Positions 1-34,725 of a DNA stretch of 34,725 nt are shown piece after piece; position 1 is the stretch's first letter, and each line of letters begins with the position of its first letter. This DNA comes from a virus. The translations under genes were made by a program, and so were the position numbers. The stretch is taken from IMG/VR virus record IMGVR_UViG_3300037193_000532, positions 1 through 34,725 of that record. One strand, given 5' to 3'. The notes beneath the pieces are model-generated. The model searched no databases. It was not told where the DNA came from and saw only the letters and a program-made list of their open reading frames with translations.

Positions 1-114
1 AGTCAAGTCCTCATCGGACAGCCGCCGCCTTGCCATAAACTCGAACAAGTTCACGAGATTCCAGAACATGAATACACTCTCTCGAATGTAAAGATCAGCA
101 GCAGGAAGTGTCAT
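1..114 (-). CDS. Partial hypothetical protein (N-terminal 38 residues)
   Basis: A leftward reading frame starts at the ATG at 112-114 and stays open to the window edge, so the gene continues outside. Its start overlaps the stop of the upstream gene as ATGA, the tight coupling seen throughout this operon. The visible protein begins MTLPAADLYIRESVFMFWNL and then turns arginine-rich (ARRRLSDEDL). No family is recognisable from this fragment. It is called because of the start/stop coupling and the open frame, not because of similarity. Confidence 0.5.
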   Translation of the reverse strand, partial: MTLPAADLYIRESVFMFWNLVNLFEFMARRRLSDEDLT

Positions 115-470
115 AGCTCCACCAGTACCCATTCGTGATGAGTGAGATATATCATATCTCTATCTGCCGGATAAATGTTTTCTGCTTGAGTGGGACTCTT
201 TCGTTCTCCAGTCTCGTCATCTTCTGTATGACCGAAGATACCAATGATGTCACCGATAGTAACTCGATCAACATAAAATGGCTCGGAGAAATATGGATTA
301 GGATTTCTCCTAGTTACTGCGTACTTCCATGCCCATCCAAGGAGTACGTCACCAGGGACAATGTCCTTGGCTTGAATCCAGACTTCTCCATCTACGATGA
401 GTTGTCTGTTCATTTGTGACTGGTAAATAACACTCCGAGTTTCTCGTGGCCATGCAACCCAGTCAGTCAT
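111..470 (-). CDS. Hypothetical protein, 119 aa
   Basis: I chose the ATG at 470 (protein MTDWVAWPRETRSV...). It overlaps the upstream stop by 8 nt (ATGACTGA) and has an AAGGTG element about 10 nt upstream; a longer frame upstream would run deep into the neighbour. The middle (IVDGEVWIQAKDIVPGDVLLGW) resembles a small beta-rich fold. The phrase 'AKDIVPGDVLLG' recalls the start of Hint/intein-like domains, but the catalytic Cys/Ser and the TxxH motif are absent, so I do not call an intein. The tail is acidic. Function unknown; leftward operon member. Confidence 0.6.
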   Translation of the reverse strand: MTDWVAWPRETRSVIYQSQMNRQLIVDGEVWIQAKDIVPGDVLLGWAWKYAVTRRNPNPYFSEPFYVDRVTIGDIIGIFGHTEDDETGERKSPTQAENIYPADRDMIYLTHHEWVLVEL

Positions 471-648
471 CTCGATGGTACACCTTGTAATCTTGCATTT
501 CAAAACCGTGGACGGCTGGATCGATAACCACAATTACTTCCTTGATTCCAGTAAATTCAGTCATCATTTCAAACACTGATTTGTCGATTGTTCGATCAAT
601 GCGAGGTTCATCCTTAATTGGTTGAACCGTGATTCGATGTCCATGCAT
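463..648 (-). CDS. Hypothetical protein, 61 aa
   Basis: A short leftward gene whose ATG overlaps the upstream stop codon (TAATG at 646-650) and whose stop overlaps the next start. The protein (MHGHRITVQPIKDEPRIDRT...) has a hydrophobic beta-strand-like stretch, KEVIVVIDPAVHGFEM, and a charged tail ending YHRDD. No family recognised. Translational coupling on both sides is the main evidence that it is expressed. Confidence 0.55.
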   Translation of the reverse strand: MHGHRITVQPIKDEPRIDRTIDKSVFEMMTEFTGIKEVIVVIDPAVHGFEMQDYKVYHRDD

Positions 649-908
649 TACAAAATCCTCATTTCTCCTGTAGGATGAGTTCCCTTTGTCAGTGGGGCCT
701 CAGTCGTGTAAATGGCAATGATGTTCCTATGATACACAGAAATCTGAACACCATCACACTGAAAGACACTCTTCTGGTCTTCAACGCGATGGATCATACC
801 TACAAAGAAAGCAGTATTTTCTGTAGAGGTATCATCGAAGATGACCTTGAGTCTCTTGTCTGAATACTCATTTCTGATTCCTCGCATTTCAGTTGCGAGT
901 GCAGCCAT
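648..908 (-). CDS. Hypothetical protein, 86 aa
   Basis: Starts at the ATG at 908, with a TAGGAAAA ribosome-binding element directly upstream that is part of a dispersed-repeat cluster (920-929). The protein is predicted to be mostly beta-strand (KRLKVIFDDTS, ENTAFFVGMIHRVE, GVQISVYHRNIIAIYTTEA), so a small beta-barrel or SH3-like fold is possible. The C-terminal PTG codons are themselves a copy of the dispersed repeat (666-675). No known family. Confidence 0.6.
   Translation of the reverse strand: MAALATEMRGIRNEYSDKRLKVIFDDTSTENTAFFVGMIHRVEDQKSVFQCDGVQISVYHRNIIAIYTTEAPLTKGTHPTGEMRIL
666..675 (+). repeat. Dispersed repeat copy 1 (exact TCCTGTAGGA)
   Basis: Exact 10-mer near the 3' end of the 648-908 gene. 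On the gene's own strand it reads CCT ACA GGA (Pro-Thr-Gly). Confidence 0.75.
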
Positions 909-919
909 TTTTCCTACTT

Positions 920-929
920 TCCTACAGGA
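920..929 (-). repeat. Dispersed repeat copy 2 (exact, intergenic)
   Basis: Exact copy in the 25-nt gap between two leftward genes. On the minus strand it is followed by a second half-site (GTAGGAAAAAT) that also supplies the ribosome-binding site of the gene starting at 908. The intergenic copy at 4514 has nearly the same extension. Confidence 0.8.
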
Positions 930-933
930 AGGG

Positions 934-1152
934 TTAGTTTAGTCCTCGTTCATCTGAAACAGATGAATAACCTCTGGCGCCGACACTATGAGACAGTGCC
1001 GCCTTCAAAGCTTCCTTCTCTGTGTTAAGATGAAGAAAGATGCGAGCCCTTGGACGCTGCATTTTAGGAGGAAAGAACTCTACACATTCAAGAGCTTGAA
1101 CCCACTTATAGGTTCCCTTCTTTCCCTTAGCGAGAATAACTGTCTCAACCAT
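934..1152 (-). CDS. Hypothetical protein, 72 aa
   Basis: The preferred start is the ATG at 1152, which overlaps the helicase stop as TGATG and has a GAGGGG ribosome-binding site nine nucleotides upstream. An earlier ATG at 1182 would lie inside the helicase gene. The protein MVETVILAKGKKGTYKWVQA... has a lysine-rich start, a beta-type middle and a helix EKEALKAALSHSVG. A perfect hairpin (949-967) lies within its last codons. It is coupled to the SNF2 helicase, so a role as helicase partner is possible but unproven. Confidence 0.6.
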   Translation of the reverse strand: MVETVILAKGKKGTYKWVQALECVEFFPPKMQRPRARIFLHLNTEKEALKAALSHSVGARGYSSVSDERGLN

Positions 1153-3128
1153 CAGATCAGACCCCTCAGCTTTTCCTTCCAATCGGACGGACGAAGCTTT
1201 TCATCTTCCATGATGCCAGCAATCATGTTCTGCTTCTTCTCAAGGATCTCAGCAATGAAGGCGTCGACACTATCCTCAGCCTGGAGAATGTGAACCATGA
1301 CAGGGTTAACCTGCCCCTTACGGTGAACACGATCCTCTGCCTGAACATTGGTCATCGGGTTGTACCACAGATCAAGGAAGATCACGTTAGACGACCCTCC
1401 CGGCCAGAAATTCGGGTTCTTATGGAGGTTCAGACCCTCACCGCCGGACTTCATGTTGATGAGGATTACGTCGTATTCCTTCTGCTGAAAACCTTCGACA
1501 ATGTCGTCCACATTGTTCGAAGTAGCACCACTAAGAATTCGACTAGTGATGCCACGATCATGAAGAAGATCGGCAAGCCGATCAAGAGGCTCATTAAACT
1601 GAGCAGAAAAAACGACAACCTGCTCTCCCTCTCGATGCAACTCTTCGATGATATCGAGAGCCTCGTCCAACTTAGCCGATTCCTGGCAAGGAATAGCAGT
1701 CTCAGTACCATCCTCGTTCTTCATGTGAACGCTAGCAGGGTAGAGATTGATCTGACGCAGACGAGTAAGTTGAGCAATGATTGCTGTAGCAGTAATCGTC
1801 TTAGTCGGGTCCATGCTGTCGAGTTCAATAAAGAACTCATCACGCATCTTCTCGTAGAACTTACGCTGCAAGTCCGTATGCTCAACGAAACGAGTCTCGT
1901 GAGTCTTGTCAGGAAGCTGGATCTTGACTTCATCCTTACGGCGACGGATGCACTGCTTTTGCATAACAGTAATCAGTCGCTCGAAGTCAATAAGACCCTG
2001 CTCGTATGCGTAACAGAACTCACGCTCGAACTTACCGAGATTGTTGAATCGCTCGGGGTTGAAGATATGAAGGTAGGCCCACATATCACGAGGATGGTTG
2101 TTGACAGGAGAACCAGTCAGGAAGTTAAGAAAGGGAGCATTCCGATCCTTAAGATCCTGCATAGTAACGAACTTGCCAACTTCACGAGTACCGTGGACGA
2201 GTTCCTTCAAGTTCTGCCAGATAGCAGTAGGTCCCGAAGGGTTAGCTCCGCCCTTGAGCTTATGAACCTCGTCGCAGATAATGAAGTCCCACTTGGTATT
2301 CATCAGCTGCTTGTTAGTGTTCAGAGCTTCGTAGTTCGTGATGATAATGGCATTAGCTTGGAGAGCGTACTCTAGCACAATCTTACGCTTCTCAACATCG
2401 CCGCCATTAGTGAAAGCGATTGCCTTCATATCTGGGTCCCATCGCTTGATTTCACGATGAGTTGTCTTGATGAGTGCCTTCTTGGTGAGCCACAAAATCA
2501 GCGGCTTGCGAGAATTAACTGTGTAGAACTCATTGATAACTGCACGCAGCCAAACGATAGTCTCGAAAGTCTTACCGAGACCCATATCGTTGAAGTTGGC
2601 AACGCCGTTGTACTGCTGCTTCCAGACATCGTAGGCAAAAACAATGTCTTCGAACTGGTAATCAAGGATGGCATCCTTGAACGGAGCGTTCTCGATGAGA
2701 GAAAGAAAATCCTTCTCAACCTTCTCAAGACGTTCCTTGGCAGCAAGAAGCTGGAGAAGCTCAGTCTTCTTCTTCTCGGCATCTTCAAGCTCTGCTCGGA
2801 CAGCGTTGAGTTCGTGGAGGAATGCAAGCTTCTCGTTATGAAGCCTGTTGTACTCCTGGTTCCAAGCAAGAGCCTTCTCATCGAATGCCTTATTGTTTGC
2901 CTCAATGGCAAGCTTGGCCTCGTAGAGAATCTTCTCGTTAGACTGATCCGTTTCCTTACGGAGTTCCTCACGGTTAGAACGAATCTCGGTCATAGCCTCA
3001 TCAAAAGGCTTAGCTCCCTGCTCGAATTTCTTCATTGTCTTTTCGAGTTCAGAGATTCGCTTAATGAGAATATCCCACTCTGAGGGTTCATTCTCAGTAA
3101 GATTCAAGAGAGGGAGTTGGTCTGTCAC
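1152..3128 (-). CDS. SNF2-family DEAD/DEAH-like helicase with coiled-coil N-terminus
   Basis: A 658-residue superfamily 2 ATPase of the Snf2/Rad54 type. Residues about 17-150 are a long charged coiled coil (ISELEKTMKKFE... AVRAELEDAEKKKTELLQ). The ATPase follows: Walker A DMGLGKT at 181-187, motif II DEVH at 286-289, and a helicase C-terminal half ending in motif VI DRVHRKGQ near 599-606. These are standard signatures of Snf2 proteins, which translocate on duplex DNA and remodel protein-DNA complexes; in phages they are usually assigned to replication or recombination. The start is GTG at 3128, overlapping the upstream stop as GTGA. The coiled coil is additional to the usual phage Snf2 core and could drive oligomerisation or partner binding. 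Confidence 0.9.
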   Translation of the reverse strand: MTDQLPLLNLTENEPSEWDILIKRISELEKTMKKFEQGAKPFDEAMTEIRSNREELRKETDQSNEKILYEAKLAIEANNKAFDEKALAWNQEYNRLHNEKLAFLHELNAVRAELEDAEKKKTELLQLLAAKERLEKVEKDFLSLIENAPFKDAILDYQFEDIVFAYDVWKQQYNGVANFNDMGLGKTFETIVWLRAVINEFYTVNSRKPLILWLTKKALIKTTHREIKRWDPDMKAIAFTNGGDVEKRKIVLEYALQANAIIITNYEALNTNKQLMNTKWDFIICDEVHKLKGGANPSGPTAIWQNLKELVHGTREVGKFVTMQDLKDRNAPFLNFLTGSPVNNHPRDMWAYLHIFNPERFNNLGKFEREFCYAYEQGLIDFERLITVMQKQCIRRRKDEVKIQLPDKTHETRFVEHTDLQRKFYEKMRDEFFIELDSMDPTKTITATAIIAQLTRLRQINLYPASVHMKNEDGTETAIPCQESAKLDEALDIIEELHREGEQVVVFSAQFNEPLDRLADLLHDRGITSRILSGATSNNVDDIVEGFQQKEYDVILINMKSGGEGLNLHKNPNFWPGGSSNVIFLDLWYNPMTNVQAEDRVHRKGQVNPVMVHILQAEDSVDAFIAEILEKKQNMIAGIMEDEKLRPSDWKEKLRGLI

Positions 3129-3469
3129 GGCTTAACAGCCCTTTCGAGATTGTCGAACACGGCGTCGACCTTACCCATTGCCTTAGCAACATCGATTCGA
3201 ATGTTGTCTTCGGTAGTGGTGTTGAGGATATCTTCGAGAGACTTCTGAACGCGACCGAGAGCATTACTTGCTGCAATGATTGCCAAAGAATCAAGAGTTG
3301 CTGCATCTACTGCAAGCGAATCCTTCGGTCCACGAATCATTCCAGCAATGATCGAATGAGGGATTTGCTTTGCGAGAGAGTTAACTGTCTCACAAAATAC
3401 ATTCCATGCCTGCTGGGCCTCAGCGCTGTCGACGAGTGAGACATCGATAATCAATCTTTGAGCGTTCAT
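3125..3469 (-). CDS. Hypothetical alpha-helical protein, 114 aa
   Basis: I chose the ATG at 3469 (MNAQRLIIDVSLVDSAEAQQ) because AGGA lies five nucleotides upstream; the in-frame ATG at 3496 lacks such a site. The protein looks almost entirely helical (AQQAWNVFCETVNSLAKQI, LDSLAIIAASNALGRVQKSL) with a basic C-terminus. Its stop overlaps the helicase GTG, so the two are probably made together. A promoter-like sequence lies just upstream (3515-3543). No family recognised. Confidence 0.65.
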   Translation of the reverse strand: MNAQRLIIDVSLVDSAEAQQAWNVFCETVNSLAKQIPHSIIAGMIRGPKDSLAVDAATLDSLAIIAASNALGRVQKSLEDILNTTTEDNIRIDVAKAMGKVDAVFDNLERAVKP

Positions 3470-3514
3470 CTTTTTCCTGCTTTCTCCATTGGGCATAGTT
3501 GTGGCCCAAAGATC

Positions 3515-3543
3515 TTCTTATCACAGAACTAATTGGCTGTCAA
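3515..3543 (-). promoter_or_regulatory. Candidate promoter for the 3469->1 leftward operon
   Basis: On the minus strand a perfect TTGACA (3538-3543) is followed by a 17-nt spacer and TAAGAA (3515-3520). It sits in the 86-nt gap upstream of the 3469 start, the only sizeable gap between the 3556-4038 gene and the helicase operon. The -35 is exact; the -10 is weak (three of six to TATAAT). Confidence 0.5.
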
Positions 3544-3555
3544 GCGGTATTAGTT

Positions 3556-4038
3556 TCACATGAAATGTTCTGGGCTGATATGAGGATTCCCTGTGGCTAA
3601 GCACTTCTTAATTAGTTTCACACACTCGTCAGCAATTTCTGTGTACTCGTTTGCTTCGGGGCTACGAATTGTAGGCGAAGGAGGTAACCCTTCCATTCTC
3701 AAGAGGATCTCAAACGCCGCCGCAACGAGCTTTCGTGCTGTATAGATACCGTATTTCTTGTACTTATCGTGGTTTGTAAGGACATATGCCTTGCTTAACC
3801 AGCCAATTATTCCAAGAAGCACTCTCATTTCATCTGTAGTCGTCGCCGCAGTGGACCACTTTCTCTTGAGATGTGGCATTGAGAGCAGGTAACTTCTTGT
3901 CTTGAGAAAGTCATTTCCTACGAGACTGCTGATTAAAGGGGCGGATACGTCGTACTTTTCTTGTAGTTCTTCGAATGTAGCCATTCCATAAGCCGATACA
4001 TGGTTTCTAATTCTGTCTGTGTTGGTGGTACGAGGCAT
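3556..4038 (-). CDS. Putative winged-helix DNA-binding regulator, 160 aa, possibly leaderless
   Basis: Residues about 5-50 (RIRNHVSAYGMATFEELQEK, then YDVSAPLISSLVGNDFLKT) have the rhythm of a winged helix-turn-helix: a helix, a turn after the YDVS element, and a recognition helix. The rest is helical with a conserved-looking basic segment (NHDKYKKYGIYTARKLVAAA). The start chosen is the ATG at 4038. A promoter with an exact -35 at 4071-4076 would begin transcription at about 4041, only a few nucleotides upstream, so the ATG at 4059 would not be transcribed. A perfect palindrome abuts the -35, which suggests autoregulation. The function is inferred from fold pattern and context. Confidence 0.55.
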   Translation of the reverse strand: MPRTTNTDRIRNHVSAYGMATFEELQEKYDVSAPLISSLVGNDFLKTRSYLLSMPHLKRKWSTAATTTDEMRVLLGIIGWLSKAYVLTNHDKYKKYGIYTARKLVAAAFEILLRMEGLPPSPTIRSPEANEYTEIADECVKLIKKCLATGNPHISPEHFM

Positions 4039-4047
4039 AGGATAAGC

Positions 4048-4076
4048 AGGGTACAGCATATTTATTTACGTGTCAA
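4048..4076 (-). promoter_or_regulatory. Candidate promoter driving the winged-helix gene
   Basis: The minus strand reads TTGACA (4071-4076), a 17-nt spacer and TACCCT (4048-4053). The predicted transcription start, about seven nucleotides past the -10, falls near 4041, next to the ATG at 4038. That would give a leaderless or near-leaderless mRNA. Confidence 0.55.
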
Positions 4077-4077
4077 G

Positions 4078-4090
4078 TGAAGTTACTTCA
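4078..4090. promoter_or_regulatory. Candidate operator palindrome abutting the -35
   Basis: TGAAGT-T-ACTTCA is a perfect 13-bp palindrome one base away from the -35 hexamer of the 4048-4076 promoter. The position suits a repressor or activator site; the obvious candidate ligand is the product of the adjacent gene. Confidence 0.45.
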
Positions 4091-4092
4091 GT

Positions 4093-4181
4093 GGCTGAAG
4101 CTAGTTAAGGACTTTACCAAAGATCCAGGAAAGTGCCTCTGACCTGCGGTTATGGGGTGTTCGGCTGAAGTCAGTTAAGGA
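4093..4181 (+). repeat. Pair of 19-bp direct repeats
   Basis: GGCTGAAG-CT-AGTTAAGGA at 4093-4111 recurs as GGCTGAAG-TC-AGTTAAGGA at 4163-4181, with 17 of 19 identical and a start-to-start distance of 70 bp. They lie between the operator palindrome and the large hairpin. Confidence 0.7.
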
Positions 4182-4389
4182 AATGATGGCTCTCTCCCTA
4201 TGTCACCGAAGGTGACAGGGAGAGCCTGGGCCAGAGTGAAAAACCCTCAGAAATGAGGAGGGAGAGAGGTATTAGTTTGCTCAGAAACAGGCCTGGATTA
4301 ACGTGTAATCGAAATCCGTGAGCGGGATGGGTGGCAGTGGCCGAGCGCAGGATCTGAGCGCAGGAGGGCACGAGCAGGCCCCCTGGATG

Positions 4390-4410
4390 ACATAGTGTTG
4401 GGCACTATGT
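4390..4410. promoter_or_regulatory. Perfect 8-bp-arm inverted repeat
   Basis: ACATAGTG-TTGGG-CACTATGT is a perfect inverted repeat followed by an AT-rich run (TATTTAAAG). It could be an operator, or a weak terminator if read on the plus strand; it lacks a proper U tract. Confidence 0.4.
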
Positions 4411-4513
4411 TATTTAAAGAAGCAAGCCATTTAACAAGAGCGACCGTCTGAAACAGACCATTGAACGTAAATAACGTAGACCAAGTGAGATTGAACGGCG
4501 GCGCCGAGAATGT

Positions 4514-4523
4514 TCCTGTAGGA
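4514..4523 (+). repeat. Dispersed repeat copy 3 (exact, intergenic)
   Basis: Exact copy with an adjacent second half-site (GTAGGAAAGAT), almost identical to the extension at the 920 copy. It lies about 80 bp before the terminator at 4605. Confidence 0.8.
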
Positions 4524-4604
4524 AGTAGGAAAGATCTTTTCGTAATTAATTAAGCTTGATATCAAGGAAATAAAAGCGACCGCTCGACCAGCGGCGAGAA
4601 CGCA

Positions 4605-4633
4605 AAGAACCCCGGACAATGTCCGGGGTTCTT
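4605..4633. terminator. Strong hairpin terminator, probably bidirectional
   Basis: A perfect inverted repeat with 14-bp arms (AAGAACCCCGGACA) around one central base; the real loop would be a few nucleotides wider. It lies 27 nt after the stop of the leftward gene 4660-5445. In the leftward direction the stem ends ...GGTTCTTTG, a short T-rich tail. It separates the 8231->4660 operon from the 4038->1 genes. Confidence 0.85.
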
Positions 4634-4659
4634 CACTGTGAAGTGCGAATTCCGATTGA

Positions 4660-5445
4660 TTACTTCGTATCGGCTCCCTTCGTCTTTGCAACCCAATTCT
4701 TGCCAGCGTACTCAACTGGCGTATCCCAACCCTTTGTGAGATCGGGAATGTTCGCCTTCTCGCACGCCTTGAAGAGACCAACAGGATTGTGGTCAGCACG
4801 AATCGTGCCGAACACTTCAATGAAGGTCTTACCAAGGTGGTCGTTCTCAAACCACTTGGTCGACTTGCCATCGGTGATTCCCAGAACGAGAATCTTCATG
4901 CGGGAAGGACGCCCACGGGTCTTCGCTCCCTCGTTCTCTTCGCTGTTGACATCGAAGATGCGGGGGAGGTTGAGAACCTTGTTGTTGGCCTTTGTGAGCA
5001 CAACCTTTCCGTCCTCCATCTTGTAGATGGAATCGGGAAGTTCGACTTCACTGGCCACAAGGAAGTCGTGCAGACCTTCAATCTGCTTCTTCATCTTCTT
5101 TGCACTGTCGATCAACTCGATAATGTCACCCTCAAGTTCAACCTTCTTGCTTCGAGTATCGACATCGACGAGATAATTCGTTCGGGCTGTTGCATCGTTC
5201 GTAATCGTTCGGAGTGTTGCATTGAGGGCCTGAGCGACCGTCGAATCGAAGTTCGCATGGAAGAGCTTGTCGAACTTGAACAGAAGATCATTCATCGACT
5301 TGAAGACCTTCAACTGATCAGCGTCGAAACTCTCAACGAGCTTATCGACATTGACCTTTGGCGTTGCACTCTCACCTCGAATGGTCTTGACCATTTCCTT
5401 GAGAGCTTCGATCTTCTCGATGAGAACGTCAGCATTCAATTCCAT
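4660..5445 (-). CDS. Hypothetical protein with coiled coil and AT-hook-like motif, 261 aa
   Basis: Starts at ATG 5445 with an excellent ribosome-binding site (AAAGGAGAAAG). The N-terminal 130 residues are charged helices (VLIEKIEALKEMVKTIRG; DIIELIDSAKKMKKQIEGLH). Near residue 180 is KTRGRPSRMK, which matches the G-R-P core of AT-hook minor-groove-binding motifs. The C-terminal 80 residues form a compact domain (MKILVLGITDGKSTKWFEND ... NPVGLFKACEKANIPDLTKG) of unrecognised family. It is the last gene before the terminator at 4605. A DNA-associated role is inferred from the GRP motif only. Confidence 0.75.
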   Translation of the reverse strand: MELNADVLIEKIEALKEMVKTIRGESATPKVNVDKLVESFDADQLKVFKSMNDLLFKFDKLFHANFDSTVAQALNATLRTITNDATARTNYLVDVDTRSKKVELEGDIIELIDSAKKMKKQIEGLHDFLVASEVELPDSIYKMEDGKVVLTKANNKVLNLPRIFDVNSEENEGAKTRGRPSRMKILVLGITDGKSTKWFENDHLGKTFIEVFGTIRADHNPVGLFKACEKANIPDLTKGWDTPVEYAGKNWVAKTKGADTK

Positions 5446-5465
5446 TGCTTTCTCCTTTGGTTGTC

Positions 5466-5491
5466 CCGATTAGGGATTAGAACGTGCTGTC
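5466..5491 (+). repeat. 26-bp inverted repeat, left copy
   Basis: Begins CCGATTAGGG and ends CGTGCTGTC; 24 of 26 positions match the opposite-strand copy at 5877-5902. It lies in the leader of the 4660-5445 gene, about 20 bp upstream of the start, and contains the tandem GATTAGGGATTAG. Confidence 0.75.
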
Positions 5492-5500
5492 ATTCTTTAT

Positions 5501-5605
5501 TCAGTGGTTGAGCATCCAATCGAAGCAAAGGAAGCAGAGAAACTTCTTGAACATTCTGCTTCGCTTTACTGTATTCGATCGCTTACCGCATCGGTCACAC
5601 TTCAC
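5501..5605 (-). CDS. Mini zinc-ribbon-like protein, 34 aa
   Basis: GTG at 5605 overlaps the stop of the upstream gene; the product starts MKCDRCGKRSNTVKRS and ends FLCFLCFDWMLNH. Four cysteines form two CxxC knuckles (C3, C6, C24, C27), the spacing of a zinc ribbon. The segment between them is strongly basic. There is no clear ribosome-binding site, so expression would rely on coupling with the upstream gene. The paired CxxC motifs are the main evidence; in-frame chance cannot be excluded for so short a gene. Confidence 0.45.
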   Translation of the reverse strand: MKCDRCGKRSNTVKRSRMFKKFLCFLCFDWMLNH

Positions 5606-5852
5606 GGTTAGCAATCCGATCGTGCTTATTGCAAAGAGTCTCTTGGAAGAGAGCAATGTCGAGACAACCATCGACTTCACAGAATGACTTTCCATCAATT
5701 CGACGGTCATCCCAATTGCTCATTGCTCGTTCCAATTCGCTTACTGCTCGCTGTACTTTCTTTGCGAGCCGAACGTCCTTCTCAACATCCTTGAGAAACT
5801 CCTGGGTGCTTCGAAGAACGGCATTGACTGATTCGTCATATCGTCGAGCCAT
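5595..5852 (-). CDS. Small coiled-coil protein with C-terminal zinc-finger-like motif, 85 aa
   Basis: ATG at 5852 with TGGAGAAAG upstream. Residues 1-48 are a charged helix (SVNAVLRSTQEFLKDVEKDV...). The C-terminus carries C-x4-C-x10-C-x2-H (FCEVDGCLDIALFQETLCNKH), a small treble-clef or zinc-finger pattern frequent in phage early proteins. Both this gene and the next large one (5445) share the leader pattern GGAGAAAGCA-ATGG and a 26-bp inverted repeat in their leaders, suggesting common control. Function unknown. Confidence 0.7.
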   Translation of the reverse strand: MARRYDESVNAVLRSTQEFLKDVEKDVRLAKKVQRAVSELERAMSNWDDRRIDGKSFCEVDGCLDIALFQETLCNKHDRIANREV

Positions 5853-5876
5853 TGTGCTTTCTCCATTTCGTTCGGA

Positions 5877-5902
5877 GACAGCACGCTCTAAACCCTAATC
5901 GG
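5877..5902 (-). repeat. 26-bp inverted repeat, right copy
   Basis: Minus-strand copy of the 5466-5491 repeat (24/26 identical), located 24 bp upstream of the 5852 start. A TTGACA (5919-5924, minus strand) lies just upstream of it, so it may overlap a promoter, though the -10 is unclear. Confidence 0.75.
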
Positions 5903-5971
5903 AATTCGCATATTCAGTTGTCAATGTCCTTGGAAGTGACGTCGGTACTGTTCCCTACTGAACGGCCTTCT

Positions 5972-5988
5972 CTCGAAACGTATTCGAG
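5972..5988. other. Perfect short inverted repeat
   Basis: CTCGAA-ACGTA-TTCGAG lies in the long non-coding stretch 5903-6394. It is a 6-bp-arm stem-loop or operator half-site pair. Confidence 0.4.
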
Positions 5989-6045
5989 TAGGTGCGTCGT
6001 TGGGGGAGAGCGAAATTCTCGCCCCAGCCCGTTCCGTATTCCGTT

Positions 6046-6083
6046 CTCAAGGTTCCTGCTCGGTATTGCGTGAGCACCTTGAG
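6046..6083. other. Hairpin with 8+4 bp stem
   Basis: CTCAAGGT (6046-6053) pairs with ACCTTGAG (6076-6083), and inside it GCTC (6058-6061) pairs with GAGC (6072-6075), leaving a 10-nt loop and a 4-nt bulge. There is no U tract, so it is more likely an RNA structure or protein site than a terminator. Confidence 0.45.
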
Positions 6084-6172
6084 CGTAACAAACGAGTCAA
6101 GGGCAGAAACTAACTTTCTGTTGTCTTTCATGTCATTTCATTCTGTTGCAACTTCGTGACGAAATGATGCAT

Positions 6173-6196
6173 AACTATGCCCGCCGCTGCATAGTT
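6173..6196. repeat. Inverted repeat AACTATGC/GCATAGTT
   Basis: Eight-base arms around an 8-nt GC-rich centre (CCGCCGCT). This is the leftmost element of the palindrome array 6173-6298; its ATAGTT arm recurs in the 15-bp tandem repeats at 6263-6293. Confidence 0.6.
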
Positions 6197-6223
6197 GAGA
6201 ATGAGAACGATTCTCATTCTCAA
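6195..6223. promoter_or_regulatory. 29-bp palindrome made of four TGAGAA half-sites
   Basis: Two tandem TGAGAA hexamers, a CGA centre and two TTCTCA hexamers make perfect 13-bp arms. The central 15-mer TGAGAACGATTCTCA (6202-6216) matches 12 of 15 positions of the classical Fur-box 7-1-7 consensus TGATAATnATTATCA. Such symmetry with no coding role points to a dimeric protein binding site. The Fur-family link is an inference. Confidence 0.6.
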
Positions 6224-6229
6224 TGAAAG

Positions 6230-6244
6230 TGAGAACCATTCTCA
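6230..6244. promoter_or_regulatory. Second Fur-box-like operator
   Basis: TGAGAACCATTCTCA differs at one base from the central 15-mer of the preceding palindrome and is centred 28 bp from it, suggesting cooperative sites. Confidence 0.55.
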
Positions 6245-6262
6245 TTACTACTTCGCCGCCGG

Positions 6263-6298
6263 ATAGTTTGATGTCAAATAGTTTGATGTCAAACTATT
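6263..6298. repeat. Tandem 15-bp repeats with TTTGATGTCAAA cores
   Basis: ATAGTTTGATGTCAAA occurs at 6263-6278 and 6278-6293 with a 15-bp period. The second copy extends into a perfect palindrome (10-bp arms AATAGTTTGA / TCAAACTATT, 6277-6298). Each copy carries TTGACA on the minus strand. It looks like a pair of iterons or operators. Confidence 0.65.
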
Positions 6299-6388
6299 CA
6301 GCCCCGAAGGAATTTATTGATCCCCCTTGACAGCCCAGGCGACGGACGGTAGTCCCTAATTAATTCTACAGACAGACAAAAACCTTAC

Positions 6389-6569
6389 ACTAGACTAATC
6401 CCCAATACGAATTGCAAACCCTAACAATTGTACCAAAGGCCACTTTCTGATGATCGGAGCAATCTTTACAATCTTTCCATCTTTCACAACGAACCCAGCT
6501 GTGAACGTATCGAAACTTATACGGTACAGACCATCCTCCACTAGACTACTCCTTATGTGAACTAGACTA
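6389..6569 (-). repeat. Three copies of TAGTCTAGT
   Basis: The 9-mer ACTAGACTA (minus strand TAGTCTAGT) occurs at 6389-6397, 6540-6548 and 6561-6569. Two copies bracket the ribosome-binding site of the 6395-6541 gene and one overlaps its stop. Each is itself a direct repeat of TAGT around a C. Confidence 0.6.
6395..6541 (-). CDS. Small conserved-type phage protein, 48 aa
   Basis: GTG at 6541 preceded by a perfect AAGGAG seven nucleotides upstream. The product reads MEDGLYRISFDTFTAGFVVK, then DGKIVKIAPIIRKWPLVQLL. The pattern 'TAGFVV-DG-...-APII' is one I recognise from many small hypothetical proteins in actinobacteria and their phages; its function is not known. Coding is supported by the ribosome-binding site, the absence of frame breaks and this family-like pattern. 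It overlaps the TAGTCTAGT repeats at both ends. Confidence 0.75.
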   Translation of the reverse strand: MEDGLYRISFDTFTAGFVVKDGKIVKIAPIIRKWPLVQLLGFAIRIGD

Positions 6570-6611
6570 AAGTAAACCGCACGCTGGGCAGCATTTAACC
6601 TACAAGGGCTT

Positions 6612-6621
6612 CCCTGTAGGA
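6612..6621 (+). repeat. Dispersed repeat copy 4 (core with C at position 1), intergenic
   Basis: CCCTGTAGGA. An inverted half-site (CCTACAAGGG, 6599-6608) immediately precedes it, so the two could form a short stem-loop. Confidence 0.7.
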
Positions 6622-6623
6622 AA

Positions 6624-6719
6624 TTATTTTCTGTTCCGAAATTCGTTAATATATGTCAGTAGTACGACAATGATCGCTATGCCTGGAACAACCAGCAGCA
6701 TATACCATTGCCAACCCAT
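6624..6719 (-). CDS. Single-span membrane mini-protein, 31 aa
   Basis: The reading frame MGWQWYMLLVVPGIAIIVVL... ends LTYINEFRNRK. It is a near-ideal single transmembrane helix (about residues 5-23) with a charged cytoplasmic-type tail. It begins directly after the tRNA gene, with no proper ribosome-binding site, so it may be translated weakly or from a processed transcript. The clean amphipathic boundary (hydrophobic, then NEFRNRK) is the reason for calling it. Possible roles (holin-like, exclusion) cannot be told apart. Confidence 0.4.
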   Translation of the reverse strand: MGWQWYMLLVVPGIAIIVVLLTYINEFRNRK

Positions 6720-6721
6720 AG

Positions 6722-6794
6722 CTCGGGAGAGAGGATTCGAACCCCTAGCATCCAGGACCAAAGCCTAGCGTTCTGCCAATTGAACTACTCCCGA
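6722..6794 (-). tRNA. tRNA-Gln (anticodon TTG)
   Basis: A 73-nt cloverleaf folds without forcing: acceptor TCGGGAG/CTCCCGA, D stem GTTC/GAAC, anticodon stem CTAGG/CCTGG with loop CTTTGGT, T stem AGGGG/CCTCT with loop TTCGAAT. Position 34-36 reads TTG. The weak U1-A72 first pair and G73 discriminator are classical glutamine identity elements. CCA is not encoded. The gene lies just downstream of the Acb2-like gene and is transcribed leftward with it. It would read CAA codons, which are frequent in the Gln-rich virion genes of this phage. Confidence 0.9.
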
Positions 6795-6804
6795 AGACCG
6801 CTAG

Positions 6805-7125
6805 TTACTCTGCGTGAGTACCTTCGACTTGTCTGCGTTCACGATCAGCGGTTCGATGCTGAAGCCAATGAATAGCTTCTTGAATATGAGTGATCGCAAG
6901 GGAGTTTTCTCTACAACGGAACTTTGTTTCGTTGTAGTGTTCAATTCTCTGCACAACAGCTTGGAGGACAGTTTCGACAAAGGCCCCGTCGGGTTCTTGA
7001 CGATCTTCACCTCTACCTAAAGGTCCATCCTGCCAAGTAATTGATAACCCAACGCCGCTGACGTAGCCACCAGCAGGATTACCGTTATCGTCGAGTCTGT
7101 TTTCAGCCTCAAACTTATCTAACAT
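6805..7125 (-). CDS. acb2: Acb2/Tad1-type cyclic-nucleotide sponge (anti-CBASS/anti-Thoeris), 106 aa
   Basis: ATG at 7125 with AGGAGAT upstream. Residues 69-103 (FRCRENSLAITHIQEAIHWL, then QHRTADRERRQVEGTH) match the Acb2/Tad1 hairpin domain as I know it from phages: a conserved R-E-x-S/A-L-A-I-T-x-L/I-x-x-A start, an amphipathic W-L helix and a VEGTH end. The N-terminal half (VGLSITWQDGPLGRG, then PDGAFVETVLQAV) is a pattern seen fused to this hairpin in actinophage proteins. Known family members bind and sequester signalling cyclic nucleotides of CBASS and, in related proteins, the cADPR-type signal of Thoeris, blocking abortive infection. The exact ligand here is unknown. Confidence 0.72.
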   Translation of the reverse strand: MLDKFEAENRLDDNGNPAGGYVSGVGLSITWQDGPLGRGEDRQEPDGAFVETVLQAVVQRIEHYNETKFRCRENSLAITHIQEAIHWLQHRTADRERRQVEGTHAE

Positions 7126-7218
7126 GGTATCTCCTGTTTGTTTGTGAGATAAACGGTTGCCTCAGCCCACTAGCAACCACGGTCGGCCCTCCAGTTATTC
7201 AACCGACTCCCAGTTTTA

Positions 7219-7749
7219 TTACTTCTTAGCTAACGCCTTTTCGAGACGATCACGGTCAGTACGATCATCAGGATCAAGACCCTGCTTCTCGTCTGCACGC
7301 TTACGAACGTCCTCATCAATGGCGCCGAGCATTTCAACCACTTCGCCAACGAAGGAGGGACTCGCACCAGCAGGCCGCTCTAACGGAGCCGGGTACAAAA
7401 TGTTGCCGTCACGAACGTAACGGTCCTTCTCGTACGCCTCACGAATAAGGCCGGCATCGAAGGTTCGATGGTCTCTTTCAACAGCCTGATCAACAGGCTC
7501 AGCATCCATGAATTCCTGACGCCGTTCCTCGAACTGTTCGTTCTCGATTAAAGCACGAGCTTCTGCAGCCTTGGCTGAATTGTCAAGACCGTCGAATCGC
7601 TTGTGATCGAGAAGACTGTTCCCATCGGCAACAGAACCATCAGAGTTCTCGTCGTCGTTTCCCTCTTCGGTCTCTTCGACTTCTTCGGGATCGGGCTGTT
7701 GCGGAGCAGTAGGGGTGTCACTGCCAGTGACAGGGTTAAACGGTTCCAC
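7219..7749 (-). CDS. Acidic, disordered hypothetical protein, 176 aa
   Basis: The GTG at 7749 has AAAGGA six nucleotides upstream and is preferred to the TTG at 7767. Residues 1-50 are proline- and acid-rich (QQPDPEEVEETEEGNDDENS) and probably disordered. The rest is charged helix (DNSAKAAEARALIENEQFEE) and ends DRLEKALAKK. It overlaps the upstream zinc-finger gene by 14 nt. The composition is typical of scaffold-like or DNA-mimic acidic early proteins, but I see nothing decisive. Confidence 0.65.
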   Translation of the reverse strand: MEPFNPVTGSDTPTAPQQPDPEEVEETEEGNDDENSDGSVADGNSLLDHKRFDGLDNSAKAAEARALIENEQFEERRQEFMDAEPVDQAVERDHRTFDAGLIREAYEKDRYVRDGNILYPAPLERPAGASPSFVGEVVEMLGAIDEDVRKRADEKQGLDPDDRTDRDRLEKALAKK

Positions 7750-7966
7750 TCTTGTTCCTTTCGACAAGTTGCAACTTGTTTCTATTGAGCAGTTTTCTCG
7801 TACGCGAAATTTCTGCTCTCTTGTGACGTAACTCTAACATCCGTGGTGTCACCTGTCTAAGCTGTTTATAAGGCAGACAAGATTGACATACCATAAAATC
7901 CAAGTGCTTAAACAGATCAGTTACGTTGCGGCATCCATCACAAAACCCATACCCATCAGAATGCAC
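7736..7966 (-). CDS. Zinc-finger-like protein, 76 aa
   Basis: GTG at 7966 overlaps the upstream stop. The N-terminus has two CxxC knuckles: FCDGCRNVTD, then MVCQSCLPYK (C9, C12, C27, C30), a zinc-ribbon arrangement. The C-terminal half is highly basic (LRHKRAEISRTRKLLNRNKL), suitable for nucleic-acid binding. Unknown family; probably a small regulator or nucleic-acid-binding early protein. Confidence 0.6.
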   Translation of the reverse strand: MHSDGYGFCDGCRNVTDLFKHLDFMVCQSCLPYKQLRQVTPRMLELRHKRAEISRTRKLLNRNKLQLVERNKSGTV

Positions 7967-8231
7967 TATCGCTTAGGACCTTTTCGACGTCTCGACGGGC
8001 CTTTTGCATAACCCGTTCTTCGGGTGGAATTGCAAAGTGATCGTAAAGAAACTGATAGTGTTCTCGTTCAGAAGCATCTCCCTTGTAGCTGTTAAACTTG
8101 ACTAGGAAGTCGAACAGTGCCAGTCTGGCTAGAACATCAGTATCAACCATTCGTTTTCCGCTCAGACGTTGAAGCGAACGAATCATCGATTCAGGAATTT
8201 CTAGTTCAACTGTCACAGTAGGTTCGGGCAT
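7956..8231 (-). CDS. Hypothetical protein, 91 aa, possible ribbon-helix-helix start
   Basis: ATG at 8231. The N-terminus TVTVELEIPESMIRSLQRLS has the beta-strand-then-helix order of ribbon-helix-helix proteins, in which a short strand is followed by two helices (KRMVDTDVLARLALFDFLV). The rest is charged. It is the first gene of the leftward operon, and its start codon overlaps, on the opposite strand, the start codon of the first rightward gene (CATG). A regulator sitting at the divergence point is plausible. No clear ribosome-binding site is present, so the start is uncertain. Confidence 0.6.
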   Translation of the reverse strand: MPEPTVTVELEIPESMIRSLQRLSGKRMVDTDVLARLALFDFLVKFNSYKGDASEREHYQFLYDHFAIPPEERVMQKARRDVEKVLSDSAF

Positions 8232-8754
8232 GACAACACCAGTCGATTGGGTTCAAGAACGATTAGACAGGTCTCCAATTCGAGCCCTTCGCACAAAACA
8301 TTACCCTGACAGAGCCCTCTTGTGCAAGAAGCTCGGTATCAGTGATAGTGTCATTTATATGGCTGAACTAGCCTGCTACCCTGATCTTCCTGTTCGTCTA
8401 TACCGAACATTCTTCCAGGATGAATCGACAAGAAAGCTTTTTCGTAGGGTCTACCACAGTTTTCAGATCGATGAACGAAAACTGTTTGGCTTCATGTTCA
8501 GCCTAGAAGAAGTAACTAGACTACAGATTCACCAGGCGGGAGAGTCTCCGGTGTCGGCGCTGGCCTCTCACCTGGGTGTTTCCCGTGCTGACCTGGGTAA
8601 AGGGCTATGCTTGCAGCCCAGCCTCTTATATAGGCACGATCGAGGGCTCTCGAAGGAGCTTGGCAGCGAATTTCGTATTGCGCTGCTTCAAGCAGGACTT
8701 CCGTTAGACATCGTCGATTACTTGGATCAGAGGCAGCAACGTTATGCCGCATAA
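8230..8754 (+). CDS. Putative DNA-binding protein with two HTH-like segments, 174 aa
   Basis: First gene of the late rightward operon. Residues about 24-60 (YPDRALLCKKLGISDSVIYM) and about 105-135 (SPVSALASHLGVSRADLGKG) each have the A-x-x-L-G-[IV]-S turn of Cro/CI-type helix-turn-helix units. Tandem HTHs upstream of terminase suggest a late regulator or a terminase/cos recognition accessory. No strong ribosome-binding site precedes the ATG at 8230, which overlaps the leftward start. Its 3' end overlaps terS by 11 nt. Assignment rests on pattern and context. Confidence 0.6.
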   Translation: MTTPVDWVQERLDRSPIRALRTKHYPDRALLCKKLGISDSVIYMAELACYPDLPVRLYRTFFQDESTRKLFRRVYHSFQIDERKLFGFMFSLEEVTRLQIHQAGESPVSALASHLGVSRADLGKGLCLQPSLLYRHDRGLSKELGSEFRIALLQAGLPLDIVDYLDQRQQRYAA

Positions 8755-9445
8755 AGAAAAAGACGGCTCGTGGGTTCTTGATGAAGAGGATTTAGTTCTT
8801 GTTGCTTACATTGAGGAACAGTTCTGGCTTCACAATATCACCCCTCCTGTAGGAAATATTGCTGAGGCTTTAGAATATGATGGTAAGCGTGTTATCGAAC
8901 TGCTTCATGATGAACAGATCAATAACTACCTTCGTTCTCGTGCTGTTCCCAATCCCCTTGTCGAGCCTGTAGAGACAAAAGGTCTTACTGCTCAGCAAAT
9001 TCTTGTCGCTAACATGGTTCTCAACTCGATGGACAAGAAATCCATGCGAGAGAAGTTAAAAACAGTCGGCGTTAGTTCTCAGACATATTACGCCTGGATG
9101 AACAACCCGAACTTTGCTAATTACATTCAGGCTCGTTCTGAGAGAATGTTCACTCAAAGTGAGTGGCAGATTCGACAGGCCCTCGTTGAAACTGCTGCTG
9201 ATGGGGATGTTTCTGCGATCAAACTCTATATGGAGATGATTGGCAAATACGTTCCTCGAATGGAACACTCTGTCAATCTTGAAGGTCTTCTCTCTCAGGT
9301 AGTTGAAATCGTCAGCTACTTCCTTGAGAAAGAACAGATGCTTGAGTTCGCCAACATGGTCGAGATTCTTCTGCAAACTGGTACGATACCTAAGCGGGAA
9401 GCGATTACCGTTGGATCGAGGGAATTAAGTGGCGCAGAAAATTAG
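8744..9445 (+). CDS. terS: Terminase small subunit
   Basis: A 233-residue protein directly upstream of the large terminase, overlapping it by 17 nt. The central region (MDKKSMREKLKTVGVSSQTY then YAWMNNPNFANYIQARSERM) resembles the phBC6A51-type homeodomain HTH of small terminases, where a Tyr-x-Trp motif follows the recognition helix. The C-terminus is helical. Small terminases bind packaging-site DNA and recruit the large subunit. Codons 35-37 (CCT GTA GGA) are a copy of the dispersed repeat. The start ATG lies 11 nt before the previous stop. Confidence 0.8.
   Translation: MPHKEKDGSWVLDEEDLVLVAYIEEQFWLHNITPPVGNIAEALEYDGKRVIELLHDEQINNYLRSRAVPNPLVEPVETKGLTAQQILVANMVLNSMDKKSMREKLKTVGVSSQTYYAWMNNPNFANYIQARSERMFTQSEWQIRQALVETAADGDVSAIKLYMEMIGKYVPRMEHSVNLEGLLSQVVEIVSYFLEKEQMLEFANMVEILLQTGTIPKREAITVGSRELSGAEN
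8845..8854 (+). repeat. Dispersed repeat copy 5 (exact, in terS)
   Basis: Exact TCCTGTAGGA; in frame it reads Pro-Val-Gly. Confidence 0.75.
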
Positions 9446-10979
9446 GAGCTTAAATGATGCACTTCTCACGATTAAAGAGAAGGCTATCCACGTTTCTCAG
9501 AATCCGGGGATTCGTAACTATACGCCTTACATTGATCCAATCTCCGGATTGTCCCCCCAACGTGATTTTCATAGTTCCACCGCAAGAGGACGACTTTTCA
9601 TCGGAGGCAACCGTTCCGGTAAAACTGTTGGTGGAGCCGCCGAAACAGTAATGTGGATGACGGGAGAGCATAAGTTTCGTAGAACTCCGCCTCCCCCTGT
9701 CAGAATGAGAGCAGTTGGAGTTGACTTCAAGAACGGCATCGAAAAGATTATGTTGCCGGAAATTCGTAGATGGATCCCGCCTTCTTTCCTTAAGAACGGG
9801 TCATGGGAGGATTCTTATTCTAAAGAATTCAAAACCCTCACTCTTAATAATGGATCATTCGTCGAATTTATGTCCGGGGATCAAGAAGTTGATGCCCATG
9901 CTGGAACTAGTCGCCATGGAATCTGGTTTGATGAGGAACCGCCCGAAGCTATTTATGACGAAAACATGCAGCGTTTGGTGGATACCGGCGGTGACTGGTG
10001 GATGACAATGACTCCGGTCGAAGGTATGACTTGGGTCTTTGACGAAATCTACGAACCTTGGCTTGAAGGTTCAATTGGTTCTCTGTTCGTTGTCGAAGTT
10101 GATACGACGATGAACCCATACATCGATCAGGAATCTCGTGCGGAGCTTCTTACTGGTCTGACAGAAGAAGAACTCCAAGCAAGAACTGCTGGTAAGTTCA
10201 TCTCTCTTGGTGGCGTCGTTTATCCGATGTTTGCCAAGAATCGAGAGAAAATCGTAATCGATCCATTAGAGACTGCGCTTCCAAAAAGTTGGATGCATTT
10301 TAATGGAATGGATCACGGATACAACAATCCGACTTGTTGGCTTTGGGCTGCTGTTGATCCTGACGGTAGGATCATTGTCTTCGACGAACACTACGCATCA
10401 GGAATGATCGTACGTGAACATGCAAAGGTAGTTCATGCCAGAAATGCCTTCTGGGGAAGGATCCCTCGTTACAATGTTGGCGACCCTTCGATCCGAAACA
10501 AAGACCCTCTCACTGGAACTTCAGTTCACATTGAATATGCTGAATGCGGCATTCCCATCATTCTCGGAAACAATGATCAAAAGGCTGGGATTCAGAGAGT
10601 TGCTCGATACCTTACAGGAATCAAAGAAGTCCCTCGACTTTACATCACGAGAAACTGCGAAAATCTTACTAGAGAACTAGGAAGACTTCGCTGGGCAACT
10701 TGGGCCAGTAAGAAGGACGAGAAAAAGAAAAATAGGAAAGAAGAACAGCATAAGAAGGATGATCATGCAGCGGATACTCTTCGTTACATGGTTGCATCTC
10801 GGCCAGAGTTGCATGATAACGGAACTGAAATTCCTTCGCAACCGGAATATTTTAACCAGGGCGCTTCACGAGCAATTAATCCAGAAGAGGGTTTGAAGGA
10901 CTGGAACTTCGAGCCCAAGCGTCCTCAAGGAAAAGACTACAATGATTTAATCGACGATATGATGGGAGCAGAGTGGTGA
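9429..10979 (+). CDS. terL: Terminase large subunit (ATPase and nuclease)
   Basis: A 516-residue motor protein starting at GTG 9429. The ATPase has Walker A GGNRSGKT at 59-66 and Walker B/catalytic IWFDEE at 165-170. The C-terminal RNase H-like nuclease shows MDHGYNNPTCWLWAAVD for its first acidic strand and DDHAADTLRY near 448-457 for the last. TerL cuts concatemers and pumps DNA through the portal. Length and motif order are normal for the family; no frameshift is seen. Confidence 0.96.
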   Translation: MAQKIRSLNDALLTIKEKAIHVSQNPGIRNYTPYIDPISGLSPQRDFHSSTARGRLFIGGNRSGKTVGGAAETVMWMTGEHKFRRTPPPPVRMRAVGVDFKNGIEKIMLPEIRRWIPPSFLKNGSWEDSYSKEFKTLTLNNGSFVEFMSGDQEVDAHAGTSRHGIWFDEEPPEAIYDENMQRLVDTGGDWWMTMTPVEGMTWVFDEIYEPWLEGSIGSLFVVEVDTTMNPYIDQESRAELLTGLTEEELQARTAGKFISLGGVVYPMFAKNREKIVIDPLETALPKSWMHFNGMDHGYNNPTCWLWAAVDPDGRIIVFDEHYASGMIVREHAKVVHARNAFWGRIPRYNVGDPSIRNKDPLTGTSVHIEYAECGIPIILGNNDQKAGIQRVARYLTGIKEVPRLYITRNCENLTRELGRLRWATWASKKDEKKKNRKEEQHKKDDHAADTLRYMVASRPELHDNGTEIPSQPEYFNQGASRAINPEEGLKDWNFEPKRPQGKDYNDLIDDMMGAEW

Positions 10980-11545
10980 CTGACTTAGACGAAAAGGTGA
11001 TGCTCAACAAGGAAAAGGCAGAACGTCTTTTAGCACCGCAGAGGTTTCCTGGTCGTGTGCACAAAGTCGATAGACCCAACAAAAGACCTGGACAGTGTGC
11101 GATCACTGGTCGGCATTCTGATCGGTTTTTCATTGACCTGGGCATTGACACCAATGACTTTATGGGTGAAATCTTTATCTGTGCTGACATCGCAGAGCAG
11201 ATTGCCAGAATGTGTGGATTCATCCCTCCTGATGCCTACAGAGAAGCCTACGAGTCCAACTTAGAGTTGGCACAGATTGCTACGCAGTTACACGAAGAAA
11301 ACAAAACTCTGAGAGAGGTTATCAATGGATTCGACGGCCTTCGTCATTTGTCTGACGCTGATTCTGTTGGCGAGCATCTTAGTAGTGTTGTTAGTTCGCT
11401 CCCTAGCGAACCAGCAAGTGAAGATGTTGACGACGCTGCTGGAACAGGAGAGACTGAGGACACTGGATCTGACAAACCGGGTGATGAGCAAAGAGTGGGG
11501 AACTTACCTGACATTAGCTTCTCAAGCTCCCCCCCAGGTTTTTGA
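10973..11545 (+). CDS. Hypothetical phage protein following TerL, 190 aa
   Basis: GTG at 10973 (a second GTG follows at 10976) overlaps the TerL stop. The central domain GQCAITGRHSDRFFIDLGID, then MGEIFICADIAEQIARMCG, resembles conserved actinophage proteins found next to terminase or portal that carry paired cysteines. A coiled coil follows, then about 60 disordered residues rich in Ser, Asp and Glu. This disordered tail is read in a different frame from the gene at 11325, so about 220 nt are doubly coding. Function unknown. Confidence 0.7.
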   Translation: MVTDLDEKVMLNKEKAERLLAPQRFPGRVHKVDRPNKRPGQCAITGRHSDRFFIDLGIDTNDFMGEIFICADIAEQIARMCGFIPPDAYREAYESNLELAQIATQLHEENKTLREVINGFDGLRHLSDADSVGEHLSSVVSSLPSEPASEDVDDAAGTGETEDTGSDKPGDEQRVGNLPDISFSSSPPGF

Positions 11546-11684
11546 ATCCGCACAAGTTGATGTTCCTGAATATATGGGAATGTCTGACGAAGAAGAACTT
11601 CGCCGCCAGGGTTTAGAAGATGAACCAGAAGTTCTGTTTGACCAAGAGGCCGAGTTCCGATCTTTAGGATTGATTGATCAATGA
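11325..11684 (+). CDS. Single-span membrane protein with acidic tail, 119 aa
   Basis: ATG at 11325 with GAGAGAGG six to seven nucleotides upstream, so initiation inside the preceding gene is credible. Residues 5-27 are a strong transmembrane helix (FVICLTLILLASILVVLLVR), followed by a short coiled coil (LLEQERLRTLDLTNRVM) and an acidic tail. The stop is overlapped by the portal ATG (ATGA). The membrane anchor just before the portal is unusual. The gene overlaps its upstream neighbour for 221 nt in another frame. Confidence 0.65.
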   Translation: MDSTAFVICLTLILLASILVVLLVRSLANQQVKMLTTLLEQERLRTLDLTNRVMSKEWGTYLTLASQAPPQVFESAQVDVPEYMGMSDEEELRRQGLEDEPEVLFDQEAEFRSLGLIDQ

Positions 11685-13690
11685 GCATGATGGCTGATCT
11701 TGTGCAGCAACTCCTTCCTGTAGGAAATGGACCTGTTGCTCCACAGATTCCTCAGTTAATCGACCAGTTAACCGGCCGTGATAAGGACGCACTTCTCGAC
11801 AAAGTCGAGAAGTGGTTCAAACAATGCCGTGAAGATCGTTTACCGTTCGAACGTGAATGGTACCTCAACATGGCGTTCTATTTTGGTCGTCAGAATGTAA
11901 CCTGGGCGAACACTACGACCAGTGGGTTTGCTAAGCTCGTAGAGCCAAAGGCTCCGAGTTGGCGAACTCGAATGATCGTCAATCGAATCAAGCCAACGAT
12001 TCGAAAGGAAATGGCGAAGCTCCTACAGGAACGTCCTAGAGGTTTTGTTATTCCTTCCAGTTCAGATGATGCTGATCTTGCGGCGGCTCATGCTGGTGAC
12101 GCAATCCACGAACACGTTACTACTCAGGACATCAAGTTCGAGAAGGTTCTTTGGAACGCTATTTTCTGGATGGGTCTGACTGGTAACGGATTCATTAAGG
12201 ATTGGTGGGACGATCAAGCAATCGATGCTTCTGGTGTTCAGGGTAAGATTATGGCAGAGGCTGTTTCGCCCTTCCATATTCTAGTTCCAGACCTTGATCA
12301 GACAGAACTCGAAATGCAACCGTACGTTATCCACTCAGTGACCAAGAACCCTGAGTGGGTAAAAGACGTTTATGGTGTTGATGTAGATCCAGACACTCTT
12401 GGCAACGATTCAGGGATTGAAACCCAGTTCTACACAGCACTGGGCATCAAGACTGATAATGCTAGAAAGAAAGTCGTTGTCAAAGAATGCTGGATTAAAC
12501 CTTGCGGGGATTACCCGAAGGGGATGAAGATCACGTGGGCAAACAAGAAGCTTCTGGAAGTGAGAGAAGGTAATCCCTACGCTCATAATCAGTACCCGTT
12601 CACGAAGATCGATCACATTCCTACAGGCAGATTTTACTCTCAGTCCACGATTGTTGATCTGATTCCTATTCAGAGAGAATACAATCGTACCCGCTCGCAG
12701 ATCATCGAAGCAAAGAACAGAATGTCAAAGCCACAGCTTGTGGCTCCCGAAGGTTCTGTTAATCCTGCAAAGATTACTTCTGAGCCTGGCTTGATCATTT
12801 TCTATATGCCAGGAATGCAGCCTCCGCAACCGCTTCCATTACAGGCACTTCCGAGTTACGTTCTGCAAGAACTTGATCGTTCTATTATGGATATGAACGA
12901 TATCAGTTCTCAGCACGAAGTCTCTCGTGGACAAGTTCCGCCGAATGTTGAAGCTGCGACGGCTATTGCGTACCTGCAAGAACAAGATGATACTGTTCTT
13001 GCTCATACGTTGCACAGCATCGAACAGGCTGCTGAGAATCTCGGTCGCCATGTTCTTTCTCATGCTAATCAGTTCTGGGATGCTGAAAGAACGATTAGTG
13101 TAACTGGTCGTAACAACGTCTTTGAGTCGTTTGTTTTCTCTCAGGCTGATCTTAGAGGAAACACGGCTTACAAAGTTGTTCACGGTTCTTCGACACCGAG
13201 AAGTCGTGCTGCTAAGCAGGCATGGATCACTGAGTTAATGAAGCTTGGCTTCATTCCTCCCGATCGTGGCTTGCAATACCTTGAGATGGCTGAAACGTCG
13301 AAACTGTACGAAGAGATGCAGATCGATGTTCGTCATGCTCAACGTGAAAATCTCATGCTCAGCCAAGGTAAGACTGATGTTGTTGTTAACGATTTTGATA
13401 ATAACATTGCTCATCTTACTGAGCATTGGGCCTACATGAAGCGCCAAGAATTCGAACAGCTTCCTGATGAAACTAAGATGTTGTTCATGATGCATTGTGA
13501 AGAGCATAAAATGCAGCTCTCTGCGGAGATGGGTGTTTTCTTGCCGCCTCAGACTCCCTTCTTAAATGGCTTCGTTAAGCAAATGCTTGGACAGATTCCT
13601 CCCATCCCAGGCATGATGGGCGGCGGATCACCTGCTATGCCTGAGGAACAAACCGGTGGCGCAGAACAACAGACAGCTCCAACAGGTTGA
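11681..13690 (+). CDS. Portal protein
   Basis: A 669-residue protein, long but within the range of portals of P22-like phages. It begins with the helical KVEKWFKQCREDRLPFEREW segment and the NMAFYFGRQNVTW element typical of these portals. The middle contains the clip/stem-type segment PIQREYNRTRSQIIEAKNRM and the ISSQHEVSRGQVPPNVEAAT loop, and the C-terminus is Met/Pro/Gly-rich. It forms the dodecameric DNA gateway. Three dispersed-repeat copies lie inside (11716, 12021, 12619), one of them in a different reading frame from the other two. Confidence 0.9.
   Translation: MSMMADLVQQLLPVGNGPVAPQIPQLIDQLTGRDKDALLDKVEKWFKQCREDRLPFEREWYLNMAFYFGRQNVTWANTTTSGFAKLVEPKAPSWRTRMIVNRIKPTIRKEMAKLLQERPRGFVIPSSSDDADLAAAHAGDAIHEHVTTQDIKFEKVLWNAIFWMGLTGNGFIKDWWDDQAIDASGVQGKIMAEAVSPFHILVPDLDQTELEMQPYVIHSVTKNPEWVKDVYGVDVDPDTLGNDSGIETQFYTALGIKTDNARKKVVVKECWIKPCGDYPKGMKITWANKKLLEVREGNPYAHNQYPFTKIDHIPTGRFYSQSTIVDLIPIQREYNRTRSQIIEAKNRMSKPQLVAPEGSVNPAKITSEPGLIIFYMPGMQPPQPLPLQALPSYVLQELDRSIMDMNDISSQHEVSRGQVPPNVEAATAIAYLQEQDDTVLAHTLHSIEQAAENLGRHVLSHANQFWDAERTISVTGRNNVFESFVFSQADLRGNTAYKVVHGSSTPRSRAAKQAWITELMKLGFIPPDRGLQYLEMAETSKLYEEMQIDVRHAQRENLMLSQGKTDVVVNDFDNNIAHLTEHWAYMKRQEFEQLPDETKMLFMMHCEEHKMQLSAEMGVFLPPQTPFLNGFVKQMLGQIPPIPGMMGGGSPAMPEEQTGGAEQQTAPTG
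11716..11725 (+). repeat. Dispersed repeat copy 6 (exact, portal)
   Basis: Exact TCCTGTAGGA; codes Pro-Val-Gly in frame near the portal N-terminus. Confidence 0.75.
12021..12030 (-). repeat. Dispersed repeat copy 7 (exact, portal, other frame)
   Basis: Exact copy in reverse orientation. In the portal frame it is read CTC CTA CAG GAA (Leu-Leu-Gln-Glu), so it is not explained by a conserved peptide. A further CTAGGAC half-site lies next to it on the minus strand. Confidence 0.8.
12619..12628 (-). repeat. Dispersed repeat copy 8 (one mismatch at the outer base, portal)
   Basis: TCCTACAGGC keeps the full 8-bp core in reverse orientation; codes Pro-Thr-Gly. Confidence 0.65.
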
Positions 13691-13820
13691 CTTTAGAGAA
13701 GAGTCTCGTGGGAATCTGACTAATGCTGCGAGACGCAGGCTAGAACTTCTCAACAACCCTAACTTCGTCCAAAAAGAGAAAAAAGCCATTCAGCGTAGAC
13801 TGAGGAGAAACAGTGGCTAG
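13656..13820 (+). CDS. Small basic protein between portal and head genes, 54 aa
   Basis: GTG at 13656 with GAGGAA about eight nucleotides upstream; it overlaps the portal 3' end by 35 nt and the next gene by 8 nt. The protein MAQNNRQLQQVDFREESRGN continues into a very basic helical end (RRRLELLNNPN ... KEKKAIQRRLRRNSG). The coupling, ribosome-binding site and coherent helical charge pattern support coding. It could be a small DNA- or scaffold-binding protein. Its short length makes it easy to miss. Confidence 0.65.
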   Translation: MAQNNRQLQQVDFREESRGNLTNAARRRLELLNNPNFVQKEKKAIQRRLRRNSG

Positions 13821-14085
13821 ACGACAAATCGGTTCGATCAATACAGATTTCGTAGTCAAAGGTGGTGGCTCGGCAAACAAGCAGACAGGTGGAGCATCCG
13901 CTGGGGATGCTCCACATTATACTGATGTCGATATTCATGATATCGATGCCATGAGAACTGCTTTAGCTGCTTTTAATGGTACTCGCTACACTTCTGCTAG
14001 ACTCGCCGCCATGACTGTTAATGATATGACCTTTGCCTGTAGGAGAGAAGGTCTTCTTCAAGCAGTTGTTAATGCCGTCAAATAA
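13813..14085 (+). CDS. Hypothetical head-operon protein, 90 aa
   Basis: GTG at 13813 with GAGGAG upstream. N-terminal 35 residues are Gly/Ser/Ala-rich and flexible (VVKGGGSANKQTGGASAGDA), followed by a compact helical domain (DIDAMRTALAAFNGTRYTSA, then ARLAAMTVNDMTFACRREGLL). No family recognised. Position between portal and scaffold suggests a head-assembly accessory. The 14035 repeat copy sits at its C-terminus as Ala-Cys-Arg codons. Confidence 0.65.
   Translation: MARRQIGSINTDFVVKGGGSANKQTGGASAGDAPHYTDVDIHDIDAMRTALAAFNGTRYTSARLAAMTVNDMTFACRREGLLQAVVNAVK
14035..14044 (+). repeat. Dispersed repeat copy 9 (core, third reading frame)
   Basis: GCCTGTAGGA; read GCC TGT AGG A (Ala-Cys-Arg), a third translation frame of the same core. 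Confidence 0.7.
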
Positions 14086-14098
14086 CTAAAGGACCAAC

Positions 14099-14974
14099 AT
14101 GAGTGATATTAGCGGCCAGGGCCTGCAAGATGCCGGTACAGCCGATCAAGCTACTACTGATGCAAATGCTAGCCAGGGAACCGATCAAGGTTTACAGCAA
14201 CAGCAGCAACAGCAGCAATTTGATCACCCGTTTCTCCAGCAGGTTCCCGAAGAGCATCGTAGCATTTTAGCTCCGTATGTTCAGCGTTGGGATGCCAACG
14301 TTACTCGGAGAATGATGGAGCAGGCTCGTCAGTTTGAGCCTTACAAGAACCTCGGTGATATCGAGGAAGCACAGCGTGCTGTTCAGTTTCTTAATGCGTT
14401 TCGTCAGAATCCTCAGGAAATCTACAACCGCCTTAAGCAAGCTTTTGAACAGCAGCAGCAACAGCAAGCTCCGTTACAGCCTAACGGTTTTCAAAATGGC
14501 CAGGGACAGGGGCAGTATCAATACCCTGAGGACGTTGCACCGTTCTTTCAGCAGTTCGATCAGCGATTCGGACAGTTCGATCAGCGATTCAATCAGTTCC
14601 AGCAATCGACTACCCAAATTCTGGAAGCTCTCGCTAACCATGTAATGACTCAACAGCAGACCGCTCAGGAAGCCACTGAGGACGCTGCTCTTGATCGTTA
14701 TATTTCGGCTGCGAAAGTTGAATTTGGAGAGTTTGATGAGCGATATGTCTTAACTCAGATGTACGCTGGAATGTCGATCGAAGAAGCTGTTCAGGACTGG
14801 AAGTCACGAGTTCAGCAAGGTGTAAATCAAACTCGTGCTCCAAGTGCTGGTCCTACTCTCTCTGGAAGTGGCGGTGCGCCTCCGCAGGGACAGCAAGTGA
14901 CTGATTTGTCTCGTCAACAGACAAAGGCGCTTGTTGCATCTGTCTTAGAACAAGCCGCAAAAGCCGGAGGGTAA
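14099..14974 (+). CDS. Capsid scaffolding protein, Gln-rich
   Basis: A 291-residue protein directly upstream of the major capsid gene, where scaffolds are normally found. It has a polyglutamine run (residues about 33-40), long Gln-rich helices (FQNGQGQGQYQYPEDV; the tandem FDQRFGQFDQRFNQFQQ), and a helical C-terminus ending in LVASVLEQAAKAGG that could bind capsid. Scaffolds direct procapsid assembly and leave before or during packaging. The family is defined by composition and position rather than by motif, so the call relies on context. Confidence 0.82.
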   Translation: MSDISGQGLQDAGTADQATTDANASQGTDQGLQQQQQQQQFDHPFLQQVPEEHRSILAPYVQRWDANVTRRMMEQARQFEPYKNLGDIEEAQRAVQFLNAFRQNPQEIYNRLKQAFEQQQQQQAPLQPNGFQNGQGQGQYQYPEDVAPFFQQFDQRFGQFDQRFNQFQQSTTQILEALANHVMTQQQTAQEATEDAALDRYISAAKVEFGEFDERYVLTQMYAGMSIEEAVQDWKSRVQQGVNQTRAPSAGPTLSGSGGAPPQGQQVTDLSRQQTKALVASVLEQAAKAGG

Positions 14975-14975
14975 A

Positions 14976-16178
14976 GTGACCGCAAGTCTTACTACTGTTG
15001 CTGCTCTTCTCAAGGAGGTTTACGGGCCTCGTATTGAATCGCAGCAGCAAGAAGAAACCACTACCATTAAGCGGATCGAGAGAACGTCTGATGGCGTTAC
15101 GGATCGTGCTGGTGGTAAGTACGTGGACTTCCCGATTAAGGTCGGTAGAAACCACGGTATCTCTTACCGTCAAGAGTGGGAAGCGTTAGCTCCTGCTGGT
15201 AAGCAGAAGTACGATGAAGTCCATGTTCCGCTTTACTACGGGTACGCTCGTGTGAAGCTTTCTACGCAGATGCTTGAGTTAGCTTCGTCTAACTACCAGG
15301 CATTCGCTAATGCGTGGGATGAGGAAATGGACGGCATCAAGGATGATGTTGTTAAGGATTCGAACCGTATCGTTTACGGTAACGGAAATGGGCTTCTCGC
15401 TTCTGTTGCTGTTGATATGGGCGCTCCTGGCCTGACGTTTACCGTCGATGATATCAAGTGGCTTGAAGTTGATATGCCGGTTGATATTCTCGTTATTGCT
15501 ACTGGTGCTGCTCTCGCTACTTCTCGCAACATTACGGCGATTAACGAAAGCACCAAGGCAGTTACGATTGACGGTGCTAACATCACCGCTACTAACCCTG
15601 AGCACGGTCTTTTCCGTCCTGGTAACTTTGCCGCTGGTACGCAGAGAGAACCTACCGGTTGGGGTAAGATCATTTCGGCTACAGGTTCGCTCCACGGAGT
15701 TGATCCTGCTACTCAGCCGAAGTGGGCTTCGCAAGTTACCACTGGCGTTGGCGCTCTTTCCGAAGGCGTCATGATCGAGCTTATGGACAAGATTCGTACG
15801 AAGGGCGGAAAGCCTTCCGTTATCTTCACGAGTCTTGCGGTTCGACGTGAATACTTCTACTTGCTGCAACAGCAGAGAAGATTCAACGATCCGAAGAAGT
15901 TCGAAGGCGGCTTAGTTGGCCTTGCGTTCAATTATGGAGCTAGAGAAATCCCGGTCGTTGAAGAAGTCGACCACCCCGAAGGCGAAATGACTTTCGTCTC
16001 CGAAGACAAGATGAAGGTCTACCGTACTCAGAAGTGGCACTGGTCTGATGAAGACGGTAATACCTTCAAGTGGGTTTCTGGATACGATGGTTGGGAAGCC
16101 TACATGCGTCAGTATTGGGAAATTGGTACCAGCAACCGTAACCACCACGGTAAGCTGACTGGTATCACTACCACGTAA
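14976..16178 (+). CDS. Major capsid protein (HK97-fold)
   Basis: A 400-residue protein starting at GTG 14976 behind GGAGGG, immediately after the scaffold. Its N-terminal arm (LTTVAALLKEVYGPRIESQQ), the DFPIKVGRNHGISYRQEWEA segment, the internal helix and the C-terminal beta regions (GAREIPVVEEVDHPEGEMTF) match the layout of P22/HK97-fold capsids in podoviruses. It assembles the icosahedral shell. Codon use is rich in GCT/GTT/AAG with higher GC than neighbours, consistent with strong expression. Confidence 0.88.
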   Translation: MTASLTTVAALLKEVYGPRIESQQQEETTTIKRIERTSDGVTDRAGGKYVDFPIKVGRNHGISYRQEWEALAPAGKQKYDEVHVPLYYGYARVKLSTQMLELASSNYQAFANAWDEEMDGIKDDVVKDSNRIVYGNGNGLLASVAVDMGAPGLTFTVDDIKWLEVDMPVDILVIATGAALATSRNITAINESTKAVTIDGANITATNPEHGLFRPGNFAAGTQREPTGWGKIISATGSLHGVDPATQPKWASQVTTGVGALSEGVMIELMDKIRTKGGKPSVIFTSLAVRREYFYLLQQQRRFNDPKKFEGGLVGLAFNYGAREIPVVEEVDHPEGEMTFVSEDKMKVYRTQKWHWSDEDGNTFKWVSGYDGWEAYMRQYWEIGTSNRNHHGKLTGITTT

Positions 16179-16190
16179 TAAGGAGTTAGA

Positions 16191-16649
16191 GTGTCCCCTG
16201 GTTCTCGACTTGTGAATATTGATGGGTATGTCGTCGAAGAAGACCTGCTTGGTGTGATTGGAGAAATTCAATCACGTTGGCCGGAACTCAAAGTACAATA
16301 CCTTGACCCTTCACATTTCGCAGAACCAGGGGAAGCTCCTTGGCGAGTTGTGGAAGCCTGTAAAGACGGTGTTGACCGTCTCGTTTGTCAGGTGTGGGAA
16401 CTTGATAAACGAGTTATCGACCGAATTGCTGCGGCCGATATGTATGATCCAAGTTACTTGAAGAACTTGGAGACACAGAACATTCTCGCCAAGATGGACT
16501 CTGAGAGACGTTTCCGAGAGGAAATGGATTTGGCTGATGACATTACGAAACACGTCATCAAGTCGAACAAAGGACGCTATTCGTTTCCTGCCGCTGATGG
16601 CGGGGTTGTTCTTGCAGATGATACTGCACCTAGCAGAAGGATTAAATAA
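16191..16649 (+). CDS. Hypothetical head protein (connector-region), 152 aa
   Basis: GTG at 16191 with AAGGAG five nucleotides upstream. A mostly helical protein beginning MSPGSRLVNIDGYVVEEDLL, then RWPELKVQYLDPSHFAEPGE. The pattern resembles small phage proteins that follow the capsid gene and are often annotated as head accessory or minor structural proteins. It has a charged middle helix with several tandem acids and a flexible tail. Overlaps the next ATG by 1 nt. Function inferred from position. Confidence 0.6.
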   Translation: MSPGSRLVNIDGYVVEEDLLGVIGEIQSRWPELKVQYLDPSHFAEPGEAPWRVVEACKDGVDRLVCQVWELDKRVIDRIAAADMYDPSYLKNLETQNILAKMDSERRFREEMDLADDITKHVIKSNKGRYSFPAADGGVVLADDTAPSRRIK

Positions 16650-17185
16650 TGCCCGTCGCCGCTGGTGATGTCCGGTTAAAATACAGCACCAAAGTCGGCG
16701 CAGCGGGTAATGCTAACGCTGGCAACGCTGCTGGCTCATTAGGCAAGTATATCTCAACGACTGAGATTACTTCTGCTGTTGCAAACAACTTATTTGATGA
16801 CGTTAGCGCATCAGAAAATGCTGCCAGCGATGTCGAATACCGTTGTTTCTTTCTCCATAACGCTCATGCCACATCTACATTTGAAAACGTGAAGATGTGG
16901 ATTCAATCAGAGGTTGCTGGTGGAACATCATTTGCCATTGGTGTTGATCCCGCCGCTGCTTCTGCTATTGGTGCTGCTCCTGCTCAAGCTGCGGAAGTTG
17001 CTAATGAAAATGTGGCTCCTGTAGGAGTAGTGTTTTCATCTCCTGTTGATCAGACTTCTGGAATCAACATCGGTAATATTCCTCCTGGGCAGTGTCGAGC
17101 AGTCTGGGTTCGTAGAACTGCTGCAAATACTGTTGCTGTTTCTGGCGATGGTGGTACTTTCCGAGTTTTTGGTGAAAGTGTCTAA
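16649..17185 (+). CDS. Virion structural protein, beta-sandwich type, 178 aa
   Basis: The sequence alternates beta-strand and Ala/Gly loops. The element SDVEYRCFFLHNAHATSTFE resembles a segment I know from small virion proteins of many podoviruses and lambdoids; it is followed by NIGNIPPGQCRAVWVRR, a second typical strand. It may decorate the capsid or form part of the tail apparatus. The repeat copy at 17017 encodes Pro-Val-Gly here. The stop overlaps the next start (TAATG). Confidence 0.65.
   Translation: MPVAAGDVRLKYSTKVGAAGNANAGNAAGSLGKYISTTEITSAVANNLFDDVSASENAASDVEYRCFFLHNAHATSTFENVKMWIQSEVAGGTSFAIGVDPAAASAIGAAPAQAAEVANENVAPVGVVFSSPVDQTSGINIGNIPPGQCRAVWVRRTAANTVAVSGDGGTFRVFGESV
17017..17026 (+). 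repeat. Dispersed repeat copy 10 (exact)
   Basis: Exact TCCTGTAGGA followed by GTAGTG, a partial extra half-site; Pro-Val-Gly in frame. Confidence 0.75.
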
Positions 17186-18402
17186 TGCCTTCTTTAACCC
17201 TTGTATCAAATGATCACGGCCAACAAGGTGCTACTTGGGCTGTATCAAATGGTACATCATATATTTTAGTTGCTGCCGGAGATGACACTGTAGTTTTTAA
17301 TAACACTGCATCATCTGCTGTACTAACTTTAACTAAAATTGATGAAGCATCATTTAACGGCCTCAAAATGGCTGTATATGCAGGTATTGCTACAGGAACT
17401 GGTAGTTTTCTACATACCTTTACCAGTAGCCCTGGTGCTTCTATTGGGAATATTGTCTATTCTCTTTCTGGTGGAAGAGGGAGTAATCCCTTATTAAGTG
17501 CAGCATATAGTGTTTTTCAAGGACATACTCCTGTAGCAAGTGGTGTTACAGATGGTATTGAATTAACTCCTCCACATGCATCTGGTAGATTTGTACGTTT
17601 TATATATGCTAAATGTACTGGAGGGGCTGGATCTCAGCCTGACCCTGCTACTCCAGCAGGGTACGGAACTATTAGTTCTACTTCTGGAACTAATGGTGCC
17701 GGATCAGCGTATAGAATGGATGCTATTCAACAGACAGCTGATAATGCTAGTACAACGCCTGTTGAACTTGATCCTACATGGAACGCATTTTCTGGGACTT
17801 CTCCCACAGCAATTGAAATGCTTATGTGGATCTCCGGTGGTAACGTTGGACCCAATACTCCCACTGCATTTTCAAAAACTGGATCAAATAATGATACAAC
17901 CCCTAACTTTCAGTGCGACGTAGATGATATTGACTTCAACTTTTCTGAACAAGTTCGAGGTCGGTTTGTAATTGAAACAGCTGCTGGTGCTGCTGTTGGA
18001 AATGTAACATCAGCCTTTAGAGCTTCTCCCGGTACTGTTACTGCTGAGTATGGAACTGGACTGGCAGTGGGAAACTATCGAGCAAGAGCAGAAGCTCTTG
18101 ACGATGATGGCTTTTCTAGTGCAGCTACAGGAAACATTCTTTTCTCTGTAACATCTCAAATTACAAAAGATCTGGCTGTATCTTTTGATGTGTTTCAAAC
18201 AACCCAAGTCACTAAAGATTTACAGGTAATTCACGAAACTATTGGTGCGGTTGAAAAAGATCTGTCGGTCTTGTTTAATGTGTACACCAGTATTGAAAAG
18301 GACTTAGAAGTTCTTTACTACGTGAAGTCAGCGTGGCATGATGTTGAAAACCCTGATCCAGACACCGTTTGGACTCCAATTATCCCACCTGTTTACTCTT
18401 AA
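17185..18402 (+). CDS. Structural protein with Ig-like domain and KDL repeat tail, 405 aa
   Basis: Residues 1-200 form a beta-rich domain with an SGG-type strand set. An Ig-like domain follows (about residues 233-328, SKTGSNNDTTPNFQCDVDDI at its start). The C-terminus has four imperfect repeats of about 14-16 residues with K-D-L-x-V (TKDLAVSFDV, TKDLQVIHET, EKDLSVLFNV, EKDLEVLYYV). Similar repeats occur in actinophage virion proteins. Base composition is AT-richer than in neighbouring genes, suggesting separate acquisition. Probably a capsid or tail surface protein, possibly host-binding. Confidence 0.65.
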   Translation: MPSLTLVSNDHGQQGATWAVSNGTSYILVAAGDDTVVFNNTASSAVLTLTKIDEASFNGLKMAVYAGIATGTGSFLHTFTSSPGASIGNIVYSLSGGRGSNPLLSAAYSVFQGHTPVASGVTDGIELTPPHASGRFVRFIYAKCTGGAGSQPDPATPAGYGTISSTSGTNGAGSAYRMDAIQQTADNASTTPVELDPTWNAFSGTSPTAIEMLMWISGGNVGPNTPTAFSKTGSNNDTTPNFQCDVDDIDFNFSEQVRGRFVIETAAGAAVGNVTSAFRASPGTVTAEYGTGLAVGNYRARAEALDDDGFSSAATGNILFSVTSQITKDLAVSFDVFQTTQVTKDLQVIHETIGAVEKDLSVLFNVYTSIEKDLEVLYYVKSAWHDVENPDPDTVWTPIIPPVYS

Positions 18403-18411
18403 GGAGATAAA

Positions 18412-18783
18412 ATGAATGCTCCCGATCCGTATGGTGGAATGGGTGCTAGAAATTTAAGAATTCCAATGAGTGTTACTGGTGGACAAGGTGCTGTTGTTCC
18501 ATCTGGTCTTCCTGGTCCTTCTCCTACTGCTGCGCCGCCTGTTCCCGCTGATGCGGGATTTGGTGCTCCTGCTCCCGGAATCTCTGGCGTTACTCCTGGT
18601 GCCGTTGAAAGACGTCTTGGTGGTTTAGCTTCAATTCCTCCTACTGCTCAGGCTTCTCCTGCTGCCGGTATGGGTCCGACTATGCAAGCTCAGCAGCAGC
18701 TTGGGAATACTGTTGGAACTGATCCTAGTGCACTTAGTGACCCGATCATGATGATTCGTCAACTCTTAGGCCAGATGCGATGA
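18412..18783 (+). CDS. Pro/Gly/Ala-rich structural accessory protein, 123 aa
   Basis: ATG at 18412 with AAGGAG upstream. Low-complexity composition (SGLPGPSPTAAPPVPADAGF), apart from a helical end (DPIMMIRQLLGQMR). It overlaps the next ATG by 4 nt (ATGA). Such disordered proteins beside connector genes may be internal virion or assembly factors. No domain can be assigned. Confidence 0.6.
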   Translation: MNAPDPYGGMGARNLRIPMSVTGGQGAVVPSGLPGPSPTAAPPVPADAGFGAPAPGISGVTPGAVERRLGGLASIPPTAQASPAAGMGPTMQAQQQLGNTVGTDPSALSDPIMMIRQLLGQMR

Positions 18784-19406
18784 ACACAGGCCAAATGATT
18801 GAGACAGTTCAGAAGCTCTTTGGTGACACTTCTGAGGCACAAATTGATAGGCCTTTTATTCTGTCTCAGTTAAACCTTGGCCAAATTGAGGTTGCAAGAC
18901 AGACAAAGGTTCTAGCAGCTAGAGCAGAAGCTGCTTTAGCGGCTGGAGTTGACTCATACGATGTTCCAGACGATTTCATTCAAATCGAGTCAGTCAAGGT
19001 AGATGGAGTAGTTGTTACTCCTATTCCTAGATCAACTCTAGATTTGTTTGATCCAGCAAGAGATGCAATTGGATCAGGAACTCCTTTTAGTTACCATGTA
19101 AGAGGAAGAACCATCTTCCTGTTTCCAAAGCCATCAAGTTCAGTGACAAATGCTCTTGATATCTGGTATATCAAGAAACCATCTGAGCTAGTAACAGATG
19201 ATGACGTGTGCAATCTCCCTGAAACGATGCACAACGCTGTCATCTTGTTCGCACTCGAAAAATGTAAGGTGCTTGATGAAGAATTTGCTCAAGCACAAGT
19301 GATTAGAGCTGATTTCAACAATCAGCTTGTTGCAGCTAAGGATGAAGCGTACGACACAAATGCAGAGTCGTATCCTTCTGTTCGTCTTCTCCCTGAGGAC
19401 TATTGA
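18780..19406 (+). CDS. Head-tail adaptor (P22 gp4-like connector)
   Basis: A 208-residue protein with the features of podovirus tail adaptor proteins: an N-terminal helical bundle (MIETVQKLFGDTSEAQIDRP, LSQLNLGQIEVARQTKVLAA), then beta strands (SYDVPDDFIQIESVKVDGVV; TIFLFPKP), and a C-terminal helical arm. These proteins bind the portal and seal it after packaging. It sits next to the tail stabiliser gene, the standard order. The stop overlaps the next start (TGATG). Confidence 0.75.
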   Translation: MNTGQMIETVQKLFGDTSEAQIDRPFILSQLNLGQIEVARQTKVLAARAEAALAAGVDSYDVPDDFIQIESVKVDGVVVTPIPRSTLDLFDPARDAIGSGTPFSYHVRGRTIFLFPKPSSSVTNALDIWYIKKPSELVTDDDVCNLPETMHNAVILFALEKCKVLDEEFAQAQVIRADFNNQLVAAKDEAYDTNAESYPSVRLLPEDY

Positions 19407-21289
19407 TGCCTGAGGAAGCTGTAATCGAGATTAGAGGGTTCAAGGGTATTAATATCCGTGAGCCCGCTAACATGATTCAGGATGACGAGCTTATCGAGTG
19501 TATTAACTTGGACATCGGTAGAGCAGGTGAACTCGTAAAGCGAACTGGATTCATTACTCAACATAATGGGGATGACCTTGGGTTGAACTCTGTTCGACTG
19601 TTAGGTCAGTTCCATACTGTTGATTATGATCAGTTACTTGTTCAAGCTGGTCCTGATGTCTTTGTTTCTAGTGATGGAACAAGTTGGGAACTTATCGGAA
19701 CGTTTGACGCCTCTCACGGTGTTCAGTACGTAGATAAGTTTTACATCGTTTCTTCTACAGGGCTGCTTAGAGAGTGGGACGGAGACGGCGCCGAAATTCT
19801 TGATGCAGATACTGCGACTACCGTTGCAACAGTTGGAGCATGGGAAAACGATCTGAATGCCACAGTCACAAGAGACACAGTTGTTCTCCACACTGGTCAA
19901 GTTGCGACGCTTAAAGCAGTCGCTACTGCGGCATCACAAATGCGTATTAGAACAAGCGTTGCTGCCAGAGACAGATTTCTTGTCAATGCTGGCGAGTCTA
20001 TCTCAATTGCAGGAAAATCTAGAGCGGCGGGTGCAACCAAAAACGTCGAGTTGCGAATTGAATGGTTCGATGCAGCAAATGCTTCCTTAGGTACAAATCA
20101 AACAACTATCGCTTCTAATGCTGACGTGTGGACTGATCACGTCATCAATGTTGTTGCCCCTGCAAATGCAAGAAAGTTCAGACTGTATTGGGAAGTTGAT
20201 GCGCCTAATGCTGGACAGGCTTTCAACTTTGCTGTGATGTCTGTGAGGGATGCCAGTGGTCGTGAAATTCTTAATTCTCCTAGTGGTACTTTCTGCTATG
20301 TGTTTCGTGATCGTCTTTTCGTCATTAACTCAGAAGGTACTGACGGAACAGAGAACTCGAAAGTTACCTTCTCAGAAATCAACAATTTTGATTATACAGG
20401 CTGGCCTTCTGTTAACAACCTCCTTGTTAGTCCTGGTGATGGCGATTTCCTTACAGCACTTGCTGTAATCCACGACACCTTGATCGTTTTCAAAGCGGAA
20501 ACGACTTGGGGTCTTTATATTCAGGGTGAGCCAGATAACTGGGTTCTTCGTAATATGAACCCAGAAATTGGCTGTATCTCTAAATATACGCCAAGGGAAA
20601 TCGAAGGCTTTCTGTTCTTTGTAGGTCCGAGAGGGGTTTACAAAACTGATGGAAACATCTTTGAGGACATTTCTTCGAACATTCTCCCTGCATTCGACAA
20701 CAGAGTCGTTAACCTCACCAATGCCAATCTCGACTGTGCAGCGTGGTGGGAGGATCGCTACATCGTACTATTCAATCCCACCCCGGCTACAAGACGGTGG
20801 TTTGTTTACCACCTTAGAAGCGGCGGATGGACAGAGTGGGAGTTTAATGGAATTCAACCTGCCTTCTTCCAGGAAGTAAACACCATCACTCCTGCTAAAG
20901 GTCTTTGGGCTGGTGACTTGTTAGCCTCAGGCAAGGTCTTGCTTTATGGCGGAGATATCAAGACAGATGGTGGTGTTCAGTACGAGTGTCGAGTTCAAAC
21001 TAAGCAGTTCGATTTTGGCTTCCCTGGAAAAATGAAGAGAGCTAAGTGGTTTGCTGCTGAACTCGAAGGTCCAGGTAGCGTTGCTTGGACGAACAACACA
21101 GAACAGGGCGATAAGAATAATCCTATCTCTCAATCTGTTATTGATCGTAAAGCCCATAAAGTTAAAGGCGCCGAATTCTTTAGGTTCTGGTCACTTAGTA
21201 TGTCATTGACCAGCGATCAAGCGTTCAGCTTGTACGGTGTTAGTCTCTTTATGCATGGTAAAGAGAAGATCATTAGAACAGGCACTTAA
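19406..21289 (+). CDS. Tail stabilisation/nozzle protein (P22 gp10-like)
   Basis: A 627-residue beta-rich protein. ATG at 19406 overlaps the upstream stop. It begins with the family-like EIRGFKGINIREPANMIQDD, then a GRAGELVKRTGFI element. Multiple repeats of aromatic-Gly strands (FCYVFRDRLFVINSEG; LTALAVIHDTLIVFKAETTW; WAGDLLASGKVLLYGG) suggest a beta-propeller, as in gp10 proteins that form the short tail nozzle. An inserted carbohydrate-binding-like strand set lies in the middle (residues about 150-285). No motif is missing. Confidence 0.75.
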   Translation: MPEEAVIEIRGFKGINIREPANMIQDDELIECINLDIGRAGELVKRTGFITQHNGDDLGLNSVRLLGQFHTVDYDQLLVQAGPDVFVSSDGTSWELIGTFDASHGVQYVDKFYIVSSTGLLREWDGDGAEILDADTATTVATVGAWENDLNATVTRDTVVLHTGQVATLKAVATAASQMRIRTSVAARDRFLVNAGESISIAGKSRAAGATKNVELRIEWFDAANASLGTNQTTIASNADVWTDHVINVVAPANARKFRLYWEVDAPNAGQAFNFAVMSVRDASGREILNSPSGTFCYVFRDRLFVINSEGTDGTENSKVTFSEINNFDYTGWPSVNNLLVSPGDGDFLTALAVIHDTLIVFKAETTWGLYIQGEPDNWVLRNMNPEIGCISKYTPREIEGFLFFVGPRGVYKTDGNIFEDISSNILPAFDNRVVNLTNANLDCAAWWEDRYIVLFNPTPATRRWFVYHLRSGGWTEWEFNGIQPAFFQEVNTITPAKGLWAGDLLASGKVLLYGGDIKTDGGVQYECRVQTKQFDFGFPGKMKRAKWFAAELEGPGSVAWTNNTEQGDKNNPISQSVIDRKAHKVKGAEFFRFWSLSMSLTSDQAFSLYGVSLFMHGKEKIIRTGT

Positions 21290-21657
21290 TGGGTTTTGTC
21301 GAGTTACAGCCACTAGCTAAAACTCCTGAGGCTTTAGCTACATATCTCGATCTTAACCTTCGTCGTCTTAGAGATGCAATTGCTACGCTCGGTAGAGTTG
21401 AGCAGACAACTCTTTCTATCACTGGTTTTGTAACCATTGACACTGGCATTCCGATCGTAGAGAATGTCGTCGCAACATTGGATTCGGCACCGGTCGCAGG
21501 AGCCTGTTTTGTTCGGGCTCAAGTTGACCCTAATAACACTAGACAGGTAATTGTGACTGTCTATAAGAACGACTTCACACAGAGTGTGACTCCTACTAAT
21601 GTCAGAGTAATCGTGGTTGGTGATGAACCCCCTAACAGGCCAACAAGATCCTCGTAG
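21289..21657 (+). CDS. Hypothetical tail-region protein, 122 aa
   Basis: ATG at 21289 overlaps the upstream stop (TAATG). N-terminal helix (TPEALATYLDLNLRRLRDAI) followed by beta strands (FVTIDTGIPIVENVVATLDS; FVRAQVDPNNTRQVIVTVYK). The helix-then-beta architecture is often seen in trimeric tail-needle or fibre-tip accessory proteins. No family recognised. Confidence 0.6.
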   Translation: MGFVELQPLAKTPEALATYLDLNLRRLRDAIATLGRVEQTTLSITGFVTIDTGIPIVENVVATLDSAPVAGACFVRAQVDPNNTRQVIVTVYKNDFTQSVTPTNVRVIVVGDEPPNRPTRSS

Positions 21658-21838
21658 TCAAACAGGACAGTTCGCTAGGGGTAAAAACATGTACCCTGGC
21701 GGTAATGCACCACATACCACTAATGGGCCTCAGAGTTTCGCCGCCAAGAGTGGTAACGTAAACTCCCCTGTAGGAGAAGATTCTTTCCGTACTGCGATTC
21801 TTCGTCGCTTGGTCAATAGATTTGGAGCCCGATTCTAA
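21623..21838 (+). CDS. Small basic hypothetical protein, 71 aa
   Basis: Three start codons lie in a row (TTG 21617, GTG 21620, ATG 21623); I use the ATG. The product is Gly/Asn/Pro-rich (NPLTGQQDPRSQTGQFARG) and ends with a basic helix (DSFRTAILRRLVNRFGARF). It overlaps the previous gene by 35 nt. The conserved-looking basic tail and coupling to the next gene (stop overlaps ATG at 21838) support expression. Function unknown. Confidence 0.5.
   Translation: MNPLTGQQDPRSQTGQFARGKNMYPGGNAPHTTNGPQSFAAKSGNVNSPVGEDSFRTAILRRLVNRFGARF
21766..21775 (+). repeat. Dispersed repeat copy 11 (core)
   Basis: CCCTGTAGGA; codes Pro-Val-Gly. Confidence 0.65.
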
Positions 21839-22329
21839 TGGCTGTTTCTCCTGGCGCTATTCAGCGGAGGTTACGGCAGTTTAAGAGTGGCAGACAAGCT
21901 ACTGCTGACAACCCGTATCAAGAACCTGCACCAACACCACCTCCTACAGCAGCGCCGAATGCAAATCCAAATCCCCAACCAGCAACTCCAGCAGCCCCTC
22001 AGTTTAATTTTGACTCTAATGCAATTGCTCAGGCTTTACAGCAGCATTACGCTACTGACCCATTTTGGCAGTCTGTTGGTGCACGAATGCAGCAACCTGC
22101 GCCTCCGCCTGCTGTTACTCCTAGAAGAGATCCAGGAAATATCGATCCGGGTTTTAGATGGACAGGACAGCAGCAAACTCCTGGTTTAACAGCCAGACCT
22201 ATTCCTGAGAATTTTGATCCTGGATTTCATTTAACACCAGGTGGAAATACTGGTGGGGGACAAAATTTATGGAATAACAAGCCTGCTTTGCAACGAAGAT
22301 TGCGCCAAGGACCACGTGGAGCTAAGTAA
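21838..22329 (+). CDS. Pro/Gln/Asn-rich virion-type protein, 163 aa
   Basis: Mostly disordered (YQEPAPTPPPTAAPNANPNP), with a Gln-rich helix (SNAIAQALQQHYATDPFWQS) and two copies of a short motif, NIDPGFRWTGQQQTPG and NFDPGFHLTPGGNTGG. A basic C-terminus ends RRLRQGPRGAK, and a similar QRRLRQFKSGRQ lies near the N-terminus, so both ends look basic. Probably an internal virion or assembly protein; the family is unknown. Confidence 0.6.
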   Translation: MAVSPGAIQRRLRQFKSGRQATADNPYQEPAPTPPPTAAPNANPNPQPATPAAPQFNFDSNAIAQALQQHYATDPFWQSVGARMQQPAPPPAVTPRRDPGNIDPGFRWTGQQQTPGLTARPIPENFDPGFHLTPGGNTGGGQNLWNNKPALQRRLRQGPRGAK

Positions 22330-23291
22330 TGGCAACTATCGAAGAGATTAGACGTCTTTTCGAAAATGCAGGAGTCCCAATTGGCTCAGCGACAGAGTCG
22401 CCTGAGGCTAGGCTTAATCGCATCTTAACTGAGGTTAACAGCGGACAGAGAAGTCTTGATGCCGTTAACACTTCAATTCAAGGAATCGCTCAACGAGAAG
22501 GTTGGCAGCCGAATCCTTATTTGAATCAGATCCAACAGATGCAGCAACAACTCGCTACCATACAGGGACAGCCTGTTCAAACTGGTGGATTTGATGACAT
22601 CTTTGCTGCCCAAAATCGAATGTACGATCGACAGCTTGCTGACTTACAGTCTCAAATTGCCGCATCCCTTGGTGATCTTTCCACTGATAGAACTCGATCC
22701 GTTCAAGATCAAGAACGTGCAAGAGAACAAGCAGGAAGATCACTTCAAGCACGAATGGCTGATCAAGGGATTCTTCGATCGGGTATTAACGTTGGTGCAC
22801 AGGGACGTCTCAATGAAGACCATCTCCGTAACTTAGATACTATCACACAGCTGTATAACCGTGGAGTTCGTAATGCAGAACTTCAACGGACATCAGGTAT
22901 CAATCAGATTACGTCTGGTCGAGAAATGTCGCAAGCAGAAGCGGCTCGTAGAGCAGCACAAGAAGCTCTCGCCGCTCAACAACAACGTGCCGGTACAGTA
23001 TCTGGATTGCAAAGTTCGATTGCTAACTTACAACAACTCGGAGCTCCTACAAGAGCAGGTACAAATAATACTGCTAACGATACGATGTCTCGTATCAAGT
23101 CGATGTTCCAATCTGCTGGAGTCCCAATTGCAGCAGGCGGCGAGAGTGAACAACAACGACTGAGTAGGATCGCTAACGAAATCTCTAGCGGTAGAACATG
23201 GGAAAGTGTTGGAACTTCAATTGGCGGTATTGCTCAAAGGATGGGTTTAACGCCGCAGCCGTATGGAGGCTACAGACCTTATGGCACCTAG
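22329..23291 (+). CDS. Gln-rich putative internal virion protein with terminal repeat modules, 320 aa
   Basis: A helical, Gln/Arg-rich protein. The N-terminal module IRRLFENAGVPIGS..RLNRILTEVNSGQRS..SIQGIAQR recurs at the C-terminus as IKSMFQSAGVPIAA..RLSRIANEISSGRTW..SIGGIAQR, and in diverged form in the next protein. The central part is a long coiled coil (REQAGRSLQARMADQGILRS; REMSQAEAARRAAQEALAAQ). Such proteins in podoviruses are usually ejected with DNA. The overlap with the next gene contains its ribosome-binding site. Confidence 0.65.
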   Translation: MATIEEIRRLFENAGVPIGSATESPEARLNRILTEVNSGQRSLDAVNTSIQGIAQREGWQPNPYLNQIQQMQQQLATIQGQPVQTGGFDDIFAAQNRMYDRQLADLQSQIAASLGDLSTDRTRSVQDQERAREQAGRSLQARMADQGILRSGINVGAQGRLNEDHLRNLDTITQLYNRGVRNAELQRTSGINQITSGREMSQAEAARRAAQEALAAQQQRAGTVSGLQSSIANLQQLGAPTRAGTNNTANDTMSRIKSMFQSAGVPIAAGGESEQQRLSRIANEISSGRTWESVGTSIGGIAQRMGLTPQPYGGYRPYGT

Positions 23292-24732
23292 TGGATTAGC
23301 TAACAATCTGTATCAGCTTCCATATGAAGACTATGCTGCCCAGCAACGTCGTTATGTACCCGATCTTGAATCTTCGATTCTTAACATGTTCGGGCAATAT
23401 GGCGTTGATGTTTCTCGTTATGGCGGTGGAGCTTATGCCGACCCACAGTCTAGACTCGCTCGAATTGCTAACGAGCTTCGATCGGGTCAACGTTCTTTCT
23501 CAGATGTGGAAAGATCGCTTGGTCTTGCTGCGTCAGAACTTAGCCCGGAGCAAAGAAGAGCAAATCAAACAGCGGCTTACGAGTTCAATCCTGCATGGCA
23601 GCAACTTAACAGATCCCTTGATCAACTCTCCAGTAACAGAACAAGGGACGTTAATGCTGCGAATATGTTTGGACAGTACGGCGGCGAAGCTCTCGGACAA
23701 GTGTATGGTCGGTTAGGCGAACAGTTTACTCAAAATAGGGCTGCCGTACAATCGGCGTACGACGCCGCTCGTCAAGGGACGCAGGCAGCCTTCGACCAAG
23801 GCAATCAAGTCGCTCAGACAGCAGCACAGGCCGCACAGGCACAGAATGCAGGGTTAGCACAGTCGTTAGGTGTTCAGGGTGCTGTTGTGGATCCTAACGC
23901 AGATTTGAATTCTGCTGTCTCTCAGATGCTTCAAAATTCTGGGACAGAATCTGCGAATGCTCAATCTGTTCTGCAAGCTCTTCAAAGTTCTAATTACGGT
24001 ATTAATACGCAGGCTATGAATGATGCAGCCTCCGAAGGTGCACTTCGTCAAAGTCAGCTTCAAAATACCGTTGGTTCGATGTTGTCTGAAATTATGTCGA
24101 ACTATAGCAATCAGAACTTCGATATTCTCGGTCAACTTTCTGATCTTGAAAGTTCTAGAGGTTCTCGGACTGCTGAGCTTCTTAATCAATTCCAAGATCA
24201 GAGCTACGATCGTAGACAACAAGAGATGCTCAACTCTCTTGCCGCTGAAATTCAGCGTGGAACTCTTGATCTTCAAAGACAACAGTTCGGTTTTGATCGT
24301 GACCTTGGTTGGGCACAGCATGGTCTTGACAGAGAGCTTGGGTTTGGCGAACTTCGACTTCGTCAGCAGCAGATTCAATCTGAATTAATGTCTACAATGG
24401 ATCCGCTTCGTAGACGCCAGCTTGAACTTGAAAACGCTCTTTTAGAACAACAGCTTGCTGGTGGTGGACCTAACAGTCCGACTATGGGTCAAGCAGCAGT
24501 TGATCGAATGCTGTCTACTCTTCATGGGCCGTATCCTCAGGGACAAGATCCTGGTACGATCTTCAATTCGTTAAGAACTGCAGCTCAGTCTGCAATTATG
24601 AATGATCCTCGTTACGGTGGTGATCCCTTCGCTGCCTTCGAGTATCTTCTGTCTTCGGGAAGTAATCCTAATCCTGCTATCGACTCGATTCTTCGGCAAC
24701 TCGCTGAACTCTATTGGGGCGCTAACGGTTGA
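23281..24732 (+). CDS. Gln-rich putative internal virion protein, 483 aa
   Basis: I prefer ATG 23281 because GGAGG at 23266-23270 is well placed upstream; an in-frame ATG at 23263 would consume that site. Near the N-terminus (about residues 24-80) is the third copy of the module (MFGQYGVDVSRYGG..RLARIANELRSGQRS..VERSLGLAAS). The rest is a very long Gln/Ala-rich helical region (QAAFDQGNQVAQTAAQAAQA; LQRQQFGFDRDLGWAQHGLD). Expected to be virion-internal and to cooperate with the 1,268-residue protein that follows. Confidence 0.65.
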   Translation: MAPSGLANNLYQLPYEDYAAQQRRYVPDLESSILNMFGQYGVDVSRYGGGAYADPQSRLARIANELRSGQRSFSDVERSLGLAASELSPEQRRANQTAAYEFNPAWQQLNRSLDQLSSNRTRDVNAANMFGQYGGEALGQVYGRLGEQFTQNRAAVQSAYDAARQGTQAAFDQGNQVAQTAAQAAQAQNAGLAQSLGVQGAVVDPNADLNSAVSQMLQNSGTESANAQSVLQALQSSNYGINTQAMNDAASEGALRQSQLQNTVGSMLSEIMSNYSNQNFDILGQLSDLESSRGSRTAELLNQFQDQSYDRRQQEMLNSLAAEIQRGTLDLQRQQFGFDRDLGWAQHGLDRELGFGELRLRQQQIQSELMSTMDPLRRRQLELENALLEQQLAGGGPNSPTMGQAAVDRMLSTLHGPYPQGQDPGTIFNSLRTAAQSAIMNDPRYGGDPFAAFEYLLSSGSNPNPAIDSILRQLAELYWGANG

Positions 24733-27700
24733 GTAGTATTACAGATCAAATCATCGAACAGATTTTAGCTAGAGACGCTCCGAACATTTCGGTTCAGGGG
24801 CGTTCTTCACGTTCTGGTCGGAGAGGGAATAGAAGAGGAAGTAGAAGAGGCGGCGGAGTTGATCCTGATGCTGTCTTAGCTTCGATCATGAATCCTAACG
24901 AACTGAATATCCCGGATCTTGGTCCGAGAGAACAGTATCGTTATCGAATTGCTCAAACAGCTGCTCAGCTTGGGTTAGATCAGTCTGCGGTTGATGCAAT
25001 TACTTCTGCTGATACAGAAGACTTACAGCTTTACGAACAAGCTCTGTTAGCAGATGGTGATCCAAGAGAGAATCTTGCAAGAGCCGCCGCCGGAGCAGCT
25101 TTCAACAATGAAAACTGGTTCGAGAGAAACGTTGGGGCTCCTGTAGGAAGTGGGTTAGGTCGAGTTTTTCATGAACTCAGTCGACCTCTTAATGCAGTTA
25201 CTGGTTTCTTAACTGAAGCTCAGGAAGCATATAAGCAAGACTTCGATCTTAACCCATTTAATAACAACATTGGTGAAGCTCTTGGTGCTGGTCTTCGTGG
25301 TGCTTGGCGTGGTGCTGACTACGATGAGCATTACGGTACTCGTACTGTTTTACAGGCTGCCGGTGAAGACGTCCCTGCTGTTCGACGTCTACAGGAAACT
25401 CCTGTTGTGGGTCCTGTTCTTGAATTCGCTGGTGACGTTGCTCTTGATCCTTTGAATTTCCTCGGAATTAGAGCTATTCGTCCTGGTGGAAATCGAGTTG
25501 ACGAAGCTGCTGATCAAGCAAGACGGTTTGTTGCAGAAAGCACTAATGCTTCTGAGTTAGAACAGTTTCGTGCGCTTCCTATTAACCAACGTGGTCCTAT
25601 TGTTGAGGATATCATCAAGGATGCGTTTACACCGTACAATGCTCGAAGAGGGGCAAGAGGACGATTCCGCAGTCCGAACGTTCGAGAACGTGCTACTAGG
25701 GAAGCAACAGAAGTTTTTGATCCTGTTTTGAACCGTGGTGTTTCTCGCCCTGACTGGCTTCCTGAAACAGCGCCGAAGGGATATCAAGCTAGAGAACGGT
25801 TAGTGGAGATGATCCTTGAAAAGGACGATCTGCATAGACTTCGTACTGGTGAACAAACTGTTCGACTTGATAACTACTTACAACGACATAGTCGTCTTGC
25901 TCAAAATGGTTTCTTATCAGTTCGACTTGGTGGACAAGAAATCATTGGGGATAATCCTGTAACAAGAGGACTTTTCAGAGCAGGGGCTGGAGTTCGTCAC
26001 GCCATTGGTTACAAGCCAACTGGTGATGCTCGTCGCTTTACCCGCCTCTTCGCATTTGGACGTAGAGATACAGGTGAAGTTGCTGAGCACTTTAGACGTG
26101 CTCAAGGTAATTACGCTGGTTGGGGTGAAGCATCTCTTCACGATCTTGGTAACGCTCGTCGTTTGGTTACAAATGATGAGATGGATCAGATTGTGGATGC
26201 TCTGGATTCTTTAAAGAATCCTAAGATCGATCCTGAAACTGTTTGGGAACAGCTTGATCAAATTCCTCTTCAAAAAGGTGGAATAGTCGGCAGTCCCGTT
26301 GATGGTTTGACTGAGATTGGTCTAGAGACAGTTGGTGATGTTGGCCGATTTTATGCCAATGTCATGGACACGCTTACTAACCTCGAAAGAGCTGTTGGTG
26401 TTCGAGCGTTAGATGAGCATGTTCCTCTGTTTCCTGTTCGTCCAAAGGGTGGTCGGACTCTTTCTGCTGCTGAGCAGAAGATGCCTATTTCCGAATTGAA
26501 GGCTAGAAATATTAAATTCGATGACCCCTTAACTTCTCTGGCGGACAATGTTTCGTATCGGTTAGCGAACCTTGCGGGCGCAGAAGCACAGGTTCTTTCA
26601 CTTGAACAATACGCTATTCGTATTAGAGATCCTCGTGCGACTATGCGTAAGGTTCAACCTAGGGATGCAGCTAAGGCAGTCAAAAGAACCAGTCAAACTG
26701 GTTCAAGATTAGAAGACATTGTCCTTGGTGATATGCAACCAACAACTCAGGAGCTACTTCGTGGTGGAAACCCAATCGTTGAGCCAGGCGTTAATCCTAT
26801 CGTCGGTCCTAATGCTGACTCCTATCTTGAAACTCCCGAAGGCATGGCGTTTGCTAAAAAAGTCGCAGAAGAGGCTAAGCGACGTGGGAGCGCCAGAGTA
26901 GGTTTAATGGAGTTTGTACCTGTAACAAAGGTCAAGTCTCCAATCGTTAAGCAATGGCTCAAGCAAGATAACATTAGAACAACAGACATCCTCTTACCTC
27001 GTCCAATCGCAGAAGCGATCGATCAAATGGATCGCTTTGTTCGTTCTCCTACAGAAGCAGGTGCGCTTCTTAGAAGTTACGATCAAGCGATGTCTGTGTG
27101 GAAAAAGGCAGTTACAGTCTACAATCCTGGCTATCATGTTAGAAACAGCTTCTCTGACTACTTCATGAATGTGGCGGCTGGTGTTCGTGGTCCACAGCCT
27201 TATCAGAAGGCTATGCGAGTTATCACGAACAGGTTCCGTCACAATGAAGGCGCTGTTCAAGAAGTCATGAAGCCGTTACAAGCTCTTGGTGATTCAACAA
27301 GAGGCTTTGTAAGAGGTGAACGAATCAATTTTGCTGGTCAGCAAGTCCGTGCTGACGCTATTTGGCACTTGTACGCTAGATATTCTGGAGCGAAGAGTGG
27401 GCAAATTCGTGCGGAACTCACCAACATCATTGATCGAGCGGCAACGCAAAGAAAACGACCGGGCGCTGCACTTACGAGATTCTCAGAAGGTCGTGAAGAC
27501 TATATGCGCTTGGCGCACTTCATCGATCGTTTCGAGAAGCAAGCGGCGAAACGTAGAATCAGGGTTACAGATAATGGCGTCCTGACTGCTGAGGCTCGAA
27601 AGCTGTCTCAAGAAGTTGGCGACAAGATTAGAATGTACAACCTTGATTATGGGGCTAAGACTCCATTTGAACGAGACGTGATGTCTCGGATCATTCCGTT

Positions 27701-28535
27701 CTACACGTACCTTCGTAAGAATCTTCCGTTGCAGGTTCAGCTTATGCTGACTCAGCCTGGCATGATCGCTAAGTATCCGAAGTACAAGAATCTTTTCGAA
27801 GGGCTAATGGGTAACCCTGAGGAAGATGATTCTACTGTACTGATTCCTGATTGGATCCAGCGGTCGTTCCCTTGGGTTGTTGAAACAGAATCTAGAAGAA
27901 ACTCTGGACCAATCGGTCAGCTCCTTTCTATGTTCGGAGCCGGTGGAGATTCTGGCGCTGTTGTGATGCCAATGGAATCGATGATGCCTATTGGTTCTCT
28001 CAACGAGTTTGCCTCAATCACTGACCCACTTATGCAAGGTCGTTTACCTCGAATGGACGAGGTTTCACGTCAGTTTGCACAAACTCTGTCTGGAACGAAC
28101 CCTGCTCTTAGAGTGCCATTTGAAATCGCCGCCGGGGAGCAGCTTTTCACTGGTCAAGAATTGAATGATCCAGGAGATTGGCTTAAATATGCATTAGGAC
28201 AGATCCCTGTAGGAAGACTTAGTGGTGCTGCTGTCATGGACGGGCCATCTGGTGTCCAAGATGACTTCATGCGTTGGCTTACTGGTCTTCCTATTCGACA
28301 AGTCACTCCTGTTAACGAACAGTCTGAATTCCGTCGTCGAGAAGATGCTCTAGAAGCTGTTCGTGGAAACGTCTTAAGTGAAGTTAATGCAGAACTCAGG
28401 GAAGCTGGCTATGAAGAAGTTACTAGCCTTCCTGCCCTTGATCCTGATGAACTAATCATGGCGATAATCGCAGCAGCAGAGCGCCGACGCCGGCCAATTC
28501 AATATTCTGAGGAGTATTTGACAGCAAATGGGTAA
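24729..28535 (+). CDS. Giant internal virion / DNA-ejection protein, 1,268 aa
   Basis: TTG at 24729 overlaps the previous stop. The N-terminus has an arginine-rich segment (RSSRSGRRGNRRGSRRGGG) that could bind DNA. The C-terminal third has the phage pattern NPGYHVRNSFSDYFMNVAAG and YNLDYGAKTPFERDVMSRII with PFYTYLRKNLPLQVQLMLTQ, which I recognise from large polyvalent/internal virion proteins of many podoviruses and prophages. It is presumed packaged in the capsid and ejected to carry genome across the envelope. Repeat copies lie at 25139 and 28205. Confidence 0.72.
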   Translation: MSSITDQIIEQILARDAPNISVQGRSSRSGRRGNRRGSRRGGGVDPDAVLASIMNPNELNIPDLGPREQYRYRIAQTAAQLGLDQSAVDAITSADTEDLQLYEQALLADGDPRENLARAAAGAAFNNENWFERNVGAPVGSGLGRVFHELSRPLNAVTGFLTEAQEAYKQDFDLNPFNNNIGEALGAGLRGAWRGADYDEHYGTRTVLQAAGEDVPAVRRLQETPVVGPVLEFAGDVALDPLNFLGIRAIRPGGNRVDEAADQARRFVAESTNASELEQFRALPINQRGPIVEDIIKDAFTPYNARRGARGRFRSPNVRERATREATEVFDPVLNRGVSRPDWLPETAPKGYQARERLVEMILEKDDLHRLRTGEQTVRLDNYLQRHSRLAQNGFLSVRLGGQEIIGDNPVTRGLFRAGAGVRHAIGYKPTGDARRFTRLFAFGRRDTGEVAEHFRRAQGNYAGWGEASLHDLGNARRLVTNDEMDQIVDALDSLKNPKIDPETVWEQLDQIPLQKGGIVGSPVDGLTEIGLETVGDVGRFYANVMDTLTNLERAVGVRALDEHVPLFPVRPKGGRTLSAAEQKMPISELKARNIKFDDPLTSLADNVSYRLANLAGAEAQVLSLEQYAIRIRDPRATMRKVQPRDAAKAVKRTSQTGSRLEDIVLGDMQPTTQELLRGGNPIVEPGVNPIVGPNADSYLETPEGMAFAKKVAEEAKRRGSARVGLMEFVPVTKVKSPIVKQWLKQDNIRTTDILLPRPIAEAIDQMDRFVRSPTEAGALLRSYDQAMSVWKKAVTVYNPGYHVRNSFSDYFMNVAAGVRGPQPYQKAMRVITNRFRHNEGAVQEVMKPLQALGDSTRGFVRGERINFAGQQVRADAIWHLYARYSGAKSGQIRAELTNIIDRAATQRKRPGAALTRFSEGREDYMRLAHFIDRFEKQAAKRRIRVTDNGVLTAEARKLSQEVGDKIRMYNLDYGAKTPFERDVMSRIIPFYTYLRKNLPLQVQLMLTQPGMIAKYPKYKNLFEGLMGNPEEDDSTVLIPDWIQRSFPWVVETESRRNSGPIGQLLSMFGAGGDSGAVVMPMESMMPIGSLNEFASITDPLMQGRLPRMDEVSRQFAQTLSGTNPALRVPFEIAAGEQLFTGQELNDPGDWLKYALGQIPVGRLSGAAVMDGPSGVQDDFMRWLTGLPIRQVTPVNEQSEFRRREDALEAVRGNVLSEVNAELREAGYEEVTSLPALDPDELIMAIIAAAERRRRPIQYSEEYLTANG
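25139..25148 (+). repeat. Dispersed repeat copy 12 (exact)
   Basis: Exact TCCTGTAGGA, followed by AGTGGG; Pro-Val-Gly in frame. Confidence 0.75.
28205..28214 (+). repeat. Dispersed repeat copy 13 (core)
   Basis: CCCTGTAGGA; Pro-Val-Gly in frame near the 3' end of the giant gene. Confidence 0.65.
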
Positions 28536-28947
28536 ATCACTTTCTGATCGCCAAAGAGATGATCTTTTATCTGGTGACACAATTACTCCAGTTCCTTCTG
28601 CATCTGCTACTGGTGCACTGCTTAACCGATTCCTGGCTGCTGCTACGACTAATCTTAGAACAGTGAAAAACGCACCAGGTAGAATTTTAGGTTGGCGTTT
28701 TGTCAATACCAGTGCAGCTGTTAAATTTGTCAAAATTTATGACAAAGCTTCAAACCCTGTATTAGCTAGTGATGTTCCTGTTATTACAATTCCATTACCT
28801 GCAAACGGTGCAACGGACTTTAATCTGGGCGGATTAGGTGTAACCTTTGCAAATGGAATTGCTATGGCTTGTACTGGTGCTGTTGCAGATAATGATGCAA
28901 CAGCTGTTGCTGCAAATGACGTCGTGGGCTTTATTGCATATATCTAA
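28528..28947 (+). CDS. Virion-associated beta protein, 139 aa
   Basis: The segment GWRFVNTSAAVKFVKIYDKA, followed by VPVITIPLPANGATDFNLGG and VTFANGIAMACTGAVADNDA, is a pattern I recognise in small proteins of many phages, usually placed among tail-tip or decoration genes (folded as a beta-sandwich). AT-rich codons contrast with the neighbouring hydrolase genes. It overlaps the giant gene by 8 nt. Structural role inferred. Confidence 0.6.
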   Translation: MGKSLSDRQRDDLLSGDTITPVPSASATGALLNRFLAAATTNLRTVKNAPGRILGWRFVNTSAAVKFVKIYDKASNPVLASDVPVITIPLPANGATDFNLGGLGVTFANGIAMACTGAVADNDATAVAANDVVGFIAYI

Positions 28948-29450
28948 TGGCTATTAACGCTGAAGACATCATTAAGATGTCTTTGAAGTCAAACCAAGAT
29001 TTCTTAGACAACAGACGATACATTTCAACTGCGTTGAATCAAGTTACAAGCGGGGGTGGATTACCAGAGGCACACGGTCATGCGCTAACAGAAGGTGGTC
29101 ATGGAGAATCCCCTTATTCCGCTGACAATCCTTATGGCCTTGAACCTGAGCTTTATCGGCGCATCATGCGCCTTAACGAAATGTCTCCATTTGGGCCGAA
29201 CACTGTCACAGTCGGTTCCGGTTACAGATCGTTCGAAGAACAAGCTCGGTTATACCAAGACTGGCAAAACGGAGTCCCAGGACAAGCAAGAGCTGCGCCA
29301 CCCGGCAGATCAAACCATAATCACGGAACAGCGGCGGACCTCGAATACGCATCCGAAGAGGCGAAACGGTGGGTCCAGTCAGTAGCTCGTGAATTAGGTC
29401 TCCACTTCCCTGTTGAAGGTGAGGACTGGCACGTTGAGCGATATAACTGA
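28947..29450 (+). CDS. Peptidoglycan M15-family peptidase (VanY-type), 167 aa
   Basis: Metal site of M15 D-Ala-D-Ala carboxypeptidases: GYRS at 92-95, then S-x-H-x-x-G-x-A-x-D at 122-131 (SNHNHGTAADL) giving ligands H124 and D131, and EDWHVE at 159-164 giving H162. The family cleaves peptide cross-links. The N-terminus (EDIIKMSLKSNQDFLDNRR) is a short amphipathic leader resembling that of the next gene. It is followed by two other hydrolases; a virion-associated role at infection is plausible, or lysis. Confidence 0.85.
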   Translation: MAINAEDIIKMSLKSNQDFLDNRRYISTALNQVTSGGGLPEAHGHALTEGGHGESPYSADNPYGLEPELYRRIMRLNEMSPFGPNTVTVGSGYRSFEEQARLYQDWQNGVPGQARAAPPGRSNHNHGTAADLEYASEEAKRWVQSVARELGLHFPVEGEDWHVERYN

Positions 29451-29931
29451 TCTGATTCAAGAAATTGGCCTCTTTGGAAAACCGAAAGAGAAGGCTGGTT
29501 TCGATCCACGAGAAGTCATTCAAATGGCTCTCGACAGTAACAATTCGATCATCAAGGGAAATAGACAGCGCAGTTCCTTTTCTCCTACAGGAAGCCCTTC
29601 TTCTATTGTAGGATCCTCTGCACCCGGAGCACCTGTTGACGGAGATTCTGTTCAAAGACTCGCTCAGTCAATGGCGGCTGGACAATACGGTTGGGGACAA
29701 GATGAATGGAACGCTCTCTACGAACTTGTTAGAAGAGAGTCTGGATGGAACCCCAATGCGGCGAACCCAAATTCGACTGCTAGGGGTTTATTCCAGAAAA
29801 TGACCAGTATTCATGGTCCACTCGAAGCGGATCCTGCTGGTCAAATTGCTTGGGGACTTCAATACATTGCCGGTAGGTATGGTACACCTAGTGCCGCACT
29901 AGACTTTCACAACAGAAACAACTGGTACTAA
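29434..29931 (+). CDS. Lytic transglycosylase (SLT-type), 165 aa
   Basis: I use TTG 29434, with GAGG nine nucleotides upstream, rather than earlier TTG/GTG codons. The catalytic element ALYELVRRESGWNPNAANPN places the glutamate at E102, followed by STARGLFQKM, the conserved Gly-x-x-Q segment of SLT domains. It cleaves glycan strands by forming anhydromuramic ends. An N-terminal leader (PREVIQMALDSNNSIIKGNR) is similar to that of the upstream peptidase. A repeat copy lies at 29583 in the linker. Confidence 0.82.
   Translation: MSDITDLIQEIGLFGKPKEKAGFDPREVIQMALDSNNSIIKGNRQRSSFSPTGSPSSIVGSSAPGAPVDGDSVQRLAQSMAAGQYGWGQDEWNALYELVRRESGWNPNAANPNSTARGLFQKMTSIHGPLEADPAGQIAWGLQYIAGRYGTPSAALDFHNRNNWY
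29583..29592 (-). repeat. Dispersed repeat copy 14 (exact, SLT gene linker)
   Basis: Exact copy in reverse orientation; codes Pro-Thr-Gly in the linker. Its minus-strand left flank (GGGCTT) matches that of the intergenic copy at 6612. Confidence 0.75.
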
Positions 29932-29932
29932 G

Positions 29933-30688
29933 ATGTTCATTCAAGCAAGGCAATACTACCGTGGTCGTAGAAATCCGATTAAACGTATCCATGTTCATAG
30001 CATGGAGGCTCCCGAAAAGGGGACAACTGCTGAGAGTATTGCCAACTACTTTGCCAATCTGACTGAGCGTAAAGCATCTGCTCACTATTGTTTCGATAAT
30101 AATAGTGAGGTACAGTGTGTTAGAGATGAAGATACTGCGTTCCATGTTGGAAACGACAACAGTTCTTCTATCGGTCTAGAACACGCTGGATATGCTCGTC
30201 AGACTCGTGAAGACTGGCTTGACCAATACGGTCGAGATATGCTGGAAATCTCTGCAAAGAGATGTGCTCAGCTTTGTCACGAACATGATATCCCTCCTGT
30301 CTGGCTTGACGTCGTTGATCTTAGAGAAGATCAACGAGGAATCAGCTCTCATGCCAACGCAGCGATTGCCTTCGGTGGTTCAACGCATTGGGACCCCGGA
30401 CCTGGATTCCCGCACGACTACTACATTGAAAGAGTCCAGTTCTATTACTATGGAGGCGAGGACGATTTGACTCCCGAAGAGAAGAAGTTACTGTTCAAAA
30501 TTCTGGGTGATATCCACTCAGCTTTAACAAACAGAGAAGATCCGAATAGTCCAGTTAAGCTTGTTCTCGAAGGCACCGGAAGACAACGAGATACTCTGGC
30601 TGGTCTTATTAGAAAGGTGTTCGATCTTCCGGCTGGTGGTACAGAAGATACCAAGTTCATCGGCTGGCTCAGGAGTAAACTCGGTTAA
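29933..30688 (+). CDS. N-acetylmuramoyl-L-alanine amidase (endolysin), 251 aa
   Basis: An amidase_2/PGRP-like enzyme: the first zinc-ligand strand IHVHS (H20/H22), HYCFDNNSEVQC with SIGLEHAG for the core, SSHAN (H140) and the family signature HWDPGPGFP (D154). Residues beyond about 170 form a separate helical region (SALTNREDPNSP ... KFIGWLRSKLG), possibly cell-wall binding. It starts at ATG 29933, right after the SLT stop. It is the likely endolysin, because the membrane proteins that follow make up the lysis cassette. Confidence 0.88.
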   Translation: MFIQARQYYRGRRNPIKRIHVHSMEAPEKGTTAESIANYFANLTERKASAHYCFDNNSEVQCVRDEDTAFHVGNDNSSSIGLEHAGYARQTREDWLDQYGRDMLEISAKRCAQLCHEHDIPPVWLDVVDLREDQRGISSHANAAIAFGGSTHWDPGPGFPHDYYIERVQFYYYGGEDDLTPEEKKLLFKILGDIHSALTNREDPNSPVKLVLEGTGRQRDTLAGLIRKVFDLPAGGTEDTKFIGWLRSKLG

Positions 30689-30900
30689 TGACAAAGCAGT
30701 CACGTACGGAAGCAAGAGCGGGCCTCACTGATATCTACAGAATTGCTCGCTTAGAAGAAGATGGCGACATTTTTGATGATATTCTGAAAGAGGTAAAAGA
30801 AGATATCAAGACAGTTAAAAATATCCTCTTTGGCGTTCTTGTTTCTGTTACAACTGCTAGTATCCTACTAATGGTCAATGTGTTGGTGGTCAGGAACTAG
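30688..30900 (+). CDS. Small membrane protein of the lysis cassette, 70 aa
   Basis: A cytoplasmic coiled coil (DIFDDILKEVKEDIKTVKN) followed by one strong transmembrane helix (ILFGVLVSVTTASILLMVNV) ending in VVRN. Its ATG overlaps the amidase stop. Its position and topology fit a holin or antiholin-like partner, but no family identity is visible. Confidence 0.65.
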   Translation: MTKQSRTEARAGLTDIYRIARLEEDGDIFDDILKEVKEDIKTVKNILFGVLVSVTTASILLMVNVLVVRN

Positions 30901-31265
30901 TGGACATCAGAAACAACAGATTGTTAGTCATCGTTGCAATCTTCACTTGCATCTTTATTTTGATGGGTGGTGTCACCGTCTATTTATGGAATCAAGAGAG
31001 AAGTCAACGTCAAGAAGAAAATGTGGCTAATGATCTGTTTGCCTGTGAGCGAGGAAACGTCCTCAGAGACGAGATAAGAGAACTAGCAGAAGCTGGTAGA
31101 ACTCTTGACTCTGAGATCCTTCGCATCATTTTCTCTCGTGTCCAAGATCAGGAACTAATTGAGCAACTCGAAAGAGACTTAGGTCCTGCATTCGCAGAAT
31201 TCGATCTAGCAGTAGATGATATCAACAATGTCTCTTGTGAGGATGTGATTCGGGGTGTGGGATAA
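30900..31265 (+). CDS. Membrane-anchored coiled-coil protein, 121 aa
   Basis: GTG at 30900. One N-terminal transmembrane helix (LLVIVAIFTCIFILMGGVTV) and a large extracytoplasmic charged domain with a pair of cysteines (C49, C115). The topology is that of an inner-membrane spanin-like or lysis-accessory protein of Gram-positive phages; the exact role is unknown. Confidence 0.6.
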   Translation: MDIRNNRLLVIVAIFTCIFILMGGVTVYLWNQERSQRQEENVANDLFACERGNVLRDEIRELAEAGRTLDSEILRIIFSRVQDQELIEQLERDLGPAFAEFDLAVDDINNVSCEDVIRGVG

Positions 31266-31437
31266 AGTTAGAGAAGCTCGTAAAACAGTTGCTGCCGTAA
31301 TAGGAGCCCTTTGCGTTTGGGCTCTTGCAGCGTGGGCGGACGGTTCTGGTATTACTAGAACCGAATGGATTGCGCTCGTCGCCGCCGTGGGGACGCCGCT
31401 GGGGGTCTATGCAGTACCAAACGACAGAGCCTCTTGA
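31255..31437 (+). CDS. Holin, 60 aa
   Basis: GTG at 31255. Two hydrophobic helices (VAAVIGALCVWALAAWA; WIALVAAVGTPLGVYAVPND) separated by a short turn and ending in the YAVPN element that I know from many small actinophage holins of the r1t-like type. Last gene of the late operon; the stop is four nucleotides before a dispersed-repeat copy and 25 nt before the terminator. Confidence 0.75.
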   Translation: MWDKVREARKTVAAVIGALCVWALAAWADGSGITRTEWIALVAAVGTPLGVYAVPNDRAS

Positions 31438-31440
31438 CTT

Positions 31441-31450
31441 CCCTGTAGGG
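31441..31450 (+). repeat. Dispersed repeat copy 15 (symmetrical variant, intergenic)
   Basis: CCCTGTAGGG: both outer bases changed together, which keeps the arm symmetry. It is followed by a half-site (TAGGACG) and lies between the holin stop and the terminator. Confidence 0.65.
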
Positions 31451-31461
31451 TAGGACGTAAA

Positions 31462-31489
31462 AAGCCCCAGGTCCTTTGACCTGGGGCTT
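31462..31489. terminator. Strong terminator, probably bidirectional
   Basis: Perfect 12-bp stem (AAGCCCCAGGTC / GACCTGGGGCTT) around a CTTT loop. Read leftward it is followed by TTTTTACG, a good U tract; read rightward by CTTCTTG, a weaker one. It ends the late operon and stops leftward transcripts from the right-hand operon. Confidence 0.9.
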
Positions 31490-31512
31490 CTTGCTGTGGA
31501 GGGATTCGCTTT

Positions 31513-31920
31513 ATGTTCCGTTGGTATCGCCTCGGGAACTGCTCAAATCAGCCTAACCTTAATCACTTTTTCTTTTCTGAAAAGAAGAAAGATCTAAGAG
31601 TGGCAAAGGCGATTTGCAAGGGCTGTCCTGTGAAAGCGAATTGTTTTCTGGAAGGGGTGGGAGAGTTTGGGGTATGGGCTGGCCTAGCAACCGAACAACG
31701 GGAGATGTTGCTTGCTCTTTGGGGATTTCCCAAAGGAGCTGAGCTTCGTGCCCATTGTTACAAATGGTTTGGGAGACAGCAATCGGGGCCTCATATTTCC
31801 AGCCAGGACACTGTCGACACCACCATATTTGTTTTAGTCCCTCTGCTGCCCAAACCTCTTCCTTTAACGCCTGCATTACCTCGTCTTTTACCCGAAACCC
31901 TTGTGCCTTTAGGGTCTTAG
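31513..31920 (+). CDS. whiB: WhiB-family transcription regulator
   Basis: ATG at 31513 with GGAGGG upstream. Four cysteines fit the iron-sulfur cluster pattern (C10, C35, C38, C44 in ICKGCPVKANC), followed by EFGVWAGLATEQREML, the conserved G-V-W-x-G turn. WhiB proteins are specific to actinobacteria and their phages; WhiB of mycobacteriophage TM4 affects cell division and superinfection. The last 45 residues are proline/leucine-rich and coincide with the antisense zinc-ribbon gene, so only about the first 87 residues look constrained. It lies just behind a terminator with no room for an own promoter. Confidence 0.8.
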   Translation: MFRWYRLGNCSNQPNLNHFFFSEKKKDLRVAKAICKGCPVKANCFLEGVGEFGVWAGLATEQREMLLALWGFPKGAELRAHCYKWFGRQQSGPHISSQDTVDTTIFVLVPLLPKPLPLTPALPRLLPETLVPLGS

Positions 31921-31960
31921 CATCAGCTAGTGCTTTCCTCGCTCGGGCTAGTCTCCCCAT
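31559..31960 (-). CDS. Zinc-ribbon-like protein, antisense to whiB, 133 aa
   Basis: Start ATG 31960 overlaps the upstream gene by 38 nt. The N-terminal helix is basic (RLARARKALADAKTLKAQGF), followed by IWWCRQCPGWKYEAPIA and TICNNGHEAQLL, a C-x2-C...C-x3-H arrangement of a zinc ribbon. The last 50 residues (SPVVRLLGQPIPQTLPPLPE...) overlap the conserved part of WhiB on the other strand and are proline-rich, so they may be a by-product of the antisense gene. Function unknown. Confidence 0.55.
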   Translation of the reverse strand: MGRLARARKALADAKTLKAQGFRVKDEVMQALKEEVWAAEGLKQIWWCRQCPGWKYEAPIAVSQTICNNGHEAQLLWEIPKEQATSPVVRLLGQPIPQTLPPLPENNSLSQDSPCKSPLPLLDLSSFQKRKSD

Positions 31961-32162
31961 CTTCGAAAACGCACCGAACCTTTCCAGCCTTGAAAGCTTC
32001 CGTAACTTCCACAGCGAGGTTCCCCCACTGCTGAGCAGTAAATCCAGTTCCTTTTGGAACAGCTCCCATTGCGACCATCAAATCAGCCACAATTTTAGCT
32101 AGCTGACTCAGGTCGTGTTTCAGTTTGATTTTCTCTAGATCCGTTGCTCCGTTTAATCCCAA
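31923..32162 (-). CDS. Hypothetical protein, 79 aa
   Basis: TTG at 32162, with GGAGG four nucleotides upstream, is preferred over an ATG at 32216 that lies deep within the RuvC-like gene. The protein has one helical core (KLKHDLSQLAKIVADLMVAM) and a short acidic tail. It overlaps the RuvC-like gene by 68 nt in a different frame. No family recognised. Confidence 0.55.
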   Translation of the reverse strand: MGLNGATDLEKIKLKHDLSQLAKIVADLMVAMGAVPKGTGFTAQQWGNLAVEVTEAFKAGKVRCVFEDGETSPSEESTS

Positions 32163-32556
32163 TGGTCCTCCACCAGTACATAGCGTGGGCAATCGCATCC
32201 TGCATATGCATTCCACGCTTCCCTTTCTCGTACTTCATTCCTGACATACCGTAACCAACAGGCTTGATTGCAGGAGATTGAGGTTTAGCAAACTCAATTC
32301 CGAGCATCTTACAAGCAGCTTCGATGTAGCCAATCTGCTTAGCTACATCCGTTTTCTTCCACTTGTTCTCTTTAAAGCCTGGACGGAATACGAAATCTTC
32401 GACAACAACTACGTCGATCTGTTCTTCTTTCAGAAGACTTGCTAAGCCTTCTTCAAAGGCTTTCTTCCCTTTCCACTCCCCCATCTTCAATGGGGTGGAG
32501 TTCTCTAATAAGGCCCAACCTGTGGTCGTCCCCGGGTCTATACCTAAGATCTTCAT
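32095..32556 (-). CDS. ruvC: RuvC-like Holliday junction resolvase
   Basis: 153 residues, somewhat shorter than E. coli RuvC. It begins with the catalytic MKILGIDPGTTTGWALLE (Asp7), then VVVVEDFVF (catalytic acid) and ends with HMQDAIAHAMYWW (final Asp), in the RNase H-fold order of RuvC. These enzymes resolve recombination or replication junctions before packaging. It lies in the leftward replication operon downstream of DNA polymerase. ATG at 32556 has only a weak GAAAGAA ribosome-binding site. Confidence 0.85.
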   Translation of the reverse strand: MKILGIDPGTTTGWALLENSTPLKMGEWKGKKAFEEGLASLLKEEQIDVVVVEDFVFRPGFKENKWKKTDVAKQIGYIEAACKMLGIEFAKPQSPAIKPVGYGMSGMKYEKGKRGMHMQDAIAHAMYWWRTIGIKRSNGSRENQTETRPESAS

Positions 32557-32680
32557 ATTTTTCTTTCATGATCAGCCAAATGTCACTCCGGATCCTCCAA
32601 AGATTTTGAGAGTTACTATTGCTCTTTGGACGATGAACAAGTACCCCCATTTTGATTAAGATATAGAGCAGTTTATCCAC
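32453..32680 (-). CDS. Hypothetical protein, 75 aa, overlapping ruvC
   Basis: GTG at 32680 overlaps the upstream stop (TAGTG) and has an AAGGAAG ribosome-binding site about seven nucleotides upstream. The first 45 residues (LLYILIKMGVLVHRPKSNSN, then WRIRSDIWLIMKEKYEDL) look like a real hydrophobic-basic protein; the last 30 overlap ruvC in another frame and may be unconstrained. It may serve mainly for translational coupling. Confidence 0.45.
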   Translation of the reverse strand: MDKLLYILIKMGVLVHRPKSNSNSQNLWRIRSDIWLIMKEKYEDLRYRPGDDHRLGLIRELHPIEDGGVEREESL

Positions 32681-32922
32681 TATGCTGCTTCCTTGACGTA
32701 AGTGTCGAGACTCAAATCACACACAAAGGCGAGTGCTGCCGCTGTGTCAATTCCCAGTTTTCTGGAGATGAAAGTATTGTAAATGGTTCCCCTAGAGATA
32801 CCAGCTGCATCGGCAAGAAAACCCTTAGTCCATCCTTGGTTTTCTAAAAATCGCTCGATATCTTGAAAGAAAGCATCTCTGTCAAAACCAGAACACAAGT
32901 TGGGTCGAATCAGCGAAGCCAT
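32680..32922 (-). CDS. Cro/CI-type HTH protein, 80 aa
   Basis: The HTH pattern is clear: GWTKGFLADAAGISRGTIYN, then TFISRKLGIDTAAALAFVCD, a five-helix XRE domain with the turn after AAGIS. ATG at 32922 with GGAGAAA eight nucleotides upstream. The protein is short (Cro-size). It may regulate the operon or be a DNA-binding antirepressor partner. It is the second HTH-type protein in the window besides the 3556-4038 gene. Confidence 0.7.
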   Translation of the reverse strand: MASLIRPNLCSGFDRDAFFQDIERFLENQGWTKGFLADAAGISRGTIYNTFISRKLGIDTAAALAFVCDLSLDTYVKEAA

Positions 32923-33266
32923 TCTTGGATTTCTCCACTAGGAACACCCGGCTTAGGCATTGGACCATGAACAAGGACGGCAGTTTCAAGCATATGGATT
33001 AAGGTAACAGCAGCCTTACCAAGAGCTTGTCTCCCTTGCGGGGTATCAAGCCCAAAGAGTTCAACTCTCTTAAGGTAATTGCCGATGAATCCTTCCCATC
33101 CGCCGCCGAAACCTTCAGTCCGCATCTCGTCAACGAGAGCAACTCTACCGGGTAAACCTTCACCGTATTTTGTTTCTGCATGTTCTGCTCTTTCCAGTTT
33201 GATCCATTCTGCCACATTCATCTTAGTGGCAATCAACTTAAGGTCAGGCTGCTCTTTGGTGGTCAA
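32910..33266 (-). CDS. Hypothetical protein, 118 aa
   Basis: The longest frame begins at TTG 33266, inside the polymerase stop region, with weak AGAGG upstream; ATG 33221 is an alternative. The core (TKYGEGLPGRVALVDEMRTE, then GGWEGFIGNYLKRVELFGLD) is a mixed helix-loop pattern with an aromatic G-W-x-x-F-I-x-N-Y-L motif I do not recognise from a named family. It is coupled to polA and to the HTH gene. Function unknown. Confidence 0.6.
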   Translation of the reverse strand: MTTKEQPDLKLIATKMNVAEWIKLERAEHAETKYGEGLPGRVALVDEMRTEGFGGGWEGFIGNYLKRVELFGLDTPQGRQALGKAAVTLIHMLETAVLVHGPMPKPGVPSGEIQEWLR

Positions 33267-34725
33267 GTCTCTTTGCCTCTACAGGGAAGGGGAATGACAG
33301 ATCTTGGGTCGGCCACTCCATTTGCTTGATGATAGCATCTTTCATTTCGTCACGCTCGGAAGTCGGTAAGTAGATCCACAACGAGTCATGGACCTGGTTT
33401 ACCATCTTCGGTTTGAAGCCACACTCACCACGATGCAACTGCATCATCGTGTGCTTCATAATCATACCAGCGCCACCTTGAATAAGACTATTCCAAGCCT
33501 TGTGCGCATGATCTGAATCAGGGAATCGACGTTTTCTGCCATTCCATAAAAGAATATAACCCCGTTGCTCCGCCGCCCTAATAACCTCATAGGCTTTTGT
33601 TCTGAACTCTGGATAAGCTTGATGATAAGCGGTATGCCAGTCTTGACAAATCTCAAGCGGGACGACAAGTCTCGCCATGTGGAAAAGTAAGACTTGGAGT
33701 CGCAAAGCACTTCCAAGGTAACCGAGAAGGAAGTTGGAGTGTTTTCCAACTTGTCGTCCCTCAGCAGGATTATCGGGGAATGCTTCGTAGGCTCCGATGA
33801 GCCTAGCTGTTTGATCATGAATGTCCACCCCCTCAATGTAAGCTTTGCCTAGAGCTTCACACTGAGCGTAAACAACAGCAAGTCGAAGCTCGATCTGATT
33901 GTAGTCGAATTCCCAGAGTTCCCATCCTGGTGGACTGATGAACAAAGTTTTGACAGGGTATTTCTCAATATCTCTAGGAATCTGCTGCATATCTCCACTT
34001 AAGCGACCGGTAACAGTACCGTGTTGCTTAAGGTCAGGATGAACAAGATTTTTTGTCTTGTCAGCCTTTCTTTGGAGTGCTGCGTAGTAGGTGCTCGCCG
34101 CCTTCTGTAGTCCTCGGTACTCCAAGGCCAGATCGATGACACGTTTGACCTGCTCAGAGGGGTTTTCCAACTCCAGTCTTGCCAAGGAGTCGCTATCCGT
34201 GTTAGGTAGACCCTGAGGAAACTCCTTCGTTTTGCGCTTAGAGAGGCCGCCCAATGGAGCAAGCCCTAGACCACCTGCTTCGGGAAGTCCGTGAAGGCTA
34301 TGGCACAACTCGGCCTGTTTCGATGGAACAAACCCCAGGATTCGTTCAATTTCTTGCATTCGGCTACGAGCCTGTTGCTCGAGTTCAGCCGCTCTCGGCC
34401 GATCAAGAAGAATTCCTTCTGCGATCACATCTGTTAGAACGCGAAGGAATTCTCGATCTTCCTTCTGCCACAAGTCAAGAAGTTCTTCAGAACGTAGCTT
34501 AGCTTCTGCTAGTAAGTGAAGATCGTGATGTAACTTAGCGTCGGTAACAGCGTACTTCCCCATTGCGATAGGAGGGATTGACTCCCAAATCTTATCGTAA
34601 TGGGGAAGTACCTTTTTACGTATATCATCCTTCTGAACACCCATGAGAACCTTTGAGAGCCAGTCAAGCTTGTAGCTTGGATAGTTCTCGTTCCCAAGAT
34701 GAATCATAGGAATGGTGTCATCAAC
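33244..34725 (-). CDS. polA: DNA polymerase I family (family A), partial at the right edge
   Basis: The visible 493 residues include the end of the 3'-5' exonuclease (motif III YAVTDAKL) and the whole palm/fingers region: motif A WEFDYNQIELR (catalytic Asp), O helix RQVGKHSNFLLGYLG, and motif C MVNQVHDS. The O-helix residue equivalent to E. coli F762 is phenylalanine, and the two neighbouring Gly positions are Leu. In motif C the usual HDE is HDS. The frame is open to the window edge, so the N-terminus lies beyond. It replicates phage DNA. Confidence 0.93.
   Translation of the reverse strand, partial: VDDTIPMIHLGNENYPSYKLDWLSKVLMGVQKDDIRKKVLPHYDKIWESIPPIAMGKYAVTDAKLHHDLHLLAEAKLRSEELLDLWQKEDREFLRVLTDVIAEGILLDRPRAAELEQQARSRMQEIERILGFVPSKQAELCHSLHGLPEAGGLGLAPLGGLSKRKTKEFPQGLPNTDSDSLARLELENPSEQVKRVIDLALEYRGLQKAASTYYAALQRKADKTKNLVHPDLKQHGTVTGRLSGDMQQIPRDIEKYPVKTLFISPPGWELWEFDYNQIELRLAVVYAQCEALGKAYIEGVDIHDQTARLIGAYEAFPDNPAEGRQVGKHSNFLLGYLGSALRLQVLLFHMARLVVPLEICQDWHTAYHQAYPEFRTKAYEVIRAAEQRGYILLWNGRKRRFPDSDHAHKAWNSLIQGGAGMIMKHTMMQLHRGECGFKPKMVNQVHDSLWIYLPTSERDEMKDAIIKQMEWPTQDLSFPFPVEAKRLDHQRAA

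Follow-up and report, generated by a model that had tools for sequence, protein, structure and literature searches.

Dispersed oriented words in a Jasmine-like actinophage as probable primase recognition sites

A short word repeated across a stretch of viral DNA probably represents the primase recognition sites that fix the starts of lagging-strand (Okazaki) synthesis. The stretch, hereafter the window, comprises the 34,725 nucleotides that were analysed (IMG/VR record IMGVR_UViG_3300037193_000532) and represents part of the genome of a Jasmine-like lytic actinophage. The reading is based on the selection on the word, its variants across the family, its orientation-specific even spacing, and its association with a primase domain in unrelated phages.

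In the proposed mechanism, the helicase would expose the lagging-strand template, and the primase would read [C/G]TGTNG with its flanks, i.e., CCTGTAGGA in the window, as single strand. The primer would begin just 5' of the recognised word and would then be extended by PolA. A primase that initiates at the word on the exposed template would require even copies on each lagging-template strand. Primase recognition may drift among lineages, and the site set of each genome may drift along with it. We infer binding, priming, and Okazaki starts at these sites.

Repeated word in the window

By exact matching over the whole window, nine copies of TCCTGTAGGA and 15 copies of CCTGTAGG were found at positions 666-31449, as the sequence-only reading had counted. 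On the plus strand, the strong site TCCTGTAGGA was located at 666..675, 4514..4523, 17017..17026, and 25139..25148 (exact matches), at 8845..8854 in a small-terminase-like gene matching phrog_24579, and at 11716..11725 at the start of the portal gene, which matches phrog_156. On the minus strand, it was matched exactly at 920..929 (intergenic), 12021..12030, and 29583..29592. The remaining copies lay within CCCTGTAGGA at 6612..6621 (plus, intergenic, exact for the 8-mer), 21766..21775 (plus), and 28205..28214 (plus), within GCCTGTAGGA at 12619..12628 (minus) and 14035..14044 (plus), and as intergenic CCTGTAGG at 31442..31449 (plus).

Among all 8-mers in the window, CCTGTAGG showed the strongest enrichment, with 15 copies versus 0.8 under a third-order Markov model. 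Dinucleotide shuffles gave an expectation of 0.58 (sd 0.78), and none reached 15. The shorter core CTGTAG was present 35 times (18 plus, 17 minus; 668..34110), and about 16 were expected. Eleven genic and four intergenic copies in three frames had been proposed earlier; the frames were essentially right, but the recount placed 12 copies inside ORFs and 3 clearly between genes (921, 6613, 31442). Two of the 12 (667 and 4515) sit in ORFs with weak support. The genic copies mostly encode Pro-Val-Gly or Pro-Thr-Gly, with one each of Leu-Gln, Cys-Arg, and Tyr-Arg.

The codon-preserving shuffle that had been suggested as a check was run 1000 times over the 45 gene calls of the window. The 12 genic copies of CCTGTAGG compared with a mean of 1.7 and a maximum of 6, and the 8 genic copies of TCCTGTAGGA with 0.3 expected. 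A repeat at the protein level (Pro-Val-Gly) was ruled out by this shuffle, by the intergenic copies, and by the antisense copies. The dispersed word is a real feature on which selection acts. The shuffle together with conservation in relatives bears out the view that this selection operates on the DNA.

Versions of the word in other phages

Relatives of the window carry a dispersed hexamer CTGT-N-G, in which N is A, G, or C and each phage has its own version. CTGTNG ranked first among 2080 hexamers in MW202795 (98 versus 28 expected), in the Jasmine group (101 versus 16), and in DS1 (116 versus 28), and the version of Shocker is CTGTAAAG (45 versus 1.8). In the Jasmine-group phages the word was conserved above background. 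Farther away, GTGTGG was the top hexamer of PMBT14, Serbin, FF47, and Nina, and GTGTGGCC was the top 8-mer of Golden. Amigo showed GTGTGC 92 times versus 25 expected, and its homology to the family is limited to the N-terminal primase part.

The word was absent from Gordon and Galaxy (Arthrobacter 21022) and from Burro and ValentiniPuff (M. paraoxydans). Since these phages of the same hosts lack it, the word is not a shared host Chi. Amigo and Jasmine have a common host and different words, which likewise argues against host Chi as judged from the phage genomes.

Orientation and spacing of the sites

In the window, CCTGTAGG is oriented, with 11 plus and 4 minus copies. The gaps between plus-strand copies are 3848, 2098, 2233, 2871, 2319, 2982, 4749, 3373, 3066, and 3236 nucleotides, i.e., 2.1-4.7 kb with a mean of 3.1 kb and a CV of 0.25. 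Such evenness had P = 5.1e-5 in 1,000,000 random placements, and only 2 of the 1365 choices of 11 among the 15 window sites matched it. The 35 CTGTAG cores were also more even than chance on both strands (CV 0.65 and 0.56). The sequence-only reading had missed both the orientation and the even spacing of the plus-strand copies.

For 18 genomes, strand labels were permuted with positions fixed. Same-strand sites were even and opposite-strand sites were not (Stouffer Z -4.7; 15 of 18 negative). Control hexamers, chosen with relaxed matching, had a mean Z of +2.0 and never fell below -2.3 in 20,000 draws. The orientation-specific spacing recurred in distant lineages (Z -3.7), with z -3.1 for GTGTGC in Amigo; it was weak or absent in Serbin (z +1.9), L104 (+1.4), L079, and L087. 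By the strand permutation and by the plus-strand CV of the window, the word is used asymmetrically and strand-specifically.

The same observations bear on the idea that a DNA-binding regulator of the phage uses the copies, scattered over the genome, as operators or stoperators. The word is dispersed, conserved, partly intergenic, and a near-palindrome in the window, as such sites would be. However, orientation-specific spacing is not expected of a dimeric operator that is blind to orientation, and the symmetry is not kept in relatives. Because CTGTGG, CTGTCG, and CTGTAAAG are asymmetric, the near-palindrome, earlier taken as a feature of the word, is incidental. No consistent sense or antisense bias was found: in the extended site set, the rightward block of the window holds 17 sense and 16 antisense sites, the leftward block at the left holds 3 and 7, and other genomes are mixed. 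The site distribution showed no clusters at promoters, at an origin, or anywhere else. The scan of proteins from the incomplete window recognised neither a repressor nor an integrase, and none is annotated in the genomes of Jasmine, Adat, Casserole, Shocker, DS1, and MW202795. Regulator binding is thus very unlikely, and the earlier likeness to L5-type repressor stoperators fails on the lack of consistent orientation to transcription and on the orientation-dependent spacing. The proteins encoded at 3556-4038 and 32680-32922, once proposed as binders, are not needed.

Localized single-strand interruptions, i.e., nick sites as in T5, phiKMV, and tf, were also considered. The tf consensus TACT/RTGMC also includes CTGT and came out among the enriched 8-mers when tested in the same way, and the podoviral layout with two convergent arms is similar. 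However, tf, T5, and phiKMV-like phages are nicked on a single strand (PMC3517423), whereas each family genome examined has sites on both of its strands, with about 100 sites in Jasmine. tf also has no detectable homologue of the RepB'-type primase described below. Nicking at the word is highly improbable.

Primase gene and its association with the word

In the relatives, the gene beside PolA encodes an N-terminal RepB'-type AEP (archaeo-eukaryotic primase) domain and a helix bundle, usually fused to a RepA-like helicase. In MW202795 and Jasmine this primase-helicase gene is directly upstream of PolA. The window, with PolA at 33244..34707 on the minus strand (phrog_17), ends just before the expected position, and its own primase gene would fall just past the right end.

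An AlphaFold2 model of the N-terminal 304 residues (pLDDT 92) matched the RepB' primase 3h20 (E 4e-10), and its TM score was 0.72 against 3h25, the structure of the RepB' catalytic domain with initiator DNA. In the model, helices 214-295 come after the catalytic domain. The helicase part matched RSF1010 RepA (1nlf, TM 0.79). Pfam RepB_primase was hit in 9 of 32 members (best E 4e-7), and no zinc-domain family appeared among the Pfam matches of the members. The relatives' protein is thus modelled as a RepB'-like catalytic fold with a helix bundle and without a zinc domain. A primase of the T7 gp4 type was ruled out, since the protein is AEP plus RepA and not zinc/TOPRIM.

An IMG/VR search with the primase alone recovered 79 loci, and almost all of those longer than 9 kb had an enriched CTGT-type word. 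Only about 5 changes of motif class were needed on the primase tree. The association was positive for PMBT14, Serbin, FF47, Nina, Golden, and Amigo and negative for Ghobes, Burro, Gordon, ValentiniPuff, and Galaxy, so the word goes with the primase even where the phages are otherwise unrelated. Inside the family, the association fails to single out the primase, because PolA and exonuclease co-occur with it, as does terminase in nearly all records, and the PolA and exonuclease trees fit the motif classes about as well. The probable assignment to the primase specifically rests on Ghobes and on the six distant phages. In Ghobes, an exonuclease homologue is accompanied by a Sak4-like gene, PolA, and a different primase, and no TGTNG word is present. 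Ghobes argues against PolA, exonuclease, and Sak4 as readers, which the family trees could not separate. An SNF2 helicase was ruled out as the reader, being missing from two motif-keeping records of 42-44 kb; an SNF2-based scan of viral contigs gave no matches.

Because a Chi-like signal is likewise read by strand, the word might limit degradation or steer recombination by a RecB/Cas4-like exonuclease and a Sak4-like ATPase. The exonuclease was present in 21 of 21 long primase-carrying records tested, and its tree fits as noted above. Ghobes, with these genes and no word, and Amigo, whose homology is to the primase N-terminus, speak against this reading, and it is considered unlikely. Another strand-read replication or packaging signal, e.g., helicase loading, SSB phasing, or terminase recognition, would fit the orientation and spacing as well, and the primase is fused to the helicase in most members. 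However, Amigo retains only the primase and helix-bundle part, and relatives by capsid or portal genes that lack the RepB'-type primase also lack the word. Such a signal is given very little weight. Of the packaging, replication, and segregation roles proposed earlier, replication is favoured.

Implications for Okazaki initiation

Primases are usually held to need only about three bases, so that genomes bear no trace of lagging-strand starts; T7 shows none. In the phages studied here, such starts are apparently recognisable by eye, phage-specific, and readable in any genome with this primase. Okazaki initiation therefore would be predictable and directly testable. If the primase reading is true, the strong sites of the window, about 3.1 kb apart and mostly on one strand, would give Okazaki fragments a set length, and their plus-strand surplus would fit mainly rightward forks.

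One class of dispersed repeats, which occurs in actinophages and in phages of proteobacteria, would also be explained by this reading. The words CTGTAG, CTGTGG, CTGTCG, GTGTGG, and GTGTGC would form a natural series of altered-specificity primases for structure-function work. It is somewhat better than an even chance that, in a large phage group, Okazaki starts are a phage-specific genome code of 6-10-nt primase words, placed every 0.8-3 kb or so per strand and coevolving with the RepB'-type primase. A requirement for 6-10 nt is tentative, since GTG alone can suffice for AEP primases. No earlier description of such primase-word sets was found in the part of the literature searched.

Comparison with known systems

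Other short conserved words are repeated across actinophage genomes, i.e., L5 stoperators, cluster O/EG repeats, and SAS/ESAS motifs. The EC, EF, EG, and EI repeats lie between genes or are associated with starts (PMC7302621), whereas the window word is mostly genic and strand-neutral to transcription.

T7 gp4 also uses short oriented template sites (GGGTC/TGGTC) for Okazaki priming, but it is a TOPRIM/zinc primase of unrelated fold. In the T7 genome, used as positive control, the primase pentamers were frequent and neither enriched nor evenly spaced.

Among AEP primases that have been characterised, GTG/GTGG is the site in use, a precedent for the primase reading. The pRN1 primase-polymerase ORF904 is likewise an AEP, and it recognises GTG (PMC8718748), through its helix bundle. 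It differs in reading a trinucleotide only, and no genome-wide enriched set is described in the literature consulted. NrSPol recognises GTG/GTGG and the 8-nt TTTGGTTA (PMC8718748). This NrS-1 PrimPol is a phage AEP without zinc finger whose helix bundle is needed for priming (PMC8718748), but it is itself the replicative polymerase, whereas Jasmine-like phages have a separate PolA.

The system of the relatives resembles RSF1010 RepB'/RepA, with a zinc-free AEP catalytic domain, a helix bundle, and a RepA ring helicase (PMC4434180, PMC4538821). RSF1010 has sequence-specific single-strand initiation, and its ssiA carries a GTG start motif (PMC4434180, PMC4538821); such initiation is predicted for the phages. 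In RSF1010, each strand carries a single ssi site, a 40-nt hairpin (ssiA/ssiB), and replication is of the leading-strand type only. In contrast, each strand of the phage genomes bears tens of sites that are short and linear and apparently serve repeated priming, and the primase and helicase are fused.

Results

On gene matches and tblastn, the window, a 34.7-kb IMG/VR fragment, was assigned to the group of podoviral Arthrobacter phage Jasmine. Its matched genes were terminase, portal, major head protein, PolA, SNF2-like helicase, RuvC-like resolvase, and WhiB. The relatives are Jasmine, Adat, Casserole, Microbacterium phage Shocker, Cellulosimicrobium phage DS1, and MW202795; in these genomes, the structural arm points rightward and the replication arm leftward. 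The fragment ends at the PolA start, and the next gene upstream of PolA in the relatives is the primase-helicase. For a small ORF at 6805-7125 of the window, a match to the Acb2/Tad1 hairpin domain, of the anti-CBASS/Thoeris sponge family, stayed below threshold (E 3e-5).

Recounting the window bore out the copy numbers claimed in the sequence-only reading, i.e., nine for the 10-mer TCCTGTAGGA and 15 for its 8-mer core CCTGTAGG, of which about 0.6 copies are expected by chance (dinucleotide shuffling). The codon-preserving shuffle proposed there gave 1.7 genic copies against 12 observed, and none of 1000 shuffles was as high. The sites were oriented 11 on the plus and four on the minus strand. 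Plus-strand gaps averaged 3.1 kb (CV 0.25; P 5.1e-5 under random placement). Of the 1365 possible 11-site subsets, only 2 were equally even; as this evenness was spotted post hoc, spacing tests in other genomes weigh more.

In MW202795, CCTGTAGG was found 28 times against 1.9 expected. The corresponding word was CTGTGGGA in Jasmine, Adat, and Casserole, CTGTCGCT in DS1, and CTGTAAAG in Shocker (45 copies). With all hexamers ranked, the common core CTGT-N-G was top-enriched in most full genomes. In position-by-position counts, little change was tolerated at CTGT and the next G, and the fifth base was constant inside one phage and varied from phage to phage. The near-palindromic character emphasized earlier was not kept in the relatives' words and is thus incidental in the window. 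Between Jasmine and Adat (91% identity), CTGTGGG was unchanged at 37 of 42 sites, whereas permuted versions of the word, used as controls, were unchanged at 56% (binomial P 1e-5), indicating purifying selection on these sites.

Other dispersed words were also found. Shocker (L032) carried CCTGTCGG (25 vs 4.4 expected) alongside CTGTAAAG, as though two primase specificities were in use, and TACCCTAA (15 vs 0.04 expected). Four minus-strand copies of CTGTAAAG lie at its left end (98-447), and their spacing is repeated at the right end (45045-45394), which suggests that these copies are within a terminal repeat. In Jasmine-like phages (loci L061-L065, L034, and L036), CGGTAAAG / GGTAAA (or the complement) was enriched as a second word.

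Even spacing was seen per strand and was much weaker with both strands pooled. When orientation was permuted at fixed positions, Stouffer Z was -4.7, with 15 of 18 genomes negative, whereas control hexamers about as frequent in these genomes gave a mean of +2.0 and a minimum of -2.3 in 20,000 draws. Relatedness among some of the 18 genomes makes the nominal P only a loose guide, but the controls differ by a wide margin. Spacing was weak or opposite in Serbin and in L104, L079, and L087. On average, same-strand sites were 0.8-0.9 kb apart in Jasmine, MW202795, and DS1; in the window, the core hexamer recurred on each strand about every 2 kb. Strand-wise evenness is predicted by a signal read as single-stranded DNA and needed repeatedly along each strand, and not by a dimeric operator. 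The L5-type repressor stoperators to which the layout had been likened are not supported.

A host-derived word was rejected, because no enrichment was found in Gordon and Galaxy, which share Jasmine's host, or in Burro and ValentiniPuff, which share Shocker's host. A transcription signal was likewise rejected, as sense and antisense sites were about equal, no clustering was found, and the sites were mostly inside genes. Galaxy (L045), a temperate Arthrobacter phage, has a different dispersed word, CCCCGAGT (28 vs 1.5 expected). The rare word TACCCTA, common to L044 and Shocker, two unrelated M. paraoxydans phages, is possibly a host-related signal.

With the primase-helicase alone as IMG/VR query, 79 loci were obtained, and a CTGT-type word was enriched in almost every long-enough locus. 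Motif class required about five changes on the primase tree. PolA and exonuclease co-occur throughout the family and fitted motif class equally well; therefore, phages outside the family were compared. Primase-helicase homologs (profile E 1e-60 to 1e-70) were found in Pseudomonas PMBT14, Serratia Serbin, Mycobacterium FF47, and Gordonia Nina, siphoviruses whose structural genes differ from the family's, and the top hexamer in all four was GTGTGG. The top 8-mer of Microbacterium Golden was GTGTGGCC. In Arthrobacter Amigo, homology was limited to the N-terminal primase part, and GTGTGC occurred 92 times vs 25 (strand z -3.1). Ghobes encodes an exonuclease homolog (E 2e-6), a Sak4-like gene, PolA, and an unrelated primase, and no word of this type was found in it. 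The word was also absent from MW202554 and MW202458, which have distant capsid and portal genes without such a primase. In many CTGTCG-class phages (loci L090-L123), the primase-helicase region is seemingly two ORFs, and a single ORF elsewhere.

Discussion

Most likely, once the lagging-strand template is exposed, the word on it would be recognized by the helicase-tethered primase, which would begin a primer just 5' of the word, and PolA would then extend this primer. We infer that plus-strand sites serve rightward forks. The bases upstream of the window sites are strongly pyrimidine, a trait not general in the family, and would give primers with purine-rich starts. The known nick consensus of phage tf (L041), TACT/RTGMC, contains CTGT.

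The primase-helicase matched the Pfam domains RepB_primase (best E 4e-7) and AAA_25. The predicted structure of its N-terminal 304 residues (pLDDT 92) matched RepB' primase 3h20 (E 4e-10), with TM 0.74 to the cyanophage S-2L PrimPol domain and 0.72 to 3h25, a structure of RepB' (catalytic domain) together with initiator DNA. The C-terminal part matched RSF1010 RepA helicase 1nlf (TM 0.79). Among published primases of this AEP type, ORF904 recognizes GTG, and NrSPol recognizes GTG/GTGG and TTTGGTTA (PMC8718748); RepB' has a GTG start motif in ssiA (PMC4434180). The NrSPol site GTGG is present within both CTGTGG and GTGTGG.

Follow-up and report, generated by a model that had tools for sequence, protein, structure and literature searches.

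A cluster of dyad-symmetric sites with Fur/Zur-type boxes between the early and late genes of an uncultured Jasmine-like podovirus

The non-coding array described here is a non-random cluster of dyad-symmetric sites. It lies in a 34.7-kb IMG/VR record from an uncultured podovirus, and this whole stretch of 34,725 nucleotides is referred to as the window. With moderate confidence, its sequence suggests a control element with several operators, placed between the early and the late genes, that would be read by a host dimer of the Fur/Zur family and by a second dimeric regulator. A first-pass annotation had offered two readings, a replication origin with iterons or a multi-operator switch. The second is supported as far as the type of site goes: there are two Fur/Zur-family boxes, relatives retain such boxes in the equivalent gap, and the array lies in an early/late control region.

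Setting and architecture of the array

As homologous genes for TerL, portal, major capsid protein, SNF2-type helicase and PolA on matching strands show, the record represents part of the genome of a Jasmine-like podovirus (short-tailed phage). TerL and the major capsid protein share 37-43% identity with the Jasmine/Brad/Shocker/DS1 group and MW202795, and the helicase (1152-3128, minus strand) is 41% identical to that of MW202795. A PolA-type polymerase and a RuvC-like resolvase are encoded on the minus strand at the right end, and part of the replication arm appears to be missing from the contig. Megablast of the first 25 kb of the window against phages gave zero matches, the early protein encoded at 4660-5445 retrieved no relatives when used as a bait, and many early-arm genes belong to no known family. 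Genes run leftward (early/replication arm) left of about 8.2 kb and rightward (late arm) from 8230, where the first late-arm gene (8230-8754, plus strand) precedes the terminase genes. The array is located within the leftward early arm, in a gap without convincing genes. This gap is bordered on the right by a tRNA-Gln(TTG) gene (6721-6794, minus strand) and on the left by the first plausible early gene (5595-5852, minus strand; 85 aa, GGAGAAAG ribosome-binding site). Beyond the tRNA gene, positions 6805-7125 (minus strand) encode a 106-aa protein with a good match to phrog_2428 and a score of 24.6 bits, below the cut-off of 27, for PF24729 (Acb2/Tad1 hairpin domain); it is a possible anti-defence protein.

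The span originally given for the array, 6173-6298, is essentially correct, but the symmetry runs on to 6309. Read from the left, the array begins with an inverted repeat with 8-bp arms and a C-rich loop of 8 nt (AACTATGC-CCGCCGCT-GCATAGTT, 6173-6196), followed by a 29-bp palindrome (6195-6223) in which the four TGAGAA half-sites noted earlier were found as two copies each of TGAGAA and TTCTCA. The 13-bp arms of this palindrome are perfect, but its 3-nt centre, CGA, is not self-complementary. Its core is a 7-1-7 Fur-family box, TGAGAACGATTCTCA (box 1, 6202-6216), and the third TGAGAA/TTCTCA pair, 28 bp further on, is a second such box, TGAGAACCATTCTCA (box 2, 6230-6244). The remainder is enclosed by outer arms CTTCG...CGAAG (6251-6309), a wider symmetry than first described, with 28-nt arms that are 79% complementary and would form a long hairpin if single-stranded. 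Within it lie two tandem 15-bp repeats, ATAGTTTGATGTCAA (6263-6277 and 6278-6292), which place TTGACA twice on the minus strand and are accompanied by a partial third copy. The second repeat runs into a 22-bp palindrome, AATAGTTTGATGTCAAACTATT (6277-6298), whose 10-bp arms are perfect, whereas its centre, TG, is not symmetric. This palindrome is a candidate operator of a second dimeric protein. The shared element ATAGTT was located at 6191-6196, 6263-6268 and 6278-6283.

Zero ORFs of at least 60 aa overlap the array, in line with the earlier statement that no credible coding frame exists here, and the claim that density and symmetry exceed anything else in the window was borne out as well: the palindrome-cluster score is 18, as compared with 10 at the next place and 4-11 in 20 Markov shuffles. 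The window contains four matches to the Fur-type consensus vs 0.11 expected and three matches to the TAGTTTGATGTCAAACTA pattern vs 0.02 expected.

Fur/Zur-type boxes in the window, its relatives and unrelated phages

Both boxes are 7-1-7 inverted repeats near TGATAATNATTATCA or a published variant of it, and box 1 is letter-for-letter identical to published Fur sites of E. faecalis. In a weight matrix built from the sites printed in PMC6056675 and the canonical 7-1-7 form, box 1 and box 2 each score 22.4 of 24.1, and the next place in the window reaches 13.0. The box centres are asymmetric (AAC/ATT). Extended Fur boxes carry extra half-sites around the core, and the 29-bp palindrome has two such half-sites flanking box 1. 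A phage-encoded Fur was considered and dropped, since the PF01475 (Fur) profile was found in none of six phages of the group, while a control search was positive in 13 of 14 genomes. Our literature search retrieved no relevant publication on Fur boxes in phage genomes, which is weak evidence of absence because most subscription journals lie outside that search.

Dimers of a host metalloregulator of the Fur/Zur family would bind boxes 1 and 2 and control leftward early transcription that begins within the array or close to it. The TTTGAtgTCAAA palindromes possibly serve a second dimeric regulator, and the neighbouring TTGATCCC motif possibly a conserved phage factor. In this way the phage would tie part of its early programme to the metal status of the host; alternatively, an abundant host repressor might simply serve it as a ready-made switch. 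Neither a clear sigma-70 promoter nor a terminator-like site was detected at the array of the window by the default scan. A weak leftward promoter candidate, in which we place low confidence, lies inside the 15-bp repeats (6266-6293, minus strand; TTGACA at 6293-6288, 16 nt, CAAACT; 9/12 matches). In several relatives, a TTGACT-17/18-CATACT-like promoter that points leftward lies about 180-250 bp left of the TTGATCCC motif, and most of those examined have a TTGACA-like promoter with 17-nt spacing 79-138 bp after the motif and before the first late gene. In six loci (L048, L099, L105, L106, L122 and L123), repeated TTGAGCAC-type octamers occur at +50 to +140 relative to the motif, upstream of and within the spacer of a TTGACA-17-TACCCT late promoter, and are candidate late-promoter operators.

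Comparison with related phages, which the first-pass annotation had proposed as a check, relied on 80 loci collected by terminase alignment and gave a divided answer: the Fur-type boxes and the TTGATCCC motif are kept, but the 15-bp repeat and the 22-bp palindrome were found in no other viral contig. Blastn of window positions 5000-8300 against all 80 loci yielded very short matches only. Those within the array (L054:8098-8118 and L010:11413-11433) belong to the loci with the closest helicases and correspond to the Fur-type box, in the gap between leftward and rightward genes, at loci whose proteins are only about 40% identical to those of the window. The L054 box, TGAGAACCATTCTCA, is the same 15-mer as box 2, L010 has GGAGAACGATTCTCA and a degenerate TGAGAACCGTTACTA, and L022 carries the pair CGATAACGATTCTCA and TGAGAACCATTCTCA in its early arm. 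L054 also has a counterpart of the 6173-6196 inverted repeat (TTATGCA-CCCCTC-TGCATAA) at the equivalent place. In total, the 256 kb that precede TerL in 41 relatives hold 9 boxes vs 0-1 in shuffles. The Fur-type box is absent from the group whose TTGATCCC motif has a short spacer, which comprises most motif-bearing relatives and in which the palindromes are often of the GTTAGG..CCTAAC type and adjoin the motif; the boxes are therefore not essential to the basic function of the region. L054, L010 and L088, the loci that have the long spacer as well, are not close neighbours of the window in a TerL tree, so that the long spacer and the boxes are either old or were gained repeatedly.

The palindromes might instead be operators of a phage-encoded dimeric regulator or of an unrelated host regulator, the likeness to Fur boxes being convergent. 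Across the group, the dyad symmetry of the sites persists while their sequence differs: the short-spacer clade has GTTAGG..CCTAAC, and L054 has the GACTGACTAATCAGTCAGT type. Phage regulators that co-evolve would be expected to leave this pattern, and the many early genes outside known families leave room for such a protein. We nevertheless regard this as unlikely, because a 15-mer identical to known Fur sites that also occurs in unrelated phages is more easily explained by one conserved host family, and because the early arm of the window yielded no regulator gene.

A lone match to the 15-mer in viral contigs is near chance, and only clustering was therefore counted. Another box lies within 150 bp in 21 of 114 distinct viral 15-mer stretches, some of which may come from contigs that include host DNA, as compared with 0.15 expected from shuffled flanks; the reversed control pattern is rare. 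Window positions 6190-6255 (66 bp) match the phapecoctavirus ECO340P2 with E 1e-3, all other matches being at E 0.1 or weaker. ECO340P2 has six boxes at steps of 29/29/24/29/29 bp, the phapecoctavirus tuntematon has four boxes at 29 bp, and ABPH49 and several contigs also show 29-bp steps, with long ORF-poor gaps. Box clusters, often 29 bp apart, are likewise found in T5-like and phAPEC8-like phages, and none were found in T7, Shocker and DS1. Non-coding arrays with 29-bp steps were located in unrelated phages, including phapecoctaviruses, at L328:1510-1665, L327:1510-1612, L274:45-117, L217:8341-8431 and L299:700-781; in the T5-like phage phiR2-01, the boxes are situated close to the inner boundary of the terminal repeat. 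It is conceivable, although we consider it rather doubtful, that the use of such clusters to read or titrate a host metalloregulator is widespread among unrelated phages, with arrays in the main control or entry region, and that the window is one instance, its boxes coupling the early programme to the metal status of the host. Should the boxes work, the main control region of a phage without a Fur of its own would have a host metal sensor built into it, and unrelated phages would share this arrangement. A testable link between iron or zinc status and phage development would follow. A suitable search signature would be at least two 7-1-7 boxes in non-coding phage DNA, in many cases spaced by about 22-30 bp.

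The second type of palindrome, TAGTTTGATGTCAAACTA, gave no match in viral contigs or in the literature, and the 67 stretches found in bacterial genomes, several of them from Paenibacillus, amount to only about twice the estimated expectation for 17 fixed bases. The form TNGTTTGATGTCAAACTA is present in many Paenibacillus genomes (L160, L161, L167, L170, L173, L176, L184, L187, L193, L194 and L198), where it is possibly a real operator.

The conserved TTGATCCC motif and rival readings of the region

To the right of the array, positions 6317-6343 (plus strand) hold a motif, TTGATCCCCCTTGACAGCCCAGGCGAC (TTGATCCC...GCGAY), in a form with a long spacer that L010, L054 and L088 also have. It is directly followed by a short hairpin, GGAC-GGTA-GTCC (6344-6355, plus strand), and by eye many relatives have some hairpin here. 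The window, L054 and L010 have the motif next to their boxes, and it recurs in a dozen further relatives with neighbouring palindromes of different sequence. A scan of viral contigs with TTGATCCCN{2,5}TTATGCGAY matched 36 stretches; in all of those encoding TerL/TerS relatives the motif has the same orientation and lies about 1.6-2.8 kb before TerL, and the remaining stretches look like chance matches elsewhere. TTGATCCC...TATGCGAY marks a conserved and apparently previously undescribed control site of a large group of uncultured podoviruses.

The constant orientation of the motif toward the terminase genes would also suit a genome-end or packaging site. A direct terminal repeat would then have its left end cut near the array or TTGATCCC, and the palindromes would act as terminase recognition or concatemer-processing signals. 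By analogy, the terminal repeats of Jasmine, Brad and Casserole (1330-1558 bp) have their left end within the corresponding gap, immediately behind a CTATCC repeat array and inside a hairpin (PMC5513430). One or more leftward genes separate that end from the late promoter, just as 1.5 kb of leftward genes plus the tRNA gene separate the motif from the late arm in the window. The analogy makes this reading a serious competitor, although we rate it as quite unlikely: no TTGATCCC motif was found near the termini of Brad, Jasmine, Casserole and Shocker, the only phages with recorded genome ends, the circular assembly of G001 offers no end, and the window has no end repeat. Contig ends near the motif had been considered as a sign of a genome end and were dropped, as the two ends of the G001 contig overlap by 123 bp and so join into a circle. 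Each copy of the terminal repeat of Brad holds one Fur-like box, TGAGATTCATTATCA (L012:294 and 44163), some 290 bp in from the end.

The 160 nt left of the motif are strongly structured in the window (fold z -10.9, first among 50 tiles of this length), and in 9 of 14 members this tile is among the top five. Together with the differing palindromes, these ranks indicate that dyad symmetry is common at this site and that its sequence is not kept. L006 is the most extreme: within an ORF-poor stretch at about 1150-2480, seven consecutive hairpins (L006:2035-2320) with perfect stems of 8-28 bp and loops of 2-4 nt, including a 59-bp palindrome with TATAAT, lie just upstream of the TTGATCCC motif and the late promoter.

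Such hairpins could be taken as signs of a replication origin, at which an initiator would bind the palindromes and TTGATCCC/TTATGCGAYAA and A+T-rich DNA to the right of the motif would melt. The region is non-coding, the motif is strongly conserved and in relatives an A+T-rich block follows before the late promoter, but the window has no marked block of this kind directly after its motif. The iterons of the first-pass annotation found no specific support, given that the 15-bp unit is present only twice and in part and that no initiator was identified. The GC-skew analysis suggested at that time gave a change near 8-9 kb that coincides with the gene-strand switch, which explains it and makes it uninformative on its own. 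We consider an origin improbable.

Even less probable, to a degree that makes it very remote, is a structured RNA or terminator array acting post-transcriptionally. Four tandem hairpins on the plus strand of the array (fold z -8.3) and the short loops in L006 are compatible with it. Yet the adjacent genes run leftward and the minus strand folds about equally well (z -7.2), Rfam detected nothing in the window other than the tRNA, the array has no terminator-like site, and conservation is highest in the protein-box sequences, not in the stems. An aligned-fold test recovered no consensus pairs in the motif region, as the loop length varies among the sequences, and with these results the RNA reading was set aside.

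Comparison with known systems

Four known systems come closest to the array. One is the Fur site of E. faecalis listed for fhuD and feoAB (PMC6056675): box 1 is the identical 15-mer and has extra half-sites around it, as in extended boxes. The array, however, is found in a phage and not upstream of iron genes, and its boxes are predicted sites. The Zur sites of C. glutamicum, verified by band shift, are 10-1-10 palindromes, and one of them, at znuB2/C2, shares with the array a 21-bp palindrome with a 1-bp centre and an AAC core (TAATGATAACGGTTATCATTT; PMC2823685). Isolated relatives of the phage infect Actinobacteria; the arms, on the other hand, are GATAA/TTATC there and GAGAA/TTCTC in the array. 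The phapecoctaviruses ECO340P2 and tuntematon and the T5-like phiR2-01 resemble the window in that long gaps poor in ORFs hold clusters of AATGAGAAYNATTCTCATT-type boxes at intervals of about 28-29 bp, although these phages are unrelated to it and have more boxes. Finally, the Arthrobacter phages Jasmine and Brad possess homologous capsid, terminase, helicase and polymerase genes and, likewise, a non-coding repeat or palindrome array left of the late arm, but theirs consists of CTATCC units, lacks the TTGATCCC motif and coincides with a mapped physical end.
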